From the NCBI RefSeq assembly GCF_027257955.1, contig NZ_JANZNQ010000019.1:1-64000 (forward strand): a DNA stretch of 64,000 bases, written 5' to 3'. This stretch comes from Zhongshania aquatica (lineage in GTDB: Bacteria; Pseudomonadota; Gammaproteobacteria; Pseudomonadales; Spongiibacteraceae). Numbering within the stretch: position 1 is the stretch's first letter; every line of letters starts with the position of its first letter. Made by a program: the position numbers and the translations under genes. Below are positions 1 to 64,000 of this stretch, piece after piece. Under the pieces are notes generated by a model. The model searched no databases. It worked only from the letters and a program-made list of their open reading frames with translations, and had not been told where the DNA came from.

Positions 1-127
1 TGCGAAAACTGATGACTACATTGACTGAAGATGATCACTTAAAGTAAAAAGACGGCACATGATGTATGAGGTGGATTAAGTGATCACGTTCAAGCGGTAC
101 GACTGATCAGGTTCAGCGGAATACGCA
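1..127. mobile_element. Terminal segment of a probable IS21-family insertion sequence (body outside the window)
   Basis: The core TGATCA occurs at 32-37, 81-86 and 104-109. The last two sit 23 bp apart in similar contexts (TGATCACGTTCAAGCGG and TGATCAGGTTCAGCGG). Multiple terminal repeats of this kind are typical of IS21-family ends. The proposed outer end is the CA at 126-127, exactly where the neighbouring recombinase gene stops resembling its family. No transposase (IstA/IstB) can be seen because the element would extend left of base 1. The family assignment is from recalled repeat style, not from a database match. Confidence 0.45.
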
Positions 128-398
128 CGGGGCTTTGGGTTTTCTGCTGCATGACCATGGCGCGTTTTAGAATATGACTACCGTGAGCGATATCACTGAC
201 CATAAGTTTTACCAAATCACAGCTTCTGAGCTTGCTATCAATGGCCAGGTTAAACAGGGCAAGATCTCTGATCCTATTGGCCATCTCAAGCCTAATGCGT
301 ATTGACCATATCTCATGGAGTTTCAGGGGCGGTTTCTGGCCGATGAGTTTTCCCTTGTTCCAAGGCGATTTACTATTAACTAATTGATTAGTATTCAT
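90..398 (-). pseudogene. Truncated tyrosine recombinase/integrase, N-terminal part only
   Basis: The first ~90 residues (beginning MNTNQLVNSKSPWNKGK) match the start of a short (~200 aa) tyrosine-recombinase family common on proteobacterial islands and plasmids, including the conserved stretch around DLVKLMVSDIAHG. After residue ~90 (near base 128) the reading changes to an unrelated tail, RIPLNLISRTA, and stops at 90. The catalytic half with the R-H-R-Y residues is missing. The 5' end looks intact, with AAGGAT ahead of the ATG. The break coincides with the proposed IS21-type end, so an insertion probably killed the gene. It is presumably non-functional and marks old mobile DNA. Confidence 0.7.
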
Positions 399-558
399 TT
401 TTTATCCTTTCATAAACGATTGTGTCCCTGAAAGGATAGTGAGGTTGCGATAGATATTGTGTTAATAACGGCTAATTTGAGGCCAGGTTACGGCTCAATG
501 TTTTTGTTTGCAGGGGCTTAAAATAAGTAATTTGAATATGACGCATAACTATACCAAA

Positions 559-633
559 GTACGAGGTATTCTCGTTTATCGGTCTGTATGTGTATTTTTT
601 TATAGCGCTATATCAGGGTACGTGTTAATCTCG
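559..633. promoter_or_regulatory. Candidate AbiEi autoregulatory operators (two direct repeats)
   Basis: Two related 16-mers, GTACGAGGTATTCTCG at 559-574 and GTACGTGTTAATCTCG at 618-633, agree at 13 of 16 positions and lie 59 bp apart, 35-110 bp before the antitoxin start. The first is an inverted repeat (CGAG-N5-CTCG). AbiEi antitoxins are known to repress their own operon by binding repeats in the promoter, so these are the natural candidates. Apart from this, nothing else is evident in the gap 399-668. Confidence 0.45.
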
Positions 634-668
634 CAAAAGTAGAATTTAACGTAAATTGATATAGTGAT

Positions 669-1463
669 ATGAGAAATCAAGTTTCAACACGCCAGAAAAG
701 GCTAGCCACCGTTCTACGGCATAGCTCGGGTACCATCCGAGTTGATGACGCTATGGATGCCTTGGGTTTAGACAGGTCACACGCAGCAAAGCTGCTAGCG
801 GGCTGGCATAACCAGGGCGTTCTTCGGCGCGTGGCCAGAGGTCTCTATGTACCAGTCCAGCCAACTGCACTTGGAAAAACCCAAGTTTTGGAAGACCCAT
901 GGATACTTGTGCCCGAGCTATACAGTCCCGGCTATGTGGGTGGCTGGAGTGCGCTTGAACATTGGGAGCTAACAGAGCAATTATTCCGCTCTGTTTGCGT
1001 GCTCACCAGTAAGCGTACTGCCTTTGGAAATACTGAACATCAAGGCGTTAACTTTTTCATTAAACACATCCCAGAAGACCAGATTCTTGGGACAAAAACG
1101 ATCTGGCGCGACCAGATTAAAATCAGCGTCGCTGATCCCTATAAAACAATTCTCGACATAATCGACGATCCCTATCTCGGTGCTGGCTTACAGCATACCG
1201 TCGATTGCTTGAGGGAATTCAAGCAGCTCTATGGCAAGCAAAGCGATCTCGACAAGCTATTGGCCTACGCGAAGCAAATCGGTAATGGCGCTCTCTTCAA
1301 AAAGTTGGGATTCCTGGCTGAAGCGCTCGATTTTGAACAAACCTTCATTGACGAATGCGCGAATAACCTTACAACGGGATATACGCAGCTTGATAAAACG
1401 GCAACCGACAAAAGCCTTGTGACCAAGTGGCGGCTATGGATACCCAAAGGATATAAATTTTGA
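669..1463 (+). CDS. AbiEi-type antitoxin / transcriptional regulator
   Basis: 264 aa. The N-terminus (residues ~5-60) reads as a winged helix-turn-helix ending in the GVLRRVARGLYVPV turn typical of AbiEi antitoxins. The remainder (YVGGWSALEHWELTEQ and onwards, then DPYKTILDIIDDPY) is the conserved AbiEi C-terminal region. In the family this protein neutralises the AbiEii nucleotidyltransferase (type IV toxin-antitoxin, abortive phage infection) and represses the operon. The stop codon overlaps the start of the downstream toxin by 4 nt (TTGA), indicating translational coupling. No strong ribosome-binding site precedes the ATG. The assignment rests on motif recognition and on the toxin partner. 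Confidence 0.85.
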   Translation: MRNQVSTRQKRLATVLRHSSGTIRVDDAMDALGLDRSHAAKLLAGWHNQGVLRRVARGLYVPVQPTALGKTQVLEDPWILVPELYSPGYVGGWSALEHWELTEQLFRSVCVLTSKRTAFGNTEHQGVNFFIKHIPEDQILGTKTIWRDQIKISVADPYKTILDIIDDPYLGAGLQHTVDCLREFKQLYGKQSDLDKLLAYAKQIGNGALFKKLGFLAEALDFEQTFIDECANNLTTGYTQLDKTATDKSLVTKWRLWIPKGYKF

Positions 1464-2908
1464 TTAGTAAAGACGAAATACTTTCCGTTGCCGATGAAAC
1501 TGGCCTAACCCCGACTGTTGTTGAAAAAGATTACGTACTTGGCTGGTTGCTTGCCGCTATTCACCAAAATGCGGCATTTTCTGATAACTGGGTGTTCAAG
1601 GGCGGCACCTGCCTTAAAAAATGTTATTTCGAAACCTACCGCTTTTCTGAGGATTTGGATTTCACACTGAAAGATGAAAGCCATCTTGATGAAGAATTTC
1701 TAACGGAGCAATTTTCGGAAATAGCGGAATGGCTGTACGAAGCCTGCGGTATTGAACTGCCACAAGATAGGTTTAAGTTTGACATATACGAAAACCCAAG
1801 GGGCAAAAAGTCCTGCCAAGGCCGAATTTATTACGGTAGCTATTTTGCGAGTGGGAAAAAATCAATGCCGAAGATCAAACTTGATCTGACAGCGGATGAA
1901 GTACTGGTCATGCCTCCTTCAAGGCAACCCGTAATCCATTCTTATAGCGATGTGCCCGGCGATGGCGTTCATGTGAATTGTTACTCCTACCCAGAAGTGT
2001 TCGGCGAAAAAGTAAGAGCGCTTGGTGAACGCGGTAGACCAAGAGATTTATACGATGTCATCAACTTATATCGAAATGATCAATTGCCTGCTCCTGCCAT
2101 AATCAACGATGTCCTGGCACAAAAATGCGCTTATAAAGAAATCGAAAAACCAAAGCTTGCCGATATGGATAACTACCGAGAAGCGCTAATACAGAACTGG
2201 GAGCCAATGCTGGCTCATCAGCTTCCTGCTCTTCCCGCATTTGAATTGTATTGGGATGCATTGCCTGAATTTTTTGAATGGATAGAAAGTCCAGAGACCG
2301 AAAGAAGAGCGGTACTCGGTGCAGTATCACGAGAAGGCAATATTTATCGTCCAGCCTATGGCCAGCTTAACTTAAAGGCTCTAAGTGGCCGATCCTTGGA
2401 AATAATCCGTTTCGCAGCAGGTAATAGATTGTGCGTCAATCTGGATTACACAGATAACAATGGAAACCGTAGAACCCGCGTCATAGAACCATACTCCCTG
2501 CGCCAAGCCCAAAACGGCAATATTTTGCTTTACGCGGTACGAGCGGATAACGGGCAAATCAGGGCGTACAAGATTAATCAAATCAATGATGCTTCTGTCG
2601 TCAACCAAACATTTATACCGCGTTACCAAATTGAATTATCGCCAAGCTTAAATATTCCTCCTACGCAACATTCTGGAGGGGCATTACCAAGCCTGGATAT
2701 TCCGAAAAGCTCTCCTGCTAGTCCAAGAGCAAGAACAACCAGAAGATCGAGTTTTTCTAACAGCGGACCAACCTATGTTTACCGCTGTCCTGTTTGCCAG
2801 AAAACATTCAATCGAAAAAAGCAGGACTCCAGGCTAAATGCTCATAAAACAAAAGAAGGTTATCCATGTTCTGGCAGAATAGGATATTTTGAGGAAACAA
2901 GATATTAG
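1460..2908 (+). CDS. AbiEii/AbiGii-family nucleotidyltransferase toxin with WYL-like and zinc-finger-like C-terminal extension
   Basis: 482 aa from a TTG start that overlaps the antitoxin stop. AAGGA lies 9 nt upstream. Residues ~1-270 show the AbiEii hallmarks: VEKDYVLGWLL, FKGGTCLKKCYF, the acidic SEDLDFT, the later KLDLT, and the EKVRALGERGRPRDLYD motif. Usual AbiEii toxins are ~300 aa and end about here. The extra ~200 residues contain a WYL-domain-like segment at ~310-395 (RTRVIEPYSLRQ, LLYAVRADNGQIRAYKINQI), a Ser/Pro/Arg-rich linker, and at ~440-475 a C-x2-C plus H and C cluster (YRCPVCQKTFNRKK, HKTKEGYPC) resembling a zinc finger. WYL domains usually bind nucleic-acid ligands, so the tail may sense DNA or RNA. 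That role is inference. Confidence 0.82.
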   Translation: MISKDEILSVADETGLTPTVVEKDYVLGWLLAAIHQNAAFSDNWVFKGGTCLKKCYFETYRFSEDLDFTLKDESHLDEEFLTEQFSEIAEWLYEACGIELPQDRFKFDIYENPRGKKSCQGRIYYGSYFASGKKSMPKIKLDLTADEVLVMPPSRQPVIHSYSDVPGDGVHVNCYSYPEVFGEKVRALGERGRPRDLYDVINLYRNDQLPAPAIINDVLAQKCAYKEIEKPKLADMDNYREALIQNWEPMLAHQLPALPAFELYWDALPEFFEWIESPETERRAVLGAVSREGNIYRPAYGQLNLKALSGRSLEIIRFAAGNRLCVNLDYTDNNGNRRTRVIEPYSLRQAQNGNILLYAVRADNGQIRAYKINQINDASVVNQTFIPRYQIELSPSLNIPPTQHSGGALPSLDIPKSSPASPRARTTRRSSFSNSGPTYVYRCPVCQKTFNRKKQDSRLNAHKTKEGYPCSGRIGYFEETRY

Positions 2909-3285
2909 CTATTAAACGTTTCAAATGTCCGCTTATGGCCGAAAGTGGAAGAAAGGTAATTTTCAACCAACGTCCGCTTATTACCCAATGGCTGCCATTT
3001 CGGGACCCTCACTAGAGTGTGCGCAACGTAGATTAGTTTTGAGTGAAGTGATTCATAAAAGGACTGAGAGTTCAGTTTTGTAGCTGGTTGAGTACGTACC
3101 GACTACAATATAACCGGCAGAAAGAGCCATAGATTTGTTATTCGGTCTTCATTTTGGTTGCTGAGGGCAGCAGTCAAAAAATTGGATTTTTAGTACAGTT
3201 GAAATTTCACTTGGTCACAAAATGGTCACGTTTTGGTCACAAATGGGATTTTGGCCGATATTAGCGAGTAATTGACCGAGGTGGA
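2909..3285. other. Intergenic stretch with a triple GGTCAC repeat; possible gene remnant
   Basis: No intact gene is visible between the toxin and the tRNA. TGGTCAC occurs three times at an exact 11-bp period (GGTCAC at 3213, 3224 and 3235). The plus-strand frame through it reads HLVTKWSRFGHKWDFG and stops, which could be the tail of a decayed coding region, but no family can be assigned. Otherwise the stretch is featureless. Confidence 0.3.
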
Positions 3286-3314
3286 TTGAGGCGTGATACC
3301 CCCTCTGTTATAGT
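3286..3314 (+). promoter_or_regulatory. Probable sigma70 promoter of tRNA-Arg
   Basis: TTGAGG (3286-3291), a 17-bp spacer and TATAGT (3309-3314) lie 26 bp before the tRNA. The sequence after the -10 box is GC-rich (GTCGCGC), the discriminator type seen in stringently controlled stable-RNA promoters. Confidence 0.6.
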
Positions 3315-3340
3315 GTCGCGCTCTGTGAAGTACCCATTTC

Positions 3341-3417
3341 GCGCCCGTAGCTCAGCTGGATAGAGCGCCGCCCTCCGGAGGCAGAGGTCAGAGGTTCGAA
3401 TCCTCTCGGGCGCACCA
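3341..3417 (+). tRNA. tRNA-Arg (anticodon CCG)
   Basis: 77 nt with encoded CCA. The acceptor stem GCGCCCG/CGGGCGC is perfect, the D arm is GCTC/GAGC, the T arm AGAGG/CCTCT carries TTCGAAT, and the anticodon loop CTCCGGA (3373-3379) gives anticodon CCG (3375-3377), decoding CGG. In the anticodon stem, C3369 faces A3383, a C-A mismatch where the E. coli tRNA has U-A. It reads plus and is followed at once by a strong terminator. Confidence 0.95.
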
Positions 3418-3457
3418 AAACCAAAAAAGCCGACCTTGTGTCGGCTTTTTTGGTTTT
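3417..3457 (+). terminator. Rho-independent terminator of tRNA-Arg
   Basis: A perfect 18-bp stem (AAAACCAAAAAAGCCGAC pairing with its complement, loop CTTGT at 3435-3439) begins at the last base of the tRNA. The descending arm includes six T. The core AGCCGAC-CTTGT-GTCGGCT plus T run recurs at 3645-3668 in the second copy of the downstream repeat. Confidence 0.85.
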
Positions 3458-3589
3458 GGGTTGCTTGATCGGTGAGACCGTCTCCAGGTTCTATAAATTG
3501 CACCCGCGGTGCAATTTCAACAAGGAGCGAAGCGACGCAGCCCCAACGGGGGCAAAACAGGCCAAAGCCTGTTTTGATTCATCCTTAGT
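3428..3589. repeat. Structured repeat, copy 1 (217-bp period)
   Basis: About 160 bp repeated at 3645-3804. It contains four hairpins in order: the terminator stem; AAATTGCACC/GGTGCAATTT (10 bp, ~3495-3517); GCCCC/GGGGC (~3540-3553); and CAAAACAGGC-CAAA-GCCTGTTTTG (3553-3576). The last stem differs in sequence from copy 2 yet remains perfectly paired. No protein-coding signal is apparent. Confidence 0.75.
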
Positions 3590-3644
3590 CGGCACTAGTG
3601 CGGAATTTGAATACCAGCCCTATGGTTACGCAGGGATTGGTTAG

Positions 3645-3804
3645 AGCCGACCTTGTGTCGGCTTTTTTGGTTTTGGTCTGCTTGATCGGTGAGAGCGTCT
3701 CTAGGTTCGATAAATTGCACCCGCGGTGCAATTTAAATAAGGCGCGAAACGACGTAGCCCCGTAGGGGGCAATGCAGCCTCTAGGCTGCATTGATTTATT
3801 CTTA
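3645..3804. repeat. Structured repeat, copy 2
   Basis: Same order of hairpins as copy 1, offset by exactly 217 bp. The terminator stem is shorter here (AGCCGAC/GTCGGCT, then TTTTTT at 3663-3668). The last hairpin is CAATGCAGCC-TCTA-GGCTGCATTG (3770-3793). Compared with copy 1, three base pairs are changed on both sides. The spacer between the copies (3590-3644) and the tail 3805-3885 show no gene. Confidence 0.75.
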
Positions 3805-3885
3805 CCCTACGTTCGCGCCAACCTTAATGACGATGACAAGCTTAGCCTTTTGATTCGTTCTTACGTATCGCTCGTGTATACCATC

Positions 3886-5961
<2,076 letters not shown>

Positions 5962-5965
5962 TCAA

Positions 5966-6006
5966 GATATCCCCTGAAGTTGACAGTGTCAATATTTGAG
6001 GATATC
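5966..6006. promoter_or_regulatory. 41-bp interrupted palindrome before fadH; operator candidate
   Basis: The arms start and end with GATATCC/GGATATC and meet at the centre in TTGACA-G-TGTCAA. 15 of 20 positions pair around base 5986. It lies 32 bp before the fadH ATG, where a TetR- or FadR-like dimer could control it. TTGACA may also serve as a -35 box. The binding protein is not known. Confidence 0.5.
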
Positions 6007-6057
6007 TCATGCCATCGGCGCTTTTTATCCTCAATTAAGTTAGGGGTAGGCGCGCGC

Positions 6058-6996
6058 TCACTTGCCAAACAATCGCGCAAAAAAGCCATTTTTCTTGGGT
6101 GCTGCGGCCTTTGCAGTAGAGACAGATTCTTTTTGGGTTGAGGGTAGCTCGAAAGCAAACTCCGCGATACCCATACGAATAATGTCGCCATTTTTAAGGT
6201 AAGTAGACAGGCCTTTTAGCTCGTTAACAAAGGTGCCGTTGGTGGACATCCAGTTCACCACTTTCCAGCGTGGCCCTTCATTGATTAGCTGTGCATGTAG
6301 CCCTGAAACACTAGTTTCAACTACGCATATATCTACGTTTTGTTGTTCACGGCCGATTTTCCAGACGGTTTTAGTAGACGTGTCTAGTGGATAGATTACG
6401 CCCTCGATACTGAGGTTTAGGCCGACCAGCCTCGCCGTATCGCCAATGGCTGCTATGTCTAAATTACCCTCGCGATAATTCTTACTGGCTTCAGAGCCCG
6501 CTTCTTCTGAGAAGAATATCGTACCTGTTGCCTGCTCAAGTCCCGCATTTTCAGACCACATGGCAGGAATGTCGGCGCTGCTAGTGTCAATTGCTGCCGG
6601 AGTGGCTGCTGGTGTTGGCGCAGCATTCACGGGAGCCACGGGTGGCGGAGTGTAGCCGCCGATTTGGGTTGCGTCGTCGGTGTTGTTAAAGGTAGTCGTG
6701 TCTTGATCCGACTCCAGCGATACCCTTAATTCGAAATCGCCAATTTGTAGCGCGTCGCCGTTTTTAAGGGTACTTTCACCGCTAACTTTGACGGCATTGA
6801 TATAGCTACCGTTACTAGAACCAAAATCCTCAAAACTTAATACATCGTCCTTAATTTTTAATACACCGTGGTTTCTAGACACGCTTGAACTCAGCAGGCG
6901 AATATCGCTTTCTGGGCTGCGGCCAATTGATGTTTCCGCTTTGCTTATTTCATAGTCAATGGCGTTGACGGTATCGTAAAGTTTAAAGTGTGCCAT
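6058..6996 (-). CDS. Double FHA-domain protein
   Basis: 312 aa with no signal peptide, so probably cytoplasmic. The first FHA domain (~18-95) has GRSPESDIRL, SSSVSRNH and SSNGSYIN. The second (~205-285) has GREQQNVDI, SVSGLHAQL and STNGTFVN. These are the conserved phosphothreonine-binding loops. Between them lies a Pro/Ala/Thr-rich linker (~105-150). The C-terminus is Lys-rich and ends FFARLFGK. FHA domains read Ser/Thr kinase signals. No kinase is encoded in this window, but a PP2C phosphatase is the next gene upstream and another FHA protein lies in the same operon. Likely role: adaptor or target of a phospho-switch acting on the electron-transfer chain (inference). Confidence 0.85.
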   Translation of the reverse strand: MAHFKLYDTVNAIDYEISKAETSIGRSPESDIRLLSSSVSRNHGVLKIKDDVLSFEDFGSSNGSYINAVKVSGESTLKNGDALQIGDFELRVSLESDQDTTTFNNTDDATQIGGYTPPPVAPVNAAPTPAATPAAIDTSSADIPAMWSENAGLEQATGTIFFSEEAGSEASKNYREGNLDIAAIGDTARLVGLNLSIEGVIYPLDTSTKTVWKIGREQQNVDICVVETSVSGLHAQLINEGPRWKVVNWMSTNGTFVNELKGLSTYLKNGDIIRMGIAEFAFELPSTQKESVSTAKAAAPKKNGFFARLFGK

Positions 6997-7044
6997 TTTC
7001 TGTTTCCTTCAAATACTGATAATTTGGTGTGAGTCTGTGCTTTG

Positions 7045-7827
7045 TTACGCTGGAAAATGTTCTGTGTAGCCATCTATTCGGGCAATCGACACGATCGGCA
7101 GTATCGGTATGATTTCGTTCTCTTTGGGTATCGCATTGCTGTCTACCAGCACTGCGGTGATATTGTCTGCGCCATTATTTGCTATGGCGGTTGCTATTAA
7201 TTGTTCGAGTTGTTGCTCGCTAGAAATTTTGCTATCCAGTATTCTCGCGATATCACAGACATCCATGGCGTCGTGTAGTCCATCGCTACAGAGCAGAAGT
7301 TTTTGCCCATGAAAGAGCGCACCTTGTACAAGTGGAATATCATTCGCGGTAATAACTCCATGACCAATTGCGCGGTTAATGATGTTCTTTTGCGGATGCT
7401 TAAGTGCTTCGGTATACGTAATTTCGCCGCGGCCGATCATCGCTTCCATTTGTGAATGGTCGCGGGTAATTTGACGTAGCTCGCCGTCCCATAAATAGGC
7501 GCGACTGTCGCCAATCCAGGCTAGTTCAAAATGATGGCCACTAAAGTGAGCGACCACAACGGTTGATCCCATTCCAGCTTTACCGCGACCGTCTTCTGCG
7601 GCACGCAAAACGTCTTGATGCGCAGTGTAGATGGCGACAGCTAGCGACTTTCCCTGATCGAGTAGATCAGTGACCTGACTGGCGACGATGCTGGCCGCAA
7701 TTTCACCGGCAGCTGGGCCACCCATGCCATCGGCAACTAGGGCGATGCCCCAAGTGCTGTCGGCGACAAATCTATCCTCGTTTGTCGCGCGTTTGGCGAT
7801 ATTACTTTTGCCTAGAATGCTAATCAT
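7045..7827 (-). CDS. PP2C-family Ser/Thr protein phosphatase
   Basis: 260 aa, a single cytoplasmic PPM/PP2C domain of usual bacterial length. Metal-binding and signature motifs are all present: NEDRF, VADGMGGPAAGE, GMGSTVVVA, WIGDSRAYLW, LLCSDGLHD and GADNITAVLV. It should remove phosphate from Ser/Thr with Mn or Mg. The gene lies 4 bp after the pentaheme cytochrome gene and 48 bp before the FHA gene, all co-directional. PP2C plus FHA pairs normally accompany a eukaryote-like kinase, and none is encoded here. It may therefore act with a kinase elsewhere to reset FHA-bound phosphothreonine in this operon's products. Confidence 0.92.
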   Translation of the reverse strand: MISILGKSNIAKRATNEDRFVADSTWGIALVADGMGGPAAGEIAASIVASQVTDLLDQGKSLAVAIYTAHQDVLRAAEDGRGKAGMGSTVVVAHFSGHHFELAWIGDSRAYLWDGELRQITRDHSQMEAMIGRGEITYTEALKHPQKNIINRAIGHGVITANDIPLVQGALFHGQKLLLCSDGLHDAMDVCDIARILDSKISSEQQLEQLIATAIANNGADNITAVLVDSNAIPKENEIIPILPIVSIARIDGYTEHFPA

Positions 7828-7831
7828 TGCA

Positions 7832-9205
7832 TTATTTCTCCATGGCAGCTTTTAGTGTTTTTTGAGCGGCTGCTTTGAATCGATTTGGGTTATAGCTCTT
7901 TTCATCGTTAAGTACGGTAAATATTGCGTCATAGTACTGGGCAGTGTTGCTTGAATCATTTTGATTCGCGGCGAGCACTTGTAAGCCCAAAAATAGTTGT
8001 TCGGCATCCGCATAATCACGAACGTCGCCACTGGCGCCTTGTTTGAGTAAGGCGGTGGTTATTGCCTGTTGCTCACTCTTACTGAGGGGTGATTGAGCCA
8101 TGGTTTGCTCAGCGCGTTTCAGTAAGGACATAAGTTGCCTGCTGCTTGCCTGTAACTCTTTGTTACTGATTACCGTTGACTGATTTAATTGGCGAATGGC
8201 AGTGCTTAGATCTTTGCCCAAGGATTTTTCTCTAACTGCCACAACGGTGGCGAGTGTCCGCAGCGCGTTGTCATTGATACGGATAGAGCCCGCTGGCAGT
8301 AATTTCTTGTCGTCTAATGACCGTTGTACGTGGGTATCCATAGGGCGGTGACAAGAGTGACAATCGAACACGGCTAACTCTGGGAACAAGCCTTGCGGCA
8401 TACTGTGTTTTTCTAACAGGGCCAGTGAGTCTTGCGCTGCCTGCATTCTGCCCGCTAGCCAGCGGTCGAGCGCGGGGATACTTTTGCCACGTTGCTGGTA
8501 GTCTGCATCGTCGCGATGATGAGGGGGCATTAAGTTCAGCCAAGTGTCTAACTCAAAGCGCAGGCGGGGATGGCCCGCCGCCATCATTTCATGATCGGCG
8601 AGCTGATTAGTATTTCCTAGGTGACAGGACTGACATAACTTGGCGGTAAAGGCCGGATCTTCTGTAGGCGCTAAACCGTTCTTCAGATTTATTTGATGTC
8701 GAGCTGCGGCATCACTATCAGCGCTAGTATTCGCGCCGTAGTGCGAGTCTATCCAATTTTCCGCGCCGCCATGACAGACCTCGCAGCCAATACCGTCTGA
8801 AATTTGAAATTTTTCGCCCTGTAACTTTGCGGGTGTGGTATCGGCATGACAGGCTAAACATGCGGGTTCTTTACTCGCGTCAGCAATCCCCATATTGTCG
8901 GCAATGCGTTTTGAATCGCTATTTTTTAAAATAGAATAAGCGCGGGAGTGATGATCGTATTTCGCCCAAGTGCGGTATTCGTTCTGCATTATATTACCGC
9001 GCTCAACCGGCGCGGCGCGGCCATGACAAACGCTGTTCGCACAGCTTGCTACACCTAAGTGCATGGCTTGTGTATTTATATCTGTGTCGATGTTAATACT
9101 GCTTTCTGCTGCGAGTAGCGATCCCGCGCTGAGGCTTACCGTCGCGAGTAATGCAACGCGTACGAGTCGGGAGATCTGTATAAGCCGGTGCTTTGTTCTA
9201 ATCAT
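7832..9205 (-). CDS. Periplasmic pentaheme c-type cytochrome (cytochrome c554-like)
   Basis: 457 aa from the ATG at 9205, chosen because GGGAG lies 8 nt upstream and it gives a proper signal peptide (VRVALLATVSLSAGSLLAAES). An upstream in-frame ATG at 9247 would overlap the previous gene by 50 nt and spoil the signal. The ATG overlaps the upstream stop in ATGATTAG. Five haem sites are visible: one unusual CX4CH (CANSVCH) and four CXXCH (CLACH, CEVCH, CQSCH, CHSCH), with extra His for axial ligation (HHSRAY, HPRLRFE). The haem region is residues ~50-315; the C-terminal ~150 residues are helical with no haem. Probable periplasmic electron shuttle between the inner-membrane and outer-membrane parts of the operon. 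Confidence 0.85.
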   Translation of the reverse strand: MIRTKHRLIQISRLVRVALLATVSLSAGSLLAAESSINIDTDINTQAMHLGVASCANSVCHGRAAPVERGNIMQNEYRTWAKYDHHSRAYSILKNSDSKRIADNMGIADASKEPACLACHADTTPAKLQGEKFQISDGIGCEVCHGGAENWIDSHYGANTSADSDAAARHQINLKNGLAPTEDPAFTAKLCQSCHLGNTNQLADHEMMAAGHPRLRFELDTWLNLMPPHHRDDADYQQRGKSIPALDRWLAGRMQAAQDSLALLEKHSMPQGLFPELAVFDCHSCHRPMDTHVQRSLDDKKLLPAGSIRINDNALRTLATVVAVREKSLGKDLSTAIRQLNQSTVISNKELQASSRQLMSLLKRAEQTMAQSPLSKSEQQAITTALLKQGASGDVRDYADAEQLFLGLQVLAANQNDSSNTAQYYDAIFTVLNDEKSYNPNRFKAAAQKTLKAAMEK

Positions 9206-12200
9206 GCTTAACTCCCGTTTGTGCTTTGCTCGGCGTATCTTCGACAAACCACGGTTTTCCGTCTTTGTCTAAATAGAGTTTGTGCATTTCGGTCAAATTA
9301 AGTGGCCTCGCGCCGCGTCGTCCAAACACCGCAATTTGCCCGCCGCTTTCATCCACAGCACGATCACGCTCTAATCCGCGGGATAAACTTAGGGCGGGAC
9401 TGGCGGTTTGCTTGCCTGCAATCCACAGTGGATTTGGCTTTGGATTGAAACCGTAGAACTTGGGCTGTAAATCTGGCGAGCTTAATTGAATAACATTTAG
9501 ACCCGTCTTCGCGTCGGCAACATAGGCAAATAGTGAGGCGTTGGTGGTGCCGATCACGACGTCGCGGCTATCTTGCAAGTGTCCATCGGCGTTGTAACTT
9601 TGCAGTAATTGCATGCTTTCTGGGCGTTCTATATTAATGATGGCAAGACCTTGCCGCCCTGCGGCCACGTAAGCGTAACCCCTTGCTAGACTGATTTTGT
9701 GGGCATCGGCTAGTGGCAATGTCGCTGCTGGTAGTAAGTGTGCTTTTTCAGGTAACGTCACATCTACGATATTGACCCCGTCGGCATCGGTCACAAACAA
9801 GTAGCGGAATTGCAGGGCCGAGGCGCGTCCGTCATTCAGTGCGATGGTGTTTAGTAATTTGGGTTCTAGTGGCTTGTCGATATCGATAATAACCAAGCCA
9901 GCATCGGCGATAATGTAAAGATAGTGACCGCCAATGGTGATATGACGTGCTCCCTTTAGCACACCGTCGGCATTCCAGCGCAGCGCGGCTTCAATAAAGT
10001 TATTGCGCGGTTTGCCGTCGGCAAAGGTATTGACGTTGACAATAATCAAGCCTTCTTCGGTGTCGGTAACAAAGGCGTAGTTGTAGAGCGGGTGGAAGGC
10101 TTGCTCTTTGTTGTCGACCCGCATTAAGTCGCCTTGATTACGTTCTGGGGCAATTGGTTGAATGCTGGGTAGCGCGACGCAACTAGCATTTTTTGTGGCA
10201 ACTTTCGCGTCGTGTCCTAACTGGCTAAAGGGCGCCGTGATCAAGCGTTGTGATATACCTTTGTTTTCTACCGAGGCAACATCTAATACTCTAAAACCTG
10301 CTTTGCCATCTGCAATAAATAAATACTCTCCACGTAGCTGCAGACACTGACTGCGTTCAGCGCTATGTTCGTGTGATGTTTGTAATTGTTGTTTTTGTGC
10401 CTGGTGGGCAGCAAAAAAGTCTGGGTAAGCAAAGCGATGTAAATAGCTGCCGATGACCGCCTGGGGTTCATCCCACTCGGTGACCGCGATGGCTTCAATA
10501 TTCTTCTCTTCACCGAGCCATACATTGCGGCCAATAAAGTCGATGAATTTTGTACCCAAGGTTAAGGTTTGGGCGATGATGGCATTATTGTCTTTTTCTG
10601 CCGACAAATGGCAGTCGCTGCAGGTTTTAGTTTCGGTTTTACGCACCGTATGCGGGAAATGCGGATTGAAGGCTTGCGAGCTAAAACCACTGGCGGAGAT
10701 CGGTGCTTGCTGTACATAAATGCGTTCGCGGTTGGCGTTGGTAGACGACAATACCAAGGCCGAGGATGATCGCACCGGTGCGTATTTTCCACCTTTGTAG
10801 GGCGCGCGTTTACCTATCATGAAGATTTGATCACGCGCGACCTGCGGATTATAGGTGGCGAAGTTACGCGACTCGCCGCCTTCAAAATGGTGGCGCTCAG
10901 ATTTTTCATTCGCCTGTATCGGTAAATGGCAGCCGCCACAGCTCGTCGTCCACGAAGTATGGCAGGCGTAACACTCCATCTCTTCAAAGTTATGTGCGGC
11001 AGTGTCAGGGTTTACATCGCTGCCCCAATGTTGGGTGCTCGGGTCCTTCGACATTAATTTAGCGCGCGCAGCTTTAGCATTGTATGCGGGGTGATTTGGG
11101 TTTACTGAATCCTTCACCAAAGACAGTGTCCACTCAAGCTCGGGATTGAGCATAGACCGTTGCATGAGTTTGCCATCTACCCATTCAAAGCGACGGCGGC
11201 CATCGGGATTGCGCAGCAAACTTAAATCGGTAGTGCTGGCATTACTAGCGGGGCCAGAGGGTTGCAGGTTTGGATATTTACTCGCTGTGCCATGACAATC
11301 CACGCAGCTGATTTCGACGGCTGCGGCAACTTCGCCGTACATATGCCCGTTGCCGTGGTTGTCTTGGTTGAAATGACAATCCACACAGTGCATACCAACT
11401 TCGGCATGGATGGAGCGCATGTGCACTGCTTTATCAAATTTATCTGGGTCTTCATCGCTGACGATATTGTTATCGCCGTCTAATAAATTGCCATCGCGGT
11501 CTCGTTTGAATACCGCGCGGAAATTCCAGCCGTGACCGTGGTAGTCGGCAAATTGCGTGTCTTCGAGTTCGGGGTTGAGTTTAGCGACGTCCTTAAGAAA
11601 ATCGACATCGGCCCATTTGCCCTTTGGCGCGGCGCCTTCGGGATTGCGATCGAGTATTTTCCGCTTGGTGGCGGCGTCTGGATACTGTTGGTCTTTCGGC
11701 CACATATGTGGCGCGTCAGATTCGTAGTCCCACATGGTGTAACCCAAAAAGGAGTTCACGAACATATTGGGTTGGTGCATATGGCAGACCATGCACTGGC
11801 TGGTTGGAATCGCGCGGGTAAAGCGGTGCTCGATGGGATGACCCGAGACAGACTTGTTGATGGTGGGATCGACGCTCTGACTTTTACCGGTGTTGCCGAA
11901 GGCAGCGTAGGGGCCAGAATGCACTGGTTCGCGGTCGTTGGCGTACACCACATGGCAGCCGGTACAGCCTGAGCTGCGATAGTCGCCAGGTTGATCATTA
12001 GTACCCATAAACCAAAACAGGGGATCGTTAAGACGGGTTTTGGTCATGTTGATAAGCGGTACTGAAATCCGTCCGCCGGTTCCGGGGCCACGATTGGATT
12101 GTTTGAAATCGGGTCTGCCGGGTTCTTCTAAACGCTGTATTTGTCCCAAAGCATTGGGGATACCGGTTTCTGGAAATAGATTCACAATATTGCGACCGCC

Positions 12201-12956
12201 GCGTTCAAACACCCTAAATACATCGCCGGGTTTTACAGTCTCCCATGCGGGTAATGGAAAGATTTGATCGAGAATCCCCATCTCGGCCATTTCTGGCGTG
12301 GGTTTGATGGCGGCGGTTATAGAGGCGGCTTGGCCATCGCGGGTATAGGCTTCACCGAGAATGGAACGTTTGTAGGGAAGTATGCCGTTATTGTAAGCCG
12401 CCGCCGCCCAGAACATGGCGCCGGTGCCGTGCAAGCTGCGGGTCGACGCTTCTATTATATTTTGGTGGCAGGCGCCACAGGCTTCGCTGGCGACGCGGAA
12501 ATCACCGGGATTTACAAAGCGAATATATTCGGGCGCCTCTTTATTCAAAAGAGTATATGTGCGTTCTGGGTTGGCGGAATTGGGCCAGTGCCAGCTGTCG
12601 GGAAAACGCGGCAACACGTGTGCTTTTTCCAGTAATGGCAGCATGAGGTTCGGATCAAGCTGCGCATCCTTGGCAAAACTAACACTGGCGTCGCCGCCGT
12701 GGCAGTCTACGCAACCTAAATTAATGGCCGGATTGTTATGCATATTGTGGCTGTCACTTTGCCGATGACAACTCACGCAACCTACACTTTTTTGTTCGAC
12801 ATCTGCCAGAGTTTGAAATGCAGGTGCGGGTGGCGCGGTGTGGTACACGTGCTCAACGGCATGTTCGCCGCCAGAGGCAAAAGCTGGCTGACAAAATATC
12901 CCGCAGCATAAAGCCAGCAGTGTAATGATCGGTGTTTTAGTAAGTAAAAATGGCAT
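9198..12956 (-). CDS. Decaheme c-type cytochrome with C-terminal LVIVD-repeat beta-propeller
   Basis: 1252 aa from the ATG at 12956, chosen because it opens a clear signal peptide (LLTKTPIITLLALCCGIF, ending QPAFA). Longer in-frame starts would bury it. Ten CXXCH motifs are seen: CVSCH, CVDCH, CGACH, CTGCH, CMVCH, CVDCH, CVDCH, CYACH, CGGCH, CSDCH, spread over residues ~55-800. The last ~430 residues hold about six LVIVD-type repeats (YLFIADGKAGFRVLDV, YLYIIADAGLVIIDI, YLFVTDADGVNIVDV, YAYVAAGRQGLAIINI), which fold as a beta-propeller and often occur on surface proteins. It starts 20 nt inside the end of the outer-membrane barrel gene. Likely the outer-membrane or surface electron-transfer unit. 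No lipobox is seen, so its location is uncertain. Confidence 0.85.
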   Translation of the reverse strand: MPFLLTKTPIITLLALCCGIFCQPAFASGGEHAVEHVYHTAPPAPAFQTLADVEQKSVGCVSCHRQSDSHNMHNNPAINLGCVDCHGGDASVSFAKDAQLDPNLMLPLLEKAHVLPRFPDSWHWPNSANPERTYTLLNKEAPEYIRFVNPGDFRVASEACGACHQNIIEASTRSLHGTGAMFWAAAAYNNGILPYKRSILGEAYTRDGQAASITAAIKPTPEMAEMGILDQIFPLPAWETVKPGDVFRVFERGGRNIVNLFPETGIPNALGQIQRLEEPGRPDFKQSNRGPGTGGRISVPLINMTKTRLNDPLFWFMGTNDQPGDYRSSGCTGCHVVYANDREPVHSGPYAAFGNTGKSQSVDPTINKSVSGHPIEHRFTRAIPTSQCMVCHMHQPNMFVNSFLGYTMWDYESDAPHMWPKDQQYPDAATKRKILDRNPEGAAPKGKWADVDFLKDVAKLNPELEDTQFADYHGHGWNFRAVFKRDRDGNLLDGDNNIVSDEDPDKFDKAVHMRSIHAEVGMHCVDCHFNQDNHGNGHMYGEVAAAVEISCVDCHGTASKYPNLQPSGPASNASTTDLSLLRNPDGRRRFEWVDGKLMQRSMLNPELEWTLSLVKDSVNPNHPAYNAKAARAKLMSKDPSTQHWGSDVNPDTAAHNFEEMECYACHTSWTTSCGGCHLPIQANEKSERHHFEGGESRNFATYNPQVARDQIFMIGKRAPYKGGKYAPVRSSSALVLSSTNANRERIYVQQAPISASGFSSQAFNPHFPHTVRKTETKTCSDCHLSAEKDNNAIIAQTLTLGTKFIDFIGRNVWLGEEKNIEAIAVTEWDEPQAVIGSYLHRFAYPDFFAAHQAQKQQLQTSHEHSAERSQCLQLRGEYLFIADGKAGFRVLDVASVENKGISQRLITAPFSQLGHDAKVATKNASCVALPSIQPIAPERNQGDLMRVDNKEQAFHPLYNYAFVTDTEEGLIIVNVNTFADGKPRNNFIEAALRWNADGVLKGARHITIGGHYLYIIADAGLVIIDIDKPLEPKLLNTIALNDGRASALQFRYLFVTDADGVNIVDVTLPEKAHLLPAATLPLADAHKISLARGYAYVAAGRQGLAIINIERPESMQLLQSYNADGHLQDSRDVVIGTTNASLFAYVADAKTGLNVIQLSSPDLQPKFYGFNPKPNPLWIAGKQTASPALSLSRGLERDRAVDESGGQIAVFGRRGARPLNLTEMHKLYLDKDGKPWFVEDTPSKAQTGVKHD

Positions 12957-14754
12957 TAAAAAGCACCGATTGTTGGGAGTGGTCTGAATATAATTGTTGA
13001 TACGCTTCACCGGGTAATAGCACTGCATAGGACAGTCGCAGCACAATATTTTGCGACATAAAGGGTCGGTAAATTGCGGCAACAGATAAATCTTGGCCGA
13101 TGTCGTTTGAGACGTTCGCCTGCTGGCGGGCGACCTCTACGCTGCTGGTGTTGTCGAACCAAAGTTGATTCGCATTAAAACTAATACGCAGTTCGGGAAG
13201 CACGTCAAAATCGGCACCAACGCCAAGCAATACCGTACCGGGATTGGTGAAATTTGATTGGCCGTGTTCTTTCGACGCGCGCAAACTATTTAAGACGCCG
13301 TTACGGCTAGATAGCGCAACTTTACCACCGCCGATCAGCGGCACCGCTTGGCGTATCCAATAGCTAGTGTCGGCCCCAGCGAATAGCGGATTTTCGACAA
13401 CCGCGTCGAAGCCGGTTTCTTTATCGTCGTAGGGGTCGTCGTCGCCACTGCCGTATAAAAACGACGCGCGCCAGCGTATCCAGTCTTGGTCAAAGGATAA
13501 TTCAGCAGCGGCGAAGTAGGCGGAAATATCGGCATCATCATTGCTAAACGGCGAGTTTTCTTGCTTGCCGATCGCATAGTAGAGCGCGCTGGTAATATTC
13601 AGGCGCCCAAGGTGTCCGTCGCTATTCATACCGAAATAGACGACGTCGTATTGCCGCGGACGTTCTGTGCCTATCGAGGCTGGGCGCTGAATAACGCCGT
13701 TTTTATCGTAGAAAAAATCCTTCTCGCGGTTGCGGTTATACAAGACTGTAAATTGCGTTGTGTGACCAAGTGCGAGTAAATCCTGCCAATAAAGGTTGGC
13801 GACAAAAATATCGTCGTCGCGGGGCGTTTCACCGATATTGTTTAAGCCGGTATTAGTGTCTTTCTCTAAGCGTCGAAACCACGCAAGATTATATTGAATA
13901 ACATTGTTTTCACGTGTGCCAAAAAAGCGAACGCCGAATTGGTTTTCTTGAAATAGAAAACCACGGAAGTCGGCATTAAAGGGTTGAATACCAACGCGCA
14001 CACTATCGAAGTCGTAGTTTTCGGACACATTGCGCAAATGCACATCGACGAAGGCGGCCTGTAAACCGGCAAAATCTTGGTAGCGTGTTTTACCCGACGA
14101 GGGTAGTACGTCAATGCCCACCTTTTCGTCTAGCTTAGTGGCGTTGTAATTAAATACTGGCGTGAATCGGAATTCGTAGTCCGGTGGGCGGAATACAGTA
14201 TCGCCCTTGTAGTACACGAGCTCTACCGCGAGATTTTCGACAAATTGAGATTGCTTGGTACTGCCGTATAAATCTAAATCTCCCGCGTTTGCTGTGGTTT
14301 GAATGCCAACGGGGGTGGGTACGTCGCGATATTCAAAAACAGTGTCGGCAATAATACTCAGATTGAAAAACCAGTCGTCGTGAATGGGGGTGTCGGCTTT
14401 TAAGGTATTGCGATTATAGGGGGCGTACCAGTTGTTTTCGTAACCCAGTGACTCAACAATGCGCCAGCGGTCGGGTATGGCCGTGGCAGGGCTGAAGTCT
14501 TCAAGTCGTGGAACCGGGATGCTTGGTTGGCGCTCGTTTTTACGTGCACATTTTGACGCCATACCGGGTACGCGGGGTGCTGAATTATTCGCCTTGCAAT
14601 CAATAGCACTGAGATTGTCTTTTGTGTCTTCTTGGGCGAATACCATAGCGCTAGATGACAGGCATAGCAGCGAGCCAAGGCATGCTATCAGCGGCAAGTT
14701 TGATTCACGCTTTGCGCGTAGCTTTTTATTTCCCGGCGCAAACATTTTGTTCAT
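12937..14754 (-). CDS. Outer-membrane beta-barrel protein of the cytochrome operon
   Basis: 605 aa from the ATG at 14754, with signal peptide (NLPLIACLGSLLCLSSSAMVFAQ). The mature part is rich in alternating amphipathic beta-strands with many Tyr, Phe, Asp and Asn and ends in an aromatic residue (NAIFTY), the signature recognised by the BAM machinery. Recognisable strands include FEYRDVP, YEFRFTPVFNY and RISFNANQLWF. The family is not recognised with certainty; it is not obviously MtrB or a DUF1302 protein. It has no haem motif. Lying between two cytochrome genes with overlapping ends, it is a candidate for the porin sheath that carries haems through the outer membrane, as in porin-cytochrome conduits (inference from context). 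Confidence 0.75.
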   Translation of the reverse strand: MNKMFAPGNKKLRAKRESNLPLIACLGSLLCLSSSAMVFAQEDTKDNLSAIDCKANNSAPRVPGMASKCARKNERQPSIPVPRLEDFSPATAIPDRWRIVESLGYENNWYAPYNRNTLKADTPIHDDWFFNLSIIADTVFEYRDVPTPVGIQTTANAGDLDLYGSTKQSQFVENLAVELVYYKGDTVFRPPDYEFRFTPVFNYNATKLDEKVGIDVLPSSGKTRYQDFAGLQAAFVDVHLRNVSENYDFDSVRVGIQPFNADFRGFLFQENQFGVRFFGTRENNVIQYNLAWFRRLEKDTNTGLNNIGETPRDDDIFVANLYWQDLLALGHTTQFTVLYNRNREKDFFYDKNGVIQRPASIGTERPRQYDVVYFGMNSDGHLGRLNITSALYYAIGKQENSPFSNDDADISAYFAAAELSFDQDWIRWRASFLYGSGDDDPYDDKETGFDAVVENPLFAGADTSYWIRQAVPLIGGGKVALSSRNGVLNSLRASKEHGQSNFTNPGTVLLGVGADFDVLPELRISFNANQLWFDNTSSVEVARQQANVSNDIGQDLSVAAIYRPFMSQNIVLRLSYAVLLPGEAYQQLYSDHSQQSVLFNAIFTY

Positions 14755-16720
14755 CACTATTGTTAAAAGGACTTTGTGGGCAGCTGATATAGCGCAGGCG
14801 TTGACCGCGAGGCGCAAGTTGATCGGCACGGATTGCAGCAGGCGCATTGTTTACTGTGCCGAGAATTTCTCCGGCTTGATGCAAGCCAAGAAAGGCGATC
14901 ATATCGTCTTGATCAACGCCGTCACCTGACACGCCGATGCCGCCGATTAATTGACTACCGCGATAAATGGGCACGCTGCCTGGGAAAATTTGTATACCGT
15001 TTGCCAATCGTGGCGCCGCCGAACTGGTGGTGCCCGCGAAGGGCAAGCCAACGCAGTTTTTATTCACGTCCTGCGCGCCACCCATCAAATACAAAAGATG
15101 GCTAACAATACCGTTAAAACTCAAGTCCAGTTGTAAGCCAGTCGAGAACGGGCTCCATTCCCCTGCGGGTTTACTAAAGGGGCCGGGACCATTGGCATCA
15201 ATACCGTCTGGAAAATGAGGACGCGACAAATTACCGCCGGAGCGATCCGCAAAGGCAATGCCATTGCTGAGGGCGGTGGCATCGCCAGTGAGATTAATGA
15301 CGTTCTGTACGTAATCGCCCAAGACAATGGTATTTGCCGCGGCGAGTGCGGGTGTTAAATATTGCGCGTCAGGTAAGGCGTTAAGGAAATTGGCGGCATC
15401 GGTTGATGAGAAAAATGTTGCGGTGCGCGCTTTTTGCAGTGACACGTCGGAGCCGAAAATAGGTGCGTCGCGGGTTCTGGCAATACCTAAAATACTGCCG
15501 TCGGTATCGACCACACTGATGGTGACGCGCGCAGAGGAACCGAGTGGCTGTCTAATTTGCGCTCGCGCGCGATTCGCCACCGATAGCGCTTGATTGATAA
15601 TTTCTTGCACTTCCGTAGCGCTCAGTTGCGAACCCGCCGTCGGTGGAAAGCGCTCTACATTGTTTTTGTCAACGAATACGAAGGCATCGCGACTAGGGAA
15701 GCGAAGATTATTATCCGAACGAATTCCAGAACTTGGTTGTCCGAACGCTTGGCCTGCACGGTAGCCATCATTGGCATCGTAATAATCCTTCACGCTGACA
15801 AAACTGCCGTCGGTATTTACAACTAATACGGGAGCACTTTGGACGCTGGGATCGATGGCGTTGAAATCTATGTCGGCGAAGCGCAGGGTTTTTCCATCAA
15901 CCGTTATGCGATCTGCTTGCCGGTTGGCTGGTACCGCAAAACCGAAACTACCGGCGAGGGCAATGATTTCGTCGCTGTCGAAATCGACATTACTTATATT
16001 GCGGTCGATGCCGTAGACAAAGTCGTCGGAGATAACACCGATGCCACCGACGGGGGTGCCGAATTTATAGAGCGGAATACCACCGGGGTCAGCTGAAAGG
16101 CCCAATGGTGAGCGTTTGGGGCCTACCAATATACTTGGATCGCTGGCGTCTAATACAAAGTCCGAACAGGGCAGTTGGCTGAATTGCACTCCGAATAGTG
16201 GTCCGCTAGGCTGGTTAAATTCACCGGGGTTAAAATGTTCCTGTACAATTTGGCCCGCAACGCGGGTACTAAAGCCGTTGCCCTCGCTGGACAGGTATGC
16301 AGCGGTAATGGCTTTCGCCATCGCCGCGAGGGCATCGCCACCTACTGTCGCAGAAATAGGGAGCTCTAGCCGTTCTAGGCCACCACTGATGACAGTGTCT
16401 TGATTCGATATTAAGGTGAGCTTTCTGTCACCATTAGCCAGCACTTCGGTCATTCTAAAAACAGTGAGTATATTGCCACTGCGATCTGCTACTGCGACGG
16501 TGGCGGGAACATTTAGTGCCCGCGCTTGCGCAACTGCTTGGCGAACGATCAGCTCAACATCATTACTGCTAAGAAAACTACTGGCACTGGCGCAACTGCC
16601 ATCGCATTGGGTGTTGGCATTGCTACCACGTGCGCCATCTTGATCGTTGCGATCACCCTTACAGGCGGCCAAGGCGAGCAATGTCGCCAGCACGACAATA
16701 TGGCAATTACGAATTCTCAT
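14726..16720 (-). CDS. Lipoprotein with two GlcG/HbpS-like (DUF336) haem-binding-type domains
   Basis: 664 aa. The signal peptide ends in a lipobox, LALAAC (Cys ~20), so the protein is lipid-anchored. Two copies of the GlcG/HbpS fold are visible: one starting at ~50 (VRQAVAQARALNVPATVAVADRSGNILTVFRM, here quoted as the segment before base 16440) and one at ~375 (INQALSVANRARAQI, RVTISVVDTDGSIL). Each ends in an IGGIGVSGD-type turn (GGIGVISDD, IGGIGVSGDGVDQDD). DUF336 proteins bind haem or act in oxidative sensing in some bacteria, and others have unknown roles. The gene overlaps the preceding FHA-cytochrome gene by 4 nt (ATGA), so it belongs to the operon. It may protect, deliver or sense haem at the periplasmic surface. 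Confidence 0.8.
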   Translation of the reverse strand: MRIRNCHIVVLATLLALAACKGDRNDQDGARGSNANTQCDGSCASASSFLSSNDVELIVRQAVAQARALNVPATVAVADRSGNILTVFRMTEVLANGDRKLTLISNQDTVISGGLERLELPISATVGGDALAAMAKAITAAYLSSEGNGFSTRVAGQIVQEHFNPGEFNQPSGPLFGVQFSQLPCSDFVLDASDPSILVGPKRSPLGLSADPGGIPLYKFGTPVGGIGVISDDFVYGIDRNISNVDFDSDEIIALAGSFGFAVPANRQADRITVDGKTLRFADIDFNAIDPSVQSAPVLVVNTDGSFVSVKDYYDANDGYRAGQAFGQPSSGIRSDNNLRFPSRDAFVFVDKNNVERFPPTAGSQLSATEVQEIINQALSVANRARAQIRQPLGSSARVTISVVDTDGSILGIARTRDAPIFGSDVSLQKARTATFFSSTDAANFLNALPDAQYLTPALAAANTIVLGDYVQNVINLTGDATALSNGIAFADRSGGNLSRPHFPDGIDANGPGPFSKPAGEWSPFSTGLQLDLSFNGIVSHLLYLMGGAQDVNKNCVGLPFAGTTSSAAPRLANGIQIFPGSVPIYRGSQLIGGIGVSGDGVDQDDMIAFLGLHQAGEILGTVNNAPAAIRADQLAPRGQRLRYISCPQSPFNNSDEQNVCAGK

Positions 16721-18450
16721 TTACCGTCTCCCATTGCGGGCGCGGTCATCGTTGGAAGTGCGAAATTATGAAATGCGTGGCAAGCAATGCATTGCAGTTT
16801 GATATTGTCTTTCGCGGTGTCTTTTTTACCCTCTTCATGGCAGTCGAGGCATACCCCCATTTTCGGCATTAACACGTCACTGCTCAGTTTCGATGTTGCC
16901 GCATCATGACAGCTAGCGCAGCTTTCTTTGCCCATATTGTCGGCCGACATAATGTGGTGGGCAGCGTGGCTGAACCGGGCGGTGGGGAACCAGTCGGTAT
17001 TGAGTTTCACCTCTTTCACTTGCCATTGCTTGTCACCATTGGCGTCTTCTTCTTGGTAAGCCTCATGGCAATCAACGCAGCCGCCTTTGCTAAACAGGCG
17101 CTCTATTTCTTCTTTGGCCCATACGCCGCCGCATTGCAGTGGGTCTTGGTTTTTACAGCGTGCACTTGTGTCGCGACCAGGTACGCGGCGCGCCGATTCC
17201 TGTGGTTTCGAGTAGCGCTGCTGGGCCGCCTGACTAATATAAAATTCGTGTAAATAAGTGCGAACGATCTCTGCTGCCGCGTGGGGTAAATTGCGCTGCG
17301 GATTGGCATCGTCAAAATCCAAGCTGTGGCAACTTGCGCAATTCGCTTCCATAGTGATGGGTAAAAAGTGTTCGCCATCGGGCGCGGCAGTATGGCAGTC
17401 ACCGCATATTAGCGCTTCTTTTTGAGGGCTATCTGGTATTTTTTTACCCACTTTCTCGATGTTCAAATGCAGTTCGTGGGGAAATTTAAGATTGGATTCT
17501 TCCCTTATTTCTTGGGTAGATAGCGCTTTGTTTTTTGTCCATTCTCCCGCTTTTTCCTGTAGCAATGTCGGCATAAAGTGGGGATGCTGGCCCGCGCTAA
17601 AAAGAGTGGCTGCGTCCATTTCGCCCATTGTATTGCCACTGACATCGATCTTGCTGATGGGGGTTTTGTGACAGTCAATACAGAGCTTGTTGTCTTGCAC
17701 AATCAGCATTTGGGGTTCGTTGTGCTCTTTGTGACATGCTTGGCAGCTATCTGTACCGCTAGTAAATGGGTGATTCGCAGGGAAATGACTGTGTGTATCG
17801 GCGTGGCAGCTAAGGCAGGTCGCGGTATCGACTTTTTGAAATCCCTTGGTGTGGCAGCTATTACAGTTGTCTACTAATCCAGATAAATGATGGGGACTAG
17901 ATAATGGACCTGTTGACCAGATTTGATCGCTGGGCGCACCGAAGCTTTGTAGCGTTTTGGCAGTATCGGGTTGCAAGTAATGTAATAGCGGAAAAATTAA
18001 AGCATTGACTAAAATGACAAAGCTAAGAACATAACTCCATAGGCGACTGCTGGGCAGTTTTAGTCGTAACTCATGTTTGTATCGAGTTTGTACAGACGGT
18101 TGACTGTCTGCGTCGATATTGACTTGTATGGATGCGTCAAAGCCGGGCGGAGGCGGAATTAATGCAATTTTATGTGAGCCAATGTCTATCCAATTGCCCA
18201 GTGTAACAGTCGCTTGTTTTAGCTTTTTACCATCGATACTGAGGTTGGCATTGGCGCGACAGGTCACTTTTAAATGACCTTCATCGATCACCGTTATGTC
18301 GCTGTGATTGGTGGCTATATCGTCGCCAAATAGTTGAATGTCGCAGTGGTTGCCACTACCGACGCGAACACGATTTGTGCTGAGTTCGCTGTCACTTTGA
18401 TCAATGACTTTGCCGTTTTTAAGCCGTGTCTTTCGTATGAGAATAAGCAT
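16717..18450 (-). CDS. FHA domain - transmembrane - decaheme cytochrome c fusion
   Basis: 577 aa from the ATG at 18450; a start at 18489 would overlap the upstream gene. Residues ~1-100 resemble an FHA domain (RVRVGSGNHCDIQLFGD, ATNHSDITV, LSIDGKKL). A single hydrophobic helix follows at ~140-160 (YVLSFVILVNALIFPLL) and then a periplasmic part with ten CXXCH motifs: CNSCH, CLSCH, CQACH, CIDCH, CGDCH, CASCH, CVDCH, CASCH, CLDCH, CIACH. The layout places the phosphopeptide-reading domain in the cytoplasm and the haems outside, so a phosphorylation signal could reach a periplasmic redox module. It follows the cytochrome b gene by 4 bp. Spacing and His content (HHLSG, HSHFPANHP) resemble NrfB/cytochrome c3-type repeats. 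The FHA loop SSxNG is only partly conserved, so phospho-binding may be lost. Confidence 0.85.
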   Translation of the reverse strand: MLILIRKTRLKNGKVIDQSDSELSTNRVRVGSGNHCDIQLFGDDIATNHSDITVIDEGHLKVTCRANANLSIDGKKLKQATVTLGNWIDIGSHKIALIPPPPGFDASIQVNIDADSQPSVQTRYKHELRLKLPSSRLWSYVLSFVILVNALIFPLLHYLQPDTAKTLQSFGAPSDQIWSTGPLSSPHHLSGLVDNCNSCHTKGFQKVDTATCLSCHADTHSHFPANHPFTSGTDSCQACHKEHNEPQMLIVQDNKLCIDCHKTPISKIDVSGNTMGEMDAATLFSAGQHPHFMPTLLQEKAGEWTKNKALSTQEIREESNLKFPHELHLNIEKVGKKIPDSPQKEALICGDCHTAAPDGEHFLPITMEANCASCHSLDFDDANPQRNLPHAAAEIVRTYLHEFYISQAAQQRYSKPQESARRVPGRDTSARCKNQDPLQCGGVWAKEEIERLFSKGGCVDCHEAYQEEDANGDKQWQVKEVKLNTDWFPTARFSHAAHHIMSADNMGKESCASCHDAATSKLSSDVLMPKMGVCLDCHEEGKKDTAKDNIKLQCIACHAFHNFALPTMTAPAMGDGK

Positions 18451-18454
18451 GGCT

Positions 18455-19345
18455 TTACCAGTAAAAAAAGACGGTGAAAATATGAACAAATAAAGAAACT
18501 AATAAGGCCATACTTAGAGGGATATGTACGCTTAACCAAAGTTTGGTTCTGAGTTGCAGACTTAGTTCGCGACGCAATCGGCGCAGAAGCTCTTGCCGAC
18601 GACCAAGAATATAAAGTAGTTTTTGTAGTCGTTCAGCTTCGCCGGGCTTTTGTGTGTTGGGGATTTTAGCCACCAAAAAATCAATGACGGTTTGTTGTCC
18701 CTCATTGCTAAGCATTTGTGAATGCTTGCTTGTGGTGCCCTTTGTCGGCATGGCGACACTCGATCTGTCGCGACCAAAGAACTGCGTTAATAAATTGCCG
18801 CCAATGGCTGTGCGATCAATGGCACTGGAAATCATGTGCTGTATTTCCGTGTCACAATTGGCCGCCAGTGCCAAACCTTCTTTATCTATTTTTGCTAGGG
18901 AGTCAAGGCGCTGTTCAAAGGACTGGTTGGCGCGGTTTTCTACTAATAAGCGGGGATAGCGGAGGTAGGCATACAGTCCGATTAAACCGCTAACGATGAC
19001 GGCACACATAAGCATATAAGCGAGTGTGTGCACGTTTAAACCGAATTGGAATGCACAATGTAAGGTGGCCACGCCAATGAGGCTAATCCCCAAATAGATA
19101 TGTGCGGATACCCAAGCCTGTAAGTTTGCACTTTTACTTGCGTAGCTGCGTTTGCGAATACCTAGGCAAGAAAGCCAAATAATGAGAAACAGTCCGATAC
19201 TGCCCAAGACATAGCCCTGCCAACTGCCACCGTTTGGCGGCAGCGATTCTGCCTGACTCAGATACAAGCCGCTACAGGCGATCAGTAAAATCACTGACCA
19301 CCAAAAATAGCGTCGTCTGGCGTAGTTAAGAATGTTTACGTACAT
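18455..19345 (-). CDS. Inner-membrane cytochrome b-like protein
   Basis: 296 aa. About five membrane segments: residues ~12-30, 46-66, 79-103, 107-130 and 270-294. Paired histidines within segments (AHIYLGISLIGVATLH, NVHTLAYML, and SVHIPLSMALLVSLFVH in the last) fit bis-His ligation of two b-haems, like NapC/NrfD-independent quinol or ferric-reductase-type cytochromes. A cytoplasmic segment of ~135 residues sits between helices 4 and 5 and contains a basic coiled region (LLRRLRRELSLQLRTK). No exact family is recognised. It lies 63 bp after the FAD/Fe-S gene and 4 bp before the FHA-cytochrome gene, so it is the probable membrane step linking cytosolic reductant to periplasmic haems. Confidence 0.75.
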   Translation of the reverse strand: MYVNILNYARRRYFWWSVILLIACSGLYLSQAESLPPNGGSWQGYVLGSIGLFLIIWLSCLGIRKRSYASKSANLQAWVSAHIYLGISLIGVATLHCAFQFGLNVHTLAYMLMCAVIVSGLIGLYAYLRYPRLLVENRANQSFEQRLDSLAKIDKEGLALAANCDTEIQHMISSAIDRTAIGGNLLTQFFGRDRSSVAMPTKGTTSKHSQMLSNEGQQTVIDFLVAKIPNTQKPGEAERLQKLLYILGRRQELLRRLRRELSLQLRTKLWLSVHIPLSMALLVSLFVHIFTVFFYW

Positions 19346-19408
19346 TTAAATTCTTTCTCATAAAGCACTAACATTAAAATGCGTTTTGCTCGGCGCGGAA
19401 TTCGCTCG

Positions 19409-22033
19409 TTAGCGAAGATTTAATACGTTAATAAATTCAGCCGGTTCCATCCGTTGTGCTGCTCCAGTCGGGCAATACTGCACGCATGCTGGCCCGGCTG
19501 GTCTGTCTACACATGCGTCGCACTTAACGGCCTTTTTACCGATTTCTTTTGCCATATTACTAGGCGTCGCATTTTTATCTTCTCCCGGTCCTGGGCCCAC
19601 ACCACCAAATAGCCAGCTTAGAAAAGGTGGCTTTTCGGGTAGTTGATAGCTGAGCTTGATGACACCGTAGGGACAATTGGTTTCACAGTTGCCGCAGCCT
19701 ATGCAAGAGTCATTAATATAGACTTCGCCGCTGCTCTCGCGATGGATTGCGTTTGGCGGACACTCTTTCATGCAGTGCGGTTGTTCGCAATGGCGGCAGG
19801 CAATAGGCAAGTTGATATTGGCAAAGCGCACACCCGCCTTTCGGTCTAATCGACTTATTCCTTTGTGGGTTTCGGCGCAGGCTGTTTCGCAGTTGTCGCA
19901 ACCGACACAGAGGTTTTCGTCGATGAGCAACACATTGGTGCCCTCACCGGTTCCCTGTGCTAGCAGGAATGACATCAGCGAAGCTTGTTCGGGAAGCGCG
20001 GCTAATTCAGCAGTTGATTTTAATTGCTTTGAGGTTTCCGTTTGCAGCCGCGTGATGGACTCGGGTGATTTGCTGAGAAGCGCCAAAAAGGGTTGTCTAC
20101 TAATTTCTATCACTTCTGAGCGCACGGCTGCGTAGGCTGACTCACGGCGAGTCGGGTCGCCCATTAACGCCATTTGGCCAAATATCTGACCGGAATGCAG
20201 CTGACCGATAGCGATCTCTTTGCCATTTTCTAATCGACTTAAGGCAATGGTGCCACTGCGTATGAGATACAGGTGTTCGCCAGCGTCGTCTTCTTTGTAA
20301 ATGTATTTACCGGTATTGAAGTGCGATGTTTTTACTTGTTTGGCAATGTCTCGCAAATCGACGTAGCTGCCTTGGGGGGTAAAAAATTGTTGCAAGGTAC
20401 GCTGTAAAAATACGGTTTCTATACCCTTGGCTACTTCGTCGTTGGCCGCCATGAGTTTCGCCATGGTGCGCCGTGGTGTTTCGATAAGAATGGTATCGTT
20501 GCTGGCAACGGCATTACCGATACGTGGGCGGCCGGAGAGTAAACTCATTTCACCGAAAAATTGCCCGGGGCCAAGTATGGTATCGCTGCCCTCGGCCGAA
20601 CTTAATGTGACTTGGCCTTCTATAATGGTAAAGAATGAATTGCTGTAATCATTGTGCCGATAAATAAAATCGCCGCTGCGCAGAAGCTTGGTGATAACCG
20701 GGGGGCTGATTGGGGTGACAGGTTTAATTGCCAGTCCTGCGGATTGTCTACGTTGGATATCGGCGGATCGCGCCGATTCGATATCACGAATACGCTCTTG
20801 GCTAATGCTAGCGCCCTGGCTCTGCAGGCTATTAAGTTGTTGGGCATCTGAAACGCAGTAGCGGATATCGCTTTCCATAATGAGTTCACGGAAAGCGAGG
20901 GCGTTCATTCGCGAAAACATCGGTACGCGTTGTTGGTATAGGGCAAGGATGTCGTCTACATCGGCGAGATAGGGCAACAGAGAAAATTTCAGCGCGAGCA
21001 GAGGGTGGTCTACAGGCTTAACCGCTTTGCCTTTGATGTATTCGATAACATCATAGCCTTGGTTCATGCCCTGTTTAATCAGCGGGTAGCCAGCTAGTGC
21101 GCCAATAATATACAGACCGGGAACGTTACATTGATACTGACCGTCTAGCTCGGGAATGGCTTCGGGATCTTTGTTTGGAAGCGCAATGCCGCAACTCTCG
21201 ACAAACTGCCGCGGAGGGATAGAGCCTAAGCGTGCGATAACACGATGGCAGGGCAATGTTTCGTCGCCACGAGCAGTATTGAGGACTACTGTGCCAACCG
21301 ATCCTGGCGGCGGTACGCTGAGGGATTTTACCGAGGCGTCGTAGCGGCAGGAGAATGCCATGTTTCTGTCGTTGATGGCCTCTAGAACATTGTCTAAGTT
21401 GCCCTGCTTGGCGCGGGTAAATTCATTTTTTCGGTTAACAATAACGACACGATTATTTTTCGCCAGCGCTAGCGCATTCTCGATGGCGGCGTCGCCGGCG
21501 CCGACCACGATAATATCTTCGTCATGATATTCGTCTGGGTCGTCGAGCTGATATTGCACAAAGTGTGAGTTGTCGCCATCAACACCTAAGCGTCTAGGGT
21601 TGCCTTGCGTACCGATCGAGAGCACGACATTATTTGCCGAAATGGTGTTGCCGTCGGCACAGTGAATTTCGAAATTTCCGCGCGATCCCGTTATTTTGGT
21701 GACCTCGCAATTAGCGCGGAAATTAATTCCTGTCTCGCTAATTCCCTGATCCCAAGATTTGAGTATTTGCTCGCGTTTACCCGCAGCAAATTCTAAGGGA
21801 CTGCGCAGATCTAAATAGCCTGGTTCATCCATAACATGCTTACCTTTTTGGTAGCGTTGTATGGTATTGGCGTGTAGCGGAGAGCCTTCAATGAGGATGT
21901 GGCTTGGTGTGTGGTCGGGGTTGGCAGCGCGTGCATCGAGGTCGTATTCAGCCGCTTTGGCTGCGGCGCTAAGGCCTGCTGGGCCTGCGCCGATGACGGC
22001 GATATCGAAATGTTCCTTCACGTTTTCTGCCAC
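19409..22033 (-). CDS. FAD-dependent oxidoreductase with two cyclic-nucleotide-binding domains and four [4Fe-4S] motifs
   Basis: 874 aa, cytoplasmic, first gene of the operon. Residues ~8-340 form a thioredoxin-reductase/YpdA-like flavin domain ([24 protein letters not shown] site IIVVGAGDAAIENALALA; C-terminal GLYIIGALAGYPLIKQG). At ~450-560 and ~570-690 lie two cNMP-binding/CRP-like domains (GPGQFFGEMSLLSGRPRIG; GQIFGQMALMGDPTRRESA). The rest is polyferredoxin: CVGCDNCETAC, CRHCEQPHCMKEC, CIGCGNCETNC and CDACVDRPAGPAC, followed by CPTGA. It has the form of an electron input or output unit gated by cAMP or c-di-GMP and delivering to the cytochrome b next door. The redox CxxC of true thioredoxin reductases is not seen in the flavin domain, arguing against disulfide chemistry. 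Confidence 0.88.
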   Translation of the reverse strand: MAENVKEHFDIAVIGAGPAGLSAAAKAAEYDLDARAANPDHTPSHILIEGSPLHANTIQRYQKGKHVMDEPGYLDLRSPLEFAAGKREQILKSWDQGISETGINFRANCEVTKITGSRGNFEIHCADGNTISANNVVLSIGTQGNPRRLGVDGDNSHFVQYQLDDPDEYHDEDIIVVGAGDAAIENALALAKNNRVVIVNRKNEFTRAKQGNLDNVLEAINDRNMAFSCRYDASVKSLSVPPPGSVGTVVLNTARGDETLPCHRVIARLGSIPPRQFVESCGIALPNKDPEAIPELDGQYQCNVPGLYIIGALAGYPLIKQGMNQGYDVIEYIKGKAVKPVDHPLLALKFSLLPYLADVDDILALYQQRVPMFSRMNALAFRELIMESDIRYCVSDAQQLNSLQSQGASISQERIRDIESARSADIQRRQSAGLAIKPVTPISPPVITKLLRSGDFIYRHNDYSNSFFTIIEGQVTLSSAEGSDTILGPGQFFGEMSLLSGRPRIGNAVASNDTILIETPRRTMAKLMAANDEVAKGIETVFLQRTLQQFFTPQGSYVDLRDIAKQVKTSHFNTGKYIYKEDDAGEHLYLIRSGTIALSRLENGKEIAIGQLHSGQIFGQMALMGDPTRRESAYAAVRSEVIEISRQPFLALLSKSPESITRLQTETSKQLKSTAELAALPEQASLMSFLLAQGTGEGTNVLLIDENLCVGCDNCETACAETHKGISRLDRKAGVRFANINLPIACRHCEQPHCMKECPPNAIHRESSGEVYINDSCIGCGNCETNCPYGVIKLSYQLPEKPPFLSWLFGGVGPGPGEDKNATPSNMAKEIGKKAVKCDACVDRPAGPACVQYCPTGAAQRMEPAEFINVLNLR

Positions 22034-22241
22034 ATTTCCTTTCCTTCTAAAATTGCTATATTGAATAACAGTTTTACTTTTAGGCGGCTTTGCTTTCAGA
22101 TGATTTTAAGGGCTTCGCATGGAATAAAGCTTAAAAACATCCTAACTACACTGTTAGATTTCAGAGAGTCTACCGGTGTTGTAAGTCATACGCCATGTTT
22201 GTTCTCTGCTATGCTCTTAATCTACTTGAGAGGGCAGTCGC

Positions 22242-23597
22242 ATGACAACAAGTCAACATGTTAATTTGGAACAATTTATTGAGGGTGTTATCCGCCGGAA
22301 TCCAGGGGAAACTGAATTTCATCAGGCTGTGTATGAGGTAGCAGCAGATATATTCGATTTTATTGCCGACAAACCTATTTACCACGAAGCGCAAATTTTA
22401 CGTCGAATCGCCGAGCCGGATAGGGTGATTTCCTTCCGGGTTTGCTGGGAAGACGACGCGGGCAATGTTCGTGTGCAGCGTGGCTATCGCGTGCAGAATA
22501 ATAATTCTATCGGACCTTACAAAGGCGGTTTGCGATTTCACAAAAGCGTTAATCAAAGTATTTTGAAGTTTCTCGCCTTCGAACAGACATTTAAAAACAG
22601 CTTAACCGGCCTGCCGATGGGTGGGGGTAAAGGTGGTTCTGATTTTAACCCCAAGGGTAAATCTGACCATGAAATCATGCGCTTTTGTCAGTCGTTTATG
22701 ACTGAGCTATTTCGCCATGTTGGGGAGGATACTGATGTGCCAGCAGGGGATATCGGTGTGGGCGCGCGCGAGATCGGTTATATGTTTGGTCAATACAAGC
22801 GAATTACCAATCGCTATGTGGGCGTACTAACTGGTAAGGGCTTGGAGTGGGGGGGGAGCTTGGTTCGCAAAGAATCTACTGGCTATGGAGTGGTGTATTT
22901 TCTGGAAAATATGTTTAAGCAAGATAAAGGGACGATTGAAGGTAAGGTTGTCGCAATCTCTGGTGCTGGGAATGTTGCCACGCATGCAGCCGAAAAGGCT
23001 ATTCAGCTTGGCGCTAAGGTCATTACTCTGTCGGATTCTACCGGCTTTATTCATGATCCAGACGGTTTCAATCGTGAGAAGGTTCAATGGGTAGTCGATC
23101 AAAAAGCGCACAGTCGTGGCAGTGTCGCGGACTACGTTAAGGTGTTTCCGGTGGCGAGTTTTCACGAGGGTGAGCGTCCTTGGGGCGTTAAATGCGATGT
23201 GGCGATGCCCTGCGCGACTCAAAATGAGTTAAGCGAAGACGAGGCAAAAATACTGATTAAAAATGGCGTGAAGGCCATTGTTGAAGGCGCGAATATGCCT
23301 TGTAGCAATGATGCGATCGCGTTGTTTCGTGACGCGCGAATTTTATTTGGACCAGCCAAGGCTGCGAATGCGGGCGGCGTAGCGGTATCAGGTTTAGAAA
23401 TGAGCCAAAACAGTACTCGAATCAGTTTGAAAGAAGAGGAACTGCAGGGCTTGCTGCGGGAAATTATGGAGAATATCCATCAGAATTGTTTGGAGTTTGC
23501 GGTACAAGCCGATGGATATGTCGATTATGCCAAGGGCGCAAATATTGCGGGTTTTAAGAAAGTCGCCAATGCGATGTTGGCATTTGGGATTGTGTGA
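22242..23597 (+). CDS. gdhA: NADP-specific glutamate dehydrogenase
   Basis: 451 aa, matching the hexameric bacterial enzyme (E. coli 447). It makes glutamate from 2-oxoglutarate and ammonium with NADPH. Substrate-site motifs are intact: GPYKGGLRFH, FKNSLTGLPMGGGKGG (catalytic Lys), PAGDIGVGAREIGYM, and the coenzyme turn ISGAGNVATHAAEKA. The start is supported by GAGAGGG 7 nt upstream. It is monocistronic, divergent from the cytochrome operon with a 208-bp gap, and followed by a hairpin. Confidence 0.97.
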   Translation: MTTSQHVNLEQFIEGVIRRNPGETEFHQAVYEVAADIFDFIADKPIYHEAQILRRIAEPDRVISFRVCWEDDAGNVRVQRGYRVQNNNSIGPYKGGLRFHKSVNQSILKFLAFEQTFKNSLTGLPMGGGKGGSDFNPKGKSDHEIMRFCQSFMTELFRHVGEDTDVPAGDIGVGAREIGYMFGQYKRITNRYVGVLTGKGLEWGGSLVRKESTGYGVVYFLENMFKQDKGTIEGKVVAISGAGNVATHAAEKAIQLGAKVITLSDSTGFIHDPDGFNREKVQWVVDQKAHSRGSVADYVKVFPVASFHEGERPWGVKCDVAMPCATQNELSEDEAKILIKNGVKAIVEGANMPCSNDAIALFRDARILFGPAKAANAGGVAVSGLEMSQNSTRISLKEEELQGLLREIMENIHQNCLEFAVQADGYVDYAKGANIAGFKKVANAMLAFGIV

Positions 23598-23601
23598 AAA
23601 T

Positions 23602-23638
23602 AACAAGGCCGCCAGAGGGGAATTCGGGCGACCTTGTT
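23602..23638. terminator. Hairpin after gdhA
   Basis: AACAAGG (23602-23608) pairs with CCTTGTT (23632-23638), and an inner CGCC/GGGCG pairing extends the stem. It lies between convergent genes. No long T run, so it may work as a weak bidirectional terminator. Confidence 0.5.
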
Positions 23639-23707
23639 GTCGTGCAGGTCCAATGCTGCATTCGAGCGGGTCAGTGCTTCAATAATTCAGTGACCCGCTG
23701 GTGTACT

Positions 23708-24703
23708 CTATCGAGCAGCAGCGAGGGCACCTAACAAACGCTTATTGGCTTCAGTTAGTGCTGCGCTAGCTTTTGCTTTGTATTCGTTTGGATTGGCCAT
23801 GATGTTGATGTCTTTAGCGCTAGACGAACCGCCGCTGACTGCGCCCAATACTGAAGAGAAGACGTTAGCAGCCTTTTGTAGTCCGCTGGTAGAGTCTTCG
23901 CTCTTGCCGTATGCGCCGGGAATAACAACGGGTGCTTGTATGAGTAGTTGGCCGTTAGGGTCATTGAAGGTGCTAGTTACACCGCGTATCCAGTTAATGC
24001 CAGAACCTGGCACGACTTGGATACCTTGACCAACACTGACTTCTGCGGAGTACTCGGCGCCTTTGATATCAGAATAGGCATTTGAGCGATATTCTGTTTC
24101 GCTGCCAAAGTAGACAAAGTGCACTACGTAGTTGGCATTAATAATAGGCACCTGTAATTGACCTGCGGCGTCATAGGCTTGATATGGCAGCATACCGCCA
24201 ATGTTTTTGCTAATCAGTTTCTTGCCCGTTGGGGCAAACGTGGCGTCTTCACGACTCCCGCCAGTGACCATTTTAAATGACGATGTGGTTTTTCGTGGAC
24301 TGTCGTCGTATTTGATCTTTTGCCAAGTAGGATTACCTGTCAGTGCGCTGTCATCGCCAATGGTATAGCCGTTGGCGCGCAGCCCTGTAGTAAAGTCTTT
24401 ATAAGCGGCATCGGTAATACTTTGCATTACCTCATCCGGTACGCCGTCGAGTTTGGCTCGAATTGCACTACTTGCGTAGCCTGTGTCGCTGCTAAACATA
24501 GAGCTTTTTGCTGTTGCAGAGGTTTTGTCAAAGGTGACGAATGTTACGCTGAACTCACCTATTAATACTGTGTTTTGTCCGGTGAATGTTTTGGCGTTGG
24601 TGATTGCAGTGGGTTCGACGACCTTTGCACTGCCGCCGCCACCGATACCAGCGCATGCGGTGATTAGCGTGAGAATCGCAGCGGATAAAATAATTCTTTT
24701 CAT
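23708..24703 (-). CDS. Uncharacterised lipoprotein
   Basis: 331 aa from the ATG at 24703, chosen because it starts a lipoprotein signal (MKRIILSAAILTLITAC) with lipobox LITAC; an upstream ATG at 24742 would put 13 residues before it. After the acylated Cys there is a Gly-rich linker (GIGGGGSAK), then a mixed alpha/beta region (residues ~30-280) with no motif recognised, and a helical tail (YKAKASAALTEANKRLLGAL). The segment NGYTIGDDSAL recalls proteins that build an envelope complex, but that is not enough to name it. Convergent with gdhA and 97 bp after the HDOD gene. Function unknown. Confidence 0.75.
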   Translation of the reverse strand: MKRIILSAAILTLITACAGIGGGGSAKVVEPTAITNAKTFTGQNTVLIGEFSVTFVTFDKTSATAKSSMFSSDTGYASSAIRAKLDGVPDEVMQSITDAAYKDFTTGLRANGYTIGDDSALTGNPTWQKIKYDDSPRKTTSSFKMVTGGSREDATFAPTGKKLISKNIGGMLPYQAYDAAGQLQVPIINANYVVHFVYFGSETEYRSNAYSDIKGAEYSAEVSVGQGIQVVPGSGINWIRGVTSTFNDPNGQLLIQAPVVIPGAYGKSEDSTSGLQKAANVFSSVLGAVSGGSSSAKDINIMANPNEYKAKASAALTEANKRLLGALAAAR

Positions 24704-24800
24704 TGGGGTTGCTCGTGGTTTGCCTAGTGTAACGGCAATCATAGAGCGGTGATGAATGTCGGATAACCCCCTGTTTAAGGGGGGGGCGCTGAGCGGCTAA

Positions 24801-25670
24801 TTACAGCAGAGCATTTCGTAATTCGTTAATCTCTTGCTTTGCTTCTGCTAAAAACGCCAAGCCCTGTTCTGGGCCCATTTCCTGTAGCCGTAATTTGCTG
24901 AATGCCGGTAATCGCGATAACTGGGGTAGTTTGCCGTGGCTGCGTTCGTCCAAGTAGGTGTGATAGCGCGCGACCAGAATAAGGTCGCTTAAATTTGCCT
25001 GTGGTTCTTTGTCGTACATCCAGTTTTCGCGGTTGAGACCGACGAGTATAAGTTCTTCGTCGAAGTGCCAGCTATGTAATACAAGGCCGCTAATCTTGCC
25101 GGTAAAGCCTGCGAGTAATTGTTGGATCGTTTTTGGGTCTGAGCACAGGCTAGGGAAATCCTTTAAGTTTGCGAGTAGAGGCAGCGCGCCAATGTCTTGA
25201 ATTAAGCCGGCTAGCAGTGCGCGATCTGGATCAAATCCGCAGTGTCGTGCCATCACATGGGCAAGCGAAGCTGTGTAGACACTTCGTCGCCAAATGTCGC
25301 TCATGGCTTGTTTTACGGTTGGGTCTTTGATTAGGAATAGGGTCTTGAGTGCGTAGCTGGCGGTGAGGTCGCGGGCGGTATTTAAGCCCAGACGACGGAT
25401 CGCCATGAAAAGATCCCGCGCAGGGTTGCCGCGACTGTACAGCGCACTATTACTTACTTTTAGCAGGTAGGCGCTAAGTCCTGGGTCCTGCTGGATAAGT
25501 CGGACTAGGTCATTGATGTCTAGCTCAGCCTTATTGATGGCAACGCGAACATCTATTGCGATGTCAGGGAGGCTGGGAAGCTCTAAAGTGCCCGCGCGCA
25601 AAGAGTCCGTCACTACTTTGAGTAGCTGGGCTTTCGGCGTCAATGTGGTTGCGGACGTATCAACGGGCAT
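24801..25670 (-). CDS. HDOD-domain signalling protein
   Basis: 289 aa. Residues ~25-225 fit the HDOD domain (LPSLPDIAIDVRVAINKAE, LIQQDPGLSAYLLKVSNSALY, IRRLGLNTARDL, ALLAGLIQDIGALPLL). HDOD domains are HD-like folds lacking catalytic metal ligands and usually act as regulatory scaffolds. No output domain is attached, so it would act on a partner. A 9-bp inverted repeat stands upstream of the start. Stand-alone gene between the lipoprotein and ybiT. Confidence 0.88.
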   Translation of the reverse strand: MPVDTSATTLTPKAQLLKVVTDSLRAGTLELPSLPDIAIDVRVAINKAELDINDLVRLIQQDPGLSAYLLKVSNSALYSRGNPARDLFMAIRRLGLNTARDLTASYALKTLFLIKDPTVKQAMSDIWRRSVYTASLAHVMARHCGFDPDRALLAGLIQDIGALPLLANLKDFPSLCSDPKTIQQLLAGFTGKISGLVLHSWHFDEELILVGLNRENWMYDKEPQANLSDLILVARYHTYLDERSHGKLPQLSRLPAFSKLRLQEMGPEQGLAFLAEAKQEINELRNALL

Positions 25671-25684
25671 AGGAAGAACAGAAT

Positions 25685-25722
25685 AATAAGCGACCTTATA
25701 CCTTGCGGTTTGCTCGCTTATT
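25685..25722. promoter_or_regulatory. Inverted repeat upstream of the HDOD gene
   Basis: AATAAGCGA (25685-25693) and TCGCTTATT (25714-25722) are perfect complements separated by 20 bp, 15-52 bp before the HDOD start. It could be an operator or a leader hairpin; nothing distinguishes these. Confidence 0.35.
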
Positions 25723-25768
25723 ACTCAATAGGGAATTGCCGTAGATTAACTATGGGGGTGTAGATTAG

Positions 25769-25803
25769 GATGTCCCAATGCAATGCGGTTGCATCGGGGC
25801 ATC
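25769..25803 (-). terminator. Hairpin after ybiT
   Basis: A 15-position stem with two imperfect pairs (GATGTCCCAATGCAA against TTGCATCGGGGCATC), 10 bp after the ybiT stop. The following bases are not T-rich, so termination strength is uncertain. Confidence 0.5.
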
Positions 25804-25813
25804 CCTAGCCGAG

Positions 25814-27409
25814 TTAGCGACTTTGCGACTCTTGATGTGACAGGAATTCGTCGTAATTTCCTTGGAAATCAATCAATTGCTGGTCTCTTATCTCGACGAT
25901 ACGAGTGGCTAGCGACGACACAAACTCGCGGTCATGGCTGGCGAAGATCAGCGTACCTTCGTAGTGCTCTAGGGCAAGGTTGAGGGCTTCAATCGCTTCC
26001 ATATCTAAATGGTTTGTTGGTTCGTCCATGATTAAGACGTTGGTGTCTTGCATCATTAATTTGCCGAACAGTAGGCGGTTTTTCTCACCACCGGAACAGA
26101 CCTTGGCGCGCTTCTTAAAGTCGTCGGAGGAGAATAATAGGCGGCCCAGTGTGGCACGCACTATTTGATCGTCGTGCTCTGGTTTACGCCACTGACTCAT
26201 CCAGTCGAACAAATTTAGGTCGTTGTCAAAATCGGCGGTGCTGTCCTGTGGGCAATAGCCGAGGGTGGCATTTTCTGACCATTTAACAACGCCCTCTTTG
26301 GCGCTTAAGTCATTCATTAGACAGCGCAAAAAGGTGGTTTTACCTGCGCCGTTTTCACCTAATACGGCCAAGCGGGTGCCAGCGTCGATAATCATATTGC
26401 CGTCTTTAAACAGGATCTCGTCAAAACCGTGGCTGATATGTTCTAGTATCAGCGCCTGACGGTGGAGCTTTTTGTCCTGTTTAAAACGAATATACGGTGA
26501 TTGGCGGCTAGAGGCTTTGATTTCGTCTAGCTGAATTTTGTCTATTTGCTTGGCGCGCGAGGTGGCCTGCTTTGCCTTGGAGGCATTGGCTGAGAAACGG
26601 CTAACGAATGCTTGCAAGTCAGCAATTTGGGCAGATTTTTTGGCATTCTGCGATTGCGTGCGCTCGCGGGCCGCAGTTGCTGCGGTCATAAAGTCGTCGT
26701 AGTTGCCGGGATAAACACGCAGCTCACCGTAGTCGATGTCGGCCATGTGAGTACACACTTCGTTTAGAAAATGGCGGTCATGCGAAATAATGACCATGGT
26801 GCTTTTTCGATCGTTGAGCACACCTTCCAACCAGCGAATGGTGTTGATGTCCAAGTTGTTGGTTGGTTCGTCGAGCAGCAAAATATCGGGATCAGAGAAT
26901 AGTGCCTGTGCAAGTAACACCCGTAGTTTCCAGCCGGGAGCGACTTCACTCATTGGGCCAAAGTGCAGCGCTAGATCAATACCGGCACCCAGTAATATTT
27001 CGCCGGCGCGGCTTTCTGCGCTATAACCGTCCATTTCCATGAACTGGGTTTCTAAATCCGCAACCTTCATGCCGTCTTCTTCCGACATTTCCGGTAGCGA
27101 GTAGATGCGGTCGCGTTCTTGCTTCACTGCCCACAGTTCGGAGTGCCCCATAATTACCGTATCAATGACCGAATACTGCTCAAAGGCGAATTGATCCTGA
27201 CTCAGCGTACCGATCCGCTCGTTGGGGTCGAGAGAGACGTTCCCCGAGCTGGGCTTAAGGCTGCCGTCCAGAATCTTCATAAAGGTAGACTTACCGCAGC
27301 CGTTTGCGCCGATAAGGCCGTAGCGATTACCTCCCCCAAACTTGACGGAGATGTTTTCAAAAAGCGGCTTGGCACCAAACTGCATGGTGATATTTGCGGC
27401 GGAAATCAA
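25814..27409 (-). CDS. ybiT: ABC-F family ATPase YbiT
   Basis: 531 aa from the TTG at 27409, which gives the family start (M)[11 protein letters not shown] and a length equal to E. coli YbiT (530). An in-frame ATG at 27448 adds 13 atypical residues; neither start has a clear Shine-Dalgarno. Two ABC domains without membrane segments: Walker [13 protein letters not shown] and [12 protein letters not shown], Walker B/H-loop [11 protein letters not shown] and [11 protein letters not shown], the atypical first signature EVAPGWKLR and second [10 protein letters not shown], with a charged linker carrying [23 protein letters not shown] proteins bind the ribosomal E site and relieve stalled translation. 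Divergent from the 27738 gene. Confidence 0.93.
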
Positions 27410-27636
27410 TGTTGTATACCCAGTATGTGTGAAGTGAAAAAATATCAAAAGAGGACGATATGCGGGGCGCGAATTGTACGTGTTTATTGGCCTCAGGTCG
27501 AGGTTTGGTCGGGTTTTGGCGCAATAATGAGAGAAATTAACAACTTTGAGGAATATGACTTCTTTTTGTATTGGAAAACTGAGATGTGACGGCTAGCTTG
27601 GCCTGAAGTTGATGTTGCAGATTGCGTCCTAGAGTT

Positions 27637-27674
27637 TGTCGTTAATTAACAGCGAAGTCGTCGTGCGCCGCTCT
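27637..27674 (+). promoter_or_regulatory. TGTCGTnAATTAACA operator copy A
   Basis: TGTCGTTAATTAACAG at 27637-27652 closely matches sites at 32373 and 36717. A weaker GTCGT recurs 22 bp later. It lies ~85 bp before the next gene. Likely bound by one of the AraC-type regulators in the window (inference). Confidence 0.5.
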
Positions 27675-27737
27675 TCTATTTCTTACCAGTCGGCGTAATT
27701 TATGGGTAACTAATAAAACCATAAAAACGAGGTAGCT

Positions 27738-28526
27738 ATGAATACAGCGACACGAGAGCCAGTGCCATTCTGGGCGCGATTCTTTTTGGCGTTTGCCGAT
27801 ATAACCATCTTTAATGCACCTGGCCGCCCTTTTATGAAAGTCGCCTGGGCGGTAGATTTACATAAAATATTCACCCTGTTCATTATTTACGGAATGATGA
27901 ACTACTACAGTAACTTTAGTGTTGGAGCATGGGTGTTCCTTGGCTTGCACGGTATATATGGTTACTGCTGGCTCATAAAAGATTTCGGTTTTCGCGATCA
28001 TCAGCTAGAAAGTAAATTAAGCTTTTTAGGGTTCATCAATTTATATGTTTTGTTGATTGCCTGGTATTGGCTGATGCCGTGGCTATTTATTGCGCGTGCG
28101 ATTGAGCCTTCGGGATTGGTTTTGTTTATCGCGATAGCAATTCATACTCTGGGGGTTGTCACAATGATTGCTGGCGACGGCCAGCGCCATTGGATACTAA
28201 AATACCGCACTCAGCCTGGTCTCATTCGCGAGGGTATGTATCGTTACACACGTAACCCTAATTATCTTGGTGAGCTTATGTTGTATGCGGCCTATGTATT
28301 GCTGGCTGACCACTGGATAGCGTGGGTAATTTATTCATATATGGCGATCTATTTTCTTGCGCGCATGAAAGGAAAAGATAACGCTATTTCTCGTCATCCA
28401 GGTTGGGCGGAATACAAAGCGCAGTCGGGTTTAGTTATTCCTTGGGCCCTTATTAATGGTCGTGCGATTATGGAGCAGATGAATAAAAATAAGAAAATAA
28501 CGGGGTCACAATTACATGAAAAATAG
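27738..28526 (+). CDS. DUF1295/isoprenylcysteine methyltransferase-like membrane protein
   Basis: 262 aa with about six membrane segments. The C-terminal third carries the shared ICMT/steroid-reductase-type motif: REGMYRYTRNPNYLGELMLY and, further on, RMKGKDNAISRHPGWAEYK. Families with this motif include protein prenylcysteine methyltransferases, phospholipid methyltransferases and steroid 5-alpha-reductase-like DUF1295 enzymes, so methylation or reduction of a lipid at the membrane is likely but the substrate is open. The start is supported by GAGGTAG. Its operator-like element links it to the lipid catabolic genes at 32-37 kb. It overlaps the next gene by 11 nt. Confidence 0.75.
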   Translation: MNTATREPVPFWARFFLAFADITIFNAPGRPFMKVAWAVDLHKIFTLFIIYGMMNYYSNFSVGAWVFLGLHGIYGYCWLIKDFGFRDHQLESKLSFLGFINLYVLLIAWYWLMPWLFIARAIEPSGLVLFIAIAIHTLGVVTMIAGDGQRHWILKYRTQPGLIREGMYRYTRNPNYLGELMLYAAYVLLADHWIAWVIYSYMAIYFLARMKGKDNAISRHPGWAEYKAQSGLVIPWALINGRAIMEQMNKNKKITGSQLHEK

Positions 28527-28899
28527 TCGTGCTTGGCGAGGCTTCTTTCAGTTCTCTGCAATGTTTAATTTTACTGCGGCATTTGCCATGCTTTTTGTGC
28601 CAGAGCTGTTGTTCAAAATTTTAATGATGAGCGACACGCTGACCGCTGAGGTAATTCCGTGGTTACACCAATTTGCAGGTTTGGTGTTGGTGTTTGGTAT
28701 GGGGTATTGGGTTATTTCAAAGAATCCAATGCTTCATAAAGATATTGTGTGGATGGGCTGTGTTGGGAAGACCGTTGTATTTGCTATTGCGTGGATTGAT
28801 ATCGCGCTATTTAATGCGCCAGTCGGTTTCGGGGTTTTGGTGATTGCTGATTTAATTTTTGCGATGTTCTTTGCGATGGTATGGGCGGCTAAGGAATAA
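28516..28899 (+). CDS. Small four-helix membrane protein of unknown function
   Basis: 127 aa, with about four hydrophobic helices at residues ~8-30, 45-65, 75-97 and 100-122 (for example VLVFGMGYWVISKNP and VIADLIFAMFFAMVW). No motif recognised. It starts 11 nt inside the previous gene, so it is translated with the ICMT-like protein and presumably works with it. A large hairpin follows. Confidence 0.7.
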   Translation: MKNSRAWRGFFQFSAMFNFTAAFAMLFVPELLFKILMMSDTLTAEVIPWLHQFAGLVLVFGMGYWVISKNPMLHKDIVWMGCVGKTVVFAIAWIDIALFNAPVGFGVLVIADLIFAMFFAMVWAAKE

Positions 28900-28943
28900 T
28901 TTTTAATTTTTAATTTTTACTTTGGCCGTCTTTTATATAGTGA

Positions 28944-29012
28944 TCCGACTTGCTAGCTTCTATATCTGTTTGGGCCTCTAATCCAAACAGATATATTGCC
29001 AAACAAGTCGGA
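28944..29012. terminator. Large nested hairpin between convergent genes
   Basis: Outer arms TCCGACTTG (28944-28952) and CAAGTCGGA (29004-29012), inner arms TATATCTGTTTGG (28961-28973) and CCAAACAGATATA (28983-28995), both perfect. It sits between two convergent genes and probably terminates both. The two stems are separated by unpaired 8-nt segments on each side, more elaborate than a usual terminator. Confidence 0.65.
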
Positions 29013-29028
29013 CCAATTTATTGCCTTT

Positions 29029-30144
29029 TTACAGCCAAGGGTTGTTCATATATCCCAGTTTGTGGAATTTCTCAATTAACTCGCGATGACCGAATGCACC
29101 CGCTGCAGATTGGAAGCCAACCGCTTTAAGTTCACCATTTAGCAGCCGCTCTGAAGCCTCCGCGCAGATTTCACCGGTAAAGGTATAGGGGGCATTGAGC
29201 GACAGCGGGAATACGGTGGTGACTTGTCGGCCCTGGCCGATACAGGTGATAACAGTTCGGTGAATGTCCTGGCTGTCTTTTGGTGGCTCTGCTGGCGTCA
29301 TCTCATCACCGAATTGATTGGTTAGCTCTTCTTTCTGTTCCTGATTCATTCCCACCGATTCTTTGTTAAAGCGGTGAATTATGCCGACTACGCCTTCGAT
29401 AATTTCGTCGCCAAAGGCGGTTAGAACTTTACAGTTTCTTACCCGTTCATCGTGCTCATACCAGACCGGTTCACAACCGCCGCCCCAAGGTAGGGCCAGC
29501 GCGGGCTGAGTCATATGGGGAACGCAAATGGTGAAGTGGCGGTCGCCCTGCCACTCAATCATCTCATTGTTCTTCAATAAATATTGAGGGTTGTTCACCA
29601 TGCGGAGGAAAGATTTTGTTGACGCCTGCGAGGGGAGTGCGTCGTTAATTTGATAGCTCAGATCTAAGCTGTCTACACCCTCGGTTTCAAGTGCAACCTC
29701 GGCCGCTAGTGCACCGGCGCACCACATATAGCTGTTTGCTGGGCTAAGTAATAGATTTTTTTCTGCAAAGGCTTTGCCGTATTGGTCACGTACTGCAATA
29801 ACAAAGTCTTGCTCGCCAGTGGTGTCTAGGTAGTGGCAATTTGCCTCGAGGCAGGTTTCAACAACCGGCCATGCTAATTGCATAAAAGGGCCGGCGACAT
29901 TGATGACCACTTCGACTTTGTCGAACCATGGTAGCAGCTCCTCGCGGGTGTTGGCGGCTTGAACAATTGTCGCCGGTGCTTTGCGGCCCAGGCGCTCTTC
30001 AACGATGGCGAGTGAAGCCTCTAATTTGTCTTGGCTTCTGCCAGCAAAATAGAAGGGCATGTCGCGTTGCGCCAGGCATTCGGCCACTAGTTTTCCGGTA
30101 TAGCCGCTGGCACCGTATATGAATATGCGTGGTGAGTTTGACAT
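29029..30144 (-). CDS. Saccharopine dehydrogenase-like NAD(P)-binding oxidoreductase
   Basis: 371 aa. The N-terminus IFIYGASGYTGKLVAECLA is a Rossmann NAD(P) site, followed by VVINVAGPFMQLAWPVVETC and HYLDTTGEQDF, as in saccharopine-dehydrogenase-like proteins and mycobacterial trans-acting enoyl reductases. The middle and C-terminal parts are diverged, so the substrate is unknown; it is unlikely to be lysine metabolism. Divergent from an AraC regulator with a tandem operator in between, so it is probably that regulator's target and part of hydrophobic-substrate catabolism. Confidence 0.8.
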   Translation of the reverse strand: MSNSPRIFIYGASGYTGKLVAECLAQRDMPFYFAGRSQDKLEASLAIVEERLGRKAPATIVQAANTREELLPWFDKVEVVINVAGPFMQLAWPVVETCLEANCHYLDTTGEQDFVIAVRDQYGKAFAEKNLLLSPANSYMWCAGALAAEVALETEGVDSLDLSYQINDALPSQASTKSFLRMVNNPQYLLKNNEMIEWQGDRHFTICVPHMTQPALALPWGGGCEPVWYEHDERVRNCKVLTAFGDEIIEGVVGIIHRFNKESVGMNQEQKEELTNQFGDEMTPAEPPKDSQDIHRTVITCIGQGRQVTTVFPLSLNAPYTFTGEICAEASERLLNGELKAVGFQSAAGAFGHRELIEKFHKLGYMNNPWL

Positions 30145-30244
30145 AAAATTACTCCGTTATTGTCATTATCAAAAATTATTATCAACCAGCGTGCAAAGAA
30201 AACTGGTGGTGATTTAAGGTATAGAAAGTGGCTAAATCTAAGAA

Positions 30245-30280
30245 TGCGAATTACGGACAGGTGCTTGCGAAATGCGGACA
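30245..30280. promoter_or_regulatory. Tandem 21-bp half-site operator between two divergent genes
   Basis: TGCGAATTACGGACA (30245-30259) and TGCGAAATGCGGACA (30266-30280) agree at 13 of 15 positions and are exactly 21 bp apart (two helical turns). AraC/XylS regulators bind tandem half-sites of this kind. The pair lies 32 bp before the AraC gene and 101 bp before the saccharopine-like gene, so it may control both. Confidence 0.7.
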
Positions 30281-30311
30281 TCGGTGCTAATTTGAAAATA
30301 AAAAGGTCGAT

Positions 30312-31328
30312 ATGAAGCCAAAGTATCATTCAGCAAAAACTATACTTTCTCCTCTGACACGTTTACGAGACGTGGGTATTTCCGTTGGTCAGGCCTTGAC
30401 TGGAACAGGACTTTCACTGTCGATATTAAATAAGTCAGAGCAGCACGTTAACCTCAGCCAAGAGCTTATGTTTTTGCGTAATTTGCGCAAGGCGACGGGC
30501 AATCCGGCAATTGGCTTGAAGGTTGGCTCATGCTATCCACTTAGTCTGTTTGGTATCTATGGCTATGCCTTGATGAGCGCGGCAACGGTGCGAGATGCCC
30601 TCAAACTAGCTTACGAGTTTGTCGAGCTGAGTTTTGCATTTTATGAACATAAAATGTCATTTCGCGGTGATCATATTGTGATGAGTATGAGCGCCGACGA
30701 TTACAATGACGATGATGTCGCGATGCTCAATGAGCGCGAAATGATTGCCACGCTGATGATTTTGCGCGGTCTAATGGGCGAGGATTTTCGCTTACATTCA
30801 GCAACATTATGTAATGCACCGCAGGCATCTGTTGCCGAGTACGATAAATATTTTAATTGCCCTGTCACGTTTAACGCTGATGAAAATGCCTTAGTTTTTT
30901 CTGCTGATTTGCTGCAGATTCCAATTCTGCAAAGCGATAGTGATACGGCGAGCTTGTGCATTGAGCGCTGTGAAAGGTTAAAGGCAAGGTTGACGGAAGA
31001 GTATGATATTGAAGATGAGGTGCGGGAATTAATACTGCTGCGACCGGGCTATTTTCCGCCTATTGAAGAGTTAGCTGCCAAACTAAATATGTCTGGCCGG
31101 ACCTTGCGGCGCAAGCTGACAGCACAGGGAATTGGCTATCAAAAGATAATTGATGATCTGCGTTTTCAACTGTCCAGGGAGTATTTATCAACCACTAATA
31201 TTAGTGTCGAGCAGATGTCGCTATTGCTGGGCTATAGTGATCCCGCACATTTTTCTCACGCCTTTCGCCGTTGGGCTGGCGTGGCGCCGTCAGCATTTCG
31301 ATCGTCGTTTGTCGCGGCGTCGCGGTAA
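30312..31328 (+). CDS. AraC-family transcriptional regulator (arabinose-binding-like N-terminus)
   Basis: 338 aa. The N-terminal ~200 residues (NPAIGLKVGSCYPLSLFGIYGYALMSAAT) belong to the ligand-binding domain type found in OruR/SphR-like regulators. The C-terminal ~100 residues contain both helix-turn-helix units (EELAAKLNMSGRTLRRKL, ISVEQMSLLLGYSDPAHFSHAFRRW). AAGGTCG precedes the ATG. The tandem operator at 30245-30280 suggests autoregulation and control of the divergent gene. The last 73 bp overlap the convergent regulator gene. The inducer is unknown; related regulators respond to lipids or amino compounds. Confidence 0.92.
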   Translation: MKPKYHSAKTILSPLTRLRDVGISVGQALTGTGLSLSILNKSEQHVNLSQELMFLRNLRKATGNPAIGLKVGSCYPLSLFGIYGYALMSAATVRDALKLAYEFVELSFAFYEHKMSFRGDHIVMSMSADDYNDDDVAMLNEREMIATLMILRGLMGEDFRLHSATLCNAPQASVAEYDKYFNCPVTFNADENALVFSADLLQIPILQSDSDTASLCIERCERLKARLTEEYDIEDEVRELILLRPGYFPPIEELAAKLNMSGRTLRRKLTAQGIGYQKIIDDLRFQLSREYLSTTNISVEQMSLLLGYSDPAHFSHAFRRWAGVAPSAFRSSFVAASR

Positions 31329-32341
31329 CGGAGATCGCTGGGGTTTACTCCGGTCCAGCGTTTGTAGGCATGACAAAAACTGGATGAATCAGAGTAGCCA
31401 AGTCTTACCGCAATTTCCTCTATCGTAAATGTCGTGCTTTGCAGGTATTCGATGGCGAGATTTCTGCGCACATCTTCAAGAATATCTTTGTAACTGGTGC
31501 CTTCTGCGCTGAGCTTTCTTTGTACCGTTCGCGCCGTCATATTGATGCGCTCTGCTATTGTCTCTAAGGTAAAAATCTCCCGCGGTGACGACAGGATGTG
31601 GTTGCGCACGACGTCTGAGAAGGTGCTGTTTCGGGCCAGCTGCAGGCAAATTTTGGCGCATTGATTCCCGTAAATTCTCGCCGTTTCAGGCTCAGATTGT
31701 GCCAGCGGGTGATACAGCAATTTACTATCGAAAGCGTAGTAATTTTCTGATGAATTAAAATGAATGGGGCATTTGAAATAGTGACTGTAGGCGTGGGCGT
31801 AGGCGGGCTTGGCTTGTTTTAAATGGACTTCTAAAACAGGAAGATCTTGGCCCAATGCTTCTTTAAAAATAGTGTGGGACGCCACTAGACCTCGATCGAC
31901 CATATACTGGTAACTGCCACCAAGATCTCGTAATTTCTCTAGACTAACGTAGGCCCTATCGCCTCTAACTGTTGTGTTCCACTGCATGTATGTCCACGTC
32001 ATTAAGATATTTTTATACAGCATCGCCATGCCAGATAGCAGGTTTTCGCTGGTCATTATGGCAAGGCCTAGCAAGCCATAGGCCGATAAGTGGTAGCGCC
32101 CACCGACAATTAAACCGAGCTCAGGAACGTCGATGCTTTCGATCACGGCGGTCGTAAAGTTTAATTCTTGAAAGGGTGTCAATTCGTATGTTGGGTCTTC
32201 AAGTGCTTGAGCTGGAATACCAGACGCGTCAAGCATGGGGGCTGGGTCTAAATTGTACTCCTTTAGTAGGGAGATCAATGGGTTAAGCCCGTAACTCAGA
32301 TGCCGGGATGGTGGGGTGTTTAGTGACGACCTTAGCTCCAT
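31256..32341 (-). CDS. AraC-family transcriptional regulator
   Basis: 361 aa, paralogous in build to the regulator at 30312: N-terminal ligand domain (GLIVGGRYHLSAYGLLGLAIMTS) and C-terminal AraC DNA-binding domain (ETIAERINMTARTVQRKL, FTIEEIAVRLGYSDSSSFCHAYKRW). The extreme C-terminus (~25 residues, polar, NDDRNADGATPAQRRKA) is coded in the overlap with the convergent gene and may be non-essential. It is divergent from the acyl-CoA dehydrogenase operon, with a TGTCGTAAATTAACA site between, and so is the best candidate for activating that operon and its partners. Confidence 0.92.
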   Translation of the reverse strand: MELRSSLNTPPSRHLSYGLNPLISLLKEYNLDPAPMLDASGIPAQALEDPTYELTPFQELNFTTAVIESIDVPELGLIVGGRYHLSAYGLLGLAIMTSENLLSGMAMLYKNILMTWTYMQWNTTVRGDRAYVSLEKLRDLGGSYQYMVDRGLVASHTIFKEALGQDLPVLEVHLKQAKPAYAHAYSHYFKCPIHFNSSENYYAFDSKLLYHPLAQSEPETARIYGNQCAKICLQLARNSTFSDVVRNHILSSPREIFTLETIAERINMTARTVQRKLSAEGTSYKDILEDVRRNLAIEYLQSTTFTIEEIAVRLGYSDSSSFCHAYKRWTGVNPSDLRYRDAATNDDRNADGATPAQRRKA

Positions 32342-32372
32342 GACTGGAATCTCTTATTTTAATTATGAAGGC

Positions 32373-32410
32373 TGTCGTAAATTAACAACCATAATGTCCT
32401 CTGTAAACAT
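32373..32410 (+). promoter_or_regulatory. TGTCGTAAATTAACA operator copy B
   Basis: TGTCGTAAATTAACAA at 32373-32388, with a second TGTC half exactly 22 bp on (32395, TGTCCTCTGTAAACAT). It lies 32 bp upstream of the AraC gene start and ~80-115 bp before the acyl-CoA dehydrogenase gene. Tandem spacing fits an AraC-type operator. Confidence 0.6.
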
Positions 32411-32489
32411 CTAACTTCTCATTTCGCGCGGATAGTATGGTCACCTAATTATTGATTTCTAAAAAAACCATAACAATAGAGGTGAGAAA

Positions 32490-33821
32490 ATGACTAGTCA
32501 GTCTGTCCAAGAGTTAGCACATGTTGAAAGTAGCGATTATCGTAATTTGGATGCTCCAATTTATTCATGGGATAGCACACCAAAAGGTGCCTTAACTATT
32601 TCTGGTGCAGAGGCAGCGCTGCCTGAACACATTGCTGAGTTTCAGAAAACGCTGCGGAATTTTGCGCTTAATGTCGCGCGCCCGATTGGCATTAAGTTAG
32701 ATCGTATGACGCCAGAAGAAGTTATCGCCAAGGATTCACCATTTTGGGAATTCCGAAAAAAATATTTGGAGCTGGGTGTTACGGTTGAAGCGCTGGGTGA
32801 AATGGAGCCGCAGGAAGCGGCGTTGTTGTTTTCCATTTTATTTGAAGAGCTGGGTTACGGCGATGCTGGTTTAGCGATATCGGTAGGTGCGGGAATTTTG
32901 CCCCAGTGGTTGTGCGCGAAGTTTGGACGTCAAGATTTGCTTGATGAATTTCCGGATGCGGTATTGGGGTGCTGGGGAATAACGGAACCAGATCACGGCA
33001 CAGATATGCTCGACCCCAGTCGTCAAATTGTTTATCCCGGTAGCTCATACGGACGTCCCAATTTAGTGGCGGATTTAACGGGTGATGACATTGTTTTGAA
33101 TGGTCAAAAGTCAGCGTGGGTATCTAACGGTGTTATTGCTGATGTGTGCATTTTGTATTGTGCGGCGGATTCAGGAAATGGGCCATCGGCTACTGACGGA
33201 TGTGCACTGGTTTTTCCAATGAATTTGCCTGGTATTAGCCGTGGTAAGCCCTTAGATAAACTGGGGCAGCGAGCATTAAATCAAGGCGAAATATTTTTTG
33301 ATAATGTGCGCATTCCGCGCAAGTATTTGCTGGCTGGGCCAGAGGATTATCAGCGTGCTGTGTATTGTATTCACGCCGAAGCCAATGCCTTAATGGGTGC
33401 GACGTTTACTGGTCTTGCACAAGCTGCTGCTGATTTGGCGCTCGACTATGCCCACGAAAGAAAGGCCGGTGGCGTTCCTATCATTATGCATCAGTCTGTG
33501 CGTACTCGACTGTTCCACATGTTTAGAAAAGTAGAGATCTCTAGGTCGGTTACTCGCCGAAGTCTGAACTTCAATAATGACCCTAAATTGGGTACGCCAT
33601 CGTTATGCGCTGCAATGTTTTCTAAGACAACGGGCACTCAGAACTCGTTTGAGGTCACCAGCGATGCCTTGCAAATTTTTGGTGGAAATGGTCTTACCAA
33701 AGAATATCCACTAGAAAAAATGCTCCGCGACGCCCGAGCGTCTCTTATCGAAGATGGCTGTAACGAAGTCTTGGCCGTTAAGGGCGGCAGCTACCTTATC
33801 GATAGTGAAAAACTTTCATAA
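32490..33821 (+). CDS. Acyl-CoA dehydrogenase family protein
   Basis: 443 aa, with the full ACAD fold: N-terminal helices, middle beta domain (GCWGITEPDHGTD, for FAD binding) and C-terminal helices ending in RDARASLIEDGCNEVLA. The usual catalytic base is Glu in a YEG motif; here the aligned position reads EDG, so Asp may replace it, with Glu just before. It should remove two hydrogens from an acyl-CoA, passing electrons to ETF. An unusually long N-terminal segment (~50 residues) precedes the fold. GAGGTGA before the ATG. First gene of an operon with thiolase (12 bp later) and CoA ligase. Confidence 0.9.
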   Translation: MTSQSVQELAHVESSDYRNLDAPIYSWDSTPKGALTISGAEAALPEHIAEFQKTLRNFALNVARPIGIKLDRMTPEEVIAKDSPFWEFRKKYLELGVTVEALGEMEPQEAALLFSILFEELGYGDAGLAISVGAGILPQWLCAKFGRQDLLDEFPDAVLGCWGITEPDHGTDMLDPSRQIVYPGSSYGRPNLVADLTGDDIVLNGQKSAWVSNGVIADVCILYCAADSGNGPSATDGCALVFPMNLPGISRGKPLDKLGQRALNQGEIFFDNVRIPRKYLLAGPEDYQRAVYCIHAEANALMGATFTGLAQAAADLALDYAHERKAGGVPIIMHQSVRTRLFHMFRKVEISRSVTRRSLNFNNDPKLGTPSLCAAMFSKTTGTQNSFEVTSDALQIFGGNGLTKEYPLEKMLRDARASLIEDGCNEVLAVKGGSYLIDSEKLS

Positions 33822-33833
33822 GGAAGTAATGCC

Positions 33834-35069
33834 GTGAAACAGAATGCTTATGTTGCCGGCGTCGGAATGACGCGGTTTGGCAACGCTATGGATAAAAGCC
33901 TCAATGATTTGGCCTGCGCATCAATCAAGGATGCGCTGACGGACGCCGGTATATCGAAGGATGAGCTAAACGCGGCCTATATGGGTAACGCAGCTGGTGG
34001 CGTTATCACTGGTCAAGTTTGTGTGCCTGGGCAGGTCGCGCTGCGCAGCATGGGGATTAGTAGAATACCTGTTATCAACATCGAGAATGCCTGTGCGACG
34101 TCTGCGACAGCCTTTCAGCAGGCTTGTACCATGGTGACTCTCGGAGTCTATGATGTGGTGTTGGTTTGCGGTTATGAAAAGCTATATCACGAAGATAAAA
34201 ACAAAACATTTTCTGTTTTTACTGGTGCTATTGATGTTACCCAAACCGAGGCAATTACGAAGCGACTGCAAGCGCGTAATGAGGCTATAGGCCACACGTT
34301 AGATATGAGTGGCGCGGGTAGCAGTCGTTCTATTTTCATTGATATCTACGCTACTTGGGCTCGGGAGCATATGCATCAGTACGGCACGACCCGCGAGCAG
34401 TTGGCGGCGGTGTCAGCTAAAAACTCCGTGCACGGTAGCTTGAATCCAAGGTCACAGTTTCAAAATGTAATCTCGATAGCGGATGTTCTCGCTGCTCGCG
34501 AAGTGGTTGCACCACTCAGTTTACCGATGTGTGCACCGATTGGTGATGGTGCGGCAGCGGTGATTGTTGTGAGTGAAAGTTATGCCAAGAAAATAGGGAA
34601 GGGACGCTGCATTAGAGTAAATGCGTCTAGCCTACACAGTGGTTGGGAGGCCGGTGATAATGAGCTGCCGATGGTGTCATCCGCTGTTGCCCAGCTTTAT
34701 GAGCAAGCTGGTTTGGGAGCAGAGGATCTCAACTGCATTGAGCTGCATGATGCATCTGCTATTTCAGAAATAAAATACTACGAATACTTAGGTCTGTGCG
34801 CGAATGGGGCGGGCGGTGAATTTGTCGCCAGCGGCGCGTCATCCCTAGGTGGGCGGGTACCGGTTAATACGTCCGGTGGACTGATGCGAAAGGGGCACCC
34901 TATTGGTGCCACTGGGGCAGCACAAATTGTTGAGCTTGTTATGCAGCTTCGCGGTGAAGCAGGAGCACGTCAGGTAAGTGGTGCTAGGGTTGCACTTGCC
35001 GAAAATGGCGGTGGTTATATTGGCACCGATGCCGCTGCTTTGGTGCTAAGTATCTTGTCAAAAGAATAA
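33834..35069 (+). CDS. Thiolase-family protein (SCP2/lipid-transfer type)
   Basis: 411 aa from a GTG start with AAGGAAG upstream. The nucleophile is Cys in ENACATSA and the catalytic His is in KGHPIGATGAAQ. The second Cys of classical thiolases is absent; the aligned loop reads ALAENGGGYIG. This is the SCP2/Ltp-type pattern, whose members split branched or sterol side-chain acyl-CoAs or perform retro-aldol cleavage. With ligase and dehydrogenase in the same operon it supports breakdown of an unusual acyl chain rather than ordinary fatty acids. The reaction is not certain. Confidence 0.88.
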   Translation: MKQNAYVAGVGMTRFGNAMDKSLNDLACASIKDALTDAGISKDELNAAYMGNAAGGVITGQVCVPGQVALRSMGISRIPVINIENACATSATAFQQACTMVTLGVYDVVLVCGYEKLYHEDKNKTFSVFTGAIDVTQTEAITKRLQARNEAIGHTLDMSGAGSSRSIFIDIYATWAREHMHQYGTTREQLAAVSAKNSVHGSLNPRSQFQNVISIADVLAAREVVAPLSLPMCAPIGDGAAAVIVVSESYAKKIGKGRCIRVNASSLHSGWEAGDNELPMVSSAVAQLYEQAGLGAEDLNCIELHDASAISEIKYYEYLGLCANGAGGEFVASGASSLGGRVPVNTSGGLMRKGHPIGATGAAQIVELVMQLRGEAGARQVSGARVALAENGGGYIGTDAAALVLSILSKE

Positions 35070-35082
35070 TAAAGGAAGGGAT

Positions 35083-36687
35083 ATGAAAGACCTCAGAATA
35101 TTTTCGAATTTAATTGAAGATAAAAAAAACTCAAATCCAAATCTTGATGTGCTGACATTCGTGAATGTGCTTCCTTGCGGCGATCTTGAGCACGAAACGA
35201 GAACATATCGAGAATTATGGGAGCAGGGGCAGCGTGTCTTTGCCGGCCTGAAGAAGGAAAACATGGCGCCCGGTGATAGTTTTGCCATTGTGATGCAGAA
35301 CCATCCAGAGTTTGTTGACTGCATGGTGGGGAGCTCGCTTGCCGCGACGGTATTTGTTCCCATTGATCCGCGTACCAACGGTGAGCGCCTTGAATATATG
35401 TTGAGCTGGGCAGATTGTCAGGGCGTTGTTTGCGCTGACTATTGTTTGAATAATGTATTAGCCGCTTGCAAAAATTTACCTCAGATACGCTGGATCTGGG
35501 TTATGCACAGCGGTGAATTAATAAAAATGCCGGCTAATGACCCTCGTCTAAAAAAATGGAGTGATATCGCACACGCGCCGCTGAAAGAATCCGAGGGCCG
35601 TGTACGCAGTGCAGATGACACAATGCAAATGTTGTATACGTCGGGCACCACCGGCGACCCAAAGGCGATCCGCGCACCATACACTCGGTATGACACGGTT
35701 GCGTCAATCGGGCCGATGATAGGTCTTCGTCAGGATGATAGGCCATATACAGGTTTGTCTTTTACCCATGCAAATGCCCAGTTAATTAGTTTGGGAAATA
35801 TTTTAAAAATGGGTTTGCGTGGCGTTATCAGTCGCAAATTCACCAAGTCGAGATTGTGGGATATTTGCCGAGCTTATAGTTGCACCACATTTAACTTGCT
35901 CGGCGGTATGACAACCGCGATCTACAGTGAGCCGGTGCGGCCGAATGATGCCAATAATCCTGTGCGGTTTATATTAAGCGCCGGTATGCCTGGTGCAATT
36001 TGGAAAGATTTTAGTAAGCGATTTGATGTAGAGCTGTTTGAGTTTTACGGCGCTGCTGAAGGCGGCATGATGTTCAATCCGCCTGGTGTGGGACCCATTG
36101 GGAGCATTGGTAAGCCACCGGCCAGCTTAACTGCCCGGATTATTGATGAGCAGGGCAATCCATGCGCACCAGGTGAGCGTGGAGAAATTGTTTTTGAGGC
36201 AGCGTCAGGCGAGCCCTTGGCTGTTGAATATTACAAAAACCCTGAAGCATCAAGAAAGAAGACCTGCGAGGGCGTGCTTTATATGGGTGATATCGGGCAT
36301 CAAGATGAGGAGGGCTGGTACTACTTTGACAGTCGTAAAGGAGATGAAATTCGCCGCAATGGAGAGTTTGTCGATATTGCCAGAATAGAAAAAATCATTG
36401 CTGAATTCGATGGTGTTGAAGATGTTTTTGTATACGGCATTCCCTCTTTGAACGGCGCTCCCGGGGAGAAGGATGTTATCGCTGCAGTGGTACCAGTGGA
36501 AGCGAAATTATTCGACCCAGATGTGCTGGTGAAGCACTGCAGAAATGTATTGGGACGCAATGATTTGCCAAGTTATATCCAGGTAATGTCGGAGATTCCT
36601 AAAACCGCGTCTGAAAAGCCGCAGTCGCGTTTTTGCTACGAATTTTTTATGGAGCAAAAAAATCACGTTTATGACGTTGCTTCCTAA
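35083..36687 (+). CDS. AMP-forming acyl-CoA synthetase
   Basis: 534 aa. ANL-superfamily adenylating enzyme: P-loop MLYTSGTTGDPKA, then FEFYGAAEGG, YMGDIGHQDEEGWYYFDSRKGDEIRRNGE hinge region (bases ~36280-36365), and a C-terminal catalytic Lys region less typical than usual (KTASEKPQSRF). Overall it resembles crotonobetaine/carnitine-CoA ligase-like and long-chain ligases. It would activate the substrate acid with CoA and ATP for the dehydrogenase and thiolase of the same operon (13 bp upstream). AAGGAAGGG supports the start. Confidence 0.88.
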   Translation: MKDLRIFSNLIEDKKNSNPNLDVLTFVNVLPCGDLEHETRTYRELWEQGQRVFAGLKKENMAPGDSFAIVMQNHPEFVDCMVGSSLAATVFVPIDPRTNGERLEYMLSWADCQGVVCADYCLNNVLAACKNLPQIRWIWVMHSGELIKMPANDPRLKKWSDIAHAPLKESEGRVRSADDTMQMLYTSGTTGDPKAIRAPYTRYDTVASIGPMIGLRQDDRPYTGLSFTHANAQLISLGNILKMGLRGVISRKFTKSRLWDICRAYSCTTFNLLGGMTTAIYSEPVRPNDANNPVRFILSAGMPGAIWKDFSKRFDVELFEFYGAAEGGMMFNPPGVGPIGSIGKPPASLTARIIDEQGNPCAPGERGEIVFEAASGEPLAVEYYKNPEASRKKTCEGVLYMGDIGHQDEEGWYYFDSRKGDEIRRNGEFVDIARIEKIIAEFDGVEDVFVYGIPSLNGAPGEKDVIAAVVPVEAKLFDPDVLVKHCRNVLGRNDLPSYIQVMSEIPKTASEKPQSRFCYEFFMEQKNHVYDVAS

Positions 36688-36716
36688 TTAAAAAAATAAA
36701 AATAATAAATATTTTT

Positions 36717-36760
36717 TGTCGTAAATTAACAGTGAAAGGGTCGGTAATGAGCATTACCGA
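36717..36760 (+). promoter_or_regulatory. TGTCGTAAATTAACA operator copy C plus palindrome; otherwise empty 526-bp gap
   Basis: TGTCGTAAATTAACAG at 36717-36732, then a weaker half GGTCGGTAAT 22 bp on. It merges with a perfect palindrome TCGGTAAT-GAGC-ATTACCGA at 36741-36760. The gap 36688-37213 is AT-rich and shows no gene. The site starts 29 bp after the ligase gene and lies ~450 bp before the RND gene, so it may control a distant promoter of the transport genes. Confidence 0.55.
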
Positions 36761-37213
36761 AACACCGGTTTGAGACTAGTATAGTTATATTATTTGATAA
36801 AAATATTGTGTGTTAATCAAATAAGATAGGATTTAAAAAAACTATATCGTAGTGCTCAATATAGAAACTCATAGCAGCGCGAAAGTTAAAGTTTTGCCGG
36901 TAGATAGAATTGAGCTTTACTGCACAAAAATATAAATACGAGATATAGGTGTGTGATTATTCGGCATAGCGCGCTTGGCGTTGAAATTATAAAGGCAATC
37001 CTCCCCATTTGGGCAGGTCTTTTCTAATTGATCGCGAAGTAGGATTGGTTTAACTGGTCTCAGGCAGTAATAGCACAATATTTCAGTTTGTATATTAGTG
37101 ATTTGTTAAATGATATTCGTGGCTGGCAGAGATGTAGCCAAACAGCGAAATAATAATTGTGTGTGAAGAGATTCCTGAATATCTCTTTGCCATGAAAGAG
37201 GTAGAAAACCTTA

Positions 37214-39673
37214 ATGAATACAATAAGAAATAGAATAGCGTTAGCGGTGTTGGAAAATAGGAAAACTGCGTGGTTTTTCTTTATAGCCGTGACAATATTT
37301 TTTGCTATGGGCTTAAAAAACGTTGAGCTTAAAACGATATTCTCTGATTTGCTGCCCAAAGATGACCCTTTTATTCAAGTCTTTAAAGATCACCCAAACT
37401 TTGGGAATCCCTTGACCTTTACGTTAATGGTAAAAACGAAATCGGGGGATATTTACAACGCCGACACCCTCGCCAAAGTGTGGCAATTAACGCGTGATAT
37501 CGATTTGTCTCCCGGTGTGGATCATGATCAGATATTGTCAATCGCGTCGGCCAAAGCGCGCTATGCAGAGGCTACCCCTTTCGGTATTGATGCGCAGCCA
37601 CTGATGGGTGATTCGGTGCCGGTTACCGATGAGGAAATCGCCCGATTTAAGGAGAATGTGCGAAAGTCACCGAATGCACAGCAGTTCCTAATATCTGGCG
37701 ATGAGACCGCAACGATCATCTCGGCGACATTTATTGAGCAGCGCTTAGACTATGGCGTCGCCTTTAAGTTTGTTAAAGATCTTGCCGATAATGCCCGCGA
37801 TGCTAACCATGAAGTTTATATGGCGGGTCAGCCGGCGTTGACTGGCTGGGTATACGAGTACCAACACCAAATGATCGGGATTTTTGCGATTACTTTAGGT
37901 GCTCTAGTTATTGCCTTGATTCTGTATACCCAAAATATCGCCGGTGTTGTTACGCCGGTGTTTGCCAGTATCGTAGCGGCAATTTGGGGTTTTGGTTTCG
38001 CCGGTTGGATGAGGCTGCCAATAGAGCCCTTGTTGATGATCGTGCCCCTGTTACTCATTGCTCGGTCCTTCAGCCATTGCGTGCAGTTTACCGAGCGCTT
38101 TTATGAAGTATTTGCACAGGTGGGTGACAAAGTGCGTGCGGCCGGTATTACCACCGGGCTTATGTTAGCGCCGTCGATCTTAGGGATTATCACTGACGCG
38201 GCGGGTATTTTTCTTATATCAATTGCGCCGATTCCCGCGATGGAGCGTTTCTCTCTGTTTTGCGGCTTCTGGGCGATGATGCTAGCACCGACAGGGGTTT
38301 TCTTGGCGCCGCTGCTGTTGTCGATATTACCTGCTCCGAAGAACCTTGATAAGATTATTTCTGAAGAGTCGGGTGGTGTGCACGGCAGGGTGAAGTCGGT
38401 ATTGGCGTGGATCGCGACATTCTCACAGGGTAAGCGTGCGCGCTACACTACGCTAGTTGTATTACTTATTGCGGGCTTTTCCTTTTACCACTCTTCTCGT
38501 ATTCAAATCGGTAATCCTGTCGAAGGCAGTAATTTGCTGTGGGAGGATTCTGAATACAATGTATCGGTGTCTGAAATTAATCATCACTTCCCCGGAGTAA
38601 ATACCCTTGAGGTTATCCTAGAGGCGAAGGATTCTAATAATCCAAACCGTGTTGCCCGTCAGGCGGAAACGGTTTCGACGATGTTAGAGCTGCAAGCCAT
38701 TATGGAGGCCGGTGAAGACGCACCGCGCGCGACCTTGTCCTTCGGTGATTTCTTGATGGACGCTAATCGTCTGATTTCTGGCGGTCATCCTAAGTGGTTA
38801 CCTTTAGACAATACAGACTCGGCGGTGAACGCCGCAACGTCCGCTGTTTTGATGGGTACCAGCCCTAAGGCCTATTCCCATGTTGTCGATTTTGAGCTGC
38901 AAAATTCTACAGTATCATTTTGGTATCCAGATAATAAGCAAGCGACAGTCGATCACGCACTTGCCTCTGCAGAGGCTGCGATAGCCAAAGTAGGAATCGA
39001 TCACCCCGATTTCATTGTTCGTCTTGGCAGCGGCACTATCGCTATACAACAGGCCATCAACCATGTGGTCGAGCGTTATCACTGGTTGATTATGGGCTTG
39101 CTGAATCTCGTTATTTTGTTGGTATCGAGCTATGCCTATCGCTCTTTAGTGGCGGGTATGGTTTTGCTTATCCCCGTTAACCTTTCCAATATGATCCTGA
39201 CGACGTGTATGTCGTTTATGGGTATCGGCTTAGATATTAATTCATTAATGGTGGCGGCAATTGGTGTTGGTGTGGGTATCGACTACGGCATTTACCTGCT
39301 GAGCAGAATGTGTGAGGAGTATCAAGAGCGCGAGGATTATGGCCAGTCGATCACTGCGGCATTAACAACTACTGGCAAGGCTATCATGTTCACTGCCAGC
39401 ATTATGTTAATAGGTATTTTGCCATGGTACTTCTTGTCTGGGCTTAAATTCCTTGCCGATATGGGCCTGCTGCTCGTGCTAGTGATGCTTATCAATATGG
39501 TGATTGCGCTAGTTGTATTGCCGCTGTTGGTATGGCTTATAAAACCTAAGTTTATTTCTAGCAAAGACATTATGGTGCTGGGGGAAGGTGTCGATATAGC
39601 CAAGTTAATGGCTGAAGATGCTAATCAAAAACAAGCTAAAAATCACAACAATTTAAAAGCCGAAACAGTGTAA
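37214..39673 (+). CDS. RND/MMPL-family transporter
   Basis: 819 aa with two halves of one N-terminal helix, a large periplasmic loop and five further helices, ~12 in all. Helix stretches include GIFAITLGALVIALILYTQ, LLMIVPLLLIARSFSHC and, in the second half, MVAAIGVGVGIDYGIYLLS (the conserved GxxxDY region of helix 4/10). MMPL-type members move lipids or hydrophobic compounds using the proton gradient. Followed by DUF1329, YCF48-like and DUF1302 genes, a partnership widely repeated in marine and pseudomonad genomes for hydrophobic substrates. Direction (uptake or export) cannot be told. Confidence 0.9.
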   Translation: MNTIRNRIALAVLENRKTAWFFFIAVTIFFAMGLKNVELKTIFSDLLPKDDPFIQVFKDHPNFGNPLTFTLMVKTKSGDIYNADTLAKVWQLTRDIDLSPGVDHDQILSIASAKARYAEATPFGIDAQPLMGDSVPVTDEEIARFKENVRKSPNAQQFLISGDETATIISATFIEQRLDYGVAFKFVKDLADNARDANHEVYMAGQPALTGWVYEYQHQMIGIFAITLGALVIALILYTQNIAGVVTPVFASIVAAIWGFGFAGWMRLPIEPLLMIVPLLLIARSFSHCVQFTERFYEVFAQVGDKVRAAGITTGLMLAPSILGIITDAAGIFLISIAPIPAMERFSLFCGFWAMMLAPTGVFLAPLLLSILPAPKNLDKIISEESGGVHGRVKSVLAWIATFSQGKRARYTTLVVLLIAGFSFYHSSRIQIGNPVEGSNLLWEDSEYNVSVSEINHHFPGVNTLEVILEAKDSNNPNRVARQAETVSTMLELQAIMEAGEDAPRATLSFGDFLMDANRLISGGHPKWLPLDNTDSAVNAATSAVLMGTSPKAYSHVVDFELQNSTVSFWYPDNKQATVDHALASAEAAIAKVGIDHPDFIVRLGSGTIAIQQAINHVVERYHWLIMGLLNLVILLVSSYAYRSLVAGMVLLIPVNLSNMILTTCMSFMGIGLDINSLMVAAIGVGVGIDYGIYLLSRMCEEYQEREDYGQSITAALTTTGKAIMFTASIMLIGILPWYFLSGLKFLADMGLLLVLVMLINMVIALVVLPLLVWLIKPKFISSKDIMVLGEGVDIAKLMAEDANQKQAKNHNNLKAETV

Positions 39674-39747
39674 AGACTCTGTTCTGAATACTGTTTCAAC
39701 ACGACGTAAGAAGACAACAATAAAAGGGTTTATCCCAGAGGAGTATT

Positions 39748-41127
39748 ATGCGTATTAAAAAATATGACACCAATTTTAGTCGTCGTCGTTTTATGGAAAA
39801 CACCCTCAAGGGAGTGGGGGCGGCTGGCGTACTAGCCCCCTTGTGGCCACTTATTGCCAACGCAGGTGATGTGAGTAAGGCCTACCCGGATGAACTTTTG
39901 TCTATTGAGATGTATACCAAGGGCAAGGTCAAACCGGGCGATATCATCACCGCCGACAATGTTGAATATGTAAAAGAATTGTTAGACCCCATTGCCTATA
40001 TACACGTTAAAGAAATGGGGCGTCGGATTCATATTGTTGAGCCGGTTAAGGATGTAAGTCGTATATTTCCTACTGAATATTTAGAAGCGACGTTGCGAAA
40101 TCAAGGCAAGGCGGTTATTGGTAAAGACGGTAACGTTTACACTAAAAGCGGCGAGCCGTGGATTGGTGGTACGCCTTTCCCCGAGCCCAAAAATGGGGTT
40201 GAGGCGCAATACAATTTGACCCTGAGCTGGGGGCGTCACGATTATTCGCAGTATGCAGTGCGGGATTGGGATATCGATTCATCTGGTGACTTGTCTTATC
40301 AGTATGATTTTGTATGGACGGAGTTAAATACCACGGCGCGTACCGACGGCACTATTTGGAAAGATAAGAAAGACCTCCTGCGTTACCAGTCAGTGTTCTT
40401 TACCGCACCAAACGATAGTGCCGGTACGTCGTTCTTAAATATTTGGGACTACGATCAACGCAAGTTCCCTGAATTGCACGGTTATATTCCTGCTTTCCGT
40501 CGTGTTCGCCAGTTCCCTACCAACCAGCGCTTTGAACCCCTGGTGCCGGGTATTACTTTGTTCCTTTCGGACGCTTGGGCCGCCGGTGATCCATTGCAAA
40601 CTTGGGGTAATTATAAAATCGTTGGTCGTCAGCCAATGCTGGGCGCGATCGGTTCCAGAAACTTCCACGGCGGCTATCACGATAACTGGGAAAAACCTGT
40701 TCACGGCGGTCCTAAAGATCAAACCTTCTTCGATACCTATATGGAATTGGTACCTGAGTGCATCGTGGTCGAAGCAGAGCCAACCGGTTATGCGCGAGCG
40801 CCCGTCGGTAAAAAGCGGGTTTGGATTGATGCTAGAAATCAGATGTATGTTGCCTATGTTGTCTACGACCGTCGCGGCGAAATGTGGAAGTCGTTTGAGC
40901 CACACTACGCGATGCAGGATAACGACAAGATGACCCGTAACGATGGCTCTCATCCCGCTTGGTCTTGGTCTAGTGTGCACAGCCACGATATTCAGTCGAA
41001 TCGTATGAGTCGTTTTGTTCAGGCTAAGTCGGTCACGGGGGGTTACCAAAGCGGCTACGATCCTGGCGACGTGGATGTCTTTAATAAGTTCCTCACAATT
41101 CAGGCCATGCAGCGTCTTGGGGGTTAA
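39748..41127 (+). CDS. DUF1329 (LolA-like) periplasmic protein, copy 1
   Basis: 459 aa. Twin-arginine signal (SRRRFMENTLKGVGAAG, cleavage after IANAG near residue 35), so it is exported folded. The rest is the DUF1329 fold (DELLSIEMYTKGKVKPGD, PWIGGTPFPEPKNGVE, ERFEPLVPG-like QRFEPLVPGITLFLSDAWAAGDP). DUF1329 resembles LolA/LolB, which carry lipids in the periplasm. Close paralog of the product at 44115. AGAGGAG precedes the ATG. Likely a lipid or hydrophobe carrier between the RND protein and the DUF1302 barrel. Confidence 0.9.
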   Translation: MRIKKYDTNFSRRRFMENTLKGVGAAGVLAPLWPLIANAGDVSKAYPDELLSIEMYTKGKVKPGDIITADNVEYVKELLDPIAYIHVKEMGRRIHIVEPVKDVSRIFPTEYLEATLRNQGKAVIGKDGNVYTKSGEPWIGGTPFPEPKNGVEAQYNLTLSWGRHDYSQYAVRDWDIDSSGDLSYQYDFVWTELNTTARTDGTIWKDKKDLLRYQSVFFTAPNDSAGTSFLNIWDYDQRKFPELHGYIPAFRRVRQFPTNQRFEPLVPGITLFLSDAWAAGDPLQTWGNYKIVGRQPMLGAIGSRNFHGGYHDNWEKPVHGGPKDQTFFDTYMELVPECIVVEAEPTGYARAPVGKKRVWIDARNQMYVAYVVYDRRGEMWKSFEPHYAMQDNDKMTRNDGSHPAWSWSSVHSHDIQSNRMSRFVQAKSVTGGYQSGYDPGDVDVFNKFLTIQAMQRLGG

Positions 41128-41128
41128 T

Positions 41129-42079
41129 GTGAGAACGGTAAGCAATAAGGTGAAATGCGTTCTACCGCTGCTCTTTGTTACTGCAATAGGCGCTGCTAAA
41201 GCAGCGCCATTGCAGAGTGAGATGGTTAATCAGGGGCACACTCATGAGGCTTTGTTTGCCATTAATGTGAGCAAAGATGGCCTTATTGCGGTTGGCGGCG
41301 CCGGGCAAATAAGCAGCAGTAAAGACGGCCAGTCGTGGCAGCGAGTTAACGTTGACTTGGCGGGCCGGTCTTTATTGGCGGTGTCTGATTTGAACGGTAA
41401 TGCTATTGCGGTTGGTCAGCAGGGTGTCATCGTTCGACGTCAAGGCGAGGCGTGGCTAGAGCAGACCTCGCCCACCACCGAAAGATTGTTCTCTGTCGCA
41501 CAAGATGGGGCGGGATTTGCCATCGCTGCCGGCGGCTTTGGCACGGTTTTACGCTCAATCGACAGCGGTGCGAACTGGGAAAAATTGGCTATCGACTGGC
41601 AGGAGTTAATCGGCCAGCCCTACGAACCCCACGTTTACAACGTCACTGTGGATGAGCTGGGGCGCGCTTATATGGCTGGGGAATTTGGCATGATTGCGCG
41701 ATCGGAGGATCAGGGTAAGACCTGGCATGCCTTGCATAGCGGCGACGAGTCATTATTTGGTTTGGCCTTCGGTGAACGCGGTTTGGCTTATGCAGTAGGG
41801 CAGAGCGGCACCATTTTGCGCAGTGAGGACGGCGGCGACAACTGGTCAAAAATAGACTCCGGCAGTGACGCCATTTTGCTAGATGTGTCTATTCGTGGCG
41901 ATGATCGCGCAGTGATAACCGGTATACGTGAAGCCCTATCGGTTGCCGCTGGTAGTTCAAGCGCTACTCGACTTGATAACTCTCAGTTGCTGACATCGTG
42001 GTACTGCGATGTCGGTGTGTTCAAAGGTGATTTCTATGTGGTCGGTCAAAAGGCCAATGTTCTAAAACTCTCTATATAA
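41129..42079 (+). CDS. YCF48/BNR-repeat beta-propeller protein, exported
   Basis: 316 aa from a GTG at 41129, one base after the previous stop, with GGGGG 5 nt upstream. This start yields a signal peptide (VKCVLPLLFVTAIGAAKAA). Longer in-frame starts run into the preceding gene. The body has five or more BNR/Ycf48-type repeats (GGAGQISSSKDGQSWQRV, GGFGTVLRSIDSGANWEKL, GEFGMIARSEDQGKTWHAL, GQSGTILRSEDGGDNWSKI), a beta-propeller. Ycf48 itself is an assembly factor; here the protein always sits with RND, DUF1302 and DUF1329 genes, so it may assemble that transporter. Confidence 0.87.
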   Translation: MRTVSNKVKCVLPLLFVTAIGAAKAAPLQSEMVNQGHTHEALFAINVSKDGLIAVGGAGQISSSKDGQSWQRVNVDLAGRSLLAVSDLNGNAIAVGQQGVIVRRQGEAWLEQTSPTTERLFSVAQDGAGFAIAAGGFGTVLRSIDSGANWEKLAIDWQELIGQPYEPHVYNVTVDELGRAYMAGEFGMIARSEDQGKTWHALHSGDESLFGLAFGERGLAYAVGQSGTILRSEDGGDNWSKIDSGSDAILLDVSIRGDDRAVITGIREALSVAAGSSSATRLDNSQLLTSWYCDVGVFKGDFYVVGQKANVLKLSI

Positions 42080-42104
42080 AAATATTTTTTGGAGATTATT
42101 GTGT

Positions 42105-44012
42105 ATGAAAAATAATAATCAGCTGGCGACAGCTATCTCCGTGATCTCGATTGGATTAAGTAGCCAAGCGTGGTCGGCAAACGGAGAATTGTTCGGGATC
42201 GATTATAGTTCCAGTGGTTTCATTCGCTTGGAGGCAGCGGCCAAAACCGTTGGCGAAGAAAACCCATTTAATCAGCGTGGCAATGTATTTAATGGCGTAG
42301 CTATCGACCGTGATGGTGGTCTCAATGCTGGCACCTTACTCGGTTTAAACCTACCGTTTTCTGTTGGCTTGCCGCTGACTGATACGGCCACTCGCAATGG
42401 CGAGCAAGCAAATAACGATTTCAATTTTACCCAGGTGAGATTGGAAAATACCGTGCAGCTGCGTTTCAGTGACAACTGGTCTGCGACAGCAAAAATACGC
42501 GGTATTTTTGATGCCGCGCAATACGATGAGTTTGACCCAAATAGTGTGAACAGTAATGCGGCGGGATTTTTATATGGTGAGCCAAATTACTTTGAGTACG
42601 ATGACTATGAAACCGGCGGCGAGCAAAACCGGCTGGAGGTTGCCGGTGATAATTATATGGTCGATTTTCCATCACTGTATATCGACTACCAGAATGGACC
42701 TATTTTGGTTCGCGCAGGTAATCAGCAAATAGCGTGGGGGCAAGCACTGTTTTTTAGGGTAATGGACGTTGCCAATGGTTTGGATTTGCGCCGCCATTTG
42801 ATTTTGGATTTTGCGTCTGAAGAATATGCCGATGAGCGTATTTCGTCCCCTGCAGTTCGTGTCTCTTACCAGCTTAATGCCAGTTGGGAGCTGGATATGT
42901 TTGCACAAGCATTTCAGCCAACTATCTACGCAAACCCCAATACACCCTATAACGTGATTCCCAGTCAGTTTACGGTGCATGATCGTTATAGCGATGCCAA
43001 CGAGAAGATTAATAGTGGCTTTCGTTTAAAAGGCAATATTGGTGATTTTGGTTTGCAGTTTATGTACACCAATCGCTACAACCCGGACGGGGTTATTCGC
43101 TGGACCGCCTCGAACGTAAATAGAGATGCGCCGGGGATTCCTGGTAGCGGTTTAATACTATCTCAGACGCCACTTGAAATTGATCCGACCGGTGTGTGGA
43201 GCGCAGAGGAATGGTTTACCTACGCCGGTATGGCAAGGTTGGATGGCGTTGAGGGTTTGAATAAGCTGATTACCGATTTCCCCGCGTCGCAGCTGCTGTT
43301 GGCGAGGCCGGTAAATGGTATTGATGCTGCGAAAGAAGAGCTCGACTTGTTCTTTATTCTCACTGGCGGTGCAGGTAGCGTTATAACCGGAAATGGCATG
43401 GGTGGCTTACGCGGCCATATTGAGCGCGAGTACAAACGCGAAGATGTGTTTGGTACCGGTTTCAGTTATATCTTTAGCGGCGAACCGGGCAGCTGGCTTG
43501 ACCAGTTAATACTTAACTTTGAAGTATCTTTCACACCAGATCGCGTATTTACCTCGCCAGATCTTGGGCAAGATTACTTAGTCGAAGATGAATATATTTC
43601 GGCACTGGTGCTAGAGAAATATCAGCGCTTTAGCCGAGAGTTCCCAGCGACATACTTTGTGTTTCAGTGGATGCATCGCACGGAGAGTGATTTGTTTGGT
43701 CGTCACTTGAGTGGTATGGGCGGGACGTCCAATAATGCGCCAACAGGTGTTGATGGTTGGGATGGCTTGGTGCTGGCTCTGCAACAACCTTTCCCCGGCT
43801 TGGTGTGGCGAGCTGACCTTTCGGTTTTATACGATACGCGCGGCGGTATTTTTGTCCAGCCAGCGCTGAAGTGGAAGCCAAGTGGTAATTGGAACGTCGA
43901 AGCCTTTTATACTTATATAGACGACGATATTAGTTCCGATGCCAATGTAAATATTATGCAGACCTTTGACTGGGCGGAAGAATTTGGCCTAAGGGTAGCG
44001 TATCAGTTTTAA
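42105..44012 (+). CDS. DUF1302 outer-membrane protein
   Basis: 635 aa from the ATG at 42105 (GGAG 10 nt upstream; a TTG at 42099 is in frame). Signal peptide QLATAISVISIGLSSQAWSA. The mature protein has beta-strands throughout and ends GLRVAYQF, the C-terminal Phe of outer-membrane barrels. DUF1302 motifs are visible (SGFIRLEAA near the start, IRAGNQQIAWG-like LVRAGNQQIAWGQALFF, AMVDVANGLD-like RVMDVANGLDLRR). SphA of P. aeruginosa, in sphingosine use, is a DUF1302 member controlled by an AraC regulator. This one probably passes hydrophobic substrate across the outer membrane. Confidence 0.88.
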   Translation: MKNNNQLATAISVISIGLSSQAWSANGELFGIDYSSSGFIRLEAAAKTVGEENPFNQRGNVFNGVAIDRDGGLNAGTLLGLNLPFSVGLPLTDTATRNGEQANNDFNFTQVRLENTVQLRFSDNWSATAKIRGIFDAAQYDEFDPNSVNSNAAGFLYGEPNYFEYDDYETGGEQNRLEVAGDNYMVDFPSLYIDYQNGPILVRAGNQQIAWGQALFFRVMDVANGLDLRRHLILDFASEEYADERISSPAVRVSYQLNASWELDMFAQAFQPTIYANPNTPYNVIPSQFTVHDRYSDANEKINSGFRLKGNIGDFGLQFMYTNRYNPDGVIRWTASNVNRDAPGIPGSGLILSQTPLEIDPTGVWSAEEWFTYAGMARLDGVEGLNKLITDFPASQLLLARPVNGIDAAKEELDLFFILTGGAGSVITGNGMGGLRGHIEREYKREDVFGTGFSYIFSGEPGSWLDQLILNFEVSFTPDRVFTSPDLGQDYLVEDEYISALVLEKYQRFSREFPATYFVFQWMHRTESDLFGRHLSGMGGTSNNAPTGVDGWDGLVLALQQPFPGLVWRADLSVLYDTRGGIFVQPALKWKPSGNWNVEAFYTYIDDDISSDANVNIMQTFDWAEEFGLRVAYQF

Positions 44013-44071
44013 CAACCCACCCTTCCGAGGCTGTGTGCCTCGGGTCTTGTCCATGTAATAACGGGACCTTT

Positions 44072-44097
44072 CCGGCGGTTAACTCCGCCGGCTTTTT
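44072..44097 (+). terminator. Rho-independent terminator after the DUF1302 gene
   Basis: CCGGCGG-TTAACT-CCGCCGG (44072-44091), then CTTTTTC. It lies between two genes of one cluster, so the downstream DUF1329 copy would get its own promoter or read-through. Confidence 0.8.
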
Positions 44098-44114
44098 CGT
44101 CAACGGGACACGTG

Positions 44115-45491
44115 ATGGTATTTCATATAAAACGATTTGATCGCAATTACGCCCGCCGTCAATTTTTAAAGAAAACGGCAGGGTTGGCTGTCGGTGGTTT
44201 ACTGATGCCGGTATGGAAGGCCATGGCGAATAATGGCGATTTCGCTCCGGCCTATCCCGACGAACTACTGTCGATAGATGAATACACTAAAGGTAAATTA
44301 AAAGCCGGTGATTATATTGACGCAAGTAATGTCGATATTGTTAAAGACCTACTTGAACCCGTTAAATATTATCAGATTAAAGAAATGGGTCGCCGTTTGC
44401 GACTTAGGGAAACCACCCGCGACATCATGAAACTTAGCCCGTGGGAATATCTTGAAGCCAGTTTCAAAAATCGCGGTCAGGCCAAATTTGATGACAAAGG
44501 TAATGTTGTCACATTGGATGGCCAGCCGTGGATCGGCGGTATGCCCTTTCCCGATGCAAAAAATGGTCTGGAATTGTTTGCCGGATTGACCATGAGTTGG
44601 GGGCGTCATGATGCTTCCTTTTATGCCATTCGCGAATACGATTTGAGTCGCGAGGGGAAAGTCAATTATCAGTATGAAAATGGCTGGGCAGAATATGCTC
44701 CGACAGGTCGTCTGGTCTTACCAGATGTCTATTGGAAGGGCCATGAAGATAAGTTGCGTTATCAGAGCGTCTTTTTTTCCGAACCGGATAGTGTGCGCGG
44801 CACGTCGTATCTGAATATCTGGCATTACGATCAGAATAAATTCCCTGAGTTATACGGCTATATTCCCGACTTCAAACGTATTCGACGCTTTCCTACTGAC
44901 CAGCGCTTCGAGCCCTTGGTACCTGGCTCAAGTTTGTACTTGTCCGATGCCTGGGCCGCCGGCGACCCACTCCACACCTGGGGTAATTACAAGATTGTCT
45001 CCCGTGGTCCTATGTTGGCTGGTGTGAGCGGTGGCTGGAACTCCGCAAGTGAAAGTTGGGCGCACACAACCCACGGTGGCCCAAAAGGTGAGACCTTTTG
45101 GGATACCGATGTTGAGTTAGTGCCAGAGGCCATAGCGGTAGACGCCGAACCGACCGGTTTTCCACGCGCCCCGGTGGGTAAGAAACGGGTGTGGTTTGAC
45201 GCGCGCACACAATTGCCATTAGGCATGGTGTCCTTTGATCGGCGAGGGGAAATATTCCGCTCCTTTGATGGTGCTTACGGGCTCTATGAAGATGGAGACA
45301 AGCGCGTGATGGACGGAAAGCACCCGTATTGGTCGTGGGGGCATGTGCATGCCTTTGACGTTCAAACAGGGCAGATGACCAGACTCGAACAGATGGCCAG
45401 CATGAGCGGTGGTCATAAAATGATGGTGAACTCCCAAGATATCTATGATCGCTATTTGACTAACGGTGCTTTGCGACGCCTAGGTAATTAA
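44115..45491 (+). CDS. DUF1329 (LolA-like) periplasmic protein, copy 2
   Basis: 458 aa from the ATG at 44115 with GGGA 6 nt upstream; a GTG one codon earlier is possible. Twin-arginine signal ARRQFLKKTAGLAVGG with cleavage after WKAMAN. The body follows copy 1 closely (DELLSIDEYTKGKLKAGD, PWIGGMPFPDAKNGLE, QRFEPLVPGSSLYLSDAWAAGDP), but has diverged, especially at the N-terminus and in residues 200-230. Placing two paralogs on both sides of the YCF48/DUF1302 pair may mean two different substrates or faces of a pathway. Followed by the MDR reductase gene 28 bp on. Confidence 0.9.
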   Translation: MVFHIKRFDRNYARRQFLKKTAGLAVGGLLMPVWKAMANNGDFAPAYPDELLSIDEYTKGKLKAGDYIDASNVDIVKDLLEPVKYYQIKEMGRRLRLRETTRDIMKLSPWEYLEASFKNRGQAKFDDKGNVVTLDGQPWIGGMPFPDAKNGLELFAGLTMSWGRHDASFYAIREYDLSREGKVNYQYENGWAEYAPTGRLVLPDVYWKGHEDKLRYQSVFFSEPDSVRGTSYLNIWHYDQNKFPELYGYIPDFKRIRRFPTDQRFEPLVPGSSLYLSDAWAAGDPLHTWGNYKIVSRGPMLAGVSGGWNSASESWAHTTHGGPKGETFWDTDVELVPEAIAVDAEPTGFPRAPVGKKRVWFDARTQLPLGMVSFDRRGEIFRSFDGAYGLYEDGDKRVMDGKHPYWSWGHVHAFDVQTGQMTRLEQMASMSGGHKMMVNSQDIYDRYLTNGALRRLGN

Positions 45492-45519
45492 TAAACAATT
45501 TTATTGTGAGGAAAATAAA

Positions 45520-46512
45520 ATGACACAGACGTATAAAGCATTGGTTGCAAAACGTCAGGACGGAAAATTAGCGGTCGGTTTTGAACAGCTTAGCGCATCT
45601 GAAATTGGCGATGGAGATGTGGAAATTGCTGTTGAATATTCAACCTTGAATTATAAAGACGGTCTGGCAATGAGCGATGCGATTCCTATTGTTCAGAAAG
45701 ATAAATTAATACTCGGCATTGATATGGCGGGCACTGTTGTGGGCTCAGAAAACGCTCGCTTTAGTGTTGGTGACAAAGTGGTGCTTAATGGCTATGGCGC
45801 CTCGGAAACTCATCATGGCGGTTACACTCAGCGTTTGCGCACTAAAGGTGAATACCTGGTGAAACTACCAGCGGGTATCAGTACTCGTCAGGCGATGGCT
45901 ATTGGTACGGCTGGATATACTGCCATGTTGTCCGTAATGCGTTTAGAAAGTCTTGGGGTAGTTCCTGAGTCTGGTGTTGTTCTTGTGACTGGTGCATCAG
46001 GTGGAGTAGGAACCGTTGCTATTTCACTGCTGTCCGCCCTTGGCTATCGGGTTACTGCGTCTACCGGGCGGATGGATGAAGCGGGTTTTTTAAAGGGCCT
46101 AGGTGCAAATGACGTGATTAATCGCGCCGAGCTTTCTGAGGCGGGTGAAATGATGCAAGCACCGCGTTGGGCTGCGGCGGTCGATTCCTGTGGTAGTCAT
46201 ACGTTGGCGAATGTCATTGCACAGCTTCATTACAGCGGTGTGGTCACCGCCTGTGGTTTGGCGCAGGGCTTGGACTTGCCGAGTAATATGATGCCGTTTG
46301 CTTTACGCAATGTGTCTTTACTCGGTGTTGATTCCGTACACGCACCTATGCCGTTAAGAGAAGAAGCGTGGCGTAGATTGGCAAAAGATTTAGATATGGA
46401 GAAATTGGAAGCCTTGACCGTAAATATCCCCTTCGATGAGCTTCCCGCTGCGGCCACTAAGATTTTGCAGGGTCAAATACGCGGGCGCGCCGTAGTTGAA
46501 ATTGCGAGTTAA
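45520..46512 (+). CDS. MDR-family NADPH oxidoreductase, AcuI/YhdH (acryloyl-CoA reductase-like)
   Basis: 330 aa, the YhdH/AcuI length. Motifs: LNYKDGLAMS, PGIDMAG-like LGIDMAGTVV, GYTAMLSVMRLE, VLVTGASGGVGTVAISLL (NADPH site), and SNMMPFALRNVSLLGVDSV. No zinc ligands are seen. YhdH/AcuI reduce acryloyl-CoA or related enoyl compounds. In this operon, downstream of an acyl-CoA dehydrogenase system, it may reduce a ring or chain double bond. The symbol is withheld since the substrate is open. GTGAGGAA supports the start. Confidence 0.87.
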   Translation: MTQTYKALVAKRQDGKLAVGFEQLSASEIGDGDVEIAVEYSTLNYKDGLAMSDAIPIVQKDKLILGIDMAGTVVGSENARFSVGDKVVLNGYGASETHHGGYTQRLRTKGEYLVKLPAGISTRQAMAIGTAGYTAMLSVMRLESLGVVPESGVVLVTGASGGVGTVAISLLSALGYRVTASTGRMDEAGFLKGLGANDVINRAELSEAGEMMQAPRWAAAVDSCGSHTLANVIAQLHYSGVVTACGLAQGLDLPSNMMPFALRNVSLLGVDSVHAPMPLREEAWRRLAKDLDMEKLEALTVNIPFDELPAAATKILQGQIRGRAVVEIAS

Positions 46513-46557
46513 TTCTCGCTAGATAATTTCTAAAAATAAAATAATAGGGAAGCAGAT

Positions 46558-47379
46558 ATGAAAGATGAACTTAGCGTTTTTGGTTTGGAAGGCAAGGTTG
46601 CGGTAGTGACTGGCGCGGGTGCGGGTATTGGAGAAGCCTGCGCCCGTATTTTTGCGCAAGCCGGCGCGGCAGTCATGGTCAGTGATATTAATCTTGAGGC
46701 CTGTGAGCGTATTGCTGCGGATCTAAACGAGCAGGGTTTTCAGGCAAGGGCAATGCGCCTAGATGTCACTAGCGAGGCGGATTGGGCTGAGCTTAAAACA
46801 GTGCTGCAGGCTTGGAAAAATCGCTGGGATGTTTTGCTCAACAATGCCGGTATTTATATTGGTGGCATGCTTGAGAACAACACTAGTGCGCAGGTAAGTA
46901 AAATTAATCAGATCAATATTGAATCAGTATTTCTTGGTACCCGTGCGGCGGCGGAAAGCATGAAGCTTGGATCAACCTTTGGGCACGGTGGTTCAATTAT
47001 TAACCTGTCGTCAATTGCCGGTTTGATCGGTGTGCCCGGACATAGTATTTACGGTGCAACTAAGGGCGCAGTGCGCTCTTTAACTAAACACAGTGCTGTT
47101 GAGTTTGCTAAGTTTGGTTACGGTGTTCGTGTTAACTCTCTGCACCCAGGTTTAATCGAAACCGCAATGGGAGATCAGGCCCTGCAAGACTTTGTTGATA
47201 TTGGCGTTGTTGCCAATGTTGATGAGGCCGCTGCTTTGCTGAAGTCGGCGATGATACCCATGGGGCGGCTCGGTAACGTAAAAGACATTGCGAATGCAGC
47301 CTTGTACTTAGCATCTGATGCCAGCTCCTATGTAACAGGCATTGAGTTAACCGTTGATGGCGGTTTTTGCGCGGCGTAA
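46558..47379 (+). CDS. Short-chain dehydrogenase/reductase (classical SDR)
   Basis: 273 aa. NAD(P) motif VVTGAGAGIGEACAR, the structural NNAG (LLNNAGIYIGG), catalytic Ser in INLSSIAGL, and YGATKGAVRSL with Tyr and Lys. The Asp at the end of the second strand (VSDIN) favours NAD. Length and sequence fit 3-/7-hydroxysteroid dehydrogenase-like SDRs oxidising ring alcohols. A ~10-residue insertion lies before the active site (MKLGSTFGHGGS). The start has AGGGAAG. Part of a run of three redox genes. Confidence 0.88.
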   Translation: MKDELSVFGLEGKVAVVTGAGAGIGEACARIFAQAGAAVMVSDINLEACERIAADLNEQGFQARAMRLDVTSEADWAELKTVLQAWKNRWDVLLNNAGIYIGGMLENNTSAQVSKINQINIESVFLGTRAAAESMKLGSTFGHGGSIINLSSIAGLIGVPGHSIYGATKGAVRSLTKHSAVEFAKFGYGVRVNSLHPGLIETAMGDQALQDFVDIGVVANVDEAAALLKSAMIPMGRLGNVKDIANAALYLASDASSYVTGIELTVDGGFCAA

Positions 47380-47397
47380 TAGTAGGGAGTAGTTTGT

Positions 47398-48168
47398 ATG
47401 TCTCTTGAAACTAAGGTGGCATTGGTAACCGGGGCCGGTGTTGGTATAGGTGAGGCGACGTGCAGAGGTTTAGCTGCCGCTGGTGCGCTTGTTGTGGTTA
47501 GTGATATTGATCAGGTCGCTGGAAATCGAGTTGCTGATGACTTGAATAAAGGTGGGTATCAAGCGGTATTTATGCGTCTCGATGTTTGCGATGAAGCCCA
47601 GTGGCGTGAGGTTGTCGCTGATATTGTCGCGCGCTTTGGTAGCTTGCATATACTGATCAATAACGCTGGTATCGCCAATATCTGCGGGGTTGAAGATGAG
47701 ACCTTAGCAGGCTGGCGTAAAACTAACACCATTAATAGTGACGCGGTCTTTCTCGGTACGCGGGAAGCGATTCGAGTGATGAAGGAGTCTGGCGGCAGTA
47801 TTGTCAATGTTTCTTCGATAGAAGGTATTGTCGGTGACCCAATGTTGCCTGCCTATAATGCGAGTAAAGGAGCCGTGCGAGCCTTTACAAAATCTGTCGC
47901 GCTTTACTGCGCTGACAAGGGCTATCCCATCAGAGTGAATTCTATGCATCCGGGCTATGTGGCCACGCCATTAGTGAGCGGTGCCTTGTCACGTTTAAGT
48001 GATAGCGATGCTGAGGCCTTTACCCAGCGCGTGTTGGCGAGTATTCCAATGGGGCGTATGGCTGAGGCGACTGAAATCGCGAAGGGCATCGTATTTCTGG
48101 CGTCCGATGACGCGAGTTATATGACGGGCTCTGAATTGATTATGGATGGCGGTTACACCGCGCGTTAG
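47398..48168 (+). CDS. Short-chain dehydrogenase/reductase (classical SDR)
   Basis: 256 aa. Motifs ALVTGAGVGIGEATCR, LINNAGIANICGV, catalytic Ser in VNVSSIEGIVG and YNASKGAVRAF. Asp in VSDID suggests NAD. Close in build to the SDR just upstream (18-bp gap), a probable duplicate with a different substrate or stereochemistry. Similar pairs occur with alicyclic and steroid alcohol catabolism. Strong GGGAG before the ATG. Last gene of the co-directional catabolic run. Confidence 0.88.
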   Translation: MSLETKVALVTGAGVGIGEATCRGLAAAGALVVVSDIDQVAGNRVADDLNKGGYQAVFMRLDVCDEAQWREVVADIVARFGSLHILINNAGIANICGVEDETLAGWRKTNTINSDAVFLGTREAIRVMKESGGSIVNVSSIEGIVGDPMLPAYNASKGAVRAFTKSVALYCADKGYPIRVNSMHPGYVATPLVSGALSRLSDSDAEAFTQRVLASIPMGRMAEATEIAKGIVFLASDDASYMTGSELIMDGGYTAR

Positions 48169-48227
48169 CGGCGCTTGCCGATATTGATTCGAACATTTAA
48201 TTAACTACGACATGATAAAGGCAGCTT

Positions 48228-48674
48228 ATGCGCGAGCTATTAATTTTTCCGATGATAGCTTTGCTCATTGGGGCTTTTATTCCTGTGCAGGCGTCGATGA
48301 ACGCGGTTCTAAGTAAGTCCTGGGGTAATGTGTATTATCCAACGCTGTTTCTTTTTTCCGTGGCGCTGCTGTGTATAGGCATCCTAGTGGTGGCAAAAGG
48401 GATTAAGCCACCTGAATTATCGGTGGCGATTAGCGCACCTCCTTACGGGTATTTTGCTGGTCTTATTCTTGGAAGTAATATTTTACTGATTACCTATTTA
48501 GCTCCTCGAATGGGTATGGGCAACGCAATTTTCTTTGTTGTAACAGGACAAATTGTTGCCGCGGTGCTCATTGATCATTTTGCCCTGCTTGGTGCGATCA
48601 AGACGCCACTATCGTGGCAGCGTATTTGCGGTATTGTGTTAATGGTGTTCGGCTTAGGTTTGGCGCGGTCTTAG
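48228..48674 (+). CDS. DMT-superfamily transporter, DUF606/YdcZ type
   Basis: 148 aa, five membrane helices with PVQASMNAVLSK-like opening (FIPVQASMNAVLSKSWG), GNAIFFVVTGQIVAAVLID in the third quarter, and a final SWQRICGIVLMVFGLGLA. The YdcZ family is half-sized compared with other DMT transporters and acts as a dimer; substrates are mostly unknown. AAAGGCAG before the ATG. A weak relative of the AraC operator (TACGACA, minus strand, ~48206-48212) lies upstream. Confidence 0.85.
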   Translation: MRELLIFPMIALLIGAFIPVQASMNAVLSKSWGNVYYPTLFLFSVALLCIGILVVAKGIKPPELSVAISAPPYGYFAGLILGSNILLITYLAPRMGMGNAIFFVVTGQIVAAVLIDHFALLGAIKTPLSWQRICGIVLMVFGLGLARS

Positions 48675-48731
48675 ACTGAGATACCTACCTTTAACTTCTT
48701 GGCAGAGTGTCGCTTGAGTTCCTAGCTTGCG

Positions 48732-48737
48732 TATAAT
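48732..48737 (+). promoter_or_regulatory. Candidate -10 box for the small gene at 48777
   Basis: A consensus TATAAT sits 40 bp before the ATG, within GCGTATAATAGCG. No good -35 box is at the right distance, so this is weak. Confidence 0.35.
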
Positions 48738-48776
48738 AGCGAGATTATCTTTCGCCATTACGATGAGCCCTTCCTC

Positions 48777-49031
48777 ATGCCTGAAAATATCGAACTTAAA
48801 TTATCCCCTCTTAGCCGGACTATTGAACAGGACGGTAAAAAGCTTCGTGTCGAAATTTATGAAGATGGAGATGGTGGCTGGCTGCTTGAGGTCTTTGATG
48901 AATTTAATAACTCCACCGCGTGGGAAGATGCTTTTGAGTCTGACCAAGATGCCTTATTTGAGATAGAGGCGACGATCAGGGAAGAGGGTATAGATTGTTT
49001 GATTGGCCCAGTTGATGGTGGTTTTGCTTAA
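48777..49031 (+). CDS. Small conserved acidic protein of unknown function
   Basis: 84 aa, acidic, soluble, one domain: LRVEIYEDGDGGWLLEVFDEFNNSTAWED followed by a helix (about residues 50-70) and a short end. It resembles conserved gammaproteobacterial small proteins of this length, but I cannot name a family. It ends 7-18 bp before the pteridine-reductase gene, so the two may be co-transcribed. Confidence 0.72.
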   Translation: MPENIELKLSPLSRTIEQDGKKLRVEIYEDGDGGWLLEVFDEFNNSTAWEDAFESDQDALFEIEATIREEGIDCLIGPVDGGFA

Positions 49032-49049
49032 TTCAAAGTGGATAGTGAT

Positions 49050-49802
49050 ATGGTTAACAGTACTAATCCCCCCGTTGCTTTGGTTCCTGGCGCGGCCCAA
49101 CGTTTGGGGGCGGAAATATGCCGGAGTCTTCATGGACGGGGTTACCGCATCGTTATCCATTATCGACATTCCCATACTGCCGCCAAAGATTTGCGGGATG
49201 AGTTAAATTCTCTGCGTGAAGATTCTGCCGTGATACTTGCCGGCGATATGAATTCTTTGACCGATGTTAAAGACGTGGCGACCAAAGCCATATCTCAGTG
49301 GCAGCGCTTGGACGTGTTAATTAATAATGCGTCGGGATTTTACCCAACGCCAATAGCGACCGCGGATGATCGCGATTGGGATGCGCTGTTCAATAGTAAT
49401 TTAAAGGGCCCATTTTTTCTCTCGCAGACGGTGGCGCCAGCCTTGAAAGCAAGTGCAGGTTGTATCGTCAATCTCGTTGATATTTATGCACAGAAACCCT
49501 TGAGTGGCTTCCCTATTTACTCCATGGCTAAAGCCGGAGTGGCGATGATGACGCAATCCTTGGCCCTGGAGCTTGCCCCGGATGTTCGTGTGAATGGCGT
49601 TTCTCCAGGCGCTATTTTATGGCCGGAACAAGAGACCGATTACAGTATTAAAGAAAAGCAGGATCTCAAGCAGCGGGTGCCACTGCAGCGCCAAGGTGAG
49701 GCTAGGGATATCGCTCAGACGGTCACTTTTTTAGTTGCAGATGCCCCCTATATTACAGGGCAGATCATCGCCGTTGATGGTGGGCGTTCAGTCTGTCTCT
49801 AA
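49050..49802 (+). CDS. Pteridine reductase / FolM-like SDR
   Basis: 250 aa from the ATG at 49050 (GTGGATAG just before; a GTG at 49038 is in frame). An SDR with the opening VALVPGAAQRLGAEI, LINNASGFYPTP, and YSMAKAGVAMM with Tyr and Lys. The usual catalytic Ser is replaced by Asp in VNLVDIYAQ, which marks the pteridine reductases (PTR1, FolM). It would reduce dihydro-pterins or folates with NADPH. Pro in place of Thr in the first Rossmann motif is unusual. The symbol folM is plausible but not certain. Confidence 0.85.
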   Translation: MVNSTNPPVALVPGAAQRLGAEICRSLHGRGYRIVIHYRHSHTAAKDLRDELNSLREDSAVILAGDMNSLTDVKDVATKAISQWQRLDVLINNASGFYPTPIATADDRDWDALFNSNLKGPFFLSQTVAPALKASAGCIVNLVDIYAQKPLSGFPIYSMAKAGVAMMTQSLALELAPDVRVNGVSPGAILWPEQETDYSIKEKQDLKQRVPLQRQGEARDIAQTVTFLVADAPYITGQIIAVDGGRSVCL

Positions 49803-49938
49803 TGTTTTTGTAGGTTTGCCACGTATCTACTCCCAAGTCCGGGGGCGGATGGTTTAGCGTAAAAAAGAATCGTGCTGAGGGGCCGTTTGAGGTCTATCGC
49901 AAAGCGTGTGTCGATTTGTTAATTTGCTTGCAGATCTT

Positions 49939-49977
49939 GATCACCGCTACACATTGAAATTACGTGTAGCGGTGATC
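49939..49977. terminator. Bidirectional terminator between folM-like gene and acs
   Basis: Perfect 14-bp inverted repeat GATCACCGCTACAC/GTGTAGCGGTGATC around an 11-nt loop, 137 bp after the upstream stop and 18 bp from the acs stop, between convergent genes. Confidence 0.75.
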
Positions 49978-49995
49978 TGATCGGCTACCTAAGAG

Positions 49996-51933
49996 TTAGC
50001 AATTCATGCGATGGTCGATGAGTTCGTCAACCACGGCGGGGTCTGCCAAGGTTGAAGTGTCTCCTAAAGTGTCTAATTCATTCGCGGAAATCTTTCGTAA
50101 AATACGACGCATTATTTTACCTGAGCGGGTTTTTGGAAGACCTGGTGCCCATTGAATTAAGTCTGGTTTAGCAATGGGGCCGATTTCCTGAACGCAAAGG
50201 GCGATAAGCTCTTTCTTGAGTTCGTCGCTGCCCTTTATGTCGTGCATCAGAGTGACGTAGGCGTAAATTCCTTGGCCCTTTATGTCGTGCGGGTAGCCCA
50301 CAACGGCAGCCTCGGCGACGTCTTCATGCAGTACTAATGCGCTCTCGACCTCGGCCGTGCCCATGCGATGACCTGATATATTAAGTACATCATCTACCCT
50401 ACCGGTAATCCAGTAGTCGCCATCCGCATCGCGGCGGGCACCATCGCCGGTGAAATAATAGCCTGGATGGGTACTAAAATAGGTTTCTATAAGACGCTGA
50501 TGATCGCCGTATATACTGCGAATTTGGCCTGGCCATGAGCGTTTAATGACTAGTAAGCCCTCACCTGGGCCTTCTATTTCTTTGTCGTCATTGTCGAGTA
50601 AAGCCGGCTCGACACCAAAGAAGGGGCGGGTCGCAGAGCCGGGTTTCATGTCGATGGCGCCTGGTAGCGGTGTCAGCATATGCGCGCCAGTTTCTGTCTG
50701 CCACCACGTGTCGACTATGGGGCAGCGGCTGTCGCCTATCACGCGGTGGTACCACTCCCATGCCTCTGGGTTGATGGGTTCGCCAACCGTGCCGAGCAGG
50801 CGCAAGCTGCTGCGATCTGTTTTCTCAACGAACTCGTCGCCAGCCCCCATAAGCGACCGCAATGCAGTCGGTGCAGTGTAAAAGATGTTGACCTTGTGTT
50901 TGTCGACTACTTGCCAGAAACGGGATGCGTCTGGATAGCTTGGCACGCCTTCAAATAGCAGTGTGGTTGCGCCGTTGGCTAGCGGGCCGTACACAATGTA
51001 GCTATGGCCGGTGATCCAGCCGACGTCTGCGGTACACCAGAATACTTCACCGTCTTTGTAATCAAAAACGTATTTATGGCTCATGGCAGATTGCAGTAGG
51101 TAGCCTGCGGTGGTGTGCATGACCCCCTTTGGTTTACCGGTCGAACCTGATGTATACAAGATAAATAGCGGTGCTTCACTTTCTACTGCCACGGCGGGGC
51201 ATTCTGCTGATGCCTTTGCTACTTCTTCGTGGTACCAAATGTCACGGCCTTCTTGCCATTTAACCGCGCCGCCGGTACGTTTTACTACTAAGCAAGATTC
51301 AATGCTGGGACAGCCGGGTAGGGCGATATCGGCATTTGCCTTTAGTGGGATTTTTTTACCGCTGCGCAGACCTTCATCAGCAGTAATTAACATTTTGCAC
51401 TCTGCATTTTGAATGCGGTCTTTAAGTGCTTCTGGCGAGAAACCGCCGAACACGACGGAATGGATGGCGCCAATGCGAGCGCAAGCTAGCATTGCATATG
51501 CAGCTTCTGGAATCATCGGCATGTAGATACAGACGCGGTCGCCCTTGGTGACACCTTGGGCGAGTAAGACATTCGCCAATTTAGATACCGCGGTGTGGAG
51601 TTCGCGATAACTGATGTGGCGAGATTCGGCGGGATTGTCGCCCTCCCAGATAATGGCGGTTTGCTCGCCGCGGGTTTCAAGATGACGATCTATGCAGTTG
51701 TACGCAACATTTAACTTCCCACCGTCAAACCAACTGGCTTCTCCTTTTTCAAAGTTGTATTGGTTGATGGTGTGCCAGCGCTTGTCCCAGCTTAAAAATG
51801 TGTCAGCTTGGTCGGCCCAGAAATTATCGGGATCGTTAAGCGATTGTTGATACATCTCTTCATATTGCGCTTTATTGATATGGGCGTCGGCTGCAAACGC
51901 CGCTGGAACGGGATGGACGTGTACTTTGCTCAT
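49996..51933 (-). CDS. acs: Acetyl-CoA synthetase
   Basis: 645 aa (E. coli 652). Converts acetate, ATP and CoA to acetyl-CoA. Motifs: [18 protein letters not shown] (P-loop, bases ~51110-51160), [33 protein letters not shown], and [12 protein letters not shown] with the Lys regulated by acetylation. Found after panD in the same orientation, as in pseudomonads, with a 256-bp gap that must hold its promoter. In relatives acs and the CbrAB system respond to carbon supply. Confidence 0.97.
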
Positions 51934-52154
51934 GACCTTGCTCTCTTTACGCGGTTGTTATGGTTGTTGGTCTGCGGTTAAAAATAAGGTGACTAGAATA
52001 TAGTGATAATCACGATATTGTCTTTTGTCAGGATAACGGCTTGATCGCTTAGATTGAACCCTTAAGGGGGTAAGTTTTGTCTTAAGAATGAGAATATGTC
52101 AGGCGCGAAAAAGTCGCCAGCCAGTGGCAGCTTAACATAAGTTTGGGGTAGGTG

Positions 52155-52181
52155 ACGGAGGTGCAGGCAGTGCGCCTCCGT
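52155..52181 (-). terminator. Hairpin after panD
   Basis: ACGGAGG and CCTCCGT, with a GC/GC inner extension, 9 bp after the panD stop. Not followed by a T run on the minus strand, so of uncertain strength. Confidence 0.45.
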
Positions 52182-52189
52182 TGCACAAA

Positions 52190-52570
52190 TTAGGCGACTT
52201 GAACGGGGATGGCGTTGCTTGCGTGGCTGACGGTATTGTCAGCGTTCATATAAATAAGGCGCGGCTTGAAGTTGATAAGCTCCGCCTCAGAATACGTTGC
52301 GTAGGCGCAAATAATAATCACGTCGTCAACGTTAGCTTTGTGGGCCGCGGCACCGTTGATTGAAATAATGCCACTGTTGTCTTCGCCACGGATAGCGTAG
52401 GTGGTGAAGCGCTCGCCATTGGTGACGTTGTAAATTTGAATTTGCTCAAATTCACGGATGCTCGACATATCGAGCAATTTACCGTCGATGGCGCATGAGC
52501 CTTCATAGTCAAGCACCGCATGGGTAACACGCGCTTTGTGAAGCTTAGCTTTCAGCATAACGGACTGCAT
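52190..52570 (-). CDS. panD: Aspartate 1-decarboxylase
   Basis: 126 aa, normal length (E. coli 126). Makes beta-alanine for pantothenate. Self-cleavage site Gly-Ser in [10 protein letters not shown], giving the pyruvoyl cofactor. KARVTHA near the start, and GERFTTYAI and [20 protein letters not shown] with the active-site residues. 35 bp after panC in the same orientation, so co-transcribed. Confidence 0.97.
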
Positions 52571-52605
52571 AACGCTATTCCTTTCTCTATCGGTCTTTGC
52601 CGGCT

Positions 52606-53490
52606 TTAATTAGCTGCCAACATTCCCCAGTCGGCGCTGGGGTTAACATTCAGGGTGACATTGTCAATTAAACGCGTGCTGCCAAGTTTGGCGGCGGCGA
52701 GTATGACCACTTCTTCAGTGTCTGCGTCTACTGGACGCAGGGTACGCGCATCGCAAATAGTAAAGTAATCAGACTCAAGACCGGCTTGGTTAAGGCTGAT
52801 TTTGGCATGCTGTTCTAGTTTGCTATAGCTATCGTAACCGCAGGCTATAGCCTCGCGACATTCCTGTAAAACTTGGTGCAAAACTGGCGCAATTCTACGT
52901 TGTTCTGCATTTAAGTATCCATTGCGAGAACTTAGCGCTAAGCCATCATCAGCACGAGCCGTTGCGACACCAATAATATTGATTGGCATGCACAAGTCAC
53001 GCACCATCTTACGAATGATGCTAAGTTGCTGAAAATCTTTTTCGCCAAATACCGCGGTGTCTGGTTGCACAATATTAAACAGTTTCGCAACTACTGTTGC
53101 GACGCCGGTAAAGTGCCCCGGACGGCTCGCACCACAATGGTCGTCTGATAACTCTGGCACAGAAACTTTACTGTGACTGTCCATTCCTTCCGGGTAAATT
53201 TCGCTTACCTGGGGAAGAAACAAACACTGCGCGCCAGCGGCAAACAACTTTTCTTTGTCTGCGGCTAAGGTGCGTGGATAACTGCTCAGGTCTTCGTTGG
53301 CACCGAATTGCAGCGGATTCACGAATATACTCACAACGACAATGTCAGCGTGCTGGCTAGCGCGCTGAACAAGGCGTAGGTGCCCTTCATGCAGATTACC
53401 CATAGTCGGAACAAAGGCGACGGTCTTGCCGGCGCGTCTTCCCGAGTTTAGGGCGGCCCTTAATGATGCGGCTGTGCTATAAGTTTTCAT
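52606..53490 (-). CDS. panC: Pantothenate synthetase
   Basis: 294 aa from the ATG at 53490 (AGGTGG just upstream; longer in-frame starts lack support). Joins pantoate and beta-alanine using ATP. Nucleotidyl-transfer motifs: [17 protein letters not shown] (HxGH), FGEKDFQQL, and [10 protein letters not shown] (the KMSKS-like loop). panB lies 265 bp upstream with an unusual intergenic region, so panC may have its own promoter. Confidence 0.97.
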
Positions 53491-53683
53491 ACCACCTAAC
53501 TTCCCAATCTCATACTTCGCAGGGCGAAGGTAGTTTGCTGTGAAGTCAGTCCGCGCACACCGCGGGCTGGCGACCAATGCACTGGCTTAATGGCATCAAT
53601 GTCTGAAAAGACTGTTCATAATCTGATCAGTTTGGCCAGTGGCGGGCAAGTATGCCCCAATCGGAATAGCCGTTCAATGCTTT

Positions 53684-53737
53684 GGTAACAAAAAATTCAC
53701 GACTTTGTTACCTTTAAAAATGTTCCCCGAGGTAACA
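53684..53737. promoter_or_regulatory. GTAACA/TGTTAC inverted repeats in the panB-panC gap
   Basis: GGTAACAAA (53684-53692) and TTTGTTACC (53704-53712) are perfect complements, and a third GTAACA is at 53732-53737. TGTTAC/GTAACA are the half-sites seen ahead of the CrcZ-like RNA here and known for CbrB. No correctly spaced sigma54 promoter was found next to them, so CbrB control of panC is only a possibility. Confidence 0.35.
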
Positions 53738-53755
53738 GTTTAGGATTGTAAACCC

Positions 53756-54547
53756 TTAGTCAAAACTATGCTCGTCTGCGGGGAAGCTACCGTCTGCAAC
53801 CGCGTCATTGTAGCGTTTCAGCGCATTTTCGATACTGCTGCTGCCGTCGGCGAAGTTGCGCACAAAGCGCGCGGTCTTCTCGGTAATACCGAGTAGGTCG
53901 TGGAGTACCAGCACTTGGGCGTCGGTGCCATTGCCTGCACCTATCCCTATAACGGGGATTTTCAGTGTATTGCTTATTTCGGTAGCGAGTTTGCGGGGTA
54001 CGCATTCGAGGACCAGCATAGACGCGCCTGCAGCCTCTAAGGCTATCGCGTCAGCCAGAATGGCTTTTGCTTGGCTGTCGTTGCGGCCCTGTACGCGATA
54101 GCCGCCTAATACATTGACAGATTGGGGCGTTAAGCCGAGGTGGCCGCAGACTGGGATGCCAGCTTGGTTTAGCAGAGTCACGCTTTCTGCCAGCCAACTA
54201 CCACCCTCGATTTTTACCATGTGAGCGCCTGCGCGCATCAGGGTGGCGGCATTGTCTGCGCATTGTTGGGTGCTGTTATAGCTGCCAAAGGGCATGTCGC
54301 TAATAATGAGTGGGAGGTCGCAACCGCGGGCAACACAGGCGGTGTGATATGCCATGTCGTCAATGGTAACGGGTAGGGTCGAGTCGCGACCCTGCAGAAC
54401 CATACCAAGTGAATCGCCGACGAGGATAGCCTCTATGCCTGCTTTTTCAACAAGTTTGGCAAAGCTGGCATCGTAGCAAGTGACGACAGCAAATTTTTCT
54501 TGCTGTTGTTTCTTTGTCAGCAGTTTGAGTATGTTGACCTTGCTCAT
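53756..54547 (-). CDS. panB: 3-methyl-2-oxobutanoate hydroxymethyltransferase
   Basis: 263 aa (E. coli 264). First step of pantothenate synthesis, adding a hydroxymethyl group from methylene-tetrahydrofolate. Motifs: CYDASFAKLVEKAG, ILVGDSLGMVLQG (metal site), SDMPFGSY, AHMVKIEGG, and IGIGAGNGTDAQVLVLHDLLG at the end. Starts 18 bp after the deoxynucleoside kinase stop; in pseudomonads it directly follows folK, so the kinase is an insertion in that order. Confidence 0.97.
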   Translation of the reverse strand: MSKVNILKLLTKKQQQEKFAVVTCYDASFAKLVEKAGIEAILVGDSLGMVLQGRDSTLPVTIDDMAYHTACVARGCDLPLIISDMPFGSYNSTQQCADNAATLMRAGAHMVKIEGGSWLAESVTLLNQAGIPVCGHLGLTPQSVNVLGGYRVQGRNDSQAKAILADAIALEAAGASMLVLECVPRKLATEISNTLKIPVIGIGAGNGTDAQVLVLHDLLGITEKTARFVRNFADGSSSIENALKRYNDAVADGSFPADEHSFD

Positions 54548-54565
54548 AGGGTGCCTCTGCAGTGC

Positions 54566-55246
54566 TTAAAAAAATGTGGGGTTAAAGTAATGGCGGCCGC
54601 CACGTATTTCCAGCAGATATTGCAATAATTGCTCATATTGACGGTCATTGTTGGCAAAATCGATGTCACTGGCGTTAATAATCATAAGTGGCGAATCATT
54701 GTAGGATAGAAAAAATTCGCTGTAGGCATTATTTACCTGCTCTAAATAATCGCCGCTTATGCTTTGCTCGAATCTTACCCCACGATGCTGTATGCGTTCT
54801 TTCAGTATTTTCACTGGTGCTTGCAGGTAAATCACGAGATCTGGGGTTGGTATATCGACCTGCACTTGCTCGTAAACTTTTTTGTACAGAGTCAGTTCAT
54901 TGGCATCGAGTGTGATTTGGGCAAATAGCGGATCTTTTTGAAACAGGAAATCGGCGATATGTGTTTGATTAAACATATCGCTTTGGCGTAAGTCGCTAAG
55001 TTGTTGCGCGCGCTGGAATAAGAAAAATAGCTGGGCTGAAAGGGCCGCGTGGCGCTGGTTTGCGTAAAAGCGTTCAAGAAAGGGATTGTCTTCCGCCTGC
55101 TCTAGCAGCGTATGGTAGCCAAGCGATTCAGCTAGGCGTCGAGTAAGCGTACTTTTGCCAACACCGATAGGTCCCTCAACGGCGATAAAGCACGGTGGGT
55201 TTTGGCTATTGATAATGGGTTCGTTAGTAAGTGATCGCTTCATCAT
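54566..55246 (-). CDS. Deoxynucleoside kinase (deoxyadenosine/deoxycytidine kinase type)
   Basis: 226 aa. P-loop VEGPIGVGKSTLTRRLAE, the ERH-like QRAQQLSD with Arg, the DRS/DxF-type site (FLFQKDPLFA), and RIQHRGVRFEQ lid. Phosphorylates a deoxynucleoside with ATP to salvage DNA precursors. It overlaps folK by 23 nt and sits inside the folK-panB interval. Which base it prefers cannot be told. Confidence 0.87.
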   Translation of the reverse strand: MMKRSLTNEPIINSQNPPCFIAVEGPIGVGKSTLTRRLAESLGYHTLLEQAEDNPFLERFYANQRHAALSAQLFFLFQRAQQLSDLRQSDMFNQTHIADFLFQKDPLFAQITLDANELTLYKKVYEQVQVDIPTPDLVIYLQAPVKILKERIQHRGVRFEQSISGDYLEQVNNAYSEFFLSYNDSPLMIINASDIDFANNDRQYEQLLQYLLEIRGGRHYFNPTFF

Positions 55247-55727
55247 GTGACTCTAAAACCCATAAGTTGTCGTTGTCTGCATAGCTTAGCGTGTTCTCGT
55301 TACTTAAATAACTACGAAGCAAGGTCTTTGGTGCAATATCCGCCAGTGGGCGAAGTACAAAATCTCTCTCAAACATACGGGGGTGGGGTACGCTGAGTTC
55401 AGGTGTTTCGATGTGGTGGTCGCTGTACAGCAGTAAATCTAGGTCTAGCGTTCGAGCTGCCCAGCGAACCGAGCGCTGACGCTGGTGTTGTACTTCAATG
55501 CTTTGCAGTGTGATTAGCAGGTCATGCGCGCTCAGTGCGGTATCAACGGCGATAACGGCATTGACGTAATTGTCTTGTAAGCCGGGGCCGATAGCGATGG
55601 AGCCGTAAAGTCTCGATCGGGCAATGAGTTGGCAGCGTGGGATGGTTGCAATGGTCTCTATTGCCGTTAAAACTTGCTGTTTGGGCTGGTTTAAGTTGCT
55701 GCCCAAGGCAATGTAGCTGCGGATCAT
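55224..55727 (-). CDS. folK: 2-amino-4-hydroxy-6-hydroxymethyldihydropteridine pyrophosphokinase
   Basis: 167 aa. Transfers pyrophosphate from ATP to the folate precursor pterin. Motifs: YIALGSNLNQPKQQV, RWAARTLDLDLLLYSD (metal ligands DLDLL), and VPHPRMFERDFVLRPLADIAP. Starts within ATGA of pcnB stop (4-nt overlap), so translation is coupled. Normal length for the family. Confidence 0.95.
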   Translation of the reverse strand: MIRSYIALGSNLNQPKQQVLTAIETIATIPRCQLIARSRLYGSIAIGPGLQDNYVNAVIAVDTALSAHDLLITLQSIEVQHQRQRSVRWAARTLDLDLLLYSDHHIETPELSVPHPRMFERDFVLRPLADIAPKTLLRSYLSNENTLSYADNDNLWVLESHDEAITY

Positions 55728-57100
55728 CTAGGTTTGCGAGGTCCGCGGCGGCGCCTTGGGCTGCGTGGCTTCTCACCTGCGGGAACTTGCGTCAACATTG
55801 CGCCGCGGGTATCAGCATGGGCTTCTTGAAATGCTAGCCACCACTGCCCCAGCTCGGGCTCAATTTCACCGGCCTGTTCACGCAATAATAGAAAATCAAA
55901 GCCGGCTCTGAAATAGCGATGGTCAAGAAGTAATTCTGCTCGTTTCCCGGATCGACGAGTTAGGCGGCACTGTAACTCCCAAATGTCGCGCATAGGAAGA
56001 GAGAATCGCTTTGGAATCGCCACGGTTTGTTGCTGTTTGTGCAGCACGCGCTCTGCGGCTTGGTGGAGAGCGGGGATTTCTGGTACGCCAGTGGCTAGAA
56101 TTTCTTTGTGAATGTGTTTTACAACGGGCCACAATAAAACAGCGTAGATAAAAGCTGGGGTAACTGGCTTGTTCTCGGCAATTCGGACGTCAGTATTAAT
56201 CAAGCCTTGCTGAATAATGGCCTCAGCGGCGGGTTCGTGTTGATTCAGCATTTTTTGTGTAGAGGGGAATAGCGGGCTGAATAGACCGTAGCGCTGCATG
56301 AGTGCGTAGGTTTGAATACCTTGGCCTGACATGAGTAGTTTGATGACTTCGTCAAACATGCGTGCGGCTGAAATGTCGGTTAAAAGGGGCGCCAGGCGCT
56401 TCAAAGGCTCTTCTGTATGTTGCTCAATGTCGAAATTGAGCTTGGCTGCAAAGCGAATAACGCGCAGCATGCGCACCGGATCTTCACGGTAGCGGGTTTC
56501 GGGGTCGCCGATAATGCGTATAAGTTTGTTTTCTAAATCCTTGATCCCGCCAACATAGTCGTAAACGCAGAAGTCGCGGCTCGAATAGTACAATGCATTT
56601 ATGCTCAGATCGCGCCGGGCCGCGTCCTCCTCAACAGATCCGTAAACATTGTCGCGGGTAAGCATTCCTGACTCAGTTTTGGCGGAGTGCTTGTTGCGCT
56701 GGGCGCTATTGCCGGGGGCGTCATGATTTCCACGGAATGTCGTGACTTCAATAACTTCATTGCCGAATCGAACGTGAACAATGCGAAAGCGGCGGCCGAT
56801 AATGCGGCTGTTGCGAAAAGCGCCGCGCACCTGCTCTGGTGTTGCGTTAGTTGCAATGTCGAAATCTTTTGGCTGGCCACCTAATAATAAGTCGCGTACA
56901 CCGCCGCCGACGAGGAAGGCATCATAGCCCTCTTCATTGAGGCGTCGGATAACTTTTATCGCAGCGTCGCTGATATTTTTGCGAGAGACACAGTGTTCGT
57001 CTCGCGGAATTACAGTCGCAGGGTGTGTGGCGTGTTGAGTGGGTTTGGAAAATCTGCCAGAGAGCTTTTTCCAGAGCCCGGTAACGGAGCTAGATGTCAT
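55724..57100 (-). CDS. pcnB: Poly(A) polymerase I
   Basis: 458 aa. Adds poly(A) tails to RNA 3' ends. Motifs: FLVGGGVRDLLLGGQPKDFDIATNATPEQV region (bases ~56850-56940) with the catalytic DxD, ARRDLSINALYYS, and YREDPVRMLRVIRFAAKLNFD. The C-terminus is basic (SPRRRRGPRKPR), fitting RNA contact. Precedes folK with a 4-nt overlap. The space between cbrB and this gene holds the CrcZ-like RNA. Confidence 0.96.
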   Translation of the reverse strand: MTSSSVTGLWKKLSGRFSKPTQHATHPATVIPRDEHCVSRKNISDAAIKVIRRLNEEGYDAFLVGGGVRDLLLGGQPKDFDIATNATPEQVRGAFRNSRIIGRRFRIVHVRFGNEVIEVTTFRGNHDAPGNSAQRNKHSAKTESGMLTRDNVYGSVEEDAARRDLSINALYYSSRDFCVYDYVGGIKDLENKLIRIIGDPETRYREDPVRMLRVIRFAAKLNFDIEQHTEEPLKRLAPLLTDISAARMFDEVIKLLMSGQGIQTYALMQRYGLFSPLFPSTQKMLNQHEPAAEAIIQQGLINTDVRIAENKPVTPAFIYAVLLWPVVKHIHKEILATGVPEIPALHQAAERVLHKQQQTVAIPKRFSLPMRDIWELQCRLTRRSGKRAELLLDHRYFRAGFDFLLLREQAGEIEPELGQWWLAFQEAHADTRGAMLTQVPAGEKPRSPRRRRGPRKPR

Positions 57101-57233
57101 TGATGTCTGCGGATAGCCGATAAGTATTATGAAGCCGGTATTCTAGCACAGGCTTATTTGTAGTGTTGTTAATGGATTAGCTGAATTGTTGCGAGTTAGG
57201 GCAAAGCTATAAGATTGGGGATTTTACGGGGTT

Positions 57234-57267
57234 CTAAAACGAAGAAGGGGAAAACAATGTCTTCCCC
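57234..57267 (-). terminator. Rho-independent terminator of the CrcZ-like RNA
   Basis: Minus strand: GGGGAA (57267-57262), a 9-nt loop, TTCCCC (57252-57247), then TTCTTCGTTTT. It lies 134 bp before pcnB and just after the A-rich stretch. Confidence 0.8.
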
Positions 57268-57349
57268 ACCCAGGTCTCTTTGCTATTGTATTATTATTAT
57301 TGTTTCTCTGTTTTCTTATTATTATTTTCGTTTTTTATTATTCTTCGCT
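57236..57349 (-). ncRNA. CrcZ-like Hfq-titrating small RNA
   Basis: No gene spans 57101-57509. On the minus strand a sigma54 promoter (57361-57376) implies a start near 57349. The transcript then reads through a very A-rich stretch with repeated AAnAAn motifs (AATAATAA, AAAATAATAATAAG, AACAATAATAATAATAC) and ends at a terminator (~57236), ~114 nt in all. In Pseudomonas, crcZ lies in this same place between cbrB and pcnB, is activated by CbrB from a sigma54 promoter, and titrates Hfq/Crc away from mRNAs to lift catabolite repression. This RNA is shorter than the ~400-nt Pseudomonas CrcZ. Gene name not applied because homology is by position and motif only. Confidence 0.8.
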
Positions 57350-57360
57350 CCCAATATAGA

Positions 57361-57376
57361 GCATATGCCGTGCCAG
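57361..57376 (-). promoter_or_regulatory. Sigma54 promoter of the CrcZ-like RNA
   Basis: Minus strand TGGCAC-GGCAT-ATGCT, matching TGGCAC-N5-TTGCW apart from one T; the -24 GG and -12 GC are in the required spacing. It lies between cbrB and the A-rich RNA, in the correct direction. Confidence 0.85.
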
Positions 57377-57449
57377 TTTTTGTATTCCCTTTTATATCAA
57401 TGACTTATCTAATTATGCCCTTGCTTTTTTGCTTTGTATTTTAGGGGTT

Positions 57450-57498
57450 TGTTACCTTACTAAACGTCCTTTGTTACGATCTTTGTTTTTGGGTAACG
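57450..57498 (-). promoter_or_regulatory. CbrB-type upstream activating half-sites
   Basis: Half-sites TGTTAC at 57450-57455 and 57472-57477, and GTAACG at 57493-57498 (plus-strand reading). The latter two form TGTTAC-N15-GTAACG. They lie ~75-125 bp upstream of the -24 element, the usual place for an enhancer-binding protein. CbrB sites in Pseudomonas use TGTTAC/GTAACA halves. Confidence 0.7.
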
Positions 57499-57509
57499 TG
57501 TCGCACTGC

Positions 57510-58946
57510 TCACGTGCCTGAGCGCGAACTCACTTTTTTGCGCGGTATGCCTAAGCGCTGGCGGCGCTCCCAAAGACATTTTCGGCTGACACCCAGTTTC
57601 TGCGCTAATTCTGTTTCACTCATTGAATCTTGGTGTTCTAAAACAAAGCGCTGGAAGTAATCCTCTAGAGACAGGTCTTCGCTAGGATCGGCGTGAAGTG
57701 ATTTACGACGATCTGAATTGTTGTTAACTGGCGCTGGCCTAGGAGCGGGATCGGTTCGTCGCCCTCTAATTTGGCTGATATCGACGAGCTCTAAGTCTAT
57801 GTCTAAAAATTCGTTATCAATTTCTTTGCGGTCACACAATATAACCGCTCGCTCTATGGCGTTTTCCAGTTCCCGGATATTTCCGGGCCATATATAGGTT
57901 GTTATGGCTTGGATCGCCTTGGGGCTGAAATGCATTAACGGCTTTTTCATTTTTTCGCAGCGGCTCTTTAGCAGCGTCTCTGCGAGTTCGAGAATATCTT
58001 TACCGCGCTCTCTTAATGGTGGTAACTCCAGTTTCATGACGTTTATTCGATAATAAAGGTCTTCACGGAAGCGGCCCGAGTGCGCCATGTCTTTTAAATC
58101 GCGGTGTGTGGCGCAAATAAGTCGTACATTAACCTTGCTAGATTCCACCGAGCCGATACGGCGTATTTCGTCCTCTTGAATAAATCTAAGCAGTCGCGCC
58201 TGAGCTTCAAGGGGGAGTTCACCAATTTCGTCTAGGAATAAGGTACCGCCGTCGGCAGCTTCGATAAGACCGGTGCGGCTAGAATTCGCGCCGGTAAAGG
58301 CGCCTTTTTCATAGCCGAATAATTCTGACTCGATCAGTGTTTCGGGAATGGCGGCGCAGTTGACGCAAATAATGGCTTTGCCAGCCCGCGTACTTTGGTT
58401 GTGAATTGCTCGGGCTACTAGTTCTTTACCTGTTCCTGTCTCGCCGTGCACGAGCACAGTCGCATCGGTTGGTGCGACGCGGCGAATATGGTCATAGAGT
58501 TGCTGCATAGCCTTGCAGCTACCGATCATGCCATTGGCGTCGGCGATTTGTTTGCGCTGGCTGCTGCTTGGCTCGGGTTTGTCTGTGTGACGTTCGCCGC
58601 TGGTGCTGCTAATAATACGCTCAACCGTTTCGAGCATTTCATCGTGATCAAATGGTTTCGCGATGTAGTCGATGGCGCCTTTTTTCATCGAATCGACGGC
58701 AGATTTCAAGCTGGCGTAGCTCGTCATGATTAGGACGGGGGCTTCTGTTTTACTGATCAGGTCAGTACCCGCCGCGCCGGGTAGGCGTAAATCACTGATG
58801 ATTAACGCGTAGTCGTTGACGTTATAAGTACTCAGCGCTTTTTGGACTGAATCCGCCTCATCCACCTGATAGTCATTTCGTTCGAGCAGGCGCCGCAGTG
58901 CCAGACGGATGACATCTTCGTCTTCGACTATTAGGATTTTGGGCAT
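57510..58946 (-). CDS. cbrB: Sigma54-dependent response regulator CbrB
   Basis: 478 aa. Residues 1-~120 receiver (LIVEDEDVIRLA, phospho-acceptor Asp in ALIISDLRLPG). Residues ~145-385 AAA+ sigma54 activator (Walker A GETGTGKELVARAIH, GAFTGA contact loop, DEIGELPLEAQARLLRF). C-terminal Fis-type HTH (SETELAQKLGVSRKCLWERRQRLGI). GGAGAG precedes the ATG. 81 bp after cbrA. It controls carbon/nitrogen balance and, through the small RNA next to it, catabolite repression. Confidence 0.96.
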   Translation of the reverse strand: MPKILIVEDEDVIRLALRRLLERNDYQVDEADSVQKALSTYNVNDYALIISDLRLPGAAGTDLISKTEAPVLIMTSYASLKSAVDSMKKGAIDYIAKPFDHDEMLETVERIISSTSGERHTDKPEPSSSQRKQIADANGMIGSCKAMQQLYDHIRRVAPTDATVLVHGETGTGKELVARAIHNQSTRAGKAIICVNCAAIPETLIESELFGYEKGAFTGANSSRTGLIEAADGGTLFLDEIGELPLEAQARLLRFIQEDEIRRIGSVESSKVNVRLICATHRDLKDMAHSGRFREDLYYRINVMKLELPPLRERGKDILELAETLLKSRCEKMKKPLMHFSPKAIQAITTYIWPGNIRELENAIERAVILCDRKEIDNEFLDIDLELVDISQIRGRRTDPAPRPAPVNNNSDRRKSLHADPSEDLSLEDYFQRFVLEHQDSMSETELAQKLGVSRKCLWERRQRLGIPRKKVSSRSGT

Positions 58947-59027
58947 AAATCTCTCCGTGGGTTCGTACAGCGATCTCTATCGAACAGGCGCGTAGCCGAA
59001 CAACATAACGCGATCGGCAGAATAATT

Positions 59028-61988
59028 CTAGTTCGGCTCAGCTTGGTTTAATTGGAGGTGGATATGAATTCGCGTGCCGTGATTGCTTAATTCAGGTACC
59101 GGGCTTTCAATGCTAATGTCACCACCTAAATCATTAATAATGTTGTAAACCAGTGCGAGCCCTAGGCCGGTGCCTTTGCCCGGCTCTTTGGTGGTGAAAA
59201 AGGGTTCAAATATCCGGTCTTGCAGTTTTTGGTCGATTCCTGAGCCTTGATCGGTAACTGTAATGTGGGCCTCGAGATCATTGTTCATCGCGTCGATGGT
59301 TATCATGGCGTCGTCACTACTGGCATCTCTGGCGTTGGATAGCAGGTTTATGAAGACTTGCATTAGCCGTTGGCTGTTACCAGCAACGATAATATCCGCT
59401 GGGCAGTTGTTGTTGTAGTGGATTTGGCGAGCCTCATTGTCGAGGCTTAATAGTTGCACGGCTTCCGATACGCAGCTGCGAATGTTGACGGCTTCTGTGG
59501 CTTGAGTGGGGTCTTCGCGGCCGGTGTGGGCAAAATTGACAAGGCTATGAACAATGCTGCTTATACGTTGGGTTTGTTTAACGATTTGAGAGGCCGTTTC
59601 TAGTGTGTCTGGGTTGTCGGTTTCGTAGCGCAGGTTTTGGGCTAGGCACGCAATACCTGTTACCGGATTGCCTATTTCATGCGCTACGCCAGCTGCCAAG
59701 CGGCCAATTGATGCTAGGCGTTCTTGGTGAGTCAGCTCATGTTCGAGTAATTGTGTGTCGGTAATGTCTTCTACCACGATGATCAACTCATCTCGGCCTA
59801 GCATCTGAGATTCAGTGCGATGTAAGTTGAGCCAGCGCAGGCCTTGCTCCGTTTCCACGCAAAATTTGCTGCGGTGCAGGTCGCTGCTGTCTAAAAAGCT
59901 GATTAGGCAGCCTGCCCAAGGTTCTGGCAAGCCGTTCAGGCGAGAGCCGGTTACGGTTGCAGACTTGATGGCGGTGATATCTGCCATCGACATATTCCAC
60001 AATAATATCTCTTGGTCTCTGCCGAGTGCGCATACACCAATAGGCAGATCTTCAAGAGTTTGGCGGTGGTAGCGACGGAGGCTGTCTAGGTCGGCGGCAA
60101 GGCCGGTTAAGTTTGTCTGATATCGTTCTAAGCGCTCTTCAATATAGGTAATGTCTTCGCTGCTTCCTAAAATACTGTTGGTGTAGGGGAGCACGCGATC
60201 AATGACCCGCCGTGCGCTTGACGGTCCGACTAATGAAGAAAGGTTGATTTCAATCCTGTCTCTAATTCGCCGCAATGCGTAGGGTCGTGTCTCGAGTTCG
60301 CTAAGTTGTAGCTCTTCTAAGGCACGTTTAAATTCCTGTGCTGCGGCGTGATCCCCCAGTGCTTCCTGTAGGCGTAGTTTTATCTCGGCTGCGCTCTGTA
60401 AGTTTAGTGTGTGGCGGCTCGGGCGATTCAGATCGTCTAGGGTACATGCTTCGGCGGCACTACGTTCCTCTGCCGAGGTTTCGCTAAGTATAGATACAAC
60501 GATAAAGAAAGCGCAGTTTAAACCTAATGATATGCTAGCAACGGCCACCCAAAAAAGATCTGGATCTAGGCTATTAATGTAGAATTTTTCTAAAAACTCA
60601 GGGTGGAAATCACCGAACATTGGGATAAGTAGACCGATTATCCACACGCTAAAGCCTGCGATTAATCCACTTATAAAGCCGTTGCGATTGGCCTTGGGCC
60701 AGTAGAGTACGGCGAGCACGCCGGGTAGGAACTGCAGGCAGCCGGCGGCGGAGGTCATTGTAAGATTGGTGAGGGTTTTAGTTTCACCAATGAGTTCGTA
60801 AAAAATATAGCCGATAAGAATGATTGCGCAGATCAGTAATTGCCGTGTTACCAGTAACCAGCGATAGATATCTACATTTCTGCCTTTGGGGCGAAGTATT
60901 GGCAATATGATGTGATTTAGGCTCATCGAGGCAAGCGCGAGGGTGGTAACAATAATGGCGCCACTGGCAGCGGATAGGCCGCCCAGATATATCAGTATGC
61001 TTAACCAGGGCTTGTCTATATTGAGTGATAGGCCGAGCGCGAAGTAGTCTGCTGGCAGTGTCAGATTGGATGCTTGGCCAGCCCAGAGTATGGGCAGTAC
61101 CGGTAAGCTCATAACCAGTAAAAACAGCGGCAGTCCCCAGCTTGCAGAGATCAGGTTTTTACGGCTGGGGTTCTCTGCAAATAGCATATGAAAGACATGC
61201 GGCATACAAACTGATGCGGCGAAAAAGGTAATTAGCATCAGTCTATTGGTGTCGCCTGACTGCGGTGTACTCAACTTTTCTAGTATTTTGGGGTGGCTAT
61301 TTAGCCACTGCTGAAGACCGTCGAAACCACCGAATACAGACATTACCGCCATCACGCCAATTATCACAATGGCGAGCATTTTTATTATAGATTCGAAGGC
61401 TAGTGCAACGACTAGGCCTCGGTGGCTGTCTTTTGAGGCGAGGTTCCGTGAACCAAATAATATGGTAAAGATGGTGATTACTGTGCAAAAAAGCAGTCCG
61501 GCTAGATTTTTGAAGGTGCTGTCAGCTTGGGTGATGTCACTGTCGCCTGCGCTTAATATAAATGTCGATTCAGAGACGATTTGGATTTGAATGACGAGCA
61601 GAGGCCAAACGGACAGGGCCAAAAAAATGGTAGCAAGTGAGCCAGCCCATGAGCTGCGAAAACGGAAACTGAGCAAATCTGCCAGTGAGTTCAGGCGGTA
61701 GCTTTTACATATTTGGTGGAGTGGCGCCAACAGTATTGGCAGCAGAATTAAGGCCGCAGAGATACCGATGTAGTAGTTGAGAAAGCTGTAGCCATAGCGA
61801 TCCGCAAAACCAACGGCACCATAAATGGCGAAGCCACTCGCATAAACCCCGAGAGACAAGACGTAGACGCTGGAATGATTAACAAGGCGTGTCGGCAATA
61901 ATTGTCGTTCGGTCGCATAGGCGATGGCAAAGAGAAGTAGCAGGTATCCAATGCCGATAAAAAATAGGGCGTTTAGGCTAAGAATCAT
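59028..61988 (-). CDS. cbrA: Sensor histidine kinase CbrA (SLC5-like transporter domain)
   Basis: 986 aa. The N-terminal ~510 residues are a Na+/solute symporter-like region of ~13 helices. Then a STAC-type linker (~550-640), a PAS domain (~660-760, ITAIKSATVTGSRLNG), HisKA with the phospho-His in GVAHEIGNPVTG (~785), and HATPase (FINLLSNARDASSD, DQGSGID, GKGTGLGLALVYNII). Partner of CbrB. Its start overlaps the end of the small upstream gene (ATGATTCTTAG), so translation is coupled. Confidence 0.96.
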   Translation of the reverse strand: MILSLNALFFIGIGYLLLLFAIAYATERQLLPTRLVNHSSVYVLSLGVYASGFAIYGAVGFADRYGYSFLNYYIGISAALILLPILLAPLHQICKSYRLNSLADLLSFRFRSSWAGSLATIFLALSVWPLLVIQIQIVSESTFILSAGDSDITQADSTFKNLAGLLFCTVITIFTILFGSRNLASKDSHRGLVVALAFESIIKMLAIVIIGVMAVMSVFGGFDGLQQWLNSHPKILEKLSTPQSGDTNRLMLITFFAASVCMPHVFHMLFAENPSRKNLISASWGLPLFLLVMSLPVLPILWAGQASNLTLPADYFALGLSLNIDKPWLSILIYLGGLSAASGAIIVTTLALASMSLNHIILPILRPKGRNVDIYRWLLVTRQLLICAIILIGYIFYELIGETKTLTNLTMTSAAGCLQFLPGVLAVLYWPKANRNGFISGLIAGFSVWIIGLLIPMFGDFHPEFLEKFYINSLDPDLFWVAVASISLGLNCAFFIVVSILSETSAEERSAAEACTLDDLNRPSRHTLNLQSAAEIKLRLQEALGDHAAAQEFKRALEELQLSELETRPYALRRIRDRIEINLSSLVGPSSARRVIDRVLPYTNSILGSSEDITYIEERLERYQTNLTGLAADLDSLRRYHRQTLEDLPIGVCALGRDQEILLWNMSMADITAIKSATVTGSRLNGLPEPWAGCLISFLDSSDLHRSKFCVETEQGLRWLNLHRTESQMLGRDELIIVVEDITDTQLLEHELTHQERLASIGRLAAGVAHEIGNPVTGIACLAQNLRYETDNPDTLETASQIVKQTQRISSIVHSLVNFAHTGREDPTQATEAVNIRSCVSEAVQLLSLDNEARQIHYNNNCPADIIVAGNSQRLMQVFINLLSNARDASSDDAMITIDAMNNDLEAHITVTDQGSGIDQKLQDRIFEPFFTTKEPGKGTGLGLALVYNIINDLGGDISIESPVPELSNHGTRIHIHLQLNQAEPN

Positions 61989-62154
61989 TGCGGCGCTGTT
62001 TGTGGAGGCTTAGAAAAACAAAAATAATGACCAGCAGCCAGATCAGGTGGTGGCGATACCATAAATTGCTGGCGTCATTGAGCCAGCGACCTAAGGTCGG
62101 CGCGTAGATAAAAGTAAAGGTTGCTAAAAGAAGCAGGGATGAATGAATTTGCAT
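61978..62154 (-). CDS. cbrX: CbrX-like small membrane protein overlapping cbrA
   Basis: 58 aa, too short for usual gene-length cut-offs. Reads MQIHSSLLLLATFTFIYA, then TLGRWLNDASNLWYRHH, then a second hydrophobic helix LIWLLVIIFVFLSL, and a basic end HKQRRNDS. Its TAG overlaps the cbrA start by 11 nt. In Pseudomonas a small gene, cbrX, sits just upstream of cbrA and is translationally coupled to it. The identity rests on position and two-helix build, as the sequence itself was not compared. No strong ribosome-binding site is seen. Confidence 0.7.
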   Translation of the reverse strand: MQIHSSLLLLATFTFIYAPTLGRWLNDASNLWYRHHLIWLLVIIFVFLSLHKQRRNDS

Positions 62155-62224
62155 GGTGACCGCGAGGTTTTCATAGTCGCACTGATGTTACTGGAGCTAC
62201 TGTAAAACTGCAAAGTATTGGGCG

Positions 62225-63100
62225 CTAGCCAAACAGAGGAAGTGCTGTTTGTGTTGGTATGTGATCTACCCGCCAGTGTGCGGTTGCCCATTGCAGTAGT
62301 TCTGCAATTCCGAGTTCTTCCGGCGGCGTTGGTTGCTGCAGGTATGCAAGTACAATGCGTAGATTTTCTTTTGCGCATTGATTATCGATGGCTGGCGCAA
62401 AACTTTGCTTGCTGAGTTTATGGCCATCGTCACCCACAATCACAGGAAGGTGGAGGTAGCGAATTGAAGGCAAGTGGAGCGCGCGTTGCAAGTGAATTTG
62501 CCATGCTGTTGCGTCTATTAAATCGACACCACGGACAATGTCAGAAATGTGCTGTTCGGCATCATCGACAACCACCGCAAGTTGATAAGCGTACAAGCCA
62601 TCTCGCCGCTTGAGTACAGGATCGCCTATCTGATTTGTGATGTAGTGTTGCGCGCCTTGCACGCGATCTAAAAAGTTTGTGTCAGGCTGTTTGATCTTTA
62701 GGCGGATCGCCGCGTCACCCGTGACAAAGGGAGTAACGCATTGGTTCGGGTGAATTCCGCCGTATTGGGCGAGTTGGGACCGAGAACAACTGCAGTAATA
62801 TGCATCGTGATTGTGTAGTAGTTGATTCAGTGCATTGTCGTAATGATTGCTGCGCTGACTTTGCCACACTATGTCGCCATCCCAATGTAAACCGTGGGCT
62901 GTAATACTGTTGATGATGAGGTTTTCAGCGTTTTCTTGCGCGCGCGGAGGATCAATATCTTCTAAGCGCAATAACCATTGACCGTGATTTGCGCGAGCAT
63001 CTAAATAGCTAGCTACTGCGGTTAATAAAGAGCCTAGATGTAATGGTCCGCTAGGTGAGGGAGCAAACCGGCCGATATAGCCGGTATGAGAAGCTGACAT
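62225..63100 (-). CDS. gluQ: Glutamyl-Q tRNA(Asp) synthetase
   Basis: 291 aa, an anticodon-domain-free GluRS paralog that glutamylates the queuosine of tRNA-Asp. Class I motif in RFAPSPSGPLHLGSLL, zinc ligands in YYCSCSRSQL and the later HPNQC, and the KMSKS-like GHKLSKQSF. Follows dksA as in many gammaproteobacteria (42-bp gap). Separated from the cbrX-like start by 70 bp. Confidence 0.95.
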   Translation of the reverse strand: MSASHTGYIGRFAPSPSGPLHLGSLLTAVASYLDARANHGQWLLRLEDIDPPRAQENAENLIINSITAHGLHWDGDIVWQSQRSNHYDNALNQLLHNHDAYYCSCSRSQLAQYGGIHPNQCVTPFVTGDAAIRLKIKQPDTNFLDRVQGAQHYITNQIGDPVLKRRDGLYAYQLAVVVDDAEQHISDIVRGVDLIDATAWQIHLQRALHLPSIRYLHLPVIVGDDGHKLSKQSFAPAIDNQCAKENLRIVLAYLQQPTPPEELGIAELLQWATAHWRVDHIPTQTALPLFG

Positions 63101-63142
63101 ATAAAGCCTCGGCTAGGGCGACAGTTATTGCCGCCCCGGATA

Positions 63143-63580
63143 TTAGCCGCGTTCTTGGCGTTCTTTGATTTCATCGAGTGTCTTGCAGTCGATGCACAAA
63201 GTTGCCGTTGGCCGAGCTTCTAGGCGTTTGATTCCGATATCGACACCACAGGTGTCGCAGAAGCCGTAGTCATCTTCGTCGATCAAATTCAGCGTAGAGT
63301 CAATTTTCTTGATAAGCTTCCGCTCGCGATCACGGGTACGCAGCTCAAGGCTGAACTCTTCTTCCTGAGTCGCGCGGTCTGCGGGATCAGGGAAGTTTGC
63401 TGCTTCGTCCTTCATGTGACTTACAGTGCGGTCAACTTCTTCCATTAATTCAGACTTCCAAGTAAGCAGAATCTGACGGAAGTGCTCCTTCTGATTGTCG
63501 TTCATATATTCTTCGCCCTTTTTTTCTACATAGGGGACGAAGGTCTTTAAATTCTCTGTGTTACTCTGCTGTGCAGGCAT
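63143..63580 (-). CDS. dksA: RNA polymerase-binding transcription factor DksA
   Basis: 145 aa from the ATG at 63580 (AGAGGGCC upstream); a longer frame starting at 63649 has no support. Works with ppGpp in the secondary channel of RNA polymerase to shift transcription under starvation. Coiled-coil tip DPADRA, zinc finger CDTCGVDIGIKRLEARPT followed by CIDC. Normal length (E. coli 151). Confidence 0.97.
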   Translation of the reverse strand: MPAQQSNTENLKTFVPYVEKKGEEYMNDNQKEHFRQILLTWKSELMEEVDRTVSHMKDEAANFPDPADRATQEEEFSLELRTRDRERKLIKKIDSTLNLIDEDDYGFCDTCGVDIGIKRLEARPTATLCIDCKTLDEIKERQERG

Positions 63581-63786
63581 GGCTGGCCCTCTTCTGTACA
63601 AGCCGTTAACCGCAAACTGCGGACATGCGCGACGACGCTGTGTCGCCAAACCGGCAAAACTACCAGATATGTCTCTCTCGCGCTACACGAAATTCATCAT
63701 AAGTGTATCTAGTAGCCTGTTGTGGTGATGTTAAGACGGTGCGGATAAAGCTACACTCCAATTTTTGGCTAATAGGTGAAGTATAG

Positions 63787-64000
63787 GTGATTAATAATTT
63801 TGCGCACCGCCTTGCGGATATCGAACCCTTTCGTGTCGTTGAGGTGCTAACTCGTGCTAAACAATTGGCCGCTGAGGGGCGTGATATTGTCCATATGGAG
63901 GCGGGCGAGCCCGACTTTAGAACCGCCGAGCCCATTATTCGCGCAGCGACGGCGTCTTTGGCGCGTGGTGAGACCTATTACACGCCGGCAGCGGGGATTC
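63787..64000 (+). CDS. Aminotransferase class I/II, N-terminal part (runs off the window)
   Basis: Begins at GTG 63787, since an in-frame TAG lies directly before it; AGGTGAAG is ~10 nt upstream. 71 codons are visible, starting VINNFAHRLADIEPFRVVEV, then HMEAGEPDF and TYYTPAAGI. This opening is typical of fold-type I aspartate-aminotransferase-like PLP enzymes (the GEPDF motif at the substrate entry). The active-site Lys lies beyond the window, so the substrate cannot be told. Divergent from dksA with a ~206-bp gap. Confidence 0.85.
   Translation, partial: MINNFAHRLADIEPFRVVEVLTRAKQLAAEGRDIVHMEAGEPDFRTAEPIIRAATASLARGETYYTPAAGI

What the first reader, a model, noticed from the sequence alone, without database searches (positions are those of the whole stretch)
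6058..22033. Nine-gene electron conduit with built-in phospho- and cyclic-nucleotide signalling
Within one tightly spaced minus-strand operon lie a cytosolic FAD/polyferredoxin enzyme, a cytochrome b, three multiheme cytochromes (10, 10 and 5 haems), an outer-membrane barrel, a haem-binding-type lipoprotein, a PP2C phosphatase and a double-FHA protein. Gene overlaps (4-29 nt) suggest co-translation. The parts span cytoplasm to outer membrane. I know of no named system (Mtr, Omc/Omb, Ext) with FHA, PP2C and cNMP domains included. The role could be extracellular electron transfer, electron uptake or respiration of an unknown acceptor.
Basis: partly seen in the sequence, partly recalled or inferred. 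Interest (0 to 1): 0.88.

Follow-up and report, generated by a model that had tools for sequence, protein, structure and literature searches.

The report
Second-messenger-gated bacterial electron export line
This conserved bacterial gene set looks like a wire that moves electrons from the cell's NAD(P)H pool outward across the envelope, with signal-molecule sensors built into its entry enzyme; it is widespread, and my searches found no paper describing it.

Summary
It is a widespread conserved system: a capped scan of one genome collection gave 594 stretches encoding a relative of the LVIVD decahaem protein, and a six-gene order is exact in 43 of 56 informative named loci.

Refinements:
- Seven genes are core. 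PP2C and double-FHA are accessory: together in 22 of 57 named loci, but 6 of 7 in the window's order.
- Two modules. The entry enzyme of the inner one (FAD/4Fe-4S/tandem cNMP) accompanies the outer LVIVD decahaem even when unlinked: 12 of 12 class genomes and 10 of 10 phylum-drawn genomes.
- Cyclic-nucleotide control is strongly supported: phosphate-binding Arg in both cNMP domains in 66 of 67; class III cyclases near the cluster in at least 11 loci; CpdA/SpdA-like phosphodiesterases in nine.
- An NADP-specific glutamate dehydrogenase recurs nearby (14 of 107 loci), the window's included.
- The barrel model is 18-stranded, AlgE-like, not MtrB-like.

Best reading: cNMP-gated export of NAD(P)H electrons towards the cell surface. 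Direction, acceptor and surface exposure are inferred.

The parts
19409..22033 (-). FADFd: TrxR/FNR-like FAD-NAD(P) domain + two cNMP-binding domains + HycB/NrfC-like 4Fe-4S domain; cytosolic electron input
   Evidence: conserved residues; no TM segment in the window protein, none in 55 of 67 rows
18455..19345 (-). cytochrome b-like membrane protein; five conserved His by eye, probably two b haems; proposed to carry electrons across the inner membrane
   Evidence: 3-5 hydrophobic segments in 66 of 67 rows
16717..18489 (-). FHAcyt: cytosolic FHA-like domain, one TM helix (about residues 154-172 of the longest ORF), periplasmic part with 10 CxxCH; likely start ATG 18450
   Evidence: (10 motifs in 73 of 79 rows)
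14726..16720 (-). HbpS-like lipoprotein with repeated HbpS/GlcG-type domains, outer module
   Evidence: (lipobox-like in 46 of 77)
12937..14847 (-). outer-membrane beta-barrel, 18 long strands in the model, closest solved fold AlgE; likely start ATG 14754
9198..13082 (-). LVIVD10h: exported decahaem cytochrome with C-terminal LVIVD beta-propeller; likely start ATG 12956
   Evidence: (10 motifs in 104 of 107 rows)
7832..9247 (-). c554-like pentahaem cytochrome (4 CxxCH + conserved CX4CH), exported; likely start ATG 9205
7045..7827 (-). PP2C Ser/Thr phosphatase, catalytic motifs conserved; accessory
6058..6996 (-). double-FHA protein; accessory; replaced by an FHA-class III cyclase fusion in L069, L095, L098
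22242..23597 (+). NADP-specific glutamate dehydrogenase, divergent, 208 bp from FADFd; one of two GdhA-like genes of the genome; proposed NADPH partner
22034..22241 (.). shared divergent intergenic region; no convincing FNR or CRP site

Best explanation
A two-module, NAD(P)H-fed electron-export line under direct second-messenger control. Proposed steps: (1) inferred: NADPH, supplied in some genomes by the linked NADP-glutamate dehydrogenase, reduces the FAD domain of the cytosolic FADFd protein, which passes electrons through its 4Fe-4S clusters; (2) inferred: the cytochrome b carries them across the inner membrane to the inner-membrane-anchored decahaem FHAcyt in the periplasm; (3) inferred: the pentahaem c554-like protein and the LVIVD decahaem relay them to an outer-membrane assembly with the AlgE-like barrel and the HbpS lipoprotein, which hands them to an acceptor at or beyond the cell surface; (4) supported by conserved residues and neighbours, not shown biochemically: cyclic nucleotide binding to the two cNMP domains switches the cytosolic entry enzyme; (5) weaker: where present, PP2C and FHA proteins add Ser/Thr-phosphorylation control. 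Shown here: the parts, their conserved order, the co-occurrence of unlinked FADFd and LVIVD10h, the conserved cofactor and ligand motifs. Not shown: direction, acceptor, location outside the cell.
For: Order: FADFd>cytb>FHAcyt>HbpS>OMP>LVIVD exactly in 43 of 56 named loci with at least 9 kb upstream in view; c554 directly downstream in 52 of 72 (the 80 named loci are the best-scoring of the 594 stretches, so biased to the window). Full nine-gene order in 5 of 7 other loci of the window's order (in one of them, L145, c554 is split over two ORFs), one cut by a contig end, one with seven genes. Co-occurrence: of 274 class genomes (the window's included) 12 have LVIVD10h, all 12 have full-length FADFd (14 genomes in all plus one fragment) and HbpS (13 in all); Fisher p about 3e-19 and 4e-20 (genomes not independent). 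10 of 10 phylum-drawn genomes with LVIVD10h have FADFd, in G474, G608 and G655 more than 600 kb away or on another contig; of three plasmid records two have it, the Sphingopyxis plasmid has not and its chromosome was not searched. NAD(P): GxGD and NR[RK]xEFxRAK motif, its fixed letters in 62-66 of 67 (third position R 28, K 16), resembling the TrxR/FNR 2'-phosphate motif (the reading of the motif is recalled). cNMP: Glu of domain 1 in 65 and Arg in 66 of 67, Arg of domain 2 in 66 of 67; tandem matches to PKG/PKA domains. Cyclases: CHASE2-cyclase receptors in L025, L081, L103, L116, L121, L123 (and a CHASE2 domain cut by the locus end in L026), a cyclase-TPR protein in L100, FHA-cyclase fusions in L069, L095, L098, a cyclase beside the inner module in L138: at least 11 of 120 stretches read, by a search that was not exhaustive. 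CpdA/SpdA-like phosphodiesterase directly beside FHAcyt in eight loci and near the outer module in a ninth, L123. GdhA: 14 of 107 loci above 200 bits, several arrangements, inside the operon in L124, and 2 of 7 more; 0.25-0.8 expected if a genome of 2.5-4 Mb has 1-2 copies. Outward flow: NADPH is a strong reductant and electron movement to the positive side is favoured by the membrane potential (established bioenergetics, recalled).
Against: The phosphodiesterase matches lie below the equivalog cut-offs and the family was seen only in one clade; L141 of that clade has the inner module without it. In the window's own locus no cyclase or phosphodiesterase was found beside the cluster, and its second cNMP domain has Gln for Glu. 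Most loci lack a linked GdhA. The barrel model resembles AlgE with 18 strands, narrower than the 26 strands recalled for MtrB; MtrB was not among the 50 of 872 matches shown. The LVIVD10h model is poor in the haem part (mean pLDDT 66). LVIVD10h and c554 mostly lack a lipobox (lipobox-like in 3 of 92 and 1 of 76), so surface location needs a secretion route, which I did not look for. A quinone site in the cytochrome b is not excluded. Many carriers are aerobes (recalled), which need no solid acceptor. Presence is patchy: 8 of 145 in the order, the window included, and 0 of 3 other genomes of the genus. FADFd also occurs without LVIVD10h (G028, G091), so it may serve other ends.
Confidence: 0.5

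Rival explanations
1. The same line runs inward: electrons from an extracellular donor (reduced metal, cathode, partner cell) enter through the outer module and reduce NADP+ via FADFd, feeding reductive amination by the linked glutamate dehydrogenase.
For: The linked GdhA is NADP-specific, a class usually biosynthetic (recalled). One Haliea MAG carrying the cluster is titled Biocath_Gamma_022.
Against: From most donors the step to NADP+ is uphill, also against the membrane potential (recalled), and no energy-coupling subunit was recognised among the seven core genes. Some neighbours look catabolic: PutA in L127, a TPP enzyme together with an aldehyde dehydrogenase in 5 loci.
Confidence: 0.17
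2. A surface reductase, not respiration: a bacterial analogue of NADPH oxidase or ferric reductase that reduces a soluble extracellular target (Fe(III) chelates, oxygen to superoxide, haem or a redox-active ligand held by the HbpS lipoprotein) when a second messenger calls for it.
For: NAD(P)H-FAD-(two b haem) input is NOX-like in layout (comparison recalled); HbpS-type domains match extracellular haem-binding proteins; carriers include groups recalled as aerobic, such as Sphingobium.
Confidence: 0.2
3. The outer part is mainly an export or assembly apparatus for a surface polymer or protein (AlgE-like barrel), with the cytochromes reducing or modifying the exported material.
For: Barrel model closest to AlgE; in Sphingobium two-partner-secretion genes flank the outer module.
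Against: I recognised no polysaccharide synthesis family among the recurrent neighbours, but most of those families were only looked at by eye; the co-occurrence is with the NAD(P)H entry enzyme.
Confidence: 0.08
4. An ordinary member of an already named system (Mtr, Pcc or Geobacter Ext) with extra domains.
For: LVIVD10h has weak matches to ExtM, ExtN and ExtO models (64.5, 26.1 and 26.7 bits); FHAcyt to the DmsE-type decahaem model (36.9 bits).
Against: All far below cut-offs (800, 200, 200, 192 bits); no MtrB-type family match to the barrel; no PDB sequence match for the barrel (E up to 1) or LVIVD10h (E up to 0.1) profiles.
Confidence: 0.05

Closest known systems
MtrCAB / PioAB / MtoAB porin-cytochrome conduits
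   Same: Barrel gene beside exported multihaem cytochromes; inferred trans-envelope electron path.
   Different: Entry from the quinol pool in Mtr (recalled) versus an NAD(P)H flavo-FeS enzyme here; 18-strand AlgE-like barrel model versus 26-strand MtrB (recalled); cNMP and FHA domains; LVIVD propeller.
Geobacter Ext conduits (selenite/tellurite operon models ExtM, ExtN, ExtO)
   Same: Weak profile similarity of LVIVD10h.
   Different: Scores far below cut-offs; no rhodanese domain matched among the nine proteins (that Ext has one is recalled).
Eukaryotic NADPH oxidases and ferric reductases (works like)
   Same: NADPH-FAD-two-b-haem electron export across a membrane (comparison recalled).
   Different: Fe-S clusters added, FAD domain of TrxR/FNR type, long c-type haem relay and an outer membrane.
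Thioredoxin-reductase-like ferredoxin-NADP reductase and YpdA/Bdr
   Same: Sequence family of the FAD domain.
   Different: Fused to two cNMP domains and a 4Fe-4S domain.
Cytochrome c554 and Alternative Complex III subunit A
   Same: Weak sequence similarity of the pentahaem (E 0.0035) and of FHAcyt's C-terminal part (E 0.0007).
   Different: Extra CX4CH haem motif; cytosolic FHA domain.
AlgE alginate exporter
   Same: Closest solved fold to the barrel model, TM-score by target 0.58-0.72 and 11-13% identity over the AlgE rows shown.
   Different: Sits in a redox gene cluster; no profile match by sequence.

Membership tests
MtrCAB-type porin-cytochrome | MtrA/DmsE-type decahaem protein (TIGR03508, cut-off 192 bits) | tested here: not met
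   FHAcyt 36.9 bits, c554-like 18.8 bits
MtrCAB-type porin-cytochrome | MtrB/PioB-type barrel (TIGR03509) | tested here: not met
   No match of the barrel to such a model; no match in the whole genome either, though no control genome rang
MtrCAB-type porin-cytochrome | 26-strand barrel sheathing a decahaem cytochrome (recalled) | tested here: inconclusive
   Model shows 18 long strands, AlgE-like; a model, not a structure
Geobacter Ext selenite/tellurite operon | ExtM/ExtN/ExtO equivalogs above cut-off | tested here: not met
   64.5 of 800, 26.1 of 200, 26.7 of 200 bits
cNMP-regulated protein | cNMP domain with Glu and Arg of the phosphate-binding cassette | tested here: met
   Domain 1: E in 65 and R in 66 of 67; domain 2: R 66 of 67, E 45 and Q 18, the window having Q
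cNMP-regulated protein | Binds cAMP or cGMP and changes activity | not testable with these tools
   Needs purified protein
NAD(P)H-dependent flavoenzyme of TrxR/FNR type | FAD and NAD(P) dinucleotide motifs | tested here: met
NAD(P)H-dependent flavoenzyme of TrxR/FNR type | Preference for NADPH over NADH | tested here: inconclusive
   NR[RK]xEFxRAK motif is suggestive only
Extracellular electron transfer system | Haem protein exposed at the cell surface | not testable with these tools
   HbpS lipobox-like in 46 of 77; LVIVD10h exported but lipobox-like in only 3 of 92

The most novel reading that the evidence does not exclude
A previously undescribed class of trans-envelope electron line that bypasses the quinone pool and is switched directly by cyclic nucleotides: a cytosolic NADPH-FAD-FeS enzyme with tandem cNMP domains drives a cytochrome b and an FHA-decahaem protein, a reusable inner module that plugs into different outer modules, across Pseudomonadota, many of them aerobic, served by cyclases (CHASE2 receptors, FHA fusions) and phosphodiesterases encoded nearby, and coupled in several lineages to glutamate oxidation by a dedicated NADP-glutamate dehydrogenase.
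Probability: 0.4. Interest if true: 0.88.

Novelty: new variant of a known kind. Interest (0 to 1): 0.75.

Why it matters
The electron conduits I know of (recalled) are fed by quinols and regulated at transcription. One whose entry enzyme carries its own second-messenger sensors could be switched without new protein synthesis; I know of no such case. It is common: 594 stretches with a relative of one component in a capped scan of one genome collection. It would add electron export to groups recalled as aerobic, such as Sphingobium, Steroidobacter, Haliea and Limnobacter, and it ties cyclic-nucleotide signalling and nitrogen metabolism to surface redox chemistry in a way that deletion mutants can test. 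Named isolates carry it: Parahaliea maris, Parahaliea mediterranea, Pseudoteredinibacter isoporae and Steroidobacter agaridevorans with all nine genes, Sphingobium herbicidovorans with the seven core genes in two clusters.

Tried and rejected
Considered and dropped: (a) membership of Mtr or Ext. (b) An FNR or CRP site in the divergent region: over the whole window the FNR-like pattern is somewhat above chance (49 matches, mean 34.6 in shuffles), the CRP-like one at chance (23, mean 22.1); in the region only one two-mismatch CRP-like match overlaps its end (22227-22242) and one FNR-like match lies just inside GDH. (c) Fold search with LVIVD10h: the 50 rows shown look like beta-propeller proteins, the haem part being modelled badly. 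(d) A dedicated Ser/Thr kinase in the cluster: the genome has two PF00069 matches, both on other contigs. (e) The OYE-like gene 3886-5934 as a tenth member: weak matches only in L052 and L117, none in L144-L150. (f) 2-oxoglutarate decarboxylase for the recurrent TPP enzyme: suggested by its length (550 aa, as MaKGD in PMC10418658) and by its pairing with an aldehyde dehydrogenase, but it scores as acetolactate synthase (NF006187), its best solved relatives are acetolactate synthases and the window's genome has none above the cut-off; left as a lead. (g) Literature: ten searches. No paper in the library holds both 'cyclic nucleotide-binding domain' and 'multiheme cytochrome'; none holds two of 'multiheme cytochrome', 'LVIVD', 'FHA domain'. 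Subscription papers and preprints are not covered; most listed papers were seen only in the listing.


Full report
OBSERVATION. The first gene to be transcribed, FADFd, is a fusion of a TrxR/FNR-like FAD domain, two cyclic-nucleotide-binding domains and a HycB/NrfC-like 4Fe-4S domain. Next come a cytochrome b-like membrane protein, an FHA-TM-decahaem protein (FHAcyt), an HbpS-like lipoprotein, a barrel, a decahaem LVIVD protein (LVIVD10h), a c554-like protein with 4 CxxCH and one conserved CX4CH (first motif in 74 of 76 rows), PP2C and a double-FHA protein. Spacing is tight.

CONSERVATION. These are stretches, not counted genomes. Of 56 named loci with at least 9 kb upstream in view, 43 have exactly FADFd>cytb>FHAcyt>HbpS>OMP>LVIVD10h, 1 the same behind an extra c554, 9 lack FADFd at the front (7 of these have it after c554, 2 are cut), 2 lack a recognised HbpS and 1 shows only HbpS>OMP>LVIVD10h; c554 follows directly in 52 of 72. 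In the window's order 8 of 145 genomes carry LVIVD10h, the window's included; 0 of 3 other genomes of the genus do. The other seven were read: five have all nine genes in order (c554 of L145 split over two ORFs), one is cut by the contig end but agrees, one has the seven core genes only. In the phylum draw 11 of 398 are positive, the window's included. The LVIVD10h tree largely groups by taxon, presence within taxa is patchy, and Sphingobium and Sphingopyxis carry it on large plasmids (13 of the 15 records matched; the other two, Gloeothece, match only the propeller end).

CORE AND ACCESSORY. PP2C and FHA occur together in 22 of 57 named, 2 of 17 unnamed and 0 of 3 plasmid loci with 5 kb downstream. 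The core is seven genes.

TWO MODULES THAT GO TOGETHER. Among the same 274 class genomes, 12 have LVIVD10h, 14 full-length FADFd plus one fragment, 13 HbpS. All 12 LVIVD10h genomes have both others. The exceptions run one way: G028 and G091 have FADFd without LVIVD10h, and G214 has a contig with FADFd fragment, cytb, FHAcyt, HbpS and barrel that ends before LVIVD10h would come. In all 10 positive genomes of the phylum draw FADFd is present, in three of them more than 600 kb from LVIVD10h or on another contig; of three plasmid records two have it, and the Sphingopyxis plasmid has not, its chromosome being unsearched. In L139 (G091) the inner module sits beside two c554-like proteins, a 536-aa unknown and a 5-haem protein instead. 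So the inner module looks reusable.

SECOND-MESSENGER CONTROL. The phosphate-binding Arg of both cNMP domains is present in 66 of 67 rows (the other a gap), the Glu in 65 of 67 in the first domain and mixed in the second (E 45, Q 18; the window has Q). Relatives encode enzymes that make such messengers nearby: CHASE2-cyclase receptors in six loci and a cut CHASE2 protein in a seventh, a cyclase-TPR protein in L100, FHA-cyclase fusions in the FHA slot of L069, L095 and L098 (one clade), and a cyclase beside the inner module in L138. That is at least 11 of 120 stretches read; distances vary, the search was not exhaustive and I have no background rate. CpdA/SpdA-like phosphodiesterases, below the equivalog cut-offs, lie beside FHAcyt in eight loci of the Sphingomonadaceae-like clade and near the outer module in L123; L141 of that clade has none beside its inner module. 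The window itself has neither in view. The phospho part is weaker: PP2C and FHA2 motifs are conserved, but the genes are accessory and no kinase is linked in the window's genome.

GLUTAMATE DEHYDROGENASE. The divergent gene at 22242-23597 is an NADP-specific GdhA (712 bits, cut-off 536); the genome has a second one. A GdhA with over 200 bits lies near the cluster in 14 of 107 loci, the window included (a 30-bit match in L064 was dropped), against 0.25-0.8 expected. Arrangements differ: divergent upstream (window, L021, L050), downstream (L022, L051, L053, L056, L072, L120), beside c554 (L117, L118, L127), upstream of FADFd (L119), and between c554 and HbpS on the same strand in L124. Two more lie upstream in L145 and L147, of seven read. 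Most loci lack it. A TPP enzyme (7 loci) and an aldehyde-dehydrogenase family (8 loci, PutA in L127) also recur, both in 5 loci, and a TPR family in 10 loci by single linkage, of which L034, L102 and L124 were confirmed as CcmH/CcmI-type and L119 only weakly.

MECHANISM. I infer NAD(P)H to FAD to 4Fe-4S to cytochrome b to FHAcyt to c554/LVIVD10h to the outer membrane. Supporting: no TM in FADFd in 55 of 67 rows (one hydrophobic stretch in the other 12), one TM in FHAcyt in 65 of 71, hydrophobic N-termini in 85 of 92 LVIVD10h rows, lipobox-like HbpS in 46 of 77 (a simple hydropathy script). Outward flow is thermodynamically natural, but it is an inference. The barrel model (pLDDT 82.5) has 18 long strands and resembles AlgE, so how electrons pass the outer membrane is open. 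No solved relative was found by sequence for barrel or LVIVD10h.

KNOWN OR NEW. Family models for Mtr and Ext are not met. Ten literature searches found no description. Papers seen in passages only: PMC13322032 (a Methylobacter Mtr-like four-gene cluster), PMC10415592 (Nitrosomonas), PMC8805035 (Mtr in Halieaceae; no occurrence of FHA, LVIVD or glutamate dehydrogenase), PMC10418658 (KGD) and PMC11495043 (secreted multihaem proteins in sludge). Single proteins are annotated in databases (PLSDB lists one as 'multiheme c-type cytochrome'), so it is the system that appears undescribed.

VERDICT. A real, widespread, conserved and, as far as I could search, unnamed electron line with a second-messenger-sensing entry enzyme; new variant of a known kind, with a fair chance of being more.

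Noticed in passing
window 669-2908: AbiEi/AbiEii type IV toxin-antitoxin pair, the toxin gene carrying a WYL domain, beside a short ORF at 90-398 that looks recombinase-like by eye but has no Pfam match; a possible sign of a mobile neighbourhood.
   Followed up: partly
L133 5374-15015 (own genome, contig C41 about 79-89 kb): A second, unlike multihaem cluster: FAD + 4Fe-4S protein, cytochrome b-like protein, two proteins with 21 and 19 CxxCH in about 530 aa each, TPR and ankyrin/Sel1 proteins.
   Followed up: partly
L029 140-6518: Beside the main cluster a divergent second set of c554-like, FAD/Fe-S (580 aa), cytochrome b-like and multihaem (885 aa) genes on the other strand, suggesting a wider superfamily of such inner modules.
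   Followed up: no
L139 8091-19252: The inner module paired with a different outer set: two c554-like proteins, a 536-aa protein without Pfam match and a 5-haem protein.
   Followed up: partly
L069 15057-15971, L095 11436-12326, L098 15121-16011: Fusions of a class III nucleotidyl cyclase with an FHA domain in the slot of the double-FHA gene.
   Followed up: yes
L025 983-3238, L081 8030-10237, L103 17651-19912, L116 21-1607, L121 16547-18670, L123 2807-4666: CHASE2-class III cyclase receptors recur in the flanks of the cluster; a background rate was not measured.
   Followed up: partly
L126 515-8668 and 25212-31879: In Sphingobium herbicidovorans the outer module is flanked by two-partner-secretion genes, a very large exoprotein-like ORF (2092 aa) and a 2OG-Fe(II) oxygenase.
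   Followed up: partly
L134 7071-13564 (own genome): Ser/Thr kinase, Sel1-caspase-domain ORF and an FHA protein together.
   Followed up: no
L096, L111, L099: MAG titles Bordetella parapertussis and Klebsiella pneumoniae look mislabelled: their LVIVD10h rows sit among unnamed beta- and gammaproteobacterial MAGs.
   Followed up: no
L061, L062, L065, L074, L087: An extra small protein family (about 160 aa) in five loci; in L065 it lies between FHAcyt and HbpS.
   Followed up: no
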